Below, piece by piece: positions 1 through 64,000 of a stretch of DNA of 64,000 bases. Source of the DNA: Echinarachnius parma (taxonomy: Eukaryota; Echinodermata; Echinoidea; Clypeasteroida; Echinarachniidae); NCBI GenBank assembly GCA_037951105.1, contig JBAMJV010008115.1, forward strand, positions 1 through 64,000, written 5' to 3'. Positions within the stretch are counted from its first letter, which is position 1; the number at the start of each line of letters is the position of its first letter. The notes beneath the pieces were generated by a model. It was not told the DNA's origin, searched no databases, and saw only the letters and a program-made list of their open reading frames with translations. The position numbers and the translations under genes are program-made.

Positions 1-783
1 GATAGGGGGCCCCAAAAGCTTTATAATTTAGCTGTTTAGAAAGTGGAAGATTAATATAAGCACATTGCAAGCATCATGTTATGAGGTGGGCTTTGTCCAA
101 GATGAGCTTTAGACTGATTGATACATAGATTGCAAGCATCCTGATATGGCCCTGAATATCATCAGTCAAGGTATACCTACATTGGGAAGCCTATTGGGGG
201 TCCAGGCATCCAGGGGGCGTAGCCCCCGAAAGCTTTGAGATTTGTAATATCCAGATATAAAGATATTGTCTATATGTAGATAATTATACAGTTAACTATT
301 CTTTAGCTTTTTATTAAGCTGCTTAGAAATTTAAAGATTATTAAGTGCACAATGCAAGCATCATGTTTTGAGGAGGGCTTTGCTTTGTCGAAGTATGAAT
401 GAACTTTAGCCTGATAGATTCATAGATTGCAATCATCCTGAAGGAACTCAGGAATAAGTCAAGGGATACCCACTTTGGAAGCTTATTGGGGTATAGGGGC
501 GGAGCCCCCGGAAGCTTTGGATTTGTAGCACCCAGAAATAAAGATGTTGTCTATATGCTTATAGGAAATACATTAAACTATTGAATAGTTAGTTCAATTT
601 TAGTGAGCGAAGAGCCGACGCACAGTGGGCCAGAATCGCCTGAAAGTGTGCCAAGAAAGAAGTCCTGAATAAAACTATTGAATGGGTACAGGGCCGGGAT
701 AATAATACAGGCCACCCCCTACCTGAACTGTTGGGGGGGGGGGGGGGGATATATCCCCCCATCTCCCGTGATCGACGCCCATG
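1..783. mobile_element. End of a hAT-like non-autonomous element (truncated by window start)
   Basis: The right end reads GTGATCGACGCCCATG at 768-783, the same terminus as the complete element at 22316-23990. Inside are repeated units with a GGGGGCG(T/G)AGCCCCC core, followed by GAAGCTTTG(G)ATTTGTA and a TAAAGATGTTGTCTATATG-like stretch, starting near 196 and 486. The same unit recurs at 22.6, 23.4, 23.6, 23.8 and 45.5 kb. There is a 17-base G run at about 732-748. The open frames across this segment are repeat translations, not genes. Confidence 0.62.
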
Positions 784-1087
784 CCTCACAAGTTTTATAC
801 GGGACAATTATGCGGTAGTGCATGCAGATAGAAATGTCTGTCCAGACCAGAGCTACAATTACAGGTACGGAATTCTTGGGTTCTGGATCAGTCCTATCCA
901 TTGTGTCTATTTCTCTGTTACTGCCCGTTCTGAATCTCCTTGCTCAAATATGGACAAAAAGGAGCTAAATGTGGTATGGGGTAATACTACGTTGACCTCA
1001 TATAGCAGAGCTTGAGACTTGAGTTGACCTTAGTCCTCAGTACAGTGATATTGATGATATTCAACGATTAATTGTTATTCTTATTTA

Positions 1088-1255
1088 ATATTTATATAAT
1101 ATTGACTGGCATTGAGTGGTGTATAGAAATATTGCATTCGCTAGGGACATATGGTATGAGTCGAAGACGAGTGCAATAATGATCCTCGCGAATGCAATAT
1201 TGCTGATACATCACGAAAGAATAAGCCAGTCAATATTATTATTATTTATTATACA
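1088..1255. mobile_element. Foldback MITE, AATATTGACTGGC family, copy 1
   Basis: Arms facing each other: AATATTGACTGGC at the left and GCCAGTCAATATT at the right. Between them lie inverted copies of ATATTGCATTCGC(T)AGG around a centre containing GAGTCGAAGACGAGTGCAAT. The same structure recurs at about 9515-9640, 9650-9795 and 16930-17085, with a related GTTATATTGACTGG end at 19.5-19.6 kb. There is no coding capacity. It is followed by a shared flank (ATTGAAGACCAATGCATT...) that also follows the copy at 17 kb. Confidence 0.6.
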
Positions 1256-1355
1256 TACTATTCAGAGGAACACATAAATAAACAAAAATACACATCTTAA
1301 TCCGTCTTGTTCATTGAAGACCAATGCATTAAATTTCAAATTACTGATTACACAT

Positions 1356-1912
1356 TATAAAATGGGTAGAAGAATCCCTGCATTCTGATTGGTCAATTAG
1401 CGTGAAGCCATGGGTCGGTACTTTTGCAGGCATGGGTCGGTAAATTTAGCCAATTTAGCCATTACTGGGAAAAAGTCTGATTTCACATTTTTTCGCGCCC
1501 ATCTTATAAAACAAATGCTGCACAGGCATATGTCGTGGATCGGTATGAATTGTCTGCACTCGTTTAACTTTGGAATGGTCTAAAACCCACTCGCTGAAAC
1601 CGTTCCAAAGTTAAACCCGTTCATCCAATTCTTACCGATCCACTCATGCCTGTGCATCATTTTGTATATTATAGAATGGGTTGATAAATCCCTGCAATCT
1701 GATTGGTTGAGAGCAAAATTTGTGCAGACAATTAATTGTACTGGATGCATGAAAAGTCATGCGTCCGGTAAAAAAATCATGCGTCCGGTAAAAAATGTCA
1801 TGCGTCCGGTAAAAAAATTCATGCGTCCGGTAAAATTATTTCATGCATCCGGTAATTTTTCTAATTTTTAATTTGTTGACTTTTTTGGGGGCGTAACAAT
1901 GCCCATTCTATA
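1356..1912. mobile_element. Cluster of two related foldback MITEs with a tandem repeat
   Basis: Terminal motifs TTATAAAATGGGT / CCCATCTTATAA (about 1356-1511) and TTATAGAATGGGT / CCCATTCTATAA (about 1668-1912) mark two related elements. Both carry ATCCCTGCA.TCTGATTGGT just inside the left end. Between them (1518-1660) is a hairpin whose arms contain GGATCGGTA and TACCGATCC. A 19-bp tandem repeat (TCATGCGTCCGGTAAAAAA, five copies with slight variation) fills about 1757-1855. Confidence 0.5.
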
Positions 1913-1914
1913 AA

Positions 1915-2085
1915 ACAGATGATGCGCAAGTTTATTTCGTGGGTCGGTGGAATTGTTTGCACGCGGTAACTATGGAAACTAGTCTAAACCCACTCGGCTT
2001 CGCCTCGTGGGTTTAACAGTTCCATAGTTACCTTGTGCAAACAATTCCTACCGACCCACTCATACCTGCGCATCATTTGTCATAT
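1915..2085. repeat. Hairpin with GC-rich loop
   Basis: Inverted repeat with arms ATGATGCGCA...GGGTCGG...AATTGTTTGCAC...GTAACTATGGAA and their complement. The loop reads ACTCGGCTTCGCCTCGTGGG. This is one of several hairpins in the window with a CTCGGCTTCGCC-like loop (compare 5.2, 19.4, 19.97 and 20.2 kb). Confidence 0.55.
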
Positions 2086-2099
2086 TAACAATAGCCGCA

Positions 2100-2645
2100 T
2101 TCAGACGATAAAAGCAATCTCGTGGTTATCTTGTGGTTATCTTGTGGTTTGCAATTCTTAAGAATATCTTGTGGTTTGCGCTCGTTTGAACACGCAAAAC
2201 TCGTGGTTATCTTGTGGTTTCCAAACCACGAGATTGCGCACACTGCAAAAAATGCGCAATCTCGTGGTTATCTTGTGGTTATCTTGTGGTTTGCAAACCA
2301 CAAGATAACCACAAGATACTTGTAAGATTTTGCGCAGAATGAGCGCGCGATAAGCGCGCGACTACGCGCAGTCTACTTTTTTTACCGTCTGAACACAATC
2401 AGCTTCGAGACTCGTGGTTTGGGTGACCTCATGACCGAGATATGCTTCCGGTGTGAAAACAAGTCAAGTGAGCGCGCGTGACCTCAAATGAGAAAGGCGC
2501 GCATGCTACTTCCGGTTTTAATTCTTAAGAATTGCAACTCTCGAGAATTGGCTTCGTTTGAACACACATTTTGAAGTTCTTAAGAATTGCAATTCTTAGA
2601 ATTGCAATTCTTAAGAACTTGGCTTTCATCGTCTGATACGGCTAT
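2100..2645. repeat. TCTTGTGGTT-rich foldback repeat, copy 1
   Basis: Direct and inverted copies of AATCTCGTGGTTATCTTGTG fill about 2110-2330. They are followed by ACTTCCGGTTTTAATTCTTA and a TTCTTAAGAATTGCAA palindromic cluster. The outer flanks are GACGATAAAAGC (left) and the inverted GGCTTTCATCGTC (right). A second copy occupies about 20490-20895. Confidence 0.5.
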
Positions 2646-2790
2646 TAACCCATGAAGGGTCATTTGCGCGTATTATAGCAGAGATGCGTGAACGTATTCA
2701 TACGTCACAATTAGACACGCGCAAATCCATTCATACGTCATTAATAAACGCGCGTATAAATGTGGGCACTAATGCGCTGGATAACCTGAA
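2646..2790. repeat. Dispersed repeat 'AACCCATGAAGGG', copy 1
   Basis: Begins AACCCATGAAGGGTCATTTG, then GCGCGTATTATAGCAGAGATGCG and two inverted CATACGTCA segments. Copies lie at 17199-17325 (same orientation) and about 8105-8250 (inverted, more diverged). At 17 kb it directly follows the ATTGAAGACCAATGCATT flank of the AATATTGACTGGC MITE, so these modules appear to move or duplicate together. Confidence 0.5.
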
Positions 2791-2799
2791 TACAGTGTG

Positions 2800-4130
2800 T
2801 ATCTCAAAAGGGGATACATGTATTTGCTGTACTATGTGTTGAAGATGCATCTAAACCGAACACAACAAGTCACTACCCCCTAAACAATTACCCATAATCG
2901 TTTCAAGATTTCGTCTAGCCCAAATATCCCTATGATAGTTAAATTGATGCAGATGTTTGTATTAATTTAATTCAAACATAGAGGAAACTGACAAGAAATA
3001 TCTAAATAATTGATAATGAGCAAAGAAAATAGGCTTCGCCTATTGATGCAAAGCTGCATCACTTCGCGTGATTATGCGCCTTTCTCTAGAAAAGTTTATT
3101 TAATTTTTCTTGGGATTGGCTCGGTTAATATAGCTTCTGACTAATCGACGCATTGAAAAAGGGTTTCATGGGAACACCCGCCATTCAAGAGTCTTCGTGG
3201 CTAAAAGAAACATTGTGTAAAATAAGAGAACTATTAATCCATGGCTGAGTGAGCATACATCAGAGAGAAAATTGTCATATTACAAAAGTTGCAAAAGTAT
3301 TATCATCATTACAGTTTTTTGAGTAGTGAACATTTAAGAATGCAATGTTTTACAATTGCAATTAATGCATTTACCACATGCACCATAAAAGAATAAAATT
3401 GAATGTAATTTTAACCATAATCAATGCCACAACAATGTACAGACACGCGCCAATGTTTTGCTGACTTTTGAATTGGGTAATTTTGTCTTTGATCTGTCAT
3501 AACATGATGAATATCTTATTTTCACGCTTAATTTACATAACAACTGTAATATTGTGCAAGATGATACTTTGAAACAAATGTTGGTCATGAAATTATGAGC
3601 AGTTGTTTAGTGGGGGTAGCTACTTTTGTGTTCGGTTTATTTCAATAAGTGTTAAGTTATGCATGATCTCAGGTTTGCAGTTTCTTATTGATGTTACATG
3701 TATAGGCCTATAAAGTATCTGAAGACAGCAACAAGATGTTTAGTTCGAGATTGCACTGCAAATAAAGGTCATTCAGTAAAGGAACAAATATAATATAACG
3801 TACTAAAAGGATGAGGCTCTTAAAGAAGAACAAAAGTGAAAACATTCTTAAAATAATGGAATCATAAAATTCCATTACATATTACCCAATGGACTTTTTA
3901 TCGATACTATGATATTGAATAAAGAAGGGAACGTATTAAAGTGATGCCTGTAAAGTGTCAGATATTGCACAAAATGACATTTGAGACTTCAATCCTACAT
4001 CAATATCATTGTAAAATACAATTGAAAGATTTGTGAAAGTTTGAAAGAAAACCGAACACTGTTTACCTAGTGAAAAAAACGAATATTGAGTTCATATATT
4101 GAGTACGATATCCCCAATCCGAAATGTAGG
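2800..4130. other. AT-rich stretch without recognised genes
   Basis: No convincing open frame or splice-bounded exon. It contains a small hairpin with loop AGGCTTCGCCT at about 3030-3045. At 3960-4030 there is a short segment (GAGACTTCAATC.TA.A.CAATATCATTGTAA) that recurs near 25055-25095. Confidence 0.4.
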
Positions 4131-4136
4131 TAAAAG

Positions 4137-4242
4137 ATTGTGGGGCATCCGGTGCATTTGTGCCCTAGGCATATCACATGTTCTATAAGTTTTTTGGGCC
4201 AATTTCGTAAGCTTTTCATTCGTTTCAATAAGCGTGTCATTT
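4137..4242. repeat. 106-bp segment paralogous to 60703-60808
   Basis: The sequence from GATTGTG(G/C)GGCATCCGGTG through CATATCACATGTTCTA to CATTCGTTTCAATAAGCGTG is nearly identical at 60703-60808, about 56.6 kb away. The minus-strand frame over each copy is open but short, and I see no protein motif. Confidence 0.6.
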
Positions 4243-4358
4243 CACGACACTTTAGCATTCAATTTTAGAAAAACACGCTATTTGCATTCAATCGCGCAAC
4301 GGATTTCCTGGAGGGCGGTATTACGTAATCACGAATTTACTCGAAATCGAAATACGTT

Positions 4359-4883
4359 TGAAAGGGGTAGTTTAGTTTTCGCAAGGCTGAACCTGCACAG
4401 TAACATTATAAACTAATAGTTATAACTCCACCATGCTCGAAAGGTAAACAAAATTACAAACAACTAAGTAAAAAGCCTGTTATCATTAAAAAAGAGCCAT
4501 TCAAACACAGAGGGCGCTTTTTTTAAAAGGCATTGGTTTCAACCTTTTTTCATACAAAATTATGTATATGATGTTTTATTGATTAATGATTAAATAGCGA
4601 GATCATCAACAACTATTTAAAAAACGCCTTTTGAAAATTTTTGAAAAGTGCAAGCATTTAAAAAAAAAATTCTAAAAATCATCTAATTATTTGGGCCCCA
4701 AATAATAATAAGATAGATATTTTATTGATATTTCAGCCGTTCTGGGTCGATTTTTGACCAATAAAGTTTATTTCTGCCATTAAATTGCATGTTCTCTCAA
4801 ATTCGATATTCAGTTTTTCATTACCACACAAAAATTGTGATGTGCAGCGCCCTCTCTACCAAATGACTAAACTACCCCTTTAA
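4359..4883. mobile_element. TTAA-family foldback element
   Basis: Left end GAAAGGGGTAGTTTAG and right end CTAAACTACCCCTTT form the terminal inverted repeat. The interior carries inverted copies of the TGCACAGTAACA.TATAAACTAATAG and CCATGCTCGA arms. An empty version of the site (AATACGTTTTAAATCG) lies at 63885-63900, with flanking identity on both sides, so the insertion is at TTAA with the left copy now TTGA. A TTAA target suggests piggyBac-type mobilisation (family knowledge); no transposase is present. Confidence 0.72.
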
Positions 4884-5144
4884 ATCGAATGCAAACAAAA
4901 TGTTTCCGATTGATCAATATATGAATTTTAATGCTAAACAACGATTTTGAACTACTAAATACAACTGCGGGTAACAAAATTGGCAAATTAAATGCACACA
5001 ATGCACCCGGGGGACGGGAAGGGGGACATGCACTCCCCCATACATTTGAAAGTGGAGGTGATTGTCCCTCCCACTTTTTAATCTGCATACATTATGTATG
5101 TTTGATTCTAGTAGCTTGATCTACGTACGTTTCATATTTTATTA

Positions 5145-5345
5145 TACAGTGGTTAACTGGTGGTGGAGGGAAAAGCACGGAATGTTTCCACTCCCAAGAG
5201 GATTTTAAATGCTATTGAGGGAAGAGTACATAAGTCCCGAGACGTAGTCGAGGGGCTTATTTTCTTCACGAAATAGCATTTAAAATCACGAGGGGAAAAT
5301 TCTATGATTTTCCCGACAGCAAAGTTAACAACTGTTGTATCATCT
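5145..5345. repeat. Hairpin repeat with GC-rich loop
   Basis: Arms AGTGGTTAACT...GAAA(A)...ATTTTAAATGCTATT and AATAGCATTTAAAAT...GTTAACAACT pair across a loop containing CCCGAGACGTAGTCGAGGGG. Same architecture as the hairpins at 1.9, 19.4 and 20.2 kb. Confidence 0.5.
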
Positions 5346-5476
5346 GAATTGCCATGTAACAGTGCCATGTAATATCCACAAATATTACATGGCAGCTCAT
5401 GTACTGTATTTACTAAGTCAGGTGATAATACTATCTAGGATATGCACCAAATCGCTCCACTACCTCGCAGTTGTGC

Positions 5477-6113
5477 CCCCCCCCCCCTCCCATGACTTGG
5501 GCGTAATTGTCTTGGCGGTAATTGTCTTGGAGTCTAATTGTCCAGGGGGTAGTCGACGGGGGGGGGGGGGGGGGTAATTATCTTGGGGGTAATTTTCCGT
5601 GGGGGGGGGGGGGGGGGGTAGTGTCTTGGGGGTAGTTGTCTTGGTGGGGGGGGGGGGGATATTATGGGGAGTAGGTGTCCGGGGGGTAGCCTTCTGGGGG
5701 GTAATTGTCGGGGGGGAGGGGGGGAGGGGGTAATCGTCCGGGGGGTAATTATCCGGAGGGTAGTTGTCCGGGGGGTAATTGTCTGGGGGGTAGTTGTCCG
5801 CGGGCAGTTGTCTGGGGGTAATTGTCCGGGGGGTAGTTGTCCGGGGGGTAGTTGTCCGGGGGGTAGTTGTCCGGGGGGTTATTGTCTGGGGAGTAGTTGT
5901 CTTGGGGGGTAGTTGTCTTGGGGTAATTGTCTTGGGGGTAATTGTCTTGGGGGTAATTGTCTTGGGGATAGTTGTCTGGGGGGGGGGGGGGGGTAATTGT
6001 CTTGGGGGTAATTGTCCTAGGGGGTAATTTTCCGGGTGGTAGTTGTCCGGGGGGTAATCGTCCGGGGGGTGGTTGTCCAGGGGGTGGTTGTCCAGGGGGT
6101 AGTAGTCCGGACA
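5477..6113. repeat. G-rich minisatellite, about 16-bp unit (array 1)
   Basis: Roughly 35-40 degenerate copies of GGGGGGTAGTTGTCCG / GGGGGTAATTGTCTTG, with pure G runs of up to about 17 bases. The array ends GGGGGTAGTAGTCCGGAC; the complement of that end starts the arrays at 58987 and about 59927. All six-frame 'proteins' here (Pro/Asp/Asn/Tyr-rich or Gly/Val-rich) are repeat translations and not genes. The runs of four or more G at regular spacing are compatible with G-quadruplex formation. Confidence 0.85.
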
Positions 6114-6188
6114 AGGAAAATAACTTGGATATAAGATCCCATGAATCAAAATATGGCAACGTATGAAAAACAAGACTAACCAACTACT

Positions 6189-7028
6189 GGGGTTGTATTC
6201 TGAAAACGAGTTTAAGCAAAATGTTATTGTATCTACGTCATATCTACGTCACTATAATACGACACTGTACTTAAAGGGGCCCTGCAACCCAAATGCATGT
6301 TGACCTCTGTTCATCTGTATTAGTGTACACATTCAATATTTATAAACGGTTTGACCCAAATATGTTTTGTATATTTTTAAACATTTTATCATTTATTTGT
6401 CTTCATGTTGCTAAGCCCCACCTCCTAAAAAACCCTCCAGAGCAAATTCTATTGTTGACCTGCAGTGACATCATTTGTCAATCACTGGTCAGCTACCATG
6501 AGATTAACAGAAGATGAAAGTACAAAAAGAACATCCACAGACTAGGCTAATCACAATAGCATCACACGGTTGAATAGAATACCAACTCACACAACTTCAA
6601 TTACAATAGACTTTTGCTATGTCTGAAGAAAAGCACTGTCTAAGCTATTGCATGGAGGTATGCAGGGCATGCTTTTGTGTGGATGTTCTTTTTGTACTTT
6701 CATCTTTTGTTAATCTCATGGTAGCTGACCAGTGATTGACAAAATTTGATGTCACTGCGGTCAACAATAGAATTTGCTCTGGAGGTTTTTTTAGGAGGTG
6801 GGGCTTAGCAACATGAAGACAAATAAATGATAAAATGTTTAAAAATATACAAAACATATTTGGGTCAAACCGTTTACGAATATTTAATGTGTACACTAAT
6901 ACAGATGAACAGAGGTCAACATGTATTTGGGTTGCAGGGCCCCTTTAAGGAATAGCGATTTGCTAAAATATATTTTAGTGACGTAGATATAACCTAGATA
7001 AAATAAATATAGTTTCAGAATACACCCC
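6189..7028. mobile_element. GGTGTATTCTGAAA foldback interrupted by a TTAA foldback
   Basis: Outer ends: GGGGTTGTATTCTGAAA at 6189 and TTTCAGAATACACCCC ending 7028. At TTAA (6271-6274 and 6945-6948) the outer arms stop and a second inverted repeat begins (TTAAAGGGGCCCTGCAACCC and its complement), with arms of about 270 bp around a spacer of about 137 bp. The two open frames here, one on each strand, both beginning near the CATGTTGACCTCTG arm, are mirror images of one arm and are not genes. Confidence 0.72.
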
Positions 7029-7269
7029 TGGTGTTCGTTATGCCTATTATCATACCACAAATGTATTCTGCCCAGTATGAAACTTTATCTCATATTGTGT
7101 TTAAACTTATTCTACATAGGCTACATAAGTTATTCAAGATTATTCATAGACCCTACCAGTGGCATTGGGAGGGTGAGGGTGGGGAGGGGGGGGGGGGGGC
7201 ACGGGGGACATTTTTAGAAAAAAACAAAAAATACACAAGGTGTGCCCCCCCCAATAATAGATCTCAAAG

Positions 7270-7418
7270 AGAGGAGGTATGTGCGCATGCGCGGATAAAT
7301 GGCCTAATAGTGTATACATAATAATTCATGAGGTCTCTGAGAATGACCATGATACGCATGCGCCACTGACGTAAATATACATATTCATAAGGAGAGTGAC
7401 CATGTGCGCATGCGCCAG
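7270..7418. promoter_or_regulatory. Cluster of three NRF1-like sites
   Basis: TGCGCATGCGC-type palindromes occur at about 7272-7283, 7353-7362 (ACGCATGCGCC) and 7404-7415 within 150 bp. The consensus is the binding site of NRF1/Ewg-family factors and is typical of animal promoters (established knowledge). No transcription start can be seen, and the repeated setting (...GAGAATGACCATGA... / ...GAGAGTGACCATGT...) suggests the sites arose by local duplication. Confidence 0.35.
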
Positions 7419-7644
7419 ATACAAAAAGTTCGTAGGAAAAGAAATCGCACCCGGTCCAGCGCTAAGAGCGAGCCTTACCCTCGTGTGTATAACATGAGGG
7501 TTTCAGAATCTTAATGTAAACAGGTTAATCTTCTTTTAATCACCCTTCTCAAAATGTCTTGTAAATGAGCTCCACAATCTTCGTATCAGTATTGGCATCT
7601 TTTGTAAATAAAACATAATTCATGTTCCAGTTCCTGCAATTTAC

Positions 7645-7870
7645 CTGTAAATGGAGCCAGAGCTTCTTCTGTGGTCCCCTCTGGGAAGGCCTCCTGTGCT
7701 TCTTCCCACGTCTCTGTATGCACAGCCTTCGTAAATGCCTCCTGCATAACTTTCTTCTTTTTTAGATCTTGTGCAGCTGCCCCCATTGCTCTTATATTGC
7801 CATCCGATCCACACTTGAGGAGCAGCCCAAACTTGTCTTCTTCCTGCAATCCCTGCAGCTTCAGAAATAC
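7645..7870 (-). CDS. Exon 4 of the uncharacterised minus-strand gene
   Basis: 226-bp exon on the minus strand. The acceptor is CATGAATAG|GTA at 7871/7870 and the donor is TTTACAG|GTAAAT at 7645/7644. Phase 0 at entry fits exon 3; it leaves one base of a split codon at its end, so the gene continues below 7645 or beyond the window. The product starts VFLKLQGLQEEDKFGLLLKC, contains GSDGNIRAMGAAAQDLKKKK and ends EEAQEAFPEGTTEEALAPFT. It is Ala/Glu/Lys-rich and probably helical. I could not find the next exon or a stop-bearing exon in 1-7644. Codons are more GC-rich than the surrounding AT-rich intron sequence, which supports real coding sequence. Confidence 0.66.
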
Positions 7871-8349
7871 CTATTCATGAAGAAATTAAAATGTTAATAT
7901 GACAAAGTGATTATGCTGCAACATAACAATAATTATTACACATACAGGCCAGTTTTTCGATTCAATAAATCATGTATTTTGTTTCCGTCTTGGGTTTGTC
8001 AGTCATAGCGCTCAATATTGTTATGATATTACCATCCTAACGTGTATCTTGCAGCTCTACAAATGTGTATTTGACGATCAGACGATATTACTACTCCATG
8101 GAGCTGATATTCAATCCAGCGCGGAAGTGCGCAAATTCATACGCGCGTTTATTAATGACGTATGAATGGCTTTGGGCGTGTCTATTGTGACGTATGAATA
8201 CATTTACGCACTTGTGCTATAGTACGTGCAAGTAGCCCTTCATGTGTTGAAAATGTTTAATCCGTAATTTGAGATTCAATACATTGGTCTTCTTCACTGA
8301 ACAAGACGGAGTAAGATGTATGATTTTGTTCATTTATGGTTTGCTCTGG

Positions 8350-9420
8350 TTAGGATAGTGTTACGAATTTTCATGATCGTATTTGCAAAGTATTGGACAA
8401 TTATAACTGAGCTGTAGTAGATGAATGTATAGATGAATGTATAAATGTATTTCGTCATTGATTTATGTTTAGTCAGACCTCCACTCTCTTTTCCCCTTTC
8501 TCTCTCTCTTCCCTTTGACCCCCATTCCTCAAGTTACCACTTGTTGCCATTCGCAATCCCTTGAATTTACACACTGGACTATGTTTTGAATTCCTATAAC
8601 TTCTTTGCTATCATCCTTCCATCCCTCGCCCTCCCGCGTGGGTCGTATCAATTTCGCCTTATCGTCTTGTTTTGGAATCAGAACAAGTGGCCCTCTCTTT
8701 CCTACCAAATACCACGTTCCCCTTCTAAAATTCCTTGCTATAAGTAGAACATGTTGACATTCTCTTGCTCATACTCTGAATTCCAGAAATTCCCCCATTC
8801 CATAACTTTGGTGTTTTATCTTATTCCTTGTTTTAGAAAGAATGCTATGTTTTATATGATGTCGAAATATGTGCAAAACTATGCAATGTTTCTTATGATC
8901 TCGAGATATTTGAAATGCCTTACATATTTGTTGAAGACTTCAATACTTTTCTGCTTTCTTGTAAAGTGTATAAATACTGATGTTTTCCGAAATGCTAGGG
9001 AGTGCAGAGTTAGGATTTGTACCACGGAGTCTAGAGTTCGAAGTTGTACCAGAATTGTACCAGGGGGTTCGGAGTTGTTATAGTGACTGCTGTGTCAGTG
9101 TGAATCGGAGTTAGCTAGCTATGGGTTAGGTCGGAGTTTAGTTAGTGTTTGAGTTAGTTATGATCGAGTCAGCTTTGGTCTAGTTTTATTTATGCTAGTT
9201 CTGATCTGCGTTCTCCGCAGGCCACAGTTATTAATCACGTATACATGTCAACTCTTATGTGGTATCTACTTGTGAATAAACTCAAGCAACTATATTTCAG
9301 AACTTGAATCCTCACTTATTATTACCTCCTTGCGTTTGATTATCTGAGGCACGCTACCGTGATTGATTGCGAACCTGTGTGATTGCTAAGTGGAATGAAC
9401 AGATTAATTTAAAGACACAC
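8350..9420. other. Non-coding stretch within intron 3
   Basis: AT-rich with CT-rich tracts. No exon with both a plausible acceptor and donor was found on the minus strand, and the 110-residue plus-strand frame has no recognisable features. At 9170-9240 several GAGTTAG/TTAGTT repeats occur. Confidence 0.35.
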
Positions 9421-9425
9421 AATAC

Positions 9426-9493
9426 CTCATCATTATCTTCATCATCTTCATCCCAAACATTTGTCATCACCCGACATTTGTAACAATATGATG
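9426..9493 (-). CDS. Possible small acidic exon (weak)
   Basis: The minus strand reads ...CCATAG|CA TCA... through TGTTACAAATGTCGG to an acidic run WDEDDEDNDE, then a donor GAG|GTATTG. It would encode SYCYKCRVMTNVWDEDDEDN and end in phase 0, which fits exon 4 downstream. Its entry phase does not fit exon 3, so another exon would be needed between. The presumed acceptor lies at the edge of the AATATTGACTGG foldback at about 9.5 kb, which may have disrupted or created it. It could equally be a chance open GAT-rich stretch. Confidence 0.22.
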
Positions 9494-9514
9494 CTATGGA
9501 TAGTATATAATAAT

Positions 9515-9797
9515 CATAATATTGACTGGCTTGTTCTTTCGTGATATATCAGAAATATTGCATTCGCTAGGATTGCACTCGTCTTCGACTCGTACAATAT
9601 GATCCAATATTTCTGATATACCACTCAAGGCCAGTCAATATTATAATTATTTATATAATGACTGGCCTACAGTGGTATATCAGAAATATTTCATGAGCTA
9701 GGATCATATTGCATCAGTTGAAGACGGGTGCAATAAAATCCTAGCGAATGCAATATTACTGATACATCACGACAGAACAATGCAGTCAACATAATAT
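9515..9797. mobile_element. Two adjacent AATATTGACTGGC foldbacks (copies 2 and 3)
   Basis: First copy about 9515-9642, second about 9648-9795. Each has AATATTGACTGGC / GCCAGTCAATATT-type ends and inner GAAATATTGCATTCGCTAGGAT arms. They stand head to tail next to the 3' end of the Penelope-like element. Confidence 0.55.
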
Positions 9798-9892
9798 CTA
9801 AAGGTAAACGCAAACAAGAACATAACTCGTAAATAACATCGCTAGTGATAATCGCTTGTCTCGCAATGTATGGCCAACAAGGAATCTAAAAG

Positions 9893-9937
9893 AACACGAC
9901 GTTTCGTGCGCCGCTGCAACACTTCGTCAGGTGATAC
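9893..9937 (-). ncRNA. Hammerhead ribozyme-like motif of a Penelope-like element
   Basis: Read on the minus strand the order is CAC, CTGACGA (9930-9924), stem II GTGTTGC-AGCG-GCGCAC with one bulged T (about 9922-9906), GAAAC (9905-9901), cleavage triplet GTC (9900-9898), then GTG pairing with the first CAC. These are the conserved hammerhead core elements (CUGANGA, GAAA, NUH) in the right order. Helix III would be only the AC/GU pairing, the minimal form described for Penelope-like element hammerheads, which are thought to work as dimers. Position in the 3' part of a Penelope-like remnant fits. Activity cannot be judged here. Confidence 0.6.
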
Positions 9938-10054
9938 AAATCTGCTGTAAACAAGGGAATATTTACCCTGCGATAGGCGCAACGCGCTATCCCGCTTGAG
10001 CGAGAACGCTCCTAATTGGTCAATAACGGACAAGGCCTATTGGCCGACGCACAC

Positions 10055-10320
10055 GGGTGCTCAACCAATCAGTGGGCCGCTGGCTCGGCTCGCCTGTTGG
10101 GCGGAAACAATGACGTGCTCAACCAATCAGCGGGCCGCTGGCCTGTTGGGTGGAACAATGGCGTGTCTGTGCCGGCTGGTCGGGGAGCGTCATGGTGGTT
10201 TATCGTACGCATCAACAAATCAACGGGCGGCTGGCTCGGCTGGCCCGCTAGTTGGAATCAACCGGTGTGGGCCGGCTGGTAGGGAAGTGTCATGGCGACG
10301 TATCGTACGCATCGAAAAAT
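10055..10320. repeat. Local tandem duplications in the Penelope 3' region
   Basis: CAACCAATCAG(T/C)GGGCCGCTGGC occurs twice (about 10063 and 10120) and a diverged third time near 10215. A longer unit with GTGCCGGCTGGT..GGGAGCGTCATGG and TATCGTACGCATC is repeated at about 10165-10215 and 10265-10312. The segment is markedly more GC-rich than its surroundings. Confidence 0.5.
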
Positions 10321-10930
10321 GGGGAATTTCGATCCCGTTGTCTCTGTTGAAATTATTGGGATTGAGGCGGATATTGATAGCTTCCTTTACCCTACGTGTG
10401 TACCAATGCCGTTCTTGGGAAAGGCACTGAACCCCGTCCCAGTCTGGCTGATGCTGGTTCTCCCAAGCATGTTCGGCTACGGCTAAGCTGTCAGTTCGGC
10501 GGAGCCTGACGTCCCTCTTATGCTCAGTGATTATTTCTGATATCGGTCGGGCAGTTTTACCGAGGTAGGATCTGTCACATCCTTGGCAAAGGATGTTGTA
10601 CACAATGCCATCCCGTCTGTGTTGAGAAATTGGACCCTTGGGGCGAGTTAGTTGCTGACGTAGAGTGGTATCTGGTCTGAAAACCGTTCGGATCCCATGG
10701 CTCTCTAGGCGGCGCCTGAGTTGTTGGGAGACACCATAAATGTACGGCAAGACGGTGAAAGTCTTTTCTTCCTTCTGATCCTTGGGCTCTGACGCTCTCT
10801 TCTTGGTTTTGTGTATAAAACGGCGTGTGTAACCGTTGAGACTCGAGGCACTGCGGACACGCGTCCGCTCTTTGCATGGCTGTTGTGGGCTTGTCACAAT
10901 GCGTGACGCTCTGTCAAATAGACATTTCAC
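10220..10930 (-). pseudogene. Penelope-like element, GIY-YIG endonuclease part
   Basis: Minus-strand frame of 236 codons. The GIY-YIG domain is visible at about residues 128-165: GIVYNILCQGC, then SYLGKTARP, then EHKRD. Upstream is a basic linker (HKTKKRASEPKDQKEEKTF) and the FTVLPYIYGVSQQLRRRL segment seen in Penelope-like proteins. The Arg normally found between the YIG strand and EH (as in ...RL.EH) is replaced by Ile, so the nuclease is probably inactive. The frame is not continuous with the RT part (10969-11292); a frameshift lies at about 10930-10970. The C-terminal end overlaps a local tandem duplication (GTACGCATC...). Confidence 0.82.
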
Positions 10931-10968
10931 CAGACCTCGATCTCTTCACCAATATGGGATGGTGAGAG

Positions 10969-11318
10969 TCAAACGTTATATACTGGTCTGTGTGGGTAGG
11001 CTTCCTGTAGACTGAGGTGGAGAGTATGTGGTTGTCGTCTGTGAACTATCGTATCTAAGAATGCTATTTTCCCTTCGCACTCCATCTCTGATGTGAACTG
11101 GATGGATGGTTGGCGGCTGTTCATGTGTTTGAGCAGATTGTGTGTTTCTGAGCCGGAGACTATGATGAAAGTATCATCTTCGTATCTATTCCAAACCCGA
11201 GGAAGGCAAGAGAGGGGACATGTGTCTAACGCTTCTTCCTCGAAACTCTCCATGTATAGGTTGGCCACGACAGTCGAGACCGGGCTGCCCATGGCTGGCC
11301 CTTCCGTCTGTATAGTAT
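10969..11318 (-). pseudogene. Penelope-like element, reverse transcriptase fragment
   Basis: The minus strand encodes PAMGSPVSTVVANLYMESFE, then WNRYEDDTFII and AFLDTIVHRR. These are RT fingers/palm motifs; the catalytic Y-x-D-D is YEDD and is intact. In-frame sequence continues upstream of the Met to about 11318, so the Met is internal rather than a start. The element is cut off at about 11320, where a different repeat (ACACTCTAAATTACA) begins, so the N-terminal RT half is missing. After PVYNV the frame stops; homologous sequence resumes in another frame (VKCLFDRASRIV). Dead copy. Confidence 0.85.
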
Positions 11319-11426
11319 AAACTACACTCTAAATTACAGGGATTTAAAATCTAAATCGTAGCTAGGATTAAAACATATATAAATAGTGGTGCAGCTAAGT
11401 GTAGAATACCAGGAGATTCGTTCAGT

Positions 11427-12655
11427 TAGTCATACAAGCACCCAAATTGGCATGTACATTACCTTTGGTTCACTTTTTCAGAAAAAAATCTTAGCCACGC
11501 AAAATTCCAACATGGCGGCCATTTTCCAAGATGACCGCCAAAAAGCTACTTTTTGTCATAAACAGATACATAATTAGTCGATTTCAATAATATTGGTGTC
11601 GATTCCAATTATGTATGGCATGCAGAAACCAAACGTGGTATATTTAGTCCCTATCCACTTACGTAGCTACTGTAAAAATCCAACATGGCGGCCATTTCCC
11701 AAGATGGCCGCCAAAAAGCTACTTTTTGTCTTAAAAAATAATTAATTTGTCGGTTTCAATGATCTAGGAGTCGATACTAATTATGTATAGTAAGCATAAA
11801 CCAATTATGCATTATTCGGTCCCTATCCAGTGGCGTAACTACTGTGAAATTCCAAGAAATTTTCCAAGATGGCCACCAAAAAGCTCCCTTTTGTCATTAA
11901 AAGAGAAATAATCAGCCAATTTCTATGATCTTGAAGTCAATTCCAATTACATATGGTATGCAGAAACAAAATGTGCTATATTTAGTCCTTATCCAGCTGG
12001 GTACCTACAGTGTAAATCCAACATAGCGGTCATTTTCGAAGATGGCCGCAAAAAAGCTACTTTTTGTCATTAAAAGAGAAATAGTCAGTACATTTCAATG
12101 ATCTTGTAGTCAATTCCAATTACATATGGTATGCAGAAACAAAATGTGCTATATTTAGTCCCTATCCATTTGCATAGCTTCTTACTATACAAATCCAATA
12201 TGGTGGCTATTTTTCAAGATAGCCGCCAAAAAGCTACTTTTTCATAAAAAGATTATTAAATTGTTCATTTAAATGATCTGGAAGTCGATTATAATTATGC
12301 ATAGTATGCATAAACCAAATGTGCTAAATCTAGTCCCTATCCACTGGCCAAGCTACGTTTAGCAACATTTTCATCTTGACTACGTTGGTTAATATCAGAG
12401 TGATTCTTACAGTCGATTTAAATTGTGTATAGTATTCAGAAACCAAATTTGTGTATAGTATTCAGAAACCAAATTTGTGTATAGTATTCAGAAACCAAAT
12501 TTGCTACATCTAGACCTATCCAATTGCGTACCTACTGGACAATCTAGCATGGCGGCTATTTCCAATATGGCCACCAAATTGTACTTTTTTGTCATTAAAA
12601 TACAAACTAATAGTTGGTCAATTTCAATGGTTTGGGAGTCGACTAAACTCGTATA
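11427..12655. repeat. Tandem repeat, about 175-bp unit with ATGGCGGC motifs
   Basis: Six to seven diverged copies of a unit with CCAACATGGCGGCCATTTT, CCAAGATGGCCGCCAAAAAG, CTACTTTTTGTCATTAAAA, ATGATCT.GAGTCGATTCC and a TTAGTCCCTATCCA segment. Core motifs fall near 11505, 11683, 11865, 12020, 12196 and 12545. The first copy, including its unique outer flank (CAAGCACCCAAATTGGCATG), appears inverted at 13605-13776, so the whole block is bracketed by an inverted repeat. Confidence 0.75.
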
Positions 12656-12872
12656 TTCTTAAGAATTGCAACTCTTGAGAATTGCAAGATATGTGTCCAA
12701 ACTATGCCGTACTCTCGAGAGTTGCAAATCTTAATAATTAAAACCGGAAGATAATTATCAATGATAACTATCTTCATACTAAAGGGACATTTGAAAAAAA
12801 TCTAACCCTATTTTATTCTTCTCTTACCATAAGCTAAACAACACGGCAGAAGAGAAACGAGGAAGCTCCAAG

Positions 12873-13020
12873 TATTTTTCGTGGAGTTAGACACTTTACA
12901 GGCATGCCTTTAACTAAATAAAATGGTTTACCCCTATACTCTTTAAAAGAATTTTTCGTGGAGTTAGACACTTTACAGGCATGCCTTTAACTAAATAAAA
13001 TGGTTTACCCCTATACTCTT
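12873..13020. repeat. Near-perfect 76-bp tandem duplication
   Basis: The segment ATTTTTCGTGGAGTTAGACA...GTTTACCCCTATACTCTT occurs twice head to tail with essentially no differences, which points to a recent duplication. The preceding part (ACTAAAGGGACATTTG...) matches a repeat at about 55500-55540. Confidence 0.7.
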
Positions 13021-13213
13021 AAAAGAATTGGGCAACAAATGCCCAACTTTTAACCAACACTGGGCAACATACTGTCCACACAACTATTGGTTAAAATCTG
13101 CCCAACTGATGTTCACTTGAAGGCTCAATTGGGTAATAATTGCCCAGAATTATGAATCTTTTTTACCAACCAACAATTACCCAACTAAATCTACCCAACA
13201 TTTTAAGAGCGTA
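13014..13213. mobile_element. Short GGGTAA/GGGCAA foldback (200 bp) with TA ends
   Basis: Ends TACTCTTAAAAGAATTGGGC and CCCAACATTTTAAGAGCGTA. Internal TTGGGCAA / TTGCCCAA / TTACCCAA words. The same terminus and internal words mark the much longer element at 28688-30166. The flanking TA suggests a Tc1/mariner-type target, an inference from the ends only. Confidence 0.65.
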
Positions 13214-13604
13214 TATGGCCATTGTTTCATGCACCTCCATGAAACAAAAAAGAATTAAAATATCCCTTATTGAGAATGCACAGGTATATACTTCAGGAAA
13301 AATCTGGAGACTTCCATCCATTGGACACCAAGTATATTGTCCAGGCTGATGTTGCTGAAAACTGAAATTCCTCACAATAGCTGCGTATATATAGTGCTCT
13401 AACTGGCATAGAATAGGGGTGAAAAAAGTGAAAATGTGTTCTGTCAGCGTATTAGATATATAACAGCAATAAGCAAGCGAATGATCGTGAAAGAGATTGT
13501 CTTCTATATCAGTTCATTGCAAGTTACAAGCGATTATAACCTCTAGGAAGTTTCTGGCACGAGAATTAACCGCCCCTTGTTTCAAGCAAAAGCAAAAAAT
13601 CAAC

Positions 13605-13776
13605 ACCAAGATTATTGAAATCGACCAATTATTTTTATTTTTATGACAAAAAGTAGCTTTTTGGCGGCCATCTTGGAAAATGGCCGCCATGTTAGAATTT
13701 TGCGTGGCCAAGATTTGTTTCTGAAATAGTGAACCAAAGGTAATGTACATGCCAATTTGGGTGCTTGTATGACTAT
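13605..13776. repeat. Inverted copy of the first 11.4-kb repeat unit
   Basis: Reverse complement of 11427-11605 with few changes, including the outer flank (CATGCCAATTTGGGTGCTTG) and the AAAAAGTAGCTTTTTGGCGG / ATGGCCGCCATGTT core. The 100- and 64-residue minus-strand frames here are translations of this repeat. Confidence 0.75.
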
Positions 13777-14284
13777 TTGAACGATTGTTACAGCTATCTG
13801 CCCCACTAAAATGCACTTAGATTATTTGTAAATCTATGAAGACTTAAAAATACGCGCAAAAGCAATTGTTAATCGATGTGTGATGTGTGATTTTCAATCC
13901 ATCAAAGGATTTAAAAATAACGCCAGGTTATCGGAGATTTGACGAACAGTGATATTTCACCCGTGACCTACTGCGGTATTCTGAAGCTAAGTTTTCTTAG
14001 TTGTATACTCATGAATATTCATAACTAGGATTACGGTTTTGGTTAGAGTTAAGGATATGATTACAATGAGACCACTCTTTCCATCATCGATTTACGTAGC
14101 GTAGTGGTCCCCACAGTAAACTAAAAACTGAAAAATTGTGGCCTGCATCACTGATTATGAATAATTAATTAGGATGCCATGAACTCGCCTGGGGCCTAAT
14201 AAGATTAACATAAAACAACTCCAGCTATGAACTCTGTAAAACCACTTGAGTTGGAAATCGTATGTTCAGTCAGTGGAGTAATGA

Positions 14285-14430
14285 GCCAAATCTTTGGGGG
14301 GGGGGAGGGGCTAAACCAAATCCGCATCACCACCGGATATTGCGAAGGAGCGTAGCGACTGAGTGGGGGGAGGGTGTGGGAGGGGGGTGTCCCCCCTCCC
14401 ACGGTAGGGAGCTTTTGCATTTTGGGACTT
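14285..14430. repeat. Repeat shared with 45765-45875
   Basis: GCGAAGGAGCGTAGCGACTGAGTGGGGGGAGGG... then TGTCCCCCCTCCCAC.GTAGGGAGCTTTTG(C/T)ATTTTGGGA matches the interior of the hAT-like element at 45.3-46.4 kb. This is probably an isolated piece of that family. Confidence 0.55.
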
Positions 14431-14909
14431 GAAACTGTGCAATCTGTGCATATCTAGAAAGGAAATTCTGACTTGACGACATGTACTACTAATGTGCGTT
14501 AGTGCGTCATCGTCATGATTCTACCAACCAGAAAAGGTTATGATTGTTTCATGAAGAAAAACAAAAATGCACCCACTAAATAATATTCGCAGTGACATCT
14601 TCAGTTCAAACAGTGCATCAAAAACATTATTTTATGACAAATCAAAATGAACATTGTATTCCAGACTTATACAAGACCGATTCCCGAGGGAGCGAAACAA
14701 TATCCGAGAGAGGGAAGGATGATTGGAAGGTGTGATGATAGTGCACGGTAAAGGTACTTTTGCAATGTTTTACTTGAAATTATGCAATCTGATGTATACC
14801 TGGGAAGAAAATTTTACTTGACATGAAGTAAAAGTTTTCTTGTCTGAAGAAATACTTTTTTTTTCAATGACTGATAACGAATTAGATAAAAGCCATGATT
14901 GAAATTTAT

Positions 14910-14952
14910 TTGGGGGGGGGGGGGGGGAAGCGCCCCCCCCCCCCCCCCCCAC
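14910..14952. repeat. G17/C18 hairpin
   Basis: A run of about 17 G, the spacer AAGCG, then a run of about 18 C: a near-perfect homopolymer hairpin. Similar facing G and C runs occur at 25500-25545 and 55338-55382. Confidence 0.7.
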
Positions 14953-15469
14953 CAGTACGTACGCCAGTGTGTTCAGTATAACCGGTGAGCGGAGAAAGAA
15001 TCTCTGCTAGGTACTTTGAGAGGTTGTAGGCAAAGGAGTCGATGCATGACACTATGGGTCGCAGTATACTGTGGGTTTGTGTATCTTGGGTAACCCGTAT
15101 ATCCTAGGAGGTTGCTTCTGTGTAATATATCAAATATAGGAAAAGTTAGAGCTTTCAAATCATTTATTTGTGTGGAATGTTTTTCAAAAATCATGATTTG
15201 AATTATCAAAGTAGTGCATTTCGCCAATAATGTCTTCTTTTACGAATCTGCTCTTCCGAAAAGTGATCGATCTTGAAGATAGGTTACACTCTAAATTACA
15301 AGGATTTAAAATTAAATCTATTAGATTTACTTTTAAATCTTTCTTCGGCTGTGGTTAGGGACCAGGCGATCAAGATTTAAAATAAATGTTGTGTTGGATT
15401 TAAAAATATAAATCCAGATAGATTAAAATTGAAGCCCTTTTGGATTTGTTTTTTGTTAATCTTATTAGG

Positions 15470-15735
15470 CCACAGGGGGGCATTCTGAAAAGATAAGACA
15501 TGTCCTAAGTCATGGATTTTGTTCTAAGTTACGAGTCGTTACTATATTTGTATTCTGAAAACAGGACTTAGGACATGTCCTAACTTAGGACATCCTAAAG
15601 TTACGACACGTATGCAAATGAGCTAAAAAGTTAAGACACGTATGCAAATGAGCTAAAAAGTTACGACTGAGCTAATTTGTATTCTGAAAGCCACAACTCA
15701 GGATACAACTTAAGTCTGCCTCTGAGGTGTCCTAA
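15470..15735. mobile_element. ATTCTGAAA foldback-type repeat with 32-bp tandem duplication
   Basis: Contains CATTCTGAAAAGATAAGACA, TTTGTATTCTGAAAACAGGA and TTTGTATTCTGAAAGCC around inverted TAAGTCCTGT/ACTTAGGACATGTCCTAA words. The ends resemble the GGTGTATTCTGAAA family at 6.19 kb. GACACGTATGCAAATGAGCT with its flank is duplicated in tandem at about 15600-15662. Confidence 0.5.
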
Positions 15736-16199
15736 CTCGGTCACTCGCACGATTTACGATAGTAATTATGACATTAAAGTGCAATGAGCGTCCGAAAGTG
15801 TAACCAAAAAAGAACATACATTTATTGCGAGTAGTTGCGCGTGATAACAAAGATTGAGCGCGTTGACTGAAAAAGTACGCTTGAAAGTTATCTTTCATGC
15901 GCTCTCGGCCTCTTCGATCTTTTCCACTCTACCAAAAGACTGCAAAATGTTCATACATGTTAATGTTATTGATAGGCCTTCACGGAAACAAAACAAAATT
16001 AATTGTTTACTGTACAAGAGAAAGACATTATTTGGTTTACATTTGTAAATTACATTAATTACATTCATTATTTAAAAGTGATATAGCTGTAAAATAATTG
16101 GTTAGTGTAAGTACTGTGTCGGCCAATTACGACAGCCAAATAAGTTGATGAGATGCATCAATAGTGTAGTTTGAGTGTCTCCAACAAGTATTATTTGAT

Positions 16200-16601
16200 C
16201 AGGCGCGGATCTAGCTTTTTGCTAAGAGGGGGGGTTGGACCAATGTCGATGCGGAGCATCGTTCACGAGCCGCGTAGCGGCGAGGCGATTTATTTGGCTA
16301 TTTTGAACCCCCGTAAGTGATGTCTTTTTGCTATAATGGGGGGTTTGACCCAATGACGATGCGGAGCATCGTCCATGAGCCGCGAAGCGGTGATTTTTGT
16401 TGCTATTTTGAACCCCCGTAAGTGATGTTTTCCACATCACATTTTCACTTGGCAGCCCAAGGGGGGGGGGGGGGGGGGGGGGGGTTAAACCCATGATGGC
16501 GTTTTTCTATGCACATCACATTTTCACTTGGCAGCCCAAGGGGGGGGGGGGTTTAAACCCCCTAACCTCCCCCCCCCCCTTCCCCCGTAGATCCGCGCCT
16601 G
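16200..16601. mobile_element. Non-autonomous element with CAGGCGCGGATCTA ends
   Basis: Terminal inverted repeat CAGGCGCGGATCTA (left) and TAGATCCGCGCCTG (right). The interior is two to three tandem units: GACGATGCGGAGCATCGT, GAGCCGCG(T/A)AGCGG, ATTTTGAACCCCCGTAAGTG and CACATCACATTTTCACTTGG followed by a G run of up to 24. Ends of this kind are known from hAT-related MITEs. I could not find a clean 8-bp target duplication (left flank TATTTGAT, right flank TTGATTTG). Confidence 0.68.
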
Positions 16602-16929
16602 TTGATTTGTTCAGTGTCATTCAACTGTGACGGTGTATATTATTTCAATTTCGAACGCTGGATATCATTACGTTATAGTGTATTTGTTATTATTGGTAAA
16701 CTGAACAATTCAGACATTATGTTAATTTTAATAAAATAAAACAAAATCAATGGGGCAATCAACCCTATGAGTACGAGAGGAAATACATAAATAAACAAAT
16801 AAATATATAATAAATCCAATTGTAGGCCTACCAAGTATACTGATACTGCCAGGGAGGTAGGCACAAAGTTAAAGCAAGGGCGCGCATGAATTATGCATTT
16901 TTATTCCACCGGAAAACTGGCTTGTATGT

Positions 16930-17330
16930 ATAATAATTATATAATATTGACTGGCCTTGAGTCATCGGAAATATTGCATTCGCTAGGATCATATTGTACG
17001 AGTCGAAGACGAGTGCAATGTGATCCTAGCGTATGCAATATTTCTGATAGTTCACGACAGAACAAGCCAGTCAATATTATTAATATTATACATACACTAT
17101 TCAGAGGAAAACCTAAATAAACAAAAACATAAACCTTGACCGTCTTTTTTTTCATTGAAGACCAATGCATTGAATTTCAAATTACTGATTACACATTTTC
17201 AACCCATGAAGGGCCATTTGCGCGTATTATAGCAGAGATGCGTAGTATCCATACGTCACAATTAGACACGCGCAAAACCATTCATACGTCATTAATAAAC
17301 ACGCGTATGTGCGCACTATATTGTGCTTGA
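16930..17330. mobile_element. AATATTGACTGGC foldback (copy 4) plus shared flanking modules
   Basis: The foldback at about 16930-17085 has inner arms GAAATATTGCATTCGCTAGG and CCTAGCGTATGCAATATTTC. It is followed by CTATTCAGAGGAAAACCTAA and ATTGAAGACCAATGCATTGA (as after copy 1 at 1255-1360), then the AACCCATGAAGGG repeat at 17199-17325. Confidence 0.58.
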
Positions 17331-17373
17331 TTGAATATTCAGCTCCATGGAGGGGTAATATTCGACTGTTATC

Positions 17374-18140
17374 TCTTAGTGGGCCATTTTGCTGTAATCT
17401 GATTGGTCAATTTGTCTTTGAGACAAACCCGTATTTACCTCATTTACTTGGTCAAAATGATCAAACGGGTAATATGAGCCCGTATTACCTGTTTACGTCT
17501 TGTTGTTGTTATTGTTTTAATGTAAATTATCGTGTTTTTCATCGTTGTGCACATGCGCAGTGGCGATTTCAACCACTGAAGATGAGCCCGTATTACGTGA
17601 ATGAAAGCTATCGCGATCGATATCGATATCGCGATAGCTAGGCTAGATATCGCTCACAGCAGCAAAATGGCTGCAAATTCGCGGAGATTCGAACACCACT
17701 CCAGGGATGAAATATCCGAGAAGGAAACATCTTCAACGCCGAAAAATACGATTAGAGCGAACTTGAAAGCGGCCAGGGCCTTTCGGGCTTTTTTGGAAGA
17801 AAGCAACGATTATTCAGATGATGTTTGCTTCGAAAGTTTTTCCGCTGATAAACTCAATGGAGCTCTCGAAGGATTCTGGTTGGGCGCTCGGAAGCAGAAG
17901 AGTGACGGGGACGCTCCGGCGGGTAGCATCCGTGCGGGTACCGGCGGCATGCAACGGTAAGCAAGCTTTTTATAAAGCCTCAACGTTGGAAAATCTCCGT
18001 CATAGCTTGGAACAGATATCTGAAATCTCCACCGAATGAGAAGGGATTTGATATTATCAAAGACAGGGAATTTTCTGCATCAAATGAATCTTACAAATCT
18101 GATTGATCAATTTGTCTTAGTGGGCCATTTTGCTGTAATC
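17374..18140. repeat. Direct repeats flanking the Crypton-like fragment
   Basis: CTTAGTGGGCCATTTTGCTG with TAATC lies at 17374-17398 and again at about 18116-18140. CTGATTGGTCAATTTGTCTT (17398) is matched by CTGATTGATCAATTTGTCTT (about 18095). The two words come in opposite order at the two sides, as expected if a longer tandem repeat brackets the fragment. Confidence 0.55.
17667..18104 (+). pseudogene. Crypton/KIAA1958-like tyrosine recombinase, N-terminal part, frameshifted
   Basis: From ATG 17667 (context GCAAAATGG) the first frame gives MAANSRRFEHHSRDEISEKE, then NTIRANLKAARAFRAFLEES and LNGALEGFWLGARKQ, up to a stop at 17958. Similarity resumes in the next frame with GKQAFYKASTLENLRHSL (to about 18005) and in the third frame with NRYLKSPPNEKGFDIIKDRE, FSASNESYKSD, then a stop at 18102. 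This order, a core-binding helix pair followed by 'YKxSTLxxxRxxLxRYL' and 'DIIKDxEFxxSN', is that of the N-terminal domain shared by Cryptons and the KIAA1958/ZMYM/QRICH1 family. The catalytic recombinase part is absent. An alternative is that 17667-17956 is a true exon, since AACG|GTAAGC is a good donor, but the homology continuing past it in shifted frames argues for decay. Confidence 0.6.
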
Positions 18141-18419
18141 AAAAGCAAACAAAAATAACAACAACAAGTATTTGAGACTTGTTAAAAATTACATCAATAA
18201 TTTCACGGCTACTTGATAACAACAAATAATATAACTGATTTAAGCAAACTGTATGTATTTTTAAAAGAACTGTTTCAACAATTTTACAAAGAAACCATGT
18301 GAGATGGACAATATTTGAAATTGATAAGGCAAGGGAGCACAAAGAGCACAAGAAAGAGCACAAGATGGTGAGTACAAATATGTTTGAAAAAATGTATACA
18401 CTTAAAGAGATAAATCCGT

Positions 18420-18552
18420 CACACCCTGCTTGTTCTCACGCAATACGGGATATATCTACGTTCTGGTTCCATATTCCATTCGGCCTCCGGCCTCATGGAA
18501 TATGGAACCAGAACGTAGATATATCCCGTATTGCGTGAACAAGCAGGGTGTA
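18420..18552. repeat. Near-perfect hairpin, arms about 60 bp
   Basis: CACCCTGCTTGTTC.CACGCA...GGTTCCATATTCCAT and its exact complement enclose the loop TCGGCCTCCGGCCTC. High arm identity indicates a young element or ongoing correction of the arms. The frames over it are arm translations. Confidence 0.72.
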
Positions 18553-19327
18553 ACTAATATTATATCCCTTCTATGAATATTCATGAGTATTCTAGAAACG
18601 TGATTGGTGATTGGGGCTCTCACAATAAAGATTATTTCCACTATAAATCTGAAATCGGGGAATATGTTTTACTATTTTTGCCGATACCAGGAAAATAACG
18701 TTTTAGATCATATTACCCATAGAGATGCGTGTAATAACAGCTTCTCTGCGAGCGGAGGTCTTGTTTAAGCTTGCGAAAGATTCTCGACGAGATTTCCCAA
18801 AGAGTAATTTAAAACGAAATACAGAATATTTTCACCCGTGAATATCAACAAGTTCCAAACAATATTCTAGAGATGCATTTCATGTATAACATGGCGGTTT
18901 TCGAAGTAAACAATTTCGAAAATGGTGCACATTTTGCATCGTTGTCCTTCCATGGTCGTGACAGTAATTCATTTCATTTAATTTCATTTCATGTAATGTA
19001 TATAATGTGTACGAATAGGTATTTTCCCATTGAATTACACACGTGTGTATGTAAAGCGGGTTAATTATTCACTTTGATGCGCACGTTTTGCATTTGTGTG
19101 CACATTAGTTGTTAATGCGCGTAACCATGAATGGAAAGATAGCGCAATACGCGCTCTGTGCCAGGACTATTGCGCAAAGGGGGCCAGTGTCACAAACAAA
19201 ACATAGTGCAGTGATGGTTCTATGATCAATGGTTTGTTTTCCTTTATAATACTTAAGTTTAATTTAAATCATTTATTTAGATGATTATAATCATGCGAAG
19301 GATACAGAGCAAACAGAAGGGATATAA

Positions 19328-19485
19328 AACAAATATACCAAGCTTTTAGTTCTTCGGAGGGACTGGCATAGTTACTATTTTTGTCCTCGGGGCTTCGCCC
19401 CTCGGAAAAAATAGTTCTATGCCAGTCCCTCCTCAGATATATAATTCCACTATACTTTCTCACAGCTTGGTATATTTGTATAATA
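19328..19485. repeat. Hairpin with CTTCGCC loop
   Basis: Arms AAATATACCAAGC...GGAGGGACTGGCATAG and CTATGCCAGTCCCTCC...GCTTGGTATATTT enclose TCCTCGGGGCTTCGCCCCTCGG. Confidence 0.65.
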
Positions 19486-19549
19486 TTATATGACCTATAA
19501 AGATACTGGTGTGCGATTGGTCAAAATGCTGTCACGTGACCATCGCTAC

Positions 19550-20105
19550 AAGGATGAGAAGCGTTATATTGAACAACCAGTCAATATAACGCCGTTATAT
19601 TGACTGGTATGACGCAATTTACGTCACAATGGGTGTGTGAAGATGAACAATTTAGCATCCTGGCACGCGCAGTGTTGTCAAGCTTTCTACGGAGATTGCG
19701 CGATCCGAAAGTAAATTTCAAAGGAAGGTCGAATAAAGAAGCATTTTGCGCAGCATTTCGATAACACGTCTGTTCTACTGGAAGGATTTCGATTTAATCT
19801 AATGATTTTCCCTTGTCCATAATATTATTTCCAACACCAAATTTATATTTAACTTGATTTGTATCTATATAGGTCATCATAATATAACAGATATTGACTT
19901 TTTCCTTCGGGAACCATATAACATTTCATTTCCCTTGGGGAGTTATATTTTTGTCTCGGAATACTATATTTTTCCTCAGCGCTACGCGCTTCGGAAAAAT
20001 ATAATGTCCCTCTACACAAATATAACTTCCCTCGAGGATCTCAAATGTTATATTGCCCCTCAAGACAGTCAATATCTGTATAATATTGACTCGCAAATAC
20101 ACATT
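19550..20105. repeat. GTTATATTGACTGG-related inverted repeats and hairpin
   Basis: 19550-19610 contains ACCAGTCAATATAAC and GTTATATTGACTGG facing each other. 19880-20090 is a hairpin with AATATAACAGATATTGACT ... AGTCAATATCTGTATAATAT arms and the loop CCTCAGCGCTACGCGCTTCGG. Confidence 0.5.
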
Positions 20106-20124
20106 TTAGTAAGTAAATAATTAC

Positions 20125-20265
20125 CGTTGGTGAAGGTGATGGGACAAACTATCACTTCGGAGGCGATCTGGATGTAGCTATCTTTCCGAAGCGAAGCTGA
20201 GGAAAGATAGCGTATACATTCAGATTGCCGAGGAATTGATAGTTTGCCATCGCCTGAAACCAAAA
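20125..20265. repeat. Hairpin with CCGAAGCGAAGC loop
   Basis: Arms GAAGGTGATGG.ACAAACTATCA...GATAGCTATCTTTCC-like and their complement (ending TGATAGTTTGCCATCGCC) around TTCCGAAGCGAAGCTGAGGAA. Same design as the three hairpins above. Confidence 0.5.
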
Positions 20266-20489
20266 TGTGATTTTTTGCTTTATATTCCACATCAATTATT
20301 TTGATCACAAACGATCCATAACTAACACAAAGGATTAAAAAGTTTGAAATATTGAGCAATTATTCGAGTGTTTTATTTTAATTTCGTCAATCCTGCACAT
20401 GAACAAGATTTGTGATTAAAAGTCAAAGACGCTTATACCACTGTCTATTAAGCGTAGCCACGCGTAAACGTTGCGCACCATCGCACTAG

Positions 20490-20895
20490 CTGCGTTCACA
20501 CGGTAAAAGCCAATCTTGTGGGTATCTTGTGGTTTGCGCTCGTTTGAACACGCAAAACTCGTGGTTATCTTATGTTTTCCAAACCACAAGATTGCGCGCA
20601 CTGCAAACTACACGCAATCTCGTGGTTATCTTGTGGTTTCCAAACCACAAGATAACCACAAGATACTTGTAAGATGTTTCGCAGAATGAGCGCGCGACTG
20701 CGCGCGCGGTCTATTTTTTTTTACCGTCTGAACACAATCAGCTTCGAGACTCGTGGTTTGGGTTGACCTCATGACCGAGATATGCTTCCGGTGTGAAGAC
20801 AAGTCAAGTGAGCGCGCGTGACCTCGAATGAGAAAGGCGCGCACACTACTTCCGGTTTTAATTCTTAAGAATTGCAACTCTCGAGAATTGGCATC
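20490..20895. repeat. TCTTGTGGTT-rich foldback repeat, copy 2
   Basis: Matches 2100-2610 in order: TCGTGGTTATCTTGTGG words, inverted AACCACAAGATAACCACAAG, GAGCGCGCGACTGCGCGCGC, TTTTTTACCGTCTGAACACA, CATGACCGAGATATGCTTCC and ACTTCCGGTTTTAATTCTTA. The right end is replaced by other sequence after GAGAATTGGC. Confidence 0.55.
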
Positions 20896-21483
20896 GGGCA
20901 CTCACGCGCGCACGGGTACTTGCGCGCGAACAATTGAAGATAGTACACAGTGTAAGGAACTTTTCTTCTCCCATCAATGATGGGCCAAACTATATATTTC
21001 ATCACGTGATGAACTATTTACCTATCGTAGAGCAAGATGTGGGGGGGGGGGGGGGGGGCTGACCACATTTTGGCTGTTATTATAATTATTATTTTGTGTT
21101 CATGTATTTCTTGGTTTTAAAGGGGACCACCAGGCAAAGAACAAGTCATAATTTTACGTTTTGGTACCCTTTTGTGATAACAAATATATACCCAATATTT
21201 TGCAAAGGGTTGTATAATTCATGAACAATGCGTTTTATTACCACTGCTTACGGAACCACTGCTATTTCCTGGTTCCAAACTCGCCAAACATTTACAAGTG
21301 CGCCAATCCTATTGTATTAAGCTGATAGAATCTGCTTAAAATGTGTTGATGAAGAAATTAATGTAACAAAAACAGTGGCAAAATTAATTTCAAATTTCTA
21401 TCAAACAGAACAATTAGAATAAGCAAGTGAACCCCTCCTCCTGCACAATACAACTCTGCACTGACAGTGTAAAATATACTCAC

Positions 21484-21603
21484 AGTCTGTTTCAGGGGCT
21501 TTCCCGTGCTATCCTCATGCTTTTGAAAGGTCCTCACTACCTGCCTGTAGCACCTCGCAGAGAGCTTGGCCACTGAGAAGGTGGGCTCTAAACATCTGAG
21601 TGT
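21484..21603 (-). CDS. Exon 3 of the uncharacterised minus-strand gene
   Basis: 120-bp exon (40 codons, phase 0 at both ends) on the minus strand. The acceptor is CATGCAACAG|ACA at 21604/21603 and the donor is CAGACT|GTGAGT at 21484/21483. The product runs TLRCLEPTFSVAKLSARCYR, then QVVRTFQKHEDSTGKPLKQT. It reads as a mixed basic, probably helical segment with two Cys; I recognise no motif. Exon 2 ends in phase 0 and this exon begins in phase 0, so they join without a shift. A longer overlapping frame runs into the flanking intron and should not be taken as a separate gene. The downstream intron would be 13.6 kb if exon 4 is the next exon; smaller exons could be hidden in it. Confidence 0.64.
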
Positions 21604-22315
21604 CTGTTGCATGGAAGTAAGACATTAAGAAAAGTATAAACAATAACTGATAATTGTCTGGTTCCAGGGTTAGAGAAATATGAAGACCCACATCAACAAT
21701 GTTCAAATGAACACTGTATTACTCAAGCCACATATCATTAATCGGATAAACACTATACTAGTCAATGTTGTTATTTTTGCGCGATATGTATTTCGCCCTA
21801 AGGTCGCAAAAACACATTCACAGGTTTTTAATTGTGCAGCAGATCACGTATGTTTGATTTGCAAGAGCTAAACTCGATCTTAAGACCGTCCCCAAAATTA
21901 TTTAATTGAATAAATGAAAATCAACCATTCTCAGGTTTTAAAGTTTTCAGATGCGCTAAATCCGCAAAAATTAAACCACATCATGTTTAAAGGGATTGTT
22001 GAGTTTTGGTATAAGTGCGCTACACAATATAGTTTTTCTCGTGAGATGATGAGTTCAAATTCGAAAGAGAATACAATTTTAATGGCAGAATAAACTTTAT
22101 TTCATCAAAATCAGTTTAGAAATGGCTAAAATCTCCATAGACATAAGTTGTAATAATTGTGGGGCCCCACAAAAGCCATTTTCAAATAGTTGTTGATTAT
22201 CTCTCTATCTAATAACTGATTTCAACAAAACATCACATTCACAATGTTTTCATTTTATGTAACATAAATGGGTGAAACCGATGATGGTTAAGAGATCACC
22301 CTCTTGAGTTTTAAC

Positions 22316-23990
22316 CATAGGCGTCGATTTCTTCTGGCCATTGGGGCGGGGGGGGGGGGGGGGGTGGGGGAATGATACGTCATTTTGACCATCTTCGGCG
22401 AGGAAGCGGCCGGGATTTTATGACCAGAGGGGGGTGGGGGGGGGGGGGGGGGTTAGGGGGCACTAGCTTTTGGATTTAGCCGTTTAGAAATTTGGAAATT
22501 ATAAAGTGCAAATTGCAAGCACCCTGATGGAACCATGAATAAAATCACGATGGTCACTGGGCATGAGAGTTCCTGAATAAAACTAATTACATTGGGGTCC
22601 AGGCTGGGGCGCAGCTTTTGGCTTTTGCTATACAGAACTATAAAGATGTTGTCCAGATTCAAATAGGAAATACAGTTAGCTATTAAAGGAACAGTCCCTC
22701 TTTTACAAAACGTCTGAACAGTTTCCAGTTGACGGATGGGGATGAATGAGACACACACACAAAAAATCAGATCGAACAGCCCTATAATTTGGATTCTACG
22801 AATGAAAAACGAATGCGTCCCTTCATCAGACTATATATCGGTCAATAAAAGAGTTTAACTGATTTAGCATAATATTACAACTATATTGTATTTATTTTTG
22901 TAAAGGTATTGTGAAGCAGACATGTGTTCATGAATGTCACAGAAAAAAATCTTAAAAATGAAGAATATGTAATTACATGTAGTCAGTTAAGCGAGGTTTG
23001 GTTATTTTGCCCAGTGTGCGGTCAGGCTATTCTTACTTGTGCGCGGGTCACATAGCTAGCGCGGGTCACGGAGGGGTCACGCATAGCGTTGTGGTACTTC
23101 GTGGAATTTGTGTGCGAACTTATTCACTGGCTGAATATACGTATAATGCATAATAAACCGTCTTCCAACAGTTTATTAGTTTTAGGTCTATTACTCCACG
23201 ACAAAGAGATTTCATGCCCTAATTTTTTCAGGCATGGTATTAAATGACATTTTCTTTCATATAAGACAATAACCTCGCAACTTTTGAACTTTGGCTTGCA
23301 AAAGAGGGAATGTCCCTTTAAATAGATGCGAGAGATCCTGAATAAAACTAGTGTTATACGTGTAACGGGGACAGGGTCAAATGACTATAATGCGGGACCA
23401 GGGGGTGCAGCCCCAGGAAGCTTTAGGATTTTTGATATACAGAACTAAAGATGTCCAGATTTAAAAAGGTAAAATAGATAGCTGCCCATTATTATAGTTA
23501 AATATATAGTTAGCTACATTTGAGTAGGCATAGCGAGAGTTCATGAATAAATCTAATATATATGTACAGGAAACCGGGTCAAATGACTATAATGGGGGTC
23601 CAGGGGGCGCAGCCCCTGAAGCTTTTGGCTTTTGCTATACATAACTAAAGATGTCTAGATTTAAATAGGAATATAGTTAGATTAAATAGTTAGATAATAT
23701 AGTAGGCTACATTTGAGCGGGCATAGCGAGAGTTCCTGAATACAACTACTGTATTATACGTGTACAGGGGACCGGGTCAAATTACTATAATGGGGGTCCA
23801 GGGGGTATAGCCGCCGGAAATTATTGGATTTTGGTAGCTTAGCACTCTTCAATATGTGGTTAAAATTGTATCAACTTTCACAAAATGAATGATAGGGAGC
23901 AATGTCCCTTTATTTTAATATATATTTCAATCCGAAATATTGGGGGATAATAACAGGCCATCCCCCATCCCCCCGTGATCGACGCCCATG
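22316..23990. mobile_element. hAT-like non-autonomous element (middle level of nest)
   Basis: Ends CATAGGCGTCGAT (left) and ATCGACGCCCATG (right). It is flanked by GTTTTAAC (22308-22315) and GTTGTAAC (23991-23998), an 8-bp target duplication with one mismatch, as hAT transposases make. Removing it restores ...CTCTTGAGTTTTAAC-GGCTCTT..., the sequence seen uninterrupted at about 46850 (CTCTTGTGTTTTAATGGCTC). The interior carries four copies of the GGGGTCCAGGGGGCGCAGCC unit. No transposase frame. Confidence 0.72.
22683..23321. mobile_element. TTAA foldback (inner level of nest)
   Basis: Left TTAAAGGAACAGTCCCTCTT and right AAGAGGGAATGTCCCTTTAA; TTAA at both boundaries. Removing it joins ...CAGTTAGCTATTAA to ATAGATGCGAGAGATCCTGA, matching the periodic host unit (GTTAGCTA...GAGAGTTCATGAATAAA at 23510-23552). 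The central part is unique AT-rich sequence. Confidence 0.7.
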
Positions 23991-24540
23991 GTTGTAACGG
24001 CTCTTATTTAATAACAAGCTTTTTACTTAGTCATTGGTAATTTTGTATTCTTATCGAGCATGGTGAAGTTATAACTATCAGTTTCTGCAGGTTTTGATTA
24101 CTAAAATTTAGTTCTCTCTTTACCAGAACTCGACTATCTCTTTAAAGTATTTTATAACAATTGTTCACTTGTTATTTAAAGTTATTCTTCAGTATAGTTT
24201 TTGACTGAAAACCTTTTGCGAGTTTCTAACTGAATATATAATCCATAAGAAAGTAGTCTTAATACTGAAGACTTTTATAATGAAAACTTTCTCTCAAAGT
24301 TTTTCCACTTGTGTAGAAACATGATCTCATAAAATATATTTACTGTACTGTGCCAGCCATGGCAAATTTACAATACAATTCCTCACTATTCTAGCTGAAA
24401 TCTTACTTGAATTCGGTGTCCCGCCCAAGAGCGAGAGAGCACTTTCTCCTCATCTCCATAGTCATTTGTGGTGGCTCGTCCTCGATTCTCCCCTACATAA
24501 TAATTTCTCGGCAGATCGCCGTCTGCTCTTCAAAACTCAC

Positions 24541-24652
24541 CGTCCCTAGGTGCAGTTGTTTCGACCTAAAAACGGCGTTCACCCTCGTAGCCTCGATGTC
24601 TGAGAGGTTCACGTAAACCAAAACCCTCCATTTTGTAAACATATTGTGATAT
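24541..24652 (-). CDS. Exon 2 of the uncharacterised minus-strand gene
   Basis: 112-bp exon on the minus strand. The acceptor is ...TTTTTTCAG|A at 24653/24652 and the donor is GGGACG|GTGAGT at 24541/24540, close to consensus. Its first base completes the AG left by exon 1 to give Arg, so the phase matches exactly. It encodes YHNMFTKWRVLVYVNLSDIE followed by ATRVNAVFRSKQLHLGT and ends on a codon boundary. The order 'W-x-V-x-V-Y-V-x-L-S-D-x-E-A' directly after the exon-1 LGG motif strengthens the tentative ParB-like reading (hydrophobic strand, then a helix starting with an acidic residue and EA). The introns on either side are about 3.5 and 2.9 kb. The latter holds the nested transposons of 22-24 kb. 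Confidence 0.66.
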
Positions 24653-25403
24653 CTGAAAAAAGTATGAAAAATAGTCAATTTTAAATATGTGGAAATTACC
24701 CTAAAATCATCCTTTCCAACTGGCAGCCGCAGAGTTGTGGAATACATTACATTCATTTGTTTAATTTGTACATGGATTAGGTTTAACCCTGTATGTCAAA
24801 GTTCTGTCACTTTTAATTCCACCTTGTCTCTTCTTCGCTCCCTGTCTGTTTTCCTATTTCTATATTTTCATTCATTCAATGCGCTTAGAGACTTAAATTT
24901 GTTTTTGTGATTATGCGCTATATCAAAATGGTTATTTATTTATTTATTTTTCCATTCCATAAGAGATAAAACTTTCTAAGAACCACTTATTTCCTGAACA
25001 TACAGAGAGTATTAAAAGTGACTCATTCACTTTACATTTACCGCAATAAGTAATATTTGGGACTTCAATCATATACCAATATCATTGTAAGATTCTTGAG
25101 AATGATATTTTCATAGAAATTTACCTAGTGTCATGACGATCGAAGAGACAATCATTGCCTATTTTTTTTGTTGATCGTTAGCATGAAGTATCCGAATTTG
25201 AATACTACGGACGATTGAGTATCCAAATTTATCCGAATATCATTACGATTATGAATTTCGGTTGAAATTGTACAATCAAACATAATGGATAACTTAAAAA
25301 ACAGGAAACAACCATATTTTCAACGGATCAAACCCTAAAATAAAGAACCGGACAGACCTAACTACATGTGCCAAATCATACTTCATGATATTGATTGATT
25401 ATC

Positions 25404-26732
25404 TTAATGGGAAATTTTCCCCATCATCTATTTACCTTTGATTAATTTCTCTACACATTAACCCTAAAAAGGCCGGGCTATTTTAGGTCTTCAGCAGGCC
25501 GGGGGGGGGGGGGGGCATTATGGCCCCCCCCCCCCCCCCCCCCCCCAAGATCTCGGCCGCGGAGCGGCCGATCGCCGTGAAAATTTGCACGCATGATGAG
25601 TGAAGTGTATAGAATACAATGGTAATTTTAATTTTTTGAAAATGTTATTAATTTGCATATTTATGGTAATTTATGCAAATAAGGTCATAAAATTCATATT
25701 TTTACCCATAAATCATATATTCTTCATAATTAAACATTGGTTTTCACTACATATATTCATTAGAGCATTTAGAATAATTATACGACAAAAGAATTTGGAA
25801 GAGCCAGGTTCTTCCTTATGTTTTCTATTGTTTTTATAATTTCTTATGTATTTCTTTGTTTTTTTAAACTTATGTATTGTATTGTTTTTGTTTATTTTAT
25901 TTCTAACTATAATTCAACTATTTTGAACCCCAAAACAAACATATGAAATGTAAACAAGACCAAATAACCAATGATATACCTCTTTTTACGAAAACTGATA
26001 TTTCCATATGTTTTGTACACAAATCACGAAATTGAGCGATTTTCGGGCTGACATGCATAGACAAAAGGTCACGTGACTTCGTAACGGTAGGTCCGATTTT
26101 CAAAATGTTTGTTTTAAAATATGCGCAAGACCCAAAAGAAAAAAGTCACCAAGCAGCGGCGCGTCATCTTACCGCGTTTTTGAGCAATAAAAACAATCGC
26201 GGAGGGGGGGGGGGGGCATTATGGCCCCCCCGGCCTTATTAGGGTTAAAACATAATTTCATGCAAATAATGTCCAATGTTTGCCCTCTGAACAAAGGAGG
26301 AGCATCATTCAAAGTCAATCGCTATATGGGCTAATCCCATTCATCGCGCTAGCATTGAGGCTGCCATTATATTTTTTGAAACCCGGATTTTGAATTGTTC
26401 GCGCCGAAATGCTACGTCAAACCCGAACAAACAAACTCGGCCTCTTTTTGTTAGCTCTCGCCGCTCGCGGGTTTTGTGCACAAACAAAAGGCAAAACGTG
26501 AGCCAACAAAAAGAGTAGTTCGGGTTTGACGTCACATTTTAGAGCGATCGGAGTTTCATGAACATCAATGGCAGCCTCCTTGGTGTTCGCGATGAATGGG
26601 ATTATCCCGTACAGCGAGTGACTTTGAATGATGCTCATCCCTTGTATTTTGGTCGTATTTGCATGAAATTGTGTTTTAATGTTTAGAGAACATAATCAAA
26701 GGTGATTATATGTTGGGGAAAATGTCCCTTTA
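25404..26732. mobile_element. TTAA foldback split by a second TTAA element
   Basis: Left TTAATGGGAAATTTTCCCCA and right (complement) TTAAAGGGACATTTTCCCCA. The arms continue in register through CACCTTTGATTA and CTCTA.ACATTAA, then break on the left at 25458 and resume at 26245 with AACATAATTTCATGCAAATA, matching the right arm. The centre (26260-26650) is a further inverted pair around GCATCATTCAAAGTCA. Frames over 26341-26638 are arm translations. Confidence 0.72.
25458..26248. mobile_element. TTAACCCTAAWAAGGCCGGG element nested at TTAA
   Basis: Ends TTAACCCTAAAAAGGCCGGG and CCCGGCCTTATTAGGGTTAA. Just inside both ends is a G-run, CATTATGG, C-run block (25500-25545 and about 26202-26231). The target TTAA is duplicated (25458-25461, 26245-26248). 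Interior AT-rich, no transposase. Confidence 0.7.
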
Positions 26733-26875
26733 AGTGATTAACAATTTAATGAGGGTCTAATAAGGAACACTGATCAAAAGCAAATATGGTATAAAAAGCT
26801 TGAAGTGAAGAGCACGGTAGAACCAAATCTTGGTTCCAAGGCGCTTGAAATTAGGGGGGGAAATAATGGGGTGCG

Positions 26876-27020
26876 GTTCGTTATTCCGAAGGTTCGTTAT
26901 TCCGAAGGTTCGTTATTCCGAAGGTTCGTTATTCCGAAGGTTCGCTATTCCTAAAATGAAATCGGGTTCGTTATTCCGAAGGTTCGTTATTCCGAAAATG
27001 AATTAGGGTTCGTTAATCCG
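26876..27020 (+). repeat. 16-bp satellite TTCGTTATTCCGAAGG, forward array
   Basis: About six to eight copies of TTCGTTATTCCGAAGG, two of them separated by AAAATGAAATCGGG- or AAAATGAATTAGGG-like spacers. The word TTCGTTATTCCGAA is itself nearly palindromic (complement TTCGGAATAACGAA). Confidence 0.8.
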
Positions 27021-27033
27021 AAAATGAAATAGG

Positions 27034-27098
<65 letters not shown>

Positions 27099-27250
27099 AC
27101 TGGCGTAGTGGTGGGGGGGGGGGGGGTGTGTCATGGCCCCCCTCCCAAATCAATTTAAATCATGGCTTTTATCTAATTTTATTGGAAAAGAGAGTAAAAA
27201 CTCAGATTGCCAAAGCATCCTAACGGGGGGGGGGGGGGGGGGGGGGGGAG
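27034..27250. repeat. (GT)n microsatellite and G runs
   Basis: (GT)n with minor interruptions at 27034-27098, then G runs at 27112-27127 and 27225-27249. The cysteine/valine-rich 'protein' here is a microsatellite translation. Confidence 0.85.
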
Positions 27251-27644
27251 GGGGGGATGGGGGACACCCCCCTGCCCTTAGTTGCTATTTATGATGAAAT
27301 ACAAACATTCAGACAAATAAAATGTGATTTTGCACTGATATCAAGCAGCAAAATATAACTTTATGACATAATTATAATTATATCAAATTGATTTTGGTTT
27401 TATTTCATGTTTGTTTACATGAGAAAGATATAAATATATATATCTCATTCTTATTGCACTGTTTTACAAAGAAAAATAAAACACAATTTTGACTAGAATT
27501 GTAAAGCCACTCTTTGCCCCCCTCCCCTTCTCCCCCCACCCCCATGCAGCCACGGCAATTAGAGTAAGATTGATCCCCTTTCCCAGACCACACTGCTCAA
27601 ATCAAATCAACTCAATTCTTTTCTACGTCGTATTTATTTAATTT

Positions 27645-27905
27645 TCGGATAACGAACCCTATTTCATTTTAGGACTAACGAACCTTCGGAATAACGAACC
27701 CGATTTTATTTTCGGATCAACGAACCTTCGGCATAACGAACCTTCGGAATAACGAACCCGATTTTATTTTCGGATCAACGAACCTTCGGATAACGAACCT
27801 TCGAAATAACGAACCTTCGGAATAACGAACCTTCGGAATAACGAACCTCGAAATAACGAACCCTTCGGAATAACGAACCTTCGGAATAAATGAACCTTGG
27901 GAATA
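27645..27905 (-). repeat. 16-bp satellite, inverted array
   Basis: About 12-14 copies of CCTTCGGAATAACGAA (complement of the 26.9-kb unit), with CCGATTTTATTTTCGGAT spacers. With 26876-27020 it forms an inverted pair around about 620 bp of unrelated sequence. The Phe/Arg/Ser-rich minus-strand frames are satellite translations. Confidence 0.8.
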
Positions 27906-28155
27906 ACGGACTGTAACCAAATAATGTTCAGTGCGAAATGGGTGGAGCAGATGAACAAAGGTTTTCCATGTGGATTAAACAAAGACATTAAAAAACAGCC
28001 CCGTAACATAATCATGTATATGTTTTAATACCATTAAAGCATCATTAAATTATAACTGATAGGTTTGACCAAAACCGCACTATCCTTTCAATCACACCTT
28101 GCTGGCACGCACATCAATTGTTTACACATATAACAACAATGATAGTATGTATTAC

Positions 28156-28378
28156 CTTTCACTCTCGGTGAGTTCCTTCGCAGCCTCTACCAGGCACGCA
28201 CCACCCAGAACTTCAAACTTCCCGCCTTCCTTTGCCTCTACAGGCAATGCCTGCAGGAGCTTTGTGTCCTTCGACCCATCAAGGAAAAGCTTAGCTTTTT
28301 TTTTGTCTAACCTTGATGGTCGTCGCTGGACTCTGGTACTTGGCTTTAGGTTACCCAGTGCCACTTCATCCTGAATGC
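28156..28378 (-). CDS. Exon 1 (of those visible) of an uncharacterised minus-strand gene; possible ParB-like segment
   Basis: Open frame of 223 bp on the minus strand. It is bounded by a pyrimidine-rich tract ending in AG just above 28378 and by a donor AG|GTAATA at 28156/28155. It starts with two bases that complete a codon and ends with two bases of the next, so at least one further exon lies upstream. The product begins IQDEVALGNLKPSTR, continues through a basic stretch (RVQRRPSRLDKKKAK) and ends GGKFEVLGGACLVEAAKEL...TESE. The segment FEVLGGACLVEAAKEL resembles the 'LGGxHxxxAxxEL' strand-helix of ParB-like proteins, but Cys stands where His or Arg is usual. That resemblance is my inference; the splice boundaries and phase are seen directly. 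Next exon: 24541-24652. Confidence 0.66.
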
Positions 28379-28687
28379 CTACATTAATGCACAAATGGAA
28401 GGGGAAATAAAATACATCATTAACAGGCTTTCAAGGGCCTAACTAGAAAAGTAGGAAAACAATAGGACCATTTTTTCTAGAAAGTAGGACAAAGGTAGGG
28501 TATTATAGAGGTCTAAAGTAGGATTCTGCTTTTGAAGGAATAGTTGAGTATTGGTCAAACTTAGCGTAGTAATAAAAACCCTGTTATCATTAAAAAAAAA
28601 ACTCAAGAAGGGGTTCTCTAAGAACTTATTAATTTCAGCCCTATTTTCAAACAAAATTGTGCATTTGGGCAATTCCACGAAAAATGT

Positions 28688-30166
28688 TACACTCTTAAAA
28701 ATATTGGGTAAACTGTACTGGGTAAATGAAGATTGGGTAAATGAGGATTGGGTAACATTTTCCCAACTCTTTTGCTACATGCATTTGCCCAACACAGGGT
28801 AAATATTGGTTTACCCAATTATGTAAAAATCACTGAGTAAAGTGAAAAAGGGGTATCTAAATTGGGTAAACAATGAAAACTGGGTAAAATTTGACAAATT
28901 TGTCCGAACTCTTTTGCTACATGCATTCGCCCAACACATGATGAATATTGTTTTACCCAATAATGTAAAAAAATCACTGAGCAAAATAATATAGGGTACT
29001 TTAAATTGGGTAAACTATGACAACTGGGAGACATTTGGTAAGATTTTCCCAACTGGTTTGCTACTGCATTTACCCAGCATGTGCTCTCTTATATTGTATT
29101 TAATATTCGTCGAAATAACACAGGACGTTGGGTAAAGATAGGCAATGTTTGCCCATTAATTGGGTGGATTTTACTCAATCATTTATGTAATTAACCAAAT
29201 AAAGGTAAAACATAGATGGGTAAAATGTGGTAAAATGTGGTAAAATGTGGGCAAATTTTACGCAACAACTGCAGGGTAATTCTTTTTGTCAAGATTCATA
29301 ATCGATTATAATAGTGCAAGGTAAAATGTCAACTCCTTTGTTTGATTATTTATATAGATTTTGTTTTTGTTATTTCTTGTTGTTGTAAATAAGTTATATA
29401 ATCATATGTAAGAACTATACATTAAGCAAGTAACATCATTTGGAAGTTAATTACTTAGTTATTCAGTTTTGCACCTACTAACCATTTCAAATTAATAATA
29501 CCGCAGGTGTGGTATAAATTATATAGAGATCAAATTGTATGTTAGTGTATGTAGGTGTAAGTAGGTGGATAGGAATAGGAATAGGAATAGGAATATGAAG
29601 TAGAAAATAGAAAATAGAAAATATAAATAGGCATAGGTACATATAGGTAGTCATGCATGCACTGTGATTGTATACAATGTTGAGTAAAAATGTAATCAAG
29701 CTGAGTAAAAGAAAAAGGAAATATTGCCCAGTAGTTTCTTTTGATATTTTTACCCATTTTTTTTTTGCCCAACGTGGCCTTGGCTACATTATGAACCCTC
29801 ATGCTAGGTAAGAGTTGGGTAAAGGTTGGTAAAACAGGAGGCTGGGTAAATGTATGTATTTACCAACTGTTTTGCCTAATTTTTGCTTTTCCGTTTTCTA
29901 GGTCGGTAATAATTGGGCAATATCCCTGGTAAATTTGTTGGGTAAATGATTTATACCCCATAGAATGGTAATAGTTGGGCAAATTATGTTGGGTAACATG
30001 GTTGGGTAATCTTGATATGGGTAATTATATATGGGCATTTAAATTTGCCCTAAAATGGGTAAAATATGAAATGGGCAAAGTTTACCCAAAAGTTGGTCGG
30101 ATATATAACTACCCTCATGTTGGGTAAATTTTGGGTAAAATTTTGCCCAATATTTTTAAGAGTGTA
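28688..30166. mobile_element. Long GGGTAA-rich foldback with TA ends
   Basis: Ends TACACTCTTAAAAATATTGG and CCAATATTTTTAAGAGTGTA. The interior has dozens of TTGGGTAAA / GGTAAAATGTGG / TTTACCCAA words in both directions, plus an AGGAATAGGAATAGG microsatellite at about 29575-29595. It is an enlarged relative of the 200-bp element at 13014. The middle (29290-29760) is unrelated AT-rich sequence, perhaps acquired later. Confidence 0.68.
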
Positions 30167-30604
30167 CCCAAGGGTGGTATGAAAGTTGTAAGTTTGCATT
30201 TGCCTGTAAAAGTCAATTTATTTAGTATTTATTGATTTATCTTGACACTACAATAGTTGAGCCAATAGAGGGCGTTTGGTCCCAGATATAACTGTGACAG
30301 TTTATGTTTTTCTAATATAGATCCAGGATTGAATCTGGTATAGCGCCATCTGTTGGTTGGCTGATTGCAATGCAGAAGATTGCAAGATGAATTCTGTTTA
30401 GTGAGGAAAATCTGTGGTTTTCTGGAGCATCCTCTGTTCCTGAGAGGCCGGTTTTACAGTATTATGGAGGCACAGAGGTCAGTTAAAACACATATTTGAA
30501 GATTATGAAAATGAAATGTTAAAAAGGTAGTTTTTGAGGTCTGAAGCGGATTCTGGGGGTGATTTTGCACCCCCTAAAACCTCTTACAAGAAAATAATAT
30601 GGAT

Positions 30605-31283
30605 GTTATCGTGCACTCGCACAGGACACTCACACAGAGACACACAATAACGGACAATATATACAACTTACCCCATATTAGCTCCTCCGGAGCTCCGTCT
30701 CGGTCACTCGCCGCCTGTACGGTGTAGCGGAGCTCACACCAGTGCCACGGCGCGACGTCACCACCATGCGGTCTCCAATAACCGACTCTGTTTGAGCCAC
30801 GCCCCGGTATCCCAACTCATAAACCCAACAAATAACTATCGACAAACACACCATAAACGGTACAAAACTACACGACATGCAACATAAATCCTAGTCCTAA
30901 AACCTAACCAAAAGGCTTCCCCAAGCCATCCCAAATTGTCCCAGACAACCGTTTTGGATACCCGTCCAGCCCAACCACGTGCCGTGGAGAGACGACGCCC
31001 GAGGTTGATCTGGCCAAGCTTGATGGCGGAGATTTCCCAAGTGCGCCTCTACCTTACGCGGTTTGAATAGCGCGCGGCTCGCAGTATGTATTCCCAAACA
31101 TACCGCTCGCTAGTGCCACAAACCACTCATGCGTCAGAGCACTCGCACCCTTGGGGATATGGTTGAATACCCCCAAGAGCTGGGCCGCCGCCGAGCCAAC
31201 GATCAACGTCATATTACAACGGGCAGTGCCGTCGTGAGATGAGCCCCAGCGCACACACATACGCAAAAAGTGACTCCCACAAC
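30605..31283 (-). other. Possible solo or 3' LTR
   Basis: On the minus strand a purine tract (AAAACGGGAGGAA) is followed by TGTTGTGGGAGTCAC; about 680 bp later the segment ends ...GTGCACGATAACA, giving TG...CA ends. It is GC-rich compared with its surroundings. I found no matching second LTR, primer-binding site or pol motif. It could instead be a CpG-rich promoter region. Short frames here have no recognisable features. Confidence 0.3.
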
Positions 31284-31439
31284 ATTCCTCCCGTTTTATT
31301 TGACAAGGAGTTTGTTCCCTGGGGGAGGAATCAGTAGGACCGCTACCCGTGCTATAATGAGGCTGGTGCGCAATTTCTATTCAGAACTAGGTCGCAGGTC
31401 AGTGCATGATTGGGCCCAGTAATGAACGCACCGCGTTGT

Positions 31440-32855
31440 GATCGCTTAGTTCTCCTTCTCCTGTGTGCTCAGGATTAATTTTCCGACCATGAATTCGCCA
31501 TAAATGTTAAGCTTAAACTATAAGAATTGTAATATGGTATTCAACTAGTAGATAATTGGTGCTTTAAAATGTGTAAAAATACGAATAAAACTTGTAAAAC
31601 AATAAGTTTGAAGAGTCATTTCTTTCGTTAAAAAACACTTTTCATTCTCCGTGTACCCAAAATATTAATTACTTACCACCTTTCGTAGATATTGTTCTAG
31701 CAGAATATCATACTTTCTGTAAATGTTGTTTTTTCATCCGGTCAGGAACTAGCAAAATAATTGACATGTTGATTTGCGATCATTTCGAAATCGAAATCAA
31801 CCGGGGGATACCACGCTAACTCTTGCTCTGCGCCCATACTTCAATATACTGCAATATACTGCAATGACAATGCATTGACTTGCGAATTCACACGGTGCAA
31901 TGATCCATAGAACAAAGGCTTACACTACCCTAGTTGCTAAGCTACAACACAACTATTGTACCTGGTCACTTTCTATAGCTTGCGCCCGCACCTGATTTTC
32001 CTTTTGGTGCGTGACCCCCGGAATAAATGGCTTTATATTGCCCCATATATACGTATTATTCTGTATGTTGTTATCTAAAGTCAAAATACAAATAATGTCT
32101 GTAACTGTATTAACAAAGGCTATGCTCAGCAGTTTGTAGTACTATACCTAGAACTTCAGCAATTAAGTATAATATATTATGAATTGCTCGCTCACATGCG
32201 TTATAAGCGTTGGTAATGCATTTTTACTTTTACAATCCCAGTGAACAACATACATAATAATACGTATGTGGGGCTATCAAGCCGTTTATTCCGGGGGTTA
32301 CGCACCCAAGAGGAAAATCAGGTGCGTGCGCAAGCTATAGAAAGTGACCAGGTACAATAGTTGTGTTGTAGCTTAGCAACTAGGGTAGTGTAAGCCTTTG
32401 TTATATGGATCATTGCACCGTGTGAATTCGCAAGTCAATGCATTGTCATTGCAGTATATTGAAGAATCGACGCAGAGCAAGAGATAGCGTGGTATCCCCC
32501 GGTTTATTTCGATTTCGAAATGATCGCAAATCGACCATGTCAATTATTTTGCTAGTTCCTGACCGGATGAAAAAACAACATTTACAGAAAGTATGATATT
32601 CTGCTAGAGCAATATCTATAAACAGTAGTAAGTAATTAATATTTTGGATACACGGAGAATGAAAAGTGTTTTTTAACGAAAGAAATTACTTTTCAAACTT
32701 ATTTTTTGTACAAGTTTTTATTCCTATTTTTACACATTTTAAAACATCAATTTTTACGAGTTGAATACCATATTACAATCTTTATAGTTTAAGCTTACAA
32801 TTTGTGGCAAATTCATGGTCGGAAAATTAATTCTGAGCACACAGGGAGAAGGGGA
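31440..32855. repeat. Very large imperfect palindrome (arms about 600 bp)
   Basis: Left arm about 31440-32055 and right arm about 32265-32855 are inverted copies with only scattered differences, for example TGTGTGCTCAGGATTAATTT / AAATTAATTCTGAGCACACA, GCTAGTTCCTGACCGGATGA and TGTGAATTCGCAAGTCAATG. The spacer is about 210 bp. Weaker symmetry extends outwards (CGCACCGCGTTGTGATC / TCACAACGCGGTGCAT). No coding capacity was found in the arms. Confidence 0.82.
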
Positions 32856-35800
32856 ACTGGGCCATGTCGTAGCTCATTATATGCGAGCGGCGCAATATTT
32901 TATGCATACGACTTGCATTCATACAAGCGATTCACAACGCGGTGCATTTATACTGGAATGTAGTGACATCCCACGAAGACCACGCCAGTGATTGAGACAT
33001 ACAAATCACTGGCAAGAGCTGCCGAAAATCTTCCAACGAGGAGGTCTGGCAGTAATTAGCCGAGACCGAATCCTGAACTGGATAAGCCTTATGGCTTAAT
33101 AATGCCTTGGCTCTGAACAATCCCGGATGTGTGCCCAGGACTGTCTCAAGATGCCAATGTATTGCCAGGAACCACTCTCCGCAGGTCGTGGTTCCCCAAT
33201 ACGCGTTCTTGAATGAAGAACCAGCACTCTCGAGTAATATGGCTCCTCATTCAGTCTGAGAACGGATCATTCCTGTCGCATAATTGAGCTCATTGGGAGG
33301 CGGGTCTCCCAACTTATGTGAAGTGCCAGCACCCTCAGGTCATGGTTCATTCACGATGTGCTCGTTCAAAACGAATAAATCGGCTCAGTCCCGATGGCCG
33401 AGTCAATAAGTTCTCAGTTGGTCACTTACCGAATGAATTGAAAGTGAGCTGTGCTCGCTCACAGCCACTTCCTATCATCCTTGCCCCTGGTGAAGTAGCA
33501 CTCCGAAACGAATTCCTGCAGTGCCCCTTTGCCATTCGGGTATGATGACAACTGAAAACAACGCATAAAATTACCTGGGAGTGTAAGGCTGCCTTCTTTG
33601 GCATTACCCCGACGCTTGAACTCCTCAGGTAAACAAAAGAGAACTAAACCGTATGGTAGGAAGATTATCCCGTATTAAGACTTCCTACCTAAAATACAAT
33701 TAAACTTAAAACTTCCTTCTATAACCAGAACGGAGAAGGAAAACTAATCTCACCGAGTGAGAGTCTTTACTGGAAACATAAAAAGACTCGCACTTAAAAC
33801 GATATGGAAAGGAAGGCCTGGTCCATTTTCCATCAATATAAAAGCTAGTGCAAGACTAATTTTCAAAGCAACTTTTCAATAATTAATCTTCTTATAAACT
33901 CAATTTCCATACAATGGCTCGAAAAAGGCCATTGCACATCCAATGACTAGAAAGTGCCCGTTTATCCAAATAAGCCCTAATTAGAGCGACACACTGACCC
34001 CGTCCAGTCCCAAATTAAAGCCTAGGAATAAAACTTTATTCATTTCACATCGCCCAAGACTAACAATCCTATATTTTATACCATCCAAAAACAATTATAG
34101 GACTTACATGTATCCTCAATCAATGCCAATTTTCAAAAAATCAATGGGAGACCTATCCCATCTTCCCCCTCCCTCATATAAAATGAGCAGTAGGGAGCTC
34201 TCCAATCAATACAAATAAAAACACAGCGCGAGTGCTATCTCATTTTGCCATGAAGCTTCTTCTCCTTAAAGGGATCTAGTAACTTTGTTGAGATGTGCAA
34301 AAACTGATGAATGGTTGATGCAATGTATACTGTTGTTATCTCATATGTCCTCAGGGTATTGTGTGAAAATTTCAGGTCAAATGGACAATGTATGGCCAAG
34401 TAATGAGCGAAAATGCAAAGTGATATTGGGTGATATTCACCAACTCACTGCATTCACTTTGTACAGGGATGAAAATCTCGCCCGGAGATTTTCTTATCTA
34501 AATACTTCAATCATACATATCTTTGTAATGAAAGGGAAATTTGAAAAACCGAAAGCTGTCCCATGATTTTATTGTTAATACGAATACAACAAGGTATAAA
34601 GGAACCGCTAGAATTACAATTTTATTTTGAGGATTTGGACAATGTTACAAAGTCCCTTTAAAGCCCAAACTCTATTTTAACAATATTTTCCCTGAGCTTA
34701 AACTAAAAGAGAACCTCATTGTAGCACACCAACCAAAGTTTACCAAACAATTTATATTTATATCTAGGGTAGCTGGTGCTCTGCACAAAGCCCACATATA
34801 TATTCGTAAGAATCATTCAAATGGTTCCTTCTCAATCTGTGCCAAATTATTGGTTACACAGATCTATAATATATATATTTACACAAAGCCATGCCAGTAG
34901 ACATAGACTGCTTTTCTCTTTAGACTCGCTATCTTTACGAGTCGTATTCAAACAATAATATCGCGTGAATGCTTCTACCAATTTTGAATTAAATAAAGGA
35001 AATCCACTCACGCTACGTTGGATACGTGTAAGCCTTCAATAAACTCTTGTGCCTCCAATGCCGTATACTATATAAATTACCGGGTCCATGTGTGCAATAT
35101 ATATCTGAGCGGCAATTGCCTCATGTCAGTCCTTGCACACACTTCTCCATATATCATGACCAATGTATACATTATACGCGATCTATTTGACCCGGCGAGA
35201 AACAGCGACTATAGACTTGCTACGAATCTTGGCTTTAAAATGCAGGTTCCCTCTGCGATCATCGCTAAAGATGCTACGCTGAATCCGAGATCCTCTGGCA
35301 TTATAAAATCGATCCCATCAGGCTCCCAAAGTAGATAAGGATGCGTGGTCCCTCCATGCTAGTCGACGATTAAAAATGACCCCCTAAAACTAAATAACAG
35401 TCCTGTCTATCACAAACTTCAGGGGCCATTACATAACTTGCTGCTTCCACGTGTTATAGCAGCCTAGCATGCAAGTTACCTACAATAATTTTATAATCGA
35501 TGCACAAATACAGGCCTATACTTGTGCCTTAAAAACCATCAATTAATGTATAATGCATCCTGTCAGCCAAATGACTGTCGCTTGGAGGAGTTCCTAGCCG
35601 CTTCCAGCCATGTAGCTGTCAGTCAACTAGGGTCCTCTACGCTAGAGTCACGTCAAGACGACTGTCGTTCCGAATGACTCTGGGAATAGCCGGGTCGCAG
35701 TCCAATGTTGCACTCTCACTAGGGGAGGTGCACGAGTGGCTGCTCTCCGACTGGAGTCCTCGAGCACTAGAGCCGAATCTCGAGTTAAGGCCTACTAGGA

Positions 35801-37560
35801 TCCAACCTAATCTACCGCGAGTCTAATAAAACCAAAATATGGAGTGGAACGTGTAAAAACCGGATGCTCCTGGACCGTTGGTGTTCCCGCGATCAGCTGT
35901 TTCCAAATAATAAATCCTCATGGTAATGAAAGTCTTCTCTCCCTAACACCATAAGAAAATATATAAATAAAAACCAATCATGGCAATGAGAGTCTATTTC
36001 GCTCTAACACCACAATTGAAGAAATCCATGCTAAATAATCGCAAGGACCTGTTCCACTGGGATAGCATCACGTTGTGTTGAATCACCGCGAGCTATCTCC
36101 AAAACTGTTGCCGCGATGTACAAAACTCAGTGGACTAAATCAGCATTCCTTTTGCCTTCTGCAACCTGCTTGTAATGAAAGAAAGAAACTCAAAGAATGG
36201 TTATTGCCATGGCATACATAATTTACAAAAGGATGAATGTCAGGTGTAATTCATCCCACATTCATTCTATAAATTCATAGCATGCCCAAACAAATTAAAG
36301 TCTTTATAAATACCAGGAACCCAATTTGAACTTGGTGGTGCTGCCTCATATAAAAACATGCATACCAATTACTAAAGTTATCTACAATCAAAGTGGATGC
36401 ATATCTTATCCAAACAAAATAAGGCCCCATTTGTATGCTCCATGAATCCCTCAAATGAAATCCAAGTGTGTGCTTAAAATATTTGATTATATTTACACAC
36501 TCAATTCCAAATATAAATAAGGGTGACTTATAAGAACGTAAACAACTCACTCAATATCAAATACTTTGTGCCACAATTTATTTATAAAAACAATCAGGCA
36601 CAATGTTCCAATCAATTGAGCCCATAAATAAACTCCCAAGAGTAATAAGTTTATAAAATAAATATCTGTGTGTGTCTTTTGTTACACAACAGCAAACTCA
36701 TAAAGAAAAGGGTGCTTAATTCAATCAATCATCTGTCTGCTGTTCCCTAATCGGCATCACGGGTACCCCGGATGGTCTAGATCCTAGAGGTGCCACGAGT
36801 CCGACTCGGTCAAGCAATTGCAGATCGATTAATTGACAAGCCACACACACACTTACTGCTCCGACATGAGCTGCAAATTATTAAAAATAATAAGGCTCTA
36901 TAATTCCCTAAAGGCTGGGTATCCCATTTTAAAAAGATGCCCAGACCTTCCACAAACCAAACACATTGTAACTAAAATACCCTCTAGGTTTATAGAGGGC
37001 GTTCATTTCCTAAATACATCACACATTCCTGCTCTCGATAAACAAACCAGAGCATCTTATATACAAATGTTACAACACTTCAAGCGTAAACACGGTAAAC
37101 TCTTATGAGTTACAATTGTAGCGTTCTTATACCCTCCACTTATGAAGTAAAGCGAGGCAGAAGAACGTCGATATTTACAACATGTATACTATCAAATGTT
37201 TACGTCCAACATCAATTAATCATGACATTGGGATCGTGAACAATGTTGATAAATATACAACAAACAAACAAATATTTAATCGATCACTATCCCATATGGA
37301 GAGCCTCATAATTACTGATACCACGAATTTAGAGGCAACTCGTGGATCAGCAATATTTACAAAAGTGGTTAATCAGAGTTGAAGTCAACCACTGATCACA
37401 TATATATAATACACCGTCATGCACTGCAATAATGAAATTGTCACCGAATAAATGGCAATTGCCAATGCGGCAATTATCAAGGTGACAATTAACTTGCATT
37501 CTGCAAGCATAATTATTTGTCACAAATATAAACATTTGTAACAATATTGAATCAATCGAG
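32856..37560. other. Unassigned stretch
   Basis: No exon or transposon protein recognised. It contains moderately GC-rich blocks (33120-33540, 35560-35830) with partial internal repetition (AGGTCGTGGTTCCCCA / AGGTCATGGTTCATTC near 33185 and 33338) and the foldback listed at 34266. Open frames of up to 106 residues have no motif. Confidence 0.3.
34266..34661. mobile_element. TTAA foldback (396 bp)
   Basis: Left TTAAAGGGATCTAGTAACTT and right (complement) TTAAAGGGACTTTGTAACAT, with TTAA at both ends. Another member of the TTAAAGGG-ended group. Confidence 0.6.
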
Positions 37561-38295
37561 AATCAATTGATCGGCTATAGATATATCCATAACCCAAACA
37601 TACATGATCACGTAGATCCCAACACCCGATAGTACAACAACAATCAATCAAACATCCTAGAAACTTCTCATACACTCAATTCTCACACCGGTTATCTTGG
37701 TTTAACCGACCACACAGGGCCCCGCAAACCGGTTATCTTGATCCCACTCACACAAACGACCTCAAACCGATATCTAGGCCACATGCCGCAAACGATTACT
37801 AACCATATTGGTCCCTCTAAAACACTGATGAAACTCAGTCACGTCGAGAGTCATCCCACTAACAATCCAAACCGTAGTATAAAAAATATACGCCACCAAC
37901 TATCCCAATTCCAATCTCCCCGAGATCATAACAATCCAACAGCAACACCGACTTTATTCACCAAAAGGCACAATAACCACACTACTATACATCTACGCAT
38001 CCAAAATCTACAAATACTAACTACCCTACATGGCAAACAATCGCCACACAATCCACACAACAAATGCATTCAAACAACAAATTTCCAACCCCCACACGAT
38101 CATCAACGGGTGGGACAAGGCATCAATCAATTATGTACAAACATCATCAAACATTGCATTGTCAAAAGACAAAACTTCTGCCACTTGCAAGCATCGACAA
38201 ATACACACTTTGCAATACTCTTTTCCACAATTATTCACAATACAAGCAGCTTCAAAAACATCAACAAAAACTGCAGACTCCAAATTTAGATAGTC
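37560..38295 (+). other. G-poor, A/C-rich strand-asymmetric tract
   Basis: For over 700 bp the plus strand has few G and is dominated by A and C. CACACCGGTTATCTTGGTTT and AACCGGTTATCTTGATCCCA at 37686 and 37729 form a short direct repeat. The 183-residue frame (Asn/His/Thr/Ile-rich) results from lack of stop codons in A/C-rich DNA and has no other sign of being coding. Confidence 0.45.
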
Positions 38296-38369
38296 TAGTT
38301 CTATACTCTGTATTCCCCCCACCCGCCTCCATATATCGCGTGACCCTGTGAATCTGTACGCCTTACAAC

Positions 38370-38530
38370 CTACCCAACTAATAATTGGACGTTTTCTGAA
38401 TGTTCTAAACAGGTTCAAAGTTGGTTATTTGGACGTTATCTGAACACTTTTTTAAAACGTGTATTTGTGGACGGTTGTAAACGTTTTTAGAACGTTCCAA
38501 ATGGACGTTTATAAAACGTTGTTTAAACGT
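38370..38530. repeat. AACGTTTT-rich repeat flanking the next element
   Basis: GGACGTTTTCTGAATGTTCT, GGACGTTATCTGAACACTTT, TAAACGTTTTTAGAACGTTC and ATAAAACGTTGTTTAAACGT. Related words (GGAAACGTTTTAAGAACGTT) follow at 39238-39270, so the element at 38530 appears to sit inside this repeat. Confidence 0.5.
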
Positions 38531-39162
38531 AAAGCTGGGTTGACACTTGCACGAATTTCGTTCCCGCACTGGCACGCAATGCGTCGTGGCAAGGCGTGCC
38601 ATTTCATTGCTACGCAGCGGAGCGTGAAGCCGTTTTTGCAACCTGTTCGCGCACTGTTCACGCATAAGTTACGCACAGTTTATGCAATGCGTGGCCCAAA
38701 ATGGGCCGCATTGGCACACATTGACACGAAATGGCACTACTAGTTTACGCATAGGTTAAGACTGTTCGCGCATTGTTCACGTCTACCGTACCGCATTGTC
38801 CCGCAGTGTCACGCACGACACGCACAGTTTACGCTGTCTTTCCGCATGGCCCCCGCATGGCGTGTAGTGGATTCCCATGGCACGCATTGACACGCATCGA
38901 CACGCACTGTCCGCAGTGTTTGCGCCCAGTTCGCGCAGTGTTTACGCATGGTTCACGCGAGTGCACGCACATGATGCGAAAATTAATGGTGCCAAAATGT
39001 TGAACATTTCGAAATTCTCTCTACGACATGGCACGCACCCCCGCACTGCCCCGCACACTTCACACACTCTTCACGCCCCGTTCACGAAGACTTTACTCAT
39101 TGGCACGACGCAGTGCGTGCCAGTGCGGGAACGAAATTCGTGCAAGTGTCAACCCAGCTTTA
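38530..39162. mobile_element. Foldback with AAAGCTGGGTTGACAC ends
   Basis: Terminal inverted repeats of about 48 bp: AAAGCTGGGTTGACACTTGC, then ACGAATTTCGTTCCCGCACT, at the left and their complement at the right. TA lies at both boundaries. The interior is made of CACGCA / CGCACTGT / TTCACGCA words. Six frames across it give His/Arg/Thr-rich translations that are not genes. Confidence 0.72.
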
Positions 39163-39970
39163 GAAAAACCAATACAAAAACTTTCATCTATTTGCTTTCA
39201 AGTGCAAGGACCAGCAGAAAACCTGTTGGACGCGGCTGGAAACGTTTTAAGAACGTTTTTTAAACGTTGATTAAAGACGAAGACCTTCAATAGCATGTAA
39301 AATCGCTCGGTGTGGAACATTCCGTGCTCAACTGTATAATGTTAGATATAGATATCAAATTGATTGATTCGCTAAAAACTTACATACTCACTCTTTACGG
39401 GTCTCGAGTCAACTTTTTATTGGTCTCGACCATCATAAGTCAGCTCTTAAGACCCCCATTTCAGAATTCCGTTTGGCACACCCCCGTCAACAAATAATTT
39501 GAATGCCCCCCACCCCCGGATTGTAACATGAACTTTTACCGTTATGTGATTTTGTATCATTGTATTTAAATGTACGTTGTTGTCGGTAGATTGTAGAACA
39601 CATCAGTGAGCTGCAGTATGGACACCTTATGAAGTTAATGGATCGAAGCGATATAAACTGTATTGCAACACAGCTCCTCAAATGAATGTATTCTATATTA
39701 TGACATTTTCATAGTCATGTACAAAAATAAATTAAATATAGTTTTTTTCTCGATGAAAGAAAAAAAGAGTAAAAAAGATTTCCCTTTTGAATAACAGCCG
39801 CCTGCCACCTGCGATGCAAAGGAAATCTCCAGTGACTCGCATTCATTGAGACATGAAGGAGGCACCGGGCTCCCAGACATCGCAGGGGTCTCGTCGACTG
39901 CCAACTGTGTATGTAGTCTCCTTCAGTAATATAAGCGGTGTGAATATTACTGTGAAACAATTGCTGGTTA

Positions 39971-42017
<2,047 letters not shown>

Positions 42018-42848
42018 CTATTACACATTGTTTGTGTCAGTGTCCAGAGTACATAGTTCAAAGGGCCATGTTGATGGCTGAGACAGGTTTATATGAAGAA
42101 GGAAAAATAATGACTTTGTTAAATTCTTTAGAGCGACCCCTCAAACAAGCTCTCGTTGATTATGTAAGAAGAACCGGGAGATTACCCGCATAATATTAAG
42201 AGTTTGTATTGAAATTGTTTTTGTATATAATTATGTTTGGCTCTCGTAAAATTATATGCATGCTCAAGCCGGAACAGAGACTGTTTACAGGACATCTGTG
42301 CAGGCCTCTGAAGCTGGTTTGATCAGCATTATAAATTTTGCTGAAAAAGTAATGTGTAACTTTCTTTTGTACTTGTTTATGTAAATAATTAGTAAATTAC
42401 ATCCTGCACTTTGCACTTTCACTTTCAAAGCCCCAAAATGTTTGCTACCTTGTATGTTCTTGAATAATTGAAAATCTATTTTTTGAGTTGATTTGATTTG
42501 ATATATAATTTTGTTTTGTTTTTTGGAATCGGATGCAGGTGCAAAATAGAACGAAGGCGACCAGAGCGCATCTCCATGCATCGAGGGGCATAGACTGATT
42601 CGTCAGTTGAGAAGCCTGCTCAACGTACCGAGCCGGGTTGGCCCGATGATGCCTTTAATTTTGGTTTTGTTTATCGATGGTTTGAACACGTTTATGCACC
42701 CTCAAAAGAAAGAAAAGAAGGAACAAAAATAATGAAAATATTAAAATAAAGAAAATTAATGAGAAGAATTAAAATAATATTTAGTTATTGGCGAAAATAT
42801 TCAAATTGAATGAACCGCCAATAAACTCTAAACAACAACAACAACAAT
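42018..42848 (+). pseudogene. 5'-truncated LINE 3' end with (CAA)n tail
   Basis: The first codons give SITHCLCQCPEYIVQR, a zinc-knuckle-like stretch (H-x-C-x-C-x2-C), then LMAETGLYEEGKIMTLLNSL and YVRRTGRLPA, a stop (42191-42193), a 3'UTR with CCAATAAACTC, and a (CAA)n tail at 42830-42848. This is the usual C-terminal end of a non-LTR retrotransposon polyprotein. It abuts block copy A exactly where the copies elsewhere continue, as expected for a truncated insertion. Confidence 0.55.
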
Positions 42849-42849
42849 A

Positions 42850-44750
42850 GGACAGTCAAAATTGAAGAAAAATGAACCCTGACATGATGTCACACACAGC
42901 GTTCTAAAACAAAAACTACACGACCAAAATTAATGTTCTTGGTATCAATTTTCATTTGAAAAGACACACTATCCGATGGACCCAATCATTTCGTTACTTT
43001 ATTTTGGGAAGGACCCCGTTCCGTTATTTCTGGGCCACCCTGTATAGTGCACAGACTCCAAGATATATGCTGTTACAAGGGAATTTCATAGACAAAAATA
43101 AACAAAATTCAATCGAACAACCGCAATTGCTTTTGGATCGAATTGGTCGATTATCTTGATGCAGATAGTGGGTCATCAGATGCATGTGTTTTAAAAAAAA
43201 TGTTGTTGTATTAACCGATTAAAAAATATCAATGATGACATCGTTATTTTTGTGTATTCGGAACTTTGTAAAAAAAATAATCATATTTTTAGTCGAATCT
43301 CCAGATAATTAACGCATCTGGTCGGATCTAGATAGTGCACACTTATCAGGTTGATTGTGACATCCAAATGGGCTTTAATATCCGAAAGTTTACTTTTACC
43401 TTGTTACCTACGAGTACATTTTACCTACGAATACAGAGTGTCCCCATGATGAAATGCCACATTAATGTTCTTATTAAAGCATTGACTATGGCTATTTTGA
43501 TTTTAATCTTTTGCCAAAGGATGCCTTTGAATCATACACATACATTTATTTATTAATATGATGATAACGCTTGTTAAACAAGGAGGAGAAAATGGTTTAA
43601 TGGTAAATGAGGCAAAAAGGTAATGTTTTAACCTAGTGTGCTCGTAATCGAAATGCCCCCAAAATATGAACATTATAATGCATGAAAAGGAAATAGGTTT
43701 CATACCATAACACTCTCATTTTCTTCAAATATCCAAAATATCTCGTGATATTGCCGTTTGAAATAATGTCAGCGCAGGTATCAAACTCCCTATGTTATTT
43801 TTGTATTCGTAAGTAACGTTTAATTTGTTGATAATTACTTACGAATGCAACACATTTTGTTGAATATCTCCTAAAATTATTATTTGAAAATGATAAATCC
43901 TTGCACATATAAGCGTTATGCTATATTCCATCTAAAAGTTATCTCTCACTAATCTACATACATATTGAAGCTACGACATGCTGAAGTGTATACGTAGGTA
44001 ATGCCATTTTTTTTACCAAACGGGCCTTTTCAGCTTTTGACGTTTCTGGCGGTTATACAATAAAAACACTAGGATTTTTGATAATGCATTTCAATAGTAG
44101 ACACATGAGACTGTAAGCTGAGCACACATTTTCAATCGTGTGACGAATTTTTCAATAAGGCTATGAGTGCTAAAAAATGTATTCGTAGGCAACGCTTAAA
44201 ATTTACCACTGGTTAAAAAATCACCAAAAATCACATGATTGCCAGTTACTTACAAAAACTCATATAATGAGTCCAGACATATGCAACAATTTCCCATGTA
44301 AAAATAAACCAATTCGTATCAAGTCTTCATTCTAAGATTTTTACCGCTCAAAAAAACGTTAATAGCTTTTTTTCAAAAGTGGTCAAAAATAGCATGTTTT
44401 TTGTTCCTGTAAAAAGAAATATAAATGCAATGGTCACACATTTTGTATGGCGCGAAAGGTCTCGCCGAGATGCATCTGCTCAAAGAAAAATCGAGATTGT
44501 AGGACCTTTCAAAAAAATCAAATAGGTCTGAACATGCCGTGTACACTTTTCGTTGGAATCGACCATATACGAAAACATCTCGGGAAATTACACGACATAG
44601 AAGGGTAGACAGATCTATTTGCATGATTCAATATCATATAATAGAATATTCTTTATACGTAATAATAAAATGTAATTAGCTGTTTTCGAGAGATTTGTAT
44701 TCCACTTTCATCATCAGCTGGCGTACGTGTCATGTGAAGTCTGAATTATA
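42850..44750. other. AT-rich stretch without recognised genes
   Basis: Mariner-like end motifs TACAGGGTGGCCC (complement at 43016-43028) and TACAGAGTGTCCCC (43431-43444) point away from each other and do not define an element. A small palindrome TTCGTAAGTAACGTT.../...TTACTTACGAA lies at about 43806-43846. Frames of up to 83 residues are unsupported. Confidence 0.35.
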
Positions 44751-44751
44751 A

Positions 44752-46471
44752 ACCCTCACAAAAAGTTCCGCAATTCAAGTTTGAGCGTTCATATCTCCCT
44801 TATTACTTTATTACCTTTCATAAATGTCTTGCCATTGGAAAGCTTGTAATCTCCCCTTCACAATATATGACATTTGTTATCATGGAATGTGCATTACAAA
44901 GTCAAAAGTGAAATCTTGCAAAAAGCATTAATATGGTCAAACATAATGATAATTTCTCAATCAGTCAATAAAACACACTACATCTTCCTAACAACATACA
45001 CAATCGTTATTGCGCCACCTCAAAATAATAAAGGTATATTTCATCCTAACAAAAGAATGATAAAATGCCATTGACATTCACGCATGACCGACTAAACATC
45101 ATTCATAACACCGTTCTCACAACAAAAGGAGGGTACACTGTTGTTTTATCAATGCATTTTGCAACATTTTACTTTTGACTTTGCCCCATATTCGGGTGTC
45201 ATGCGCATTCCATGATAACATTTTCATGACAAATGTCATATCAGTTTAAAGTGGGGAATACAAGCCTTCCAATCATACCAAACGCATGAATGGTAATAAA
45301 GCAACATGAGAGATATGAACCAGGGGTGTCGATCCGTTTTTGAGATTGGGGGGGCGAAATTTGAAAAAATTTCCAGAGTGATCACTGAGAGAGCTAAAAG
45401 CCCCACATTGGCATGCCCGGAAGTTTTATTATGCGCTCATTGAAAGTGTCTTGATGGCTCGAAGACCTGACTTTGGGGGGCACCCACATTTGGGGACAAT
45501 AATGGGGGTCCAGGGGGCGGAGCCCCCGGAAGCTTTTGGATTTCAGCCATTTGCTCCTAGCATGGGTTTAAAAATTGTATAAAATAGTGAACCTACTCAT
45601 AACGTATTTTTAAAGGGCATAGCGAGGAAAAGACTGAGCCTTGCATGAGATGGATCCACGTGTTCATGTATACTATAGAGCCATCGATATAGTCTAGGGC
45701 ATTGGGCTCCCATGAAACTATAAAGCAAGGGCGTCAACAATTTCTCAAAAGTGTAGGGGAGACATTGCGAGGAAGCGAAGCAACCGAGCGGGGGAGGGTG
45801 TGGGAGGGGGTGTCCCCCTCCCACAGTAGGGAGCTTTTGTATTTTTGGGAGTGAAATTGTGCGATTTGGTGCACACCTGAGACAGAAATTTCACGTAATA
45901 TGAAGTATATAGGTATGGAACCAAACATACATAATGACAAAGGGAGGGGGACAATCTGCCCCTTTTTCAAATGTGGGGGGACATGATATTCCAATTTGAT
46001 TTGCGTTCAGCGCATATGTACCGAGATTATTTTATTTTCTGTGACGGTGTGCTATCTATAGTTTTTTTTTATGAGGGTTTAATAAACTTCGTTTGAGGTG
46101 TGCGTTTGAGAAATTACGCTGCCCAACACATTTCAAAAGGTGAGTTCCCGCAACCCAAATGAAACTTGCAATATGAGAAACTGTATGCGCGCGAAGCGCG
46201 CGGCAAAAAAGAGATTTACAGTCCTTTTCAAACTAAAAAACGGCTATTTTGAAGATTAATTATTGATAAATGTGTCTTTCCCCTCTTTGGCATTATATCA
46301 CTCGATTTTTTTCTTCCTCATTTTCGGAATTATTGGGGGGGCGAAATGATATGTTCGCCCCCCCAATATTTTCATTGGGGGGGGGGGGGCGACCGCCCCC
46401 CCTGCCCCCCCAGGATCGACACCCCTGATATGAACGCTCAAACTTGATTTGCGGAACTTCTTGTGAGGGTT
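44752..46471. mobile_element. ACCCTCACAA foldback interrupted by a hAT-like element
   Basis: Left ACCCTCACAAAAAGTTCCGC and right GCGGAACTTCTTGTGAGGGT. Left-arm words TTTGAGCGTTCATATCTC and TTATTACCTTTCAT(A)AATG reappear inverted before 45320. The right arm resumes at 46428 with ATATGAACGCTCAAACTTGA. Confidence 0.7.
45321..46427. mobile_element. hAT-like non-autonomous element with perfect 8-bp target duplication
   Basis: Ends CAGGGGTGTCGATCC and GGATCGACACCCCTG. Flanked by ATATGAAC at 45313-45320 and 46428-46435. The interior has a GGGGTCCAGGGGGCGGAGCC unit (45504), the GAAGCGAAGCAACCGAGCGG module shared with 14.3 kb, and G/C runs near the right end. No transposase. 8-bp duplications are the hallmark of hAT transposases (family knowledge). 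Confidence 0.8.
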
Positions 46472-46699
46472 TGAATACACAGCTGTATACGTCTCGCTCT
46501 ACGCTCTAGGCGGGGGAGTCGCGCGTGTGACGTCATTAATCCGTACTCGGTAATTCCCGTTTCAAGCCATATAGAAGTTCTGAGAAGGGTCTTGGAAACA
46601 CGCTTCTTATCGCGTTTCATTGATATTTCAAGACTTAAGAGCAGATGATTTGTGTTCTGGTTGGTATAAGCTTCCCGTACATGTATAATTTGTCTATTT

Positions 46700-47016
46700 T
46701 GTGATTTTTTGTGATATTTCTTCGCCTAGCTACTTTAAATAGTTGTTGCTGATCTCTCTATTTATTCATTATATCAAGAAAACATCACATGCATAATTTT
46801 GTGTGAAAAATGCTTGAAACCAATGCCTTTTTAAAAAGCGCCCTCTTGTGTTTTAATGGCTCTTTTTTAATGATAACAGGCTTTTTACCTATTCGTTGGT
46901 AATTTTGTATACCTTTTGAGCATGGTGGAGTTATAACTATTAGTTTATCATGTTTTTGTGCAGGTTTTGGCTACTAAAGTTCAGCCTTACCAAAACTAAA
47001 CTACCCCTTTAAATAC
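46700..47016. repeat. Partial TTAA-family foldback (right half)
   Basis: Contains AAATAGTTGTTGCTGATCTC, AATGCTTGAAACCAATGCCT, GCCCTCTTGTGTTTTAATGG and ends CCTTACCAAAACTAAACTAC CCCTTTAA. This is the uninterrupted relative of the target region of the hAT-like element at 22316. The left half is not seen. Confidence 0.6.
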
Positions 47017-47956
47017 AAACATTATTACTTTCCATGTAAGATATATATATAAAATACACCCAAACCTGCAACAATTAAAGTGGCCGCTGAAGGCAGGTGA
47101 TCATTATAGACAGGCTCCATACCTTCACTCAGCTTAGCTATTATTATAGTCAAGCACCTGTAAACAAAATCTAGTTTAGCTGAAATTGAATGGTGAAGTG
47201 TGACGTCATAACAAATTTAGAATGTTCAAATTTGAACTTCGTTTTCTGAAAGAGCATCAGTCCAAATGTCGAAAATCAATAGAATATGTACAATAAGTAC
47301 AAATGTATTGGCTGAGGTACGCCCATCCGAATTAATTTTACTTGAATGGGCAATCAGTGTTTTATTTATTTATTTTATTTATTTATTCCTGCATGTCTCA
47401 CAATTTCGTACATAAAAATAAATTGTCATAACAGCGACATAGAAACACACAGAGGTCGGCAATATAAGCTAGAAGCTTGAAGTGATGCCATACCTAAGAT
47501 TTTACAAGTTTGACATATTCTTAAAACATAGATAAACATAAATTAATACATACAAGAAAAAAGGAATAACAAGCAAATATGAAACATTATTTACAAGTAA
47601 AGAGAAAGATGATAGTTAAGTCTCTACAGTATGTTCTAGATCAGGAAGAAATGTAACAAGCATGATACAAAGGTACAGTCCACCTGGTACAGTCCATACT
47701 AAAAGAGAAATGCGGGAGACAGAGAGAGAAAAGAAAAAGTGGGGGAGAGCTGATAGAGGGGGAGACAGGTGTGAAGATGCCTTATGTAATTTTAACAGTG
47801 ACATGTTATGCCGAATTACACATACAAATATATATAGAATACTACAATAATGCATGTTATCGTAGGAATGAACAAACCAACTGATTGAACAAAATATCTT
47901 ACACAAAAACGTTTGCAATGAGAATGCGTTTGACTGCATTTTTAAAAGAGTAAGTT

Positions 47957-49584
47957 TTTTTTTTTTTTTTTTTTTTTTCCCCTCCACAGGGCATTTATTG
48001 GTATAAGTAAAACAAAATTAAACATAGCATGACATTTACAAGCATATCATAACAATAACAATACATGAACCATAAATGAACCGTCGTATAATTTCTTTGT
48101 ATAAATATAACTAATTAAACAATATCAGAAAACATACTTCTCAAGGAAAACCATTTTTTATCAAAGTATTTACCATGACCTTTCAAACTAAATATATATT
48201 TTTCATTTTTATAATATGAAATTGAAGCTGATTTAAACTGAGAAAATACAGGTATTTTATTCACTAGTTTACTTCGAAATATTATTTGCTTACTAACGAA
48301 CAATAAACAGTTTATTGCTCTATTATTTAAACCTCTTAATCCAAACAATATATTTTCATTTGTAAAATGTATGTTACAACCAGCACTTATGTTAATCCAT
48401 CTTTCTAGTTTTGCCCATATAATTTTAACAAATTGACAATCACAAAATAAATGAGTAATTGTTTCAGTATGAGCATTACAAAAGGAACATAATTCAGTTT
48501 CAACCATGTTCAATTTAAACAATATGTCGTTTGTAAACAAAATTCTATGTAATATTGTAAATTGAAACCAACGTAAATTAACATCAATAGAACAATTAAA
48601 TGCAAGAGCACAATACTTCTGCCATATGGATTCATCAATATTAAAAAACCTTTTCCATTTTGTATAGCTTTTACATTCTTCCCTTTTTTGTTGTAATAAT
48701 AAAGCATATATATGCGAGCATCCTTTTCGAAATTGACAAATAAGGGAAATTAAATCTAATCTTAAAGGCTGTTCCATTTTCACAAAAATACCACAACGGT
48801 TATTGAAACCAGATTTAATAGCTTCACATAGGCCAAAGTATTGCAAAAAATTAACTGTAATTTGATATTTCAATTTAAATTCATTGAGTGACAAAAAAGT
48901 TCCATCTTCATCTAACAAATCGTTAATACATATTATACCCTTTTCGTACCAAGAACTATAAAATACACACACGTTATTCACCTGAATATGACTATTAAAC
49001 CATAGAGGCTGACATGATATATCGCGAAAACTTTTAGACTGTAAAATACTATAAGCCAAAAAAACATTTTTCCAAAAAGGGTTAGTTGCACCTATTGACA
49101 ATCTTAAAAAGTGAACATCACCAAAAGTAGGGTTCAATTGACAATTTTTGGGCATAAATGTATGCATTAAATTATCAATAAAAGAATCTATATTACCAAA
49201 AAAGTATCTTCTCATCCATGATATTTTCAATGAATGAACATGTGAGTATATATCTATCATTTTGGCTCCTCCCAAATGATAGGGTTGTATCATTTGTTTC
49301 CTACTTATTTTGTCAGGTTTATGATTCCAAATAAATTCAAAAAATGACTTTTGTAATAATTTCATAATTTCATCAGAGGGGTTCGGTAATGATAAAAATA
49401 AATAATTTAACTTTGATACTAATAAGGATTTTACAACTATTATTCTACCAAACACTGTTAACGATCTTTTCAACCAGAGAGTCATTTGAGAGTTAATATG
49501 TAAAATTTGTGTATAAAAATTATGATCAACCATATCGTGCAAGTCACCCGAGAAATCGATGCCTAAATATTTAAAATAACCATC
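47957..49584 (-). mobile_element. L1/Tx1-like LINE, 5'-truncated, inside the CR1/L2-like LINE
   Basis: Insertion of 1.63 kb flanked by a perfect 13-bp duplication AAAAGAGTAAGTT (47944-47956 and 49585-49597). A poly(A) of about 22 bases (poly-T on plus at 47957-47978), preceded by AATAAA, marks the 3' end. Long target duplication and A-tail are features of L1-type target-primed insertion (established knowledge). Confidence 0.85.
48115..49584 (-). pseudogene. L1/Tx1-like ORF2 C-terminal half (truncated)
   Basis: About 490 codons without a stop. Early on: YFKYLGIDFSGDL, LKRSLTVFGRIIVVKSLLVS, then FFEFIWNHKPDKISRKQM and YHLGGAKMIDI, the conserved region after the RT palm. Later: WFQFTILHRILFTNDILFKL and CSFCNAHTETITHLFCDC, a zf-RVT type zinc motif (C-x2-C...H...C). 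The RT catalytic motif and endonuclease lie upstream and are missing. The open frame continues to an ATG at 49657-49659, but codons above 49584 (MRHTGPDVWKSVLIETR...) belong to the host CR1/L2-like LINE, so that start is a chimera. Intact frame suggests a recent insertion. Confidence 0.85.
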
Positions 49585-50360
49585 AAAAGAGTAAGTTGTA
49601 GGCAAATTGCGTGTTTCAATTAACACAGATTTCCAAACGTCTGGACCAGTATGTCTCACTGTACGTGGTTAAACAAATGCATGAGGTTTGCTGTTTGTCT
49701 TGTCGAATAAGAGTGAATTGCATTGTTTTTCAAAAACATAGAAATAAACGAGGCAGGCAAACTGCTATTATTATAACGATACATGAATAAAGAGGTTTGT
49801 TATAGTGCTCTGGTTCATAATACTATTTTGACACGATGTTCTCTCGGAACATGAAGTTCAAATTGAGAAATTCTAGAAGAAAAAAAAAATGATGACGTCA
49901 TTGCAGCAAAAGACAGCCAGTAGCCTACCGGCAATATGACTCTCTGGAGGTACTAGACGTAACATAAATTGTTTTCTAGTACCTACACAAAGGGGCAAGT
50001 TACCGGTTACCTATAGCTGCCATTACAAACCGCGAATCTACCTGATATATGAATCGTCTGTACTCGGATGATATTTATTTGTTGGTTAGTGATTTTTTCT
50101 CTTCAAATTATAACCAAACGACTATAATATTGGATAATTTTCTGAGCTGATGAATATACGGTTGTGATTATTATAACGACTGTTTTGTTATCGAAATGTA
50201 TATATTTGATTTTTGCCAAAGATTGGAATTAAAGTCGAACGTTTCACGAAACTGTGATTACGCTTCTCAAAACATGAATATTCATGATGTATGAGCGATT
50301 TTATTTGTTTATCTCTCTCAACGCGCTCTGATTTTTTACTTTAGCGCCCTCCCAGTTATA

Positions 50361-51184
50361 GTAGACTAAAATATCAAAAAATCACCAACACGGTAGAGAA
50401 ATAAAACTATATATTCACTCGATTGTGGTTGAGTTAAGATTGTGCAAATAACTGTATTCGTAGTTTAATGCAATTGTGTTTTGCTTTACAAATATTTCAA
50501 AAGAAAGGTGAAAATTGTCAGTAAAATCAGACACATTTTCCTTGCAAACATGCATATTCATTAGCATGATGAGGGTACTTTGCACATTGACCTGTCAGTG
50601 ATTGTTTTAGATATGTAAATAAGTTCGTGGGGATTCCCCGCGAGTCCGAAGATACCGTGCGCTAGTATTTACAGTATAACATATAAGTTATGATATATTC
50701 TTTCACGTGGTAGGTGATGAAAGCATTTATATATATGGGGCACGAGGGGCAAGTGCACCCCCACCCCCACCGAAACATTTACCAAAACATTACAAAACAT
50801 ACAGTACATTTCTGAACTAATAAAGAAAGCAATAAAGGGGGACGTACCCTCTCTAATCCACTCGACCCAATTTTTATTGTATTTATTTATTTATTATTAT
50901 TATCTTTTGATTATTATTATTTTGTTTTCTATTTTGTTTAAATGTATTCATTTATTTATTTATTTTATTTGTATTATTATTATTATTAGTAATAGTATTA
51001 TTTATGTATTAATGTTTTTTTTTTTTTTTTTTGGGGGGGGGGGGGGGGAGTTACGTAAACAAATAAAATAGCAACATTTCAATCACTGTATTAATAGTGA
51101 CCCTCCATTTCTCTTAATGAGAGTTGCTATTCATTATGAATTGGGGTCGCTGTTGATAATACAACAACAACAACAACAACAAAA

Positions 51185-51251
<67 letters not shown>

Positions 51252-51287
51252 ATAATAATAATAATAACAAGAGCAATAATAATAATG

Positions 51288-51382
<95 letters not shown>

Positions 51383-52383
51383 TAAATACAAATATTATTA
51401 CTATCCATGTGAAATATATATATAATACACCCAAACCTGAAACAAGGAAAGTGGCCGCTGAAGGCAGGTGATCATTATAGACAGGTTCCATACCTTATAG
51501 TTTACCCTACATGGGATCACTCAGCTTACCTGCTATTTTAGTCAAACAAAACCTAGCTGAAATTGAATGGTGAAGTGTGACGTCATAACAAATATATTTT
51601 TAGAATGTTCTAATTTGAACTTCGTTTTCCAAAAGAGCCTGAGCATCAGTCCAAATGTAGAAAATCAATAGAATATGTCAAGTACAACAGTATTGGCTGA
51701 GGTATATACGCCCATCCGAATTAATTTTACTTGAATGGGCAATCAGTGTTATAGTGCTCTGGTTCATAATACTATTTGGACACGATGTTCTTTCGGAAAA
51801 TGAAGTTCAAATTGAGAAATTCTAAACAAAATTAACAAATTATGACGTCATAGCAGCAAAAGACAGCCAGTTCAAATTGAGAAATTAAAACAAACAAAAA
51901 ATTATGACGTTACAGCAGCAAAAAACATGAGCCAGTTCAAAGTGAGAAATTAAAACAACAAAATTATGACGTCATAGCAGCAAAAGACAGCCAGTAGCCT
52001 ACTGGTGATATGACTCTCTGGAAGCATTGGACGTACCATAAATAAATAGTTTCCCAATACATCAAGAGGGGCAAGTTACCGGTTACCTATAGCTGCCAGT
52101 ACAATCCGCGAATCTACTTGATATATGAATGGTCTGTACTCTGATGATATTTATTTGTTGGTTAGTGATTTTCTCTCTTCAAATTATAACCAAACGACTG
52201 AGATATTGGATAATTTTCTGAGCTGATCAATATACGGTTGTGATTATTATAATGACTGTTCTGTTATCGAAATGTATATATTTGTTTTTTGCCAACGATT
52301 GGAATTAAAGTCGAACGTTTCACGAAACTGAGATTACGCTTCTCAAAACATGAATATTCATGTTGTATGAGCGATTATTTAGC
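50361..52383. repeat. 2-kb block, copy C
   Basis: Matches copy A base for base over most of its length, including the promoter-like TATATATGGGG stretch, the microsatellites (51184-51381) and the TGACGTCA units. It adds a T/G run at 51016-51048 absent from A. It continues beyond the point where A is cut, with TTAGCTCCCTCTCCGGTATA and CTAGTCATAGGTTAGCTGGG (to about 52560). The latter also ends copies D and F. Confidence 0.85.
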
Positions 52384-52610
52384 TTTAGCTCCCTCTCCGG
52401 TATAGACTGGACATTCAATCTCCGTTCGACGGTTGTCTGGAACCAAGCAGGGAGGTATTACATGTACTTTATAATTGAACCACGCTAGTTTAGTTCCACG
52501 CTAATGATACGGTTTAGAGAGCAAAGTACAGTTATCCTAGTCATAGGTTAGCTGGGTAAGCCTATACTATATAATAGGGACACAAATAATAAATAATAAA
52601 GTTAAAGGGA

Positions 52611-53757
52611 TAGTACAGTTTTGGTAAGGCTGAGCTTTAGTAACCAAAACCTGCACAATAACACTACAAACTAATAACTCCACCATGCTCGAAAGGAATA
52701 GAAAATTATTAAATAGAAGAATCATCAACAACTATTTTGCAACCTCTTTTGACATTTTTTGAAAAAGTAAGCATTTTTTTTCTTAAAAAAAGAAATCGTC
52801 GAATATATCTTAAGATATTACCACTTACCAGCAGTGTATTTTTATTTATCAATGTATAAACAAATTTATGCCTGTCCAGTTTGTTCATCTGTTCGATACA
52901 AATCAGAGCTTGTATAATACAATACACGCTCCTCATCATTAATACATTTGCCCAGACCCAGAACTTTGTCATACCAACATAATATTCGTTTTGCAGGCCC
53001 CAAAAAATGGAATGATTTATTTAGTTAGTGATATAAGAAATGCACCATCTTTGAATTGTTTTAAGATAAGATTAAAGAAAAAATTATATTCCTGTTCATA
53101 GTTTAGTGAGGGTTTTGAATTTTTGAATTTTTGAAGAAAGAAAAAAACATTGAATTTTTGATTAATTTTAGTGTAAACACTTTCTCTTTATATATTGATT
53201 AGATTGATCAACCGTTATTCTTATTGAATATGCATTGTATTGTTGCCTTGTTGTCTTCTCTCCTGTTTTTATTTTGTCTTGTGTCTGTCCTTCTTTCCTC
53301 CTGTTCCTTCTGACTGCTTAGCCTTTGTTTTCTTGTTTATGCGTCTAGTCCTTTCGTGATGTTTTGTCTGTTACTCAATTGTTACCTATAAGGTTTTTGA
53401 TAATGTTTTTGTTAATTAGGTGCTCTCGTTTCAAGCTGTGCTTTCAGAGATGTTCACCTCCAATTATATTGTTGCAAATTCTATTAATGTATGTAATTGA
53501 AAATATTTGGAAAGAAATGTTATATTGAAAAAAATAAAAAAAATAAAAAAATCTGGGCCCATGCACATGTATTACGATCGGACATATTTATTGATATTTC
53601 AGCCGTTTCTGAACCGATTTTGATCAATTAAAGTTTATTCTGTCATAAAAAATTGTATGTTGTTTCGAATTTGAGTCAGTTTTTCATTATCTCACAAAAA
53701 AAAAAAACATCGGGGGGCGCTTCGGGAAATACCAATACTCAACACTACCTTTAACTA
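52611..53757. mobile_element. TTAA-family foldback carrying a LINE fragment
   Basis: Left end TTAAAGGGATAGTACAGTTT (at about 52601-52620) and right end AACACTACCTTTAA (53742-53755). The interior words (CTCCACCATGCTCGAAAGG, CATCAACAACTATTTTG, TTTATTGATATTTCAGCCGT) match the copies at 4.4 and 22 kb. The middle is replaced by a LINE piece. Confidence 0.6.
52835..53555 (+). pseudogene. CR1/L2-like LINE 3' end, frameshifted
   Basis: Reading through frame changes: FMPVQFVHLFDTNQSLY (about 52865-52915), YNTRSSSLIHLPRPRTLSYQ, HNIRFAGPKKWNDLFS (to about 53025), then DIRNAPSLNCFKIRLKKKLY, SCS and a stop near 53101. This is the same conserved C-terminal module as in the outer LINE at 47.4-49.8 kb but clearly diverged, so it is a different family or an older copy. 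The 3'UTR runs to an A-rich end (GAAAAAAATAAAAAAAATAA) at about 53555. Confidence 0.66.
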
Positions 53758-53769
53758 GAGTTCAGTTGA

Positions 53770-54510
53770 AGAAGCAGCAAAAGACAGCCCATAGCCTACG
53801 GGCAATAAGCCCTCTCCGAAGGCACTGAATAACATACATGCGGAAAAAGTGACATCGTTCAGTCACTTTTCTATTTGTTTTCTATTAAGTCACTTACTTT
53901 AGTCACTTTTCCGCATGTATGTTATGTTCAGTGCAAATTCGGAGAAGACAAGTTGCCAGTTATTTATAGCTGCCGTGGAAAATCACCAATCAAGTTGATA
54001 TATAGATGGTCTCTATGCTGCTGATATTTATTTGTTGGTTAGTGATTTTCTCTCTTCAAGATATAACCAAATGACTGAGATATTGGATCATTTTCTGAGG
54101 TGATACATATACGGTTGTGATCATTATAATGACTGTTGTGTTATCACAATGTATACATTTGAATTTTGCCAACGATTGGAAGTAAAGTCGAACGTTTTAC
54201 GAAACTGAGAATACACTTCTCAATACATGAATATTCATGATGTATGAGCCATTATTTGGCTTTAGCGCCCTCTCCGGTATAGACTGGACATTCAATCTCT
54301 GTTCGACGGTTGTGCAACCATGCAAGCAGGGGAGATAAGACTTTTTTTAATACAATCATGTAACCCCTTGGTTCAACTAAGACTGTAAAATAAATCTGGG
54401 CCCAAATCCATTAAACTACGCTAGTTTAGTTCCACGCTAAGTATATTTCAAATGATACGGTTTAGAGAGCAAAACACGGCTTTCCTAGTCATAGGTTAGC
54501 TGGGACACAA
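53770..54510. repeat. 2-kb block, copy D (3' half)
   Basis: Starts AGCAGCAAAAGACAGCCCAT and follows copy C from there, with about 10-15% difference by eye, through GATATTTATTTGTTGGTTAG, ACATGAATATTCATGATGTA and TTTAGCGCCCTCTCCGGTAT to CTAGTCATAGGTTAGCTGGG. A 135-bp palindrome lies inside it. Confidence 0.7.
53811..53945. repeat. Palindrome inside copy D
   Basis: TCCGAAGGCACTGAATAACATACATGCGGAAAAAGTGAC... mirrors ...GTCACTTTTCCGCATGTATGTTATGTTCAGTG.AAATTCGGA. The centre is TTTTCTATTTGTTTTCTATT. It replaces the CTCTGGAAGCATTGGACGTA part found in the other copies. Confidence 0.65.
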
Positions 54511-54879
54511 ATAATAAAGTTAACATATTTTGTAACCCTATACAGTCATGTAGTTAGCACCTTATGATTCATTCTTAGCAATGTTTTAACAAGTAGACAT
54601 ATAGCATGCGCATGCAACTATAATAGCTAGCGGGCTTTCATTAATATAGGCCCTGGCTCCACTGCCTATCTCCACTTGTTGGAAGTATAGACTAAGAAGG
54701 CAGAGATTGTGCAAGAAAATCCGAGTTAGATTTGATTATGTGCATTCAAATAATTGAAGAAAAAACACAAGAGCCCATGTTCATAAAACCACACTCAGTC
54801 TTGCTTCTATAGTTCCATTCTAACATAATTTAGATGCCATGGCTAAGCCCTAGGAGTAGCGTAGGTATGGGGGTGTGTG

Positions 54880-55160
54880 TGTGTGGGGGGGGGGGGGGGG
54901 GGGTGCACTCCTAAGTATAATTGTAATTTGCCCAAAACAATAACAAACATGAGGGGAAAGGTGTGGACAACTAAAGAAATCCATATGATGTACTGGACGT
55001 GCCCTCAATTATTCGCGTGCCCCCCCCCCCCCAAAAAAAAAAAAAAACAACAACAACAACAAACAAACAAACAAAAAACAAACAAACAAACAACAACAAC
55101 AACAATAACATAATAACAGAACAAAAAATAGAAAAACAAATAACAAAATAACAAAAAATA
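54880..55160. repeat. (GT)n, G run, C run, A run and (CAA/AAC)n tract
   Basis: GTGTGTGTGTGTG plus about 19 G at 54875-54903, then C14A14 at 55021-55048 leading into CAACAACAAACAAACAAAC repeats to about 55110. The Gln/Thr/Lys-rich frame is a simple-repeat translation. Confidence 0.8.
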
Positions 55161-55303
55161 AATCTGACCATGCTTGGACTAAGTGGCTTGGCCACTTCCA
55201 CTAAAACAAACTCTTATTATATATATTTTGTTAAATGTATTTATTGCCGTGCAAAATATTTCACATCGCAGCCAACTGGCTTACCTGTAAAGTGTCTGTC
55301 TCC

Positions 55304-55415
55304 CATGGGCGTCGATACTTACGTAATACCTATTCATCAGGGGGGGGGGGGGGGATGAATGAATAGATCACCCCCCCCCCCCTGATGAATGGGTATCAAT
55401 GATGGATCGACGCCC
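55304..55415. mobile_element. Miniature CATGGGCGTCGAT element (112 bp)
   Basis: Ends CATGGGCGTCGAT and ATCGACGCCCATG, as in the element at 22316, around a G-run/C-run hairpin (TATTCATCAG(G)n ... (C)nTGATGAATGGG). Flank words TGTCTCC on both sides suggest a target duplication, but the boundary is ambiguous. This is the shortest member of the family in the window. Confidence 0.62.
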
Positions 55416-55854
55416 ATGTCTCCACACAAATTACTTTAAGCTTCCACATTTTTCTTCTGCCGTGTTGCTTGGCTTATATATGGTAAGAGAAAAATAAAAT
55501 AGGGTTAGATTTTTTTCCAAATGCCCCTTTAGTATGACGATATCTTTCTTTGATAATCATTCAGATTAAGAGTGTTAATGAACGGTCATAAACGTCATAG
55601 ACGTCATACTGTAATAAGTTGTAAAAGTTGACGCAAATTTTCGCTTTTTTTGTCAGGGAAGCAGGGTTCTATTTCAATAAAAAATACTCTCACACATCAT
55701 TCGGACATATCTTACAATGATTTGTTTATAGAATTCCAGTCTCAAATGTCATTCTGGGCAATATATGACACTTTACAGGTGTACCTTTAACTATGTACAA
55801 TTCACAATTTACAAAAAAAAAAAACTAATACAAAATAAAAAATAAATCCGACCA

Positions 55855-55950
55855 TGCTTCGCCACTTGGACTAAAACAGACTCTTATTATATATATTTGT
55901 TAAATGTATTTATTGCCGTGCAAAATATTGCACATGGCAGCCAACTGGCT
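55855..55950. repeat. Repeat shared with 55165-55290
   Basis: CTCTTATTATATATATTTGT, TATTTATTGCCGTGCAAAAT and GCAGCCAACTGGCTTA occur in both places, about 690 bp apart. The left copy is the one invaded by the miniature element at 55304. Confidence 0.6.
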
Positions 55951-56602
55951 TAATTGTGTTCAATTTACAATGAATATCACATGTAGAAGACACATTACAA
56001 ATTCACAAAATAATGTACATTATATAATATTAAATTATTGTGCATGTTATGTTTTGTTAAAAAATTATTAAATAGAGATATCATCAACAACTATTTAAAA
56101 ACCTTTTTTTTTGAGAGAAGTGTATAAGCATTTTATGTATTTTCTTACGAGTCAATACATCGCCCGGCACGGTCGATATAATACAATATTTGAAATCAAA
56201 TTTTACAACTATGGAAGCATTCGAAACGGAATGATTCTCCTTTCACATGTTTCATTCAATGAACTTTCAAATGGAATTAAAACCAACCAAAACCCTCACA
56301 TTTATATTTCGGGAAGTACCAATACTCGAGTGTACCTTTCAGCAAGTAGTGTTTTAGCTGTTCAATATCAATTTAAATAAAAAAATATTTTTAGTTACAT
56401 GTATATTCCTCGAATTATAAACTATGTTTACTTATCTAAATAATTACATTTAATGATCAGGTGGTGTCGTGGACAAAAGGTACAAGGTCGTTTCCGAGAT
56501 TATGAACATTAGTTTAAGCATAGGGAAACTAAGCAGAAATAAATATATTATATAAGTTGAAATTAGCAAAGAAAATTCGGCTTTCTCGGAATTCGAACAA
56601 CC

Positions 56603-56672
56603 ATCACAAGAGCTTTCGAGCTCAATTGGTCTTGCAATCTGGAGGTCTCGGATTCGAACCCCGTGGAAATCC
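56603..56672 (+). repeat. tRNA-derived segment (SINE head or tRNA pseudogene)
   Basis: A-box-like GAGCTCAATTGGT at 56618-56630, CAATCTGGAGGTC, and B box GGATTCGAACCCC at 56650-56662. The spacing is near tRNA length, but the acceptor and anticodon stems do not pair well, so this is not a functional tRNA. Short inverted flanks (AGCAAAGAAAATTC / AACTTTCTTTGCT) surround it. Confidence 0.5.
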
Positions 56673-57509
56673 AACTTTCTTTGCTCATTTTCATTGATAT
56701 GAACAAACAGATCATTTGTGCTGAGGTTATTGTTTTAAAAGTCTGACCAAATTAACTTAATCCAAAATAATGAAGCACATCATAATAATTTGGGCCAATG
56801 TTTGTATATACATGTGGTTTGAAAGGATGATTTAGTATGAAGTAGATGAAGTATTTAATTTATTTTATTTCTGTACATTTATTGATAATTAACCGATTGC
56901 CAACGGGAACCAGGTTGGTTCTGTATACACTATATGGGGATCACATATTATAGTAGGAAATAGGTTACAAGAAAGGAGTCAGAAGATGAAAGAGAGAGAA
57001 TCGAGAATTGATCATAATTATTGTCGGCAACATAACAACCAAATGTCTTCAGTCCTAGGCCGTGCACGTGGTCACCTCCTATCAAAGTAGTTTTTAGTAT
57101 TGATTTATACATGTATTTTGTTTAATCATACTTTTTGAGTTAAATGCAGTGGACCATTGATTGGCTCTCTACAGTTACAATATTGCTCTGGTGGGCTAAT
57201 TGCTCACATTTGCATCTTATACAAAAATAAAAAAAATTTAAAGAATGCTATACATTGGTTTCCTTATATGATATTTATTAGATTAAGACATGCACTGATG
57301 GTGCATAATGATGGTAGAAAACATGCACTGCTAGTTTCGATACATTACACTCACAGTGTAGTTGCACATTTTGAAATTGTTCAGTACATTACACTATTAT
57401 GTAGTGGCGATTATATAAGCGAAAGTGAACTAATACAATATATTATATAGGCAAACAAAACGTTTTTAAACTTTCTCTCTATATATATGTATATATATAT
57501 ATTATATGA

Positions 57510-57725
57510 GACCGCACGGGAATCGGTGGGTCATCAGTCGGTCACTACCGGCGGTCACGCCGCGGGGAGAAGCTCACCGATTCCGCCCAGTTTTGACCTA
57601 AAATCGACCGGCGACCGACGGGAAATCGCTCTACAGCCTGCTCGACTTCTCCAACAATCGTTGGGCGATGCCTAAATTCCAGCGGCGACCGAGCAGGCTA
57701 CAAATCGGTCGGTCACCGCTCTGAG
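57510..57725. repeat. GC-rich foldback
   Basis: CGGGAATCGGTGGGTCATCA and GCTACAAATCGGTCGGTCAC lie at the edges; inside, GCCTGCTCG / CGAGCAGGC face each other around AATCGTTGGGCGATGCC. It is much more GC-rich than its AT-rich surroundings, preceded by (TA)n at 57481-57505. Confidence 0.45.
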
Positions 57726-57734
57726 TTGTGACCA

Positions 57735-57860
57735 TAGCCAAAGGTCGAACGTTTCACAAAAAATGAGACATACGACGTAAAAAACATGAATATTCATGAT
57801 GCTTGCGGCATTCCGCGATAGGGTTTTATATATTATTGAGCTGTAGTGCCTTCCTCGGTA
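57735..57860. repeat. 2-kb block, copy E (short piece)
   Basis: GGTCGAACGTTTCAC, AAAACATGAATATTCATGATG and a CCTC.GTATAGACCG piece match the 3' end of the other copies. Confidence 0.55.
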
Positions 57861-58104
57861 TAGACCGAAAAGTTTGATAATGATATTTTCCTCAAATTTC
57901 GCACATATTTTTCACTATAAACATGATTTTATTTGTTATGTAAAAGAAGTTTTAGTGATGAGTACATAATTGCGTACAAATTATATTCAACAACACTATT
58001 ACTAGGCGGTATTTATTTCTTTTTGTCCGAGTATGGCCGTTTTTGTTTACGTCAGGGGGTTCGCCCCTCGCCTTCTTCGCCTACAAACACATATGACATG
58101 TATA

Positions 58105-58735
58105 ATAGGCAGCAAAAGACAGCTAATAACCTACCAGCGAAAAGGTTGCGACTTCCCGCTTCGCGTTGTCGCTGAATTGACCAGTTACTTATTGCTGCCG
58201 ATCACGATTGAAGCGAGTTGATATATGAATAGTCTGTACACTGATGATATTTATTTGTTGGTTAGTGACTTCTCTCTTCAAATTATAACCAAACGACTAA
58301 GATATTGGATCATTATCTGAGCTGATTAATATACGGTTGTGATTATTATAATGACAGATCTGTTATCGAAATGTATATATTTGATTTTCGCCAACGATTG
58401 GAAGTAAAGTAGAACGTTTCACGAAACTGAGAATACACATTCTCAAAACATGAATATTCATAATGCATGTGCGATTATTTAGCTTTAGCGCCATCTTCGG
58501 TATAGACTGGACATTCAATCTATGTTCGACGGTTGTTCAACCAAGCAGGGAGGTGATTCTCTTTATAATACGATCATGTACCCCCTTGGTTCAACTTAAA
58601 CTTTAAAATAGATCTGGGCCTATCTTAATTAAACCCCACTAGTTTAGATCCACGCTAAATATATTTCAAATGATACGCGGGTTTAGAGAGCAACAAATAG
58701 TTTTTCCTAGTCATAGGTTAGCTGGGTATGTATAG
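58105..58735. repeat. 2-kb block, copy F (3' half)
   Basis: GGCAGCAAAAGACAGCTAAT through GATATTTATTTGTTGGTTAG, TTCTCAAAACATGAATATTCAT, TTTAGCGCCATCTTCGGTAT to CCTAGTCATAGGTTAGCTGG. The copy starts at the same internal point as copy D. Confidence 0.7.
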
Positions 58736-58986
58736 GCCTCAATGTAGCCTACCCACTAAGTTACCCCTATTTAGCAACCTAAAATATAACTGTGATTAAT
58801 TCTTAGCTATGACATCAAACCTAAATAATATTGAGATAATAATTTACTCTTGATTAATAATAGGGGAAAATGGCGGATTGTTGTTTGTAAATTATGAAGA
58901 TTAATCCTACAACATTGAATAAAGTACTATAGCTAGGTAAGTTTTGTGAAGATGGACTTCGATACTAGATCTCTTTAAAACCGTGT

Positions 58987-59690
58987 CCGGACTACTACCC
59001 CCTGGACAACCACCCCCCGGACGATTACCCCCCGGACAACTACCCCCACTAGGACAATTACCCCCCGGACAACTACCACCCAGACAATTACCCCCCTAGG
59101 ACAATTACCCCCCAAGACAATTACCCCCCAAGACAATTACCCCCCAACGACAATTACCCCCCCAAGACAATTACCCCCCAAGGACAACTACCCCCCTAGG
59201 ACAACTACCCCCCGGACAACTACCCCCCCGGACAACTACCCCCCGGACAATTACCCCCCGGACAACTACCCGCCGGACAACTACCCCCCGGACAACTACC
59301 CCCCGGATGATTACCCCCCCCCCCCCCCCCGGACAATTACCCCCCGGACAATTACCCCCCGGACAACTACCCCCTGGACAACTACCCCCCGGACAACTAC
59401 CCCCCGGGATTATTACCCCCCAAGACAACTACCCCCCGGATGATTACCACCCCCCCCCCCCCTGGACGACCTACCCCCCGGACGACTACCCCCCGGACAA
59501 CTACCCCCCCGGAATATTACCCCCCCCCCCCCCCCAAGACAACTACCCCCGGACGATTACCTCCCAGAAAATCACCCCCCGGAAAAACTACCCCCTGAAA
59601 TATCCCCCCCCCCCCAGACAATAACCCCCACCCCCCTCCCCCCAAAGACAATTACTCCCCAAGGACAACTACACCAAGACAAAATATGTG
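58987..59690. repeat. C-rich minisatellite, array 2 (complement of array 1)
   Basis: Starts GTCCGGACTACTACCCCCTG, followed by about 40 units of CCCCCCGGACAACTA(C) / CCCCAAGACAATTAC with C runs of up to 14. The unit and the starting end are the complement of 5477-6113. Ends ...CAAGACAAAATATGTGA(T/C)CG. Proline-rich or glycine-rich frames are artefacts. Confidence 0.85.
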
Positions 59691-59922
59691 ATCGCTCAGG
59701 CCGGTAGCCTGGATTTTTCAAGGCGTCGGGTTTGGGCTTTGGGTGGTGCGTATATTAAAAAACGGGACCAAGACAACTGGTTGAGTCGTGTAAGTGTGTG
59801 TGTGTGGTGGAGGGGGTGGGGGAGGGGGGGGGGGTCTTTCGCTGAATTAGACCATTGTTTTAGTTTTGTAAGCAGGGAGTTGGGGTCAAATGTCAAATGG
59901 GCCGATTGCTGCCGCAGGGTTC
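59691..59922. repeat. Spacer between arrays 2 and 3
   Basis: GCTCAGGCCGGTAGCC..GATTTTTCAAGG, GGTTGAGTCGTGTAAGTGTG, a G run, and AGTTTTGTAAGCAGGGAGTT with GGGGTC. The same order follows array 3 (60393-60600), so array plus spacer was duplicated as a unit of about 940 bp. Confidence 0.7.
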
Positions 59923-60392
59923 TTAGGACTACTACCCCCTGGACAACCACCCCTCCCCCGGACGTCTACCCCCGGACAACTACCCCCTAGGACAATTACC
60001 CCACGGACAACTACTACCCGGACAATTTACCCCCCTAGGACAATTACCCCCAAGACAACTACCTCCCAAGACAACTACCCCCCAAGACAATTACCCCCCA
60101 AGACAATTACCCCAAGACAATTACCCCCCAAGACAATTACCCCCAAGACAACTACCCCCCCAAGACAACTACCCCCCGGATAATTACCCCCCGGACGATT
60201 AACCCCCAGACAATTACCCCCGGACAAACTACCCCCCGGACAACCCCCCCCCCCCCCCCGAATATTACCCCCAAGACAACTACCCTCAAAGACAAGATGA
60301 TTACCCCCCGGACGATTACCCCCCCCCCCCCCCCCCCCCCCCTCCCCGGAAAGGCATCTACCCCCAATACAACTAGCCCCAAGACAAAATAT
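59923..60392. repeat. C-rich minisatellite, array 3
   Basis: Starts GGACTACTACCCCCTGGACA like array 2. About 28 units, with a C run of about 23 near 60320-60342. Ends CAAGACAAAATATGTGACCG. Shorter than array 2. Confidence 0.85.
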
Positions 60393-60639
60393 GTGACCGC
60401 TCAGGCCGGTAGCCAAGATTTTTCAAGGGGAGTGCGTATTTGCAAAAACTGGACAAAGGCCACTGGTTGAGTCGTGTAAGTGTGGGGGGGGGGGGGGAAG
60501 GGGGGAGGGGTGGGAAAAGGGGGAGGGGGGGGGGGTCCGTCGCTGATTTAGTTTTGTAAGCAGGGAGTTGGGGTCGTCAATGGTCAAATGGACCGATCGC
60601 TGCCCGAGACCGAGAACGATAACAAAAAAAGTGAACCTT

Positions 60640-60808
60640 TCTGAATGGGGGGGGGGGGGGGGGGGGGGGGGGGGTGCGCACCCAATCCACCCAAAAGATC
60701 CAAAAAGATTGTGCGGCATCCGGTGCATTTGTGACCTAGGCATATCACATGTTCTAAATGTTTTTTCGGCCAATTTCGTGAGCTTCTCATTCGTTTCAAT
60801 AAGCGTGA
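60640..60808. repeat. G run (about 28) and segment paralogous to 4137-4242
   Basis: A G homopolymer of about 28 bases at 60647-60674, then CCACCCAAAAGATC and the 106-bp segment shared with 4.1 kb (GCGGCATCCGGTGCATTTGT...CATTCGTTTCAATAAGCGTG). Confidence 0.7.
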
Positions 60809-60829
60809 TATTCAACCTGGGAAGAACTT

Positions 60830-63350
60830 TTCAACAAGACATCCATTGTCATTACATGAATTAAGGAATTAAGGAATTGATGAGTCTCCAGCATGCAGTT
60901 AAAACATGGTTGAATAAACGTTATGAAGACTCATTGGGCTAACTAAAAGCAGGCCCGCATAGACAGTATTTTTCGGGTTGTGAGGAGGGGGTGGGGGTGC
61001 GTAATTTGGAGAAAAAAACGGACCCGAGATCGATTGATGCCGAGACCAGACCACTGGTTTGAGTTGTGCACGGGGGGGGGGGGGGGGGGGGGGCTGGATT
61101 AGATGGCCAAGACCCGCCGATAGAAAAGTGGACCTTTCATTGCGGGGGTTTCTTTTCACGAATTAAGTAAGCTGCTCACTTTAAATGTGCATTTTATGAT
61201 AAAAGCGTGAACACGCGCAGGCGTGACAACTAGGACTGGTATAAATACTAAACAAGTTTTGACATCGAGCCACCTAGAACTGGCTCCTGATGACCATGGG
61301 CGCCATTTGTTTCGAAATGGCTACCAGTGTTTGATGTTGGGTTCCTAATTACATATATGATTTAATACAACTAATCTTCTATCACTGTTTAAATGTTTTC
61401 CTCATCTTGTCAATTTTCAATAGATCTATAATTTGTATTTAAATAATTATCATGATTATAGCGCCTCATATGAAATCGTCAACTCTGCAACTTAAATTGA
61501 CCCCAGTTATCGAAAACACGCCCACTGCATGCCCATCTGAGCTTGACTCGCAGTTTCTCGACTCCTTCGGGTGGTGCTAGCCAGCTAGGATAGGTGCTCA
61601 CAGCATAAATAGTAATTTAACTATCTTTTAATATCGTCAATACAATGTCGTTGCTTGATTTCTGACCTTTTTTTTGTAAAGGGCTGTTATTACTGTTACT
61701 GATTCAAAAAGGGTAGCGCACAAGTAACATAAACCGTTACATGTAAATATGACGAAAGTAACATGTCTCATGTACTTATTAGACCAAATAAGTTTCATTC
61801 TACGGTGTAATTGTTGAATGGTAATAAAAATCCACCTGGTGACATGAGCAAGGAATCACCGAATTGATGCAGCTTGTTGAATCAAGTAAATTCAAACATG
61901 TAGCAGGTCTGACGAGGAATAAATAACATGAACTAAAAGAAAGTTAGCAAATACAATTTGGCATCCGTTAATGGAATCAAACCTGAGAATACCCTATGTT
62001 TGAATTGAAAAGAAATGCATTACTTTTGTGATTCCCTCGCACAAAATCCAAGTTAGCAAATTAGGAACTGTTGCGGGACATCAATCACATGCGCTGTGGT
62101 ATAGCAAATCGGAATTTTATAGTCTCTCTTTTTGGGGCAAATTTTCTTTAGTATAGTAAAGCGCATTAATTTAGAAAAACATGCGGAAGAGCAACCTATT
62201 TGTATTATTATATCAAATTTTTCTAATCAGTTTCCCCATGTTTTGAATTAATAATGTAAAGCCTTGGTTGAGTTGATTGGATTTGATTTCTTCAGTCATT
62301 TTTAACATAATCTCATGATATTCAAAAGAATAATGATAAAGAAATTTAATTTAACATAAGACATTAACATCAGTAATATACATTGGGAATACACAAACAA
62401 ATATTTTTTTCAAAACAGTATTTAAATAATAAGATCGGAATTATGTACAAGACCAACATTAAAAAAAAAAAAAAAGGAAAAAAACAAATTTTTTTTAACA
62501 TTGCCGGTCTGAGATTTTTTTTGGGTCCCCGAAAGAAATAATATAACACGTTATGTTACATAACTACGCATAACTGGAATGAATATTGGATGTAAATGAA
62601 ATATGGAAATGAAAGAGCTATTGTAACGATGAATGTAATCTATGTAGATGTAGATCTATGTAGCCGGTTGCGAAGTTACAAACAAAATTATATCATATGA
62701 GAAACTGATATTGTAGATTGAAATATTATTTATATAACAAAGAATCTCAAGGTGATGACACTGTGCCTAGCATCAATAAAACCAATTTTAAAAAAACATT
62801 TAAATTAAGGTAAATTGTACAATTTAATTAGTTTCCTTTGCATTACCATGAAAGCAGATTCGATAGTTCAAGTTCAAGTTCAAGTTCAAGTTCGTTATTC
62901 ATTTCAATCTTAAAAAACACAAATTATATAATACATGTATCAATCATATAGCATTGAAATAGGGAGACTACAAAAAAGTTGTAAACTTGTAGGCAGTAGC
63001 CCCCTTGAACATAAATAGTAGGCATGAGAGCAACCTTTGATGTTTGAATACTACGCTTGAATATAGGTATATTATATTTGAATCTTTGCTTTTGACTATC
63101 ATTATATATGTTTCAGAAAATCGCAGTAAGTAGAATAATGCCCTTCATACAATCATATACAATGGCATACATGTTAAAATATGGCCGGTATTGCTCAAAA
63201 TAAATGGGCGTTTGCGCAGTAAGTCGATATCAACATTTCTGTAAAATGTTGTAGTCTATTCAAGACTGTAACATTTGGAACTTTTACTCTGAAATGCACG
63301 ACCGATCATAAAATGCTATTGTTAATAGTTTGGATGGGGCAATGGAATGT
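60830..63350. other. AT-rich stretch without recognised genes
   Basis: No splice-bounded exon or transposon protein identified. Notable are a G run at 61072-61093, an A15 run at 62461-62475, and a CAAGTT hexamer repeat at about 62868-62892. Confidence 0.35.
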
Positions 63351-63365
63351 ATTTCTGTCGCTAGC

Positions 63366-63545
63366 TCGCTGTGGCAAAGTGGGCAGAGTCATGGTTTTCA
63401 ACGCTTGCGACCCGAGTTCAAATCCCGATCGACGCAGTTTCTCAACATGTGTATTTATTGTCTGCTAACCATTCTTTCTTTCCAAATTAGCTTCACTGTT
63501 CCTGAGAGGTTACGCGCTAACAACAACAACAACAACAACAACAAC
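63366..63545 (+). mobile_element. tRNA-derived SINE with (AAC)n tail
   Basis: A-box-like TGGCAAAGTGGG at 63372-63383 and B box GAGTTCAAATCCC at 63414-63426 (internal RNA polymerase III promoter elements), a body of about 90 bp, and an AAC microsatellite tail at 63519-63545. Box spacing and the simple-repeat tail fit a tRNA-derived SINE (family knowledge). The 199-residue frame starting at 63330 runs through it and is not a gene. Confidence 0.68.
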
Positions 63546-63574
63546 TTTTGCAGAACAGACAACCTTTTTATCAG

Positions 63575-63650
63575 CAGTATCAGCAGTAACAGCAGCAAGA
63601 GCTACAGCAACAGCAACATCTCTAGCTATAGCAAGAGCAACAGCTACAGC
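63575..63650. repeat. Degenerate AGC/AAC-type microsatellite
   Basis: CAGCAGTATCAGCAGTAACA, GCAAGAGCTACAGCAACAGC and related words; transitional between the SINE tail and the next tandem repeat. Confidence 0.6.
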
Positions 63651-63832
63651 CACCCTCCGAGCCAGCCAGCAGCCTGGGGCTGCTGGCTTCTCTTGGGCAG
63701 CCACCCTCCGAGCCAGCCAGCAGCCTGGGGGCTGCTGGCTTCTCTTGGGCAGCCACCCTCCGAGCCAGCCAGCAGCCTGGGGGCTGCTGGCTTCTCTTGG
63801 GCAGCCACCCTCCGAGCCAGCCAGCAGCCCTA
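63650..63832. repeat. 52-bp tandem repeat, 3.5 copies
   Basis: Units begin CCACCCTCCGAGCCAGCCAG at 63650, 63701, 63753 and 63805 (periods 51, 52, 52). Each contains an inverted repeat, AGCCAGCAGCCT / GGGGGCTGCTGGCT. Copies are nearly identical, so the array is young. It ends inside the segment that matches 4308. Confidence 0.85.
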
Positions 63833-64000
63833 CGGATTTCCCGGAGGGTGGTATAACGTAATCACGAATGTACTCGAAATCGAAATACGTTTTAAATCGA
63901 ATGCAAACAAAATGTTTCCGAATGATTAATATATGAATTCTAATGCTAAGAAACGATTTTGAACTACTACAACTGCGGTAACAAAATTTGCGAAATTGAA
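63833..64000. repeat. Segment paralogous to 4308-4358 plus 4884-4992 (empty site)
   Basis: GGATTTCCCGGAGGGTGGTA, TACTCGAAATCGAAATACGT, then without interruption TTTAAATCGAATGCAAACAA and CGATTTTGAACTACTA. In the left copy the same sequence is split by the 525-bp TTAA foldback. It continues to the window end. Confidence 0.8.

Follow-up and report, generated by a model that had tools for sequence, protein, structure and literature searches.

The minus strand of the window, the whole stretch of 64,000 nucleotides analysed here, carries four internal exons of one gene copy (7645-28378), and sequence comparison within the same genome identifies them as one copy of a multi-copy host gene family. The family is unnamed, and the Pfam ParB model does not detect its members. 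The reading considered probable is that the window holds a damaged copy of this multi-exon family, with exon 1 encoding a remote ParB-like core that lacks the active-site motifs of ParB and sulfiredoxin. A description of the family was sought in the open-licence literature and none was found.

Exon structure of the gene copy

Exon 1 (28156-28378, minus strand, as are all exons below) is entered with 2 nt and left with 2 nt over, and contains the putative ParB-like core, including a VLGG stretch. Exon 2, at the length it has in relatives, covers 24407-24652 and takes in the shorter exon 2 of the preliminary description (24541-24652), which ended at a strong internal GTGAGT donor and would join exon 3 in frame. 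Exon 3 (21484-21603) has phase 0 at both ends and encodes TLRCLEPTF...LKQT, and exon 4 (7645-7870) is entered in phase 0 and left with 1 nt over. The introns between them, of approximately 3.5, 2.8 and 13.6 kb, contain repeats and transposon pieces; the repeats found by a self-blastn of the window (E ≤ 1e-8) lie clear of all the exons. The two peptides quoted earlier from this gene, FEVLGGACLVEAAKEL and WRVLVYVNLSDIEA, were located at 28170-28217 and 24589-24630, respectively, on the minus strand.

Candidate exons were ranked with a purpose-built score that combines codon likelihood, based on generic animal codon frequencies, with the flanking AG and GT splice sites. Exon 4 (30.9) and exon 1 (29.3) ranked first and second on the minus strand, a shortened exon 3 with unchanged frame (21484-21572) ranked sixth and the shorter exon 2 ninth. 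An exon scoring at least 29 was present in 1 of 100 dinucleotide-shuffled windows. Two alternative versions of exon 3 were rejected: a start at 21544, as the relatives show the start at 21603, and coding in another frame (DTQMFRAHLL...), which is ruled out by the counterparts of exon 3 in the relatives. No convincing candidate for a first or last exon was found in the window, nor did the flanking exons of relatives match it. Scanning the window for Rfam families and for tRNAs gave no matches.

On the plus strand, an exon-like frame at 17663-17956 scored 27.5, nearly equal to the top exons, so that the minus-strand gene may not be the only convincing host gene here.

A gene family in the same genome

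The host is most likely an animal, to judge by its genome size, introns and transposons. In a search of its own 1.2-Gb genome, matches at E ≤ 0.0022 placed relatives on 15 additional contigs. At E ≤ 1 there were 31 matches, four on the contig of the window, four on the near-identical contig C7789 and 23 spread over 16 others, of which C1878 matched only at E 0.9. Counterparts of exon 1 were found in C7696, C177 and C3852, as were counterparts of exon 3, beginning ALRSLEPTFQLAS, ERKPLEQIFQLAQ and NQEAVFQMAKYS, respectively. The relatives support exon 1, exon 3 (frame and both ends) and exon 4, together with the exon phases, the frame and phases of exon 3 being borne out by three subfamilies; they also have additional exons upstream and downstream of the four. 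Phase chaining, on which the four-exon model was first built, is alone weak evidence, because each gap offers many AG and GT options. With the exons and phases conserved in relatives, the proposal that the minus strand carries a spliced gene of the host is upheld: exons 1, 3 and 4 stand as first given, with their phases, and the 3' end of exon 2 does not, the exon being longer in relatives.

The ratio dN/dS among relatives was 0.18-0.59. With allele-like pairs set aside, five pairs gave 0.18, 0.42, 0.59, 0.24 and 0.18, two of them lying on the same contig, C5315; among the comparisons were exon 4 with C2883 (0.18 over 70 codons) and exon 1 with C4136 (0.18). Allele-like pairs gave 0.34 and 0.31, each value resting on two changes, and two exon pairs showed no synonymous change. 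The family thus has conserved exons and phases and a dN/dS below 1 among copies, as is found in protein-coding families. Purifying selection acts between the relatives, and the same genome contains a copy that looks damaged, in the window, and intact-looking relatives.

It appears extremely unlikely that the exons are part of a transposon spreading a ParB-like gene. The copies are numerous, four of them (C1438, C7698, C11296 and C7696) being 98.5-99.6 % alike, and two partial copies on C2602 adjoin frames that were recognised by eye as transposase-like. The introns, however, are retained and the window exons are not repeats, and the near-identical copies can be explained as haplotypes or recent duplications. 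The unspliced, repeated transposon that had been named as a possible refutation was not seen, the relatives keeping their exon-intron structure.

Extent of exon 2 and condition of the window copy

Coding-like sequence in the frame of exon 2 extends over the stretch that starts at 24540 and reaches about 24407, with a CAA|GTAAGA donor at its end. Of 127,730 windows of equal length, 739 match its score while containing no more than one stop. Relatives from three subfamilies carry the counterpart of this stretch inside one open exon 2, which is open as a single exon in C1438, C7698, C11296 and C7696 and also in C177 and C3852. In the window, the full-length exon contains an in-frame TAG (24493-24495), which is a substitution and is absent from exon 2 of the first four of these contigs, and its 3' end is out of frame with exon 3. 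The stop-free product of the preliminary description therefore requires that splicing leave out 134 bases of exon 2.

Contig C7789 is 94.8-99.7 % identical to the window and is probably the other haplotype. Its exon 2 has a frame break at a different place from the damage in the window. Given the TAG and the frame misfit in the window and the different break in C7789, the most likely state of the window copy, as far as can be read from sequence, is that of a pseudogene or null allele. The gene could instead be intact in the living animal, with the stop and the frame misfits of the two contigs arising from assembly errors or rare alleles, an explanation that we regard as unlikely. The length differences between the window and C7789 fall in or next to short homopolymers and those in exon 2 may reflect errors of assembly, and exons elsewhere keep a constrained codon pattern, as in the comparison of exon 1 with C4136. 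The stop, in contrast, arose by substitution, the damage lies at different places in the two contigs, and stops or frame breaks also occur in the near relatives on C2883 and C4136, which fits a decaying subfamily.

The GTGAGT beside 24541 might alternatively be a working splice donor, giving a stop-free protein shorter by about 45 codons. This donor scores above 99.8 % of the minus-strand GTs, and its use would give a phase 0 join to exon 3 and bypass both lesions, yet the stretch that it omits is coding-like and belongs to exon 2 in three subfamilies, and C7696 has no GT at the matching position, so that such a form is considered very unlikely. If the window copy is damaged as proposed, it would yield at most a truncated product with only the ParB domain, or an mRNA lost to decay, splicing at the internal donor being a possible exception that would bypass the damage.

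Resemblance of exon 1 to the ParB fold

A profile of four subfamilies scored 30.8 against a ParB profile, a score reached by none of 500 column shuffles (best control 21.2); the reversed alignment scored 21.2, and the hhalign probability was 50 %. The signal survived omission of the window member (31.0), with the match collinear over exon 1, and remained above the controls when C177 (24.4), C3852 (25.7) or either of two ParB sequences (26.4 and 27.0) was left out. Among single members, C3852 (28.2) carried much of the signal, and C7696 (11.2) and C177 (11.9) did not match. For the window sequence alone, the exon 1 frame ranked first among 406 window frames against a purpose-built ParB HMM (6.9, the next frame scoring 1.3). 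This score was reached by 4 of 2748 scored shuffles and, with a second kind of shuffle, by none of 2730 (3000 made of each kind), and the hhalign score by 3 of 300 shuffles. In PHROGs, the only family listed for the spliced exons 1 and 2 was phrog_1033, 'ParB-like partition protein' (E 0.059).

Exon 2 scored 9.7 against the ParB profile and added no signal. The order of elements first described as ParB- or sulfiredoxin-like across the joined product thus has remote profile support, with measurable signal in exon 1 only. The AlphaFold check suggested earlier, run on exon 1 alone and without an alignment, gave a poor model (pLDDT 52, pTM 0.16). ParB matches were sought without result in Pfam (E ≤ 10, every piece and member tried), in NCBIfam, in a PDB sequence search, and in PHROGs with the three other subfamilies and with a 252-residue version of the window product.

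The failure of Pfam, NCBIfam and PDB to match, the lack of a contribution from exon 2 and the hhalign probability would all be expected if the gene family were real and exon 1 were not a ParB fold, its strand-helix-strand pattern and GG turn resembling one by chance. This alternative is possible but doubtful, as the column shuffles do not equal the profile score, removing the window member leaves the collinear signal in place, and ParB is all that PHROGs gives. The assignment of exon 1 as the core of a ParB-like fold is accordingly supported by profile comparison but remote.

The residues following the GG turn are GGACLVEAA in the window, GGPSSSYVLGA in C7696, AGCSLWQALL in C177 and GGASFLLAA in C3852. 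Arginines of the GERR type, a nucleotide-binding motif taken from the ParB alignment, were not found after the turn in the four subfamily sequences, and direct reading of the same sequences showed no sulfiredoxin F(S/G)GCHR motif.

Possible function and origin of the family

In three subfamilies, the sequence upstream of exon 1 contains open frames with basic clusters (KRKRQP in C7696, SKRRRR in C3852 and RRKRQR in C177), on which basis we infer that intact members are probably nuclear proteins with a non-canonical ParB-fold module. A module of this kind, lacking the classical ParB chemistry, may bind DNA, a nucleotide or a partner.

A more speculative and rather improbable scenario is that the family, which comprises no fewer than four diverged subfamilies, derives from a captured bacterial or phage protein of the ParB-methylase type, its ParB site and methylase motif having been remodelled to give a new type of chromosomal DNA-binding protein, of which some copies decay and others are conserved. 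Scans of viral contigs with exons 1 and 2 and with exon 4, and a phage tblastn and searches of prokaryote genomes, gave nothing useful, and a plasmid tblastn gave one unrelated match (E 0.3). These negatives are weak, because the scan also missed known ParBs of viral contigs with a Spo0J query.

If the family is truly ParB-like, surveys based on the standard Pfam model would overlook eukaryotic members. A conserved, multi-copy, remotely ParB-like family would also offer proteins on which questions of ligand and role can be tested. The locus further illustrates how, in a gene model built by eye, a conveniently placed splice site can conceal that an exon is broken.

Comparison with known systems

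The N-terminal domain of ParB/Spo0J (ParBc, PF02195; phrog_1033) shares with the family a remote profile similarity over exon 1, covering the strand ahead of the GG turn and the helix after it. Unlike ParB/Spo0J, the family is without GERR-type arginines and without a Pfam match, is encoded by a eukaryotic split gene with extra exons, and is not known to have a ParA partner. Sulfiredoxin, described as the commonest eukaryotic ParB-fold protein in PMC12704722, is likewise eukaryotic and belongs to a ParB-type fold family, as is proposed for the family here; it differs in the F(S/G)GCHR motif, which the present family lacks, and the family has a longer protein and other exons. According to PMC9925728, that motif is needed for sulfiredoxin activity, and animal ParBc-domain proteins without it occur in seven species. 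Those proteins are of the ParB type and, like this family, are without the sulfiredoxin motif; they are possibly of the same kind. The published proteins were found via Pfam PF02195, which misses this family.

Phage fusions of ParB with a methylase, such as that of Streptococcus phage Javan128, have the ParB-like domain first, as here. A later exon pair in C7696, DLILDAAGDEG|LVARVAVQLCRQVEAFDAE, which was not found in the window, recalls methylase motif I by eye only; in contrast to the phage fusions, it is without the usual residues and has no match to a Pfam methylase domain.

The four exons and the surrounding repeats

All open segments of the window bounded by AG and GT, 60-400 bases long and with positive splice scores, were scored as exons. 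Exon 4 (7645-7870) and exon 1 (28156-28378) had the two highest scores on the minus strand, exon 3 (21484-21603) ranked sixth in a shortened form and exon 2, as originally delimited (24541-24652), ranked ninth. When the minus strand was shuffled 100 times with local dinucleotide composition kept, one shuffled copy contained an exon scoring at least 29. Comparison of the window with itself showed introns filled with repeats and the four exons free of them. The two peptides quoted in the preliminary description were both located on the minus strand, at 28170-28217 and 24589-24630.

The best plus-strand exon-like frame (MAANSRRFEHHSRDEI..., 17663-17956, exon score 27.5) sits within the intron between exons 3 and 4, on the strand opposite to the gene; it had no match in a Pfam search, and by eye resembles tyrosine-recombinase-like animal genes of the KIAA1958/Crypton type in their N-terminal part. 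The minus strand carries, at 10220-11328, a reverse-transcriptase piece whose RVT_1 match (E 0.0013) falls below the Pfam cut-off, followed by a frame which by eye is GIY-YIG-nuclease-like; together they are probably a Penelope-like element. A 517-codon open frame on the same strand (48115-49668; Pfam zf-RVT, E 2.2e-7) is a LINE-type fragment. Self-comparison also identified an inverted repeat of about 0.6 kb with a short spacer (31448-32072 and 32244-32858, 91% identity) and a direct duplication of two kilobases (39969-42017 and 50359-52384, 94% identity), parts of which recur at 49.8-50.3, 54 and 58.2 kb. C-rich minisatellite arrays with a 15-base unit lie on opposite strands near both window ends (5562-6116 and 58981-60339), and the interspersed repeat adjoining exon 4 (7924-8200) has at least 49 further genome matches (82-97%).

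A multi-exon gene family

The protein was searched against the genome of E. parma itself (1.2 Gb, 14,790 contigs; the window is C8103:1-64000), giving 31 matches with E <= 1: four on the window contig, four on contig C7789 and 23 on 16 others, one of which, C1878, matched only at E 0.9. Contig C7696 carries a consistent chain of AG/GT-bounded exons with phases as in the window, consisting of upstream exons, exons 1 to 4 and two downstream exons, and two further subfamilies for exons 1 to 4 are found on C177 and C3852. Exon 3, in the frame first proposed and at full length, has counterparts in all three. Between non-allelic copies, dN/dS was 0.18 for window exon 4 and C2883, 0.42 and 0.59 for window exon 4 and two places on C5315, 0.24 for exon 4 of C7696 and C1419, and 0.18 for window exon 1 and C4136. 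We conclude that the multi-exon gene family is real.

The flanking exons of the relatives were searched for in the window and none was found. Basic clusters occur in the open frames that precede exon 1 on C7696, C3852 and C177 (splicing traced only in C7696), so the family proteins may be nuclear. The exon pair downstream of exon 4 on C7696 (locus L048, 2197-2361 and 2852-3018) reads DLILDAAGDEG/LVARVAVQLCRQVEAFDAE; it resembles methylase motif I by eye and had no Pfam match. Partial gene copies on C2602 (loci L040 and L041), with exons 3 and 4 contiguous, adjoin frames resembling, by eye, CACTA-type transposase.

Exon 2 and the state of the window copy

Exon 2 had been ended at a strong GTGAGT donor, and an intact product of 226 residues had been proposed. 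The coding-like frame runs on for 134 bases past this GTGAGT and its coding-like character ceases at the donor CAA/GTAAGA, so that the full-length exon occupies 24407-24652. Exon 2, corresponding to query residues 76-157, is a single stop-free frame on C1438, C7698, C11296 and C7696, whose mutual identity of 98.5-99.6% indicates one gene or recent copies, and the extra part also lies inside one open exon in the more distant C177 and C3852. The continuation and these one-exon counterparts contradict the earlier boundary. Nor is the product intact: the continuation contains an in-frame TAG at 24493-24495 (minus strand), and the 3' end of exon 2, in phase 0 in C7696, fails to match the phase of exon 3 in the window.

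Contig C7789 is probably the other haplotype of the window locus, with 94.8-99.7% identity over exons 1 to 3 and introns (three loci, the lowest value spanning repeats); its sequence stops short of exon 4. Exon 2 of C7789 has a frame break at a place different from the window lesion, and stops or frame breaks also occur in near relatives on C2883 and C4136. From the stop and phase misfit, taken together with the different break on C7789 and the damaged relatives, we regard the window copy as probably dead, either a pseudogene or a null allele in a partly decaying subfamily; the main alternative is that the exon 2 lesions are assembly errors. Some copies on other contigs look intact.

Resemblance to ParB

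For spliced exons 1 and 2 a single PHROGs family was listed, phrog_1033 (ParB-like partition protein), with E 0.059; the value was 0.14 with exon 1 alone and 0.15-0.18 with longer versions, and no PHROGs family was listed for a 252-residue version. A ParB HMM was built for this analysis from eight phage proteins and Spo0J, and against it the exon 1 frame ranked first among 406 window frames (6.9, the next 1.3). Of the 2748 composition shuffles of exons 1 and 2 that received a score, four reached that of the real sequence; none of 2730 did so when the exons were shuffled separately. Single-sequence hhalign against ParB was weak (3/300 shuffles higher). The alignment of the four subfamilies (window, C7696, C177, C3852) scored 30.8 against the ParB profile (pairwise E 1.7e-4, probability 50%), which none of 500 column shuffles reached (best 21.2); the reversed alignment scored 21.2. 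Removing one member at a time from the family alignment left scores of 24.4-31.2 (31.0 when the window member was omitted), and removing ParB sequences in the same way left 26.4-34.0. Single members scored 28.2 (C3852), 19.6 (window), 11.9 (C177) and 11.2 (C7696).

The ParB-like domain suggested earlier stands as a remote likeness of exon 1 (30.6 by itself), but exon 2 carries no such signal (9.7) and searches of Pfam, NCBIfam and PDB gave no ParB match. AlphaFold without an alignment produced a poor model of exon 1. On the profile comparison, a remote ParB-like fold in exon 1 is likely but not proven.

Comparison with known ParB-fold proteins

No description of the window gene family was found among the open-licence papers listed by the searches. 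A survey of the ParB-CTPase fold gives sulfiredoxin as its commonest eukaryotic form (PMC12704722), a PF02195 domain without the sulfiredoxin motif is described from seven animal species in PMC9925728, and PMC3482391 treats ParB-fold toxins and lists metazoa for one ParB-like family. The window family differs from ParB in lacking the GERR-type arginines and from sulfiredoxin in lacking the F(S/G)GCHR motif, and because of these differences its proteins would be unlikely to share the classical ParB clamp or sulfiredoxin chemistry.
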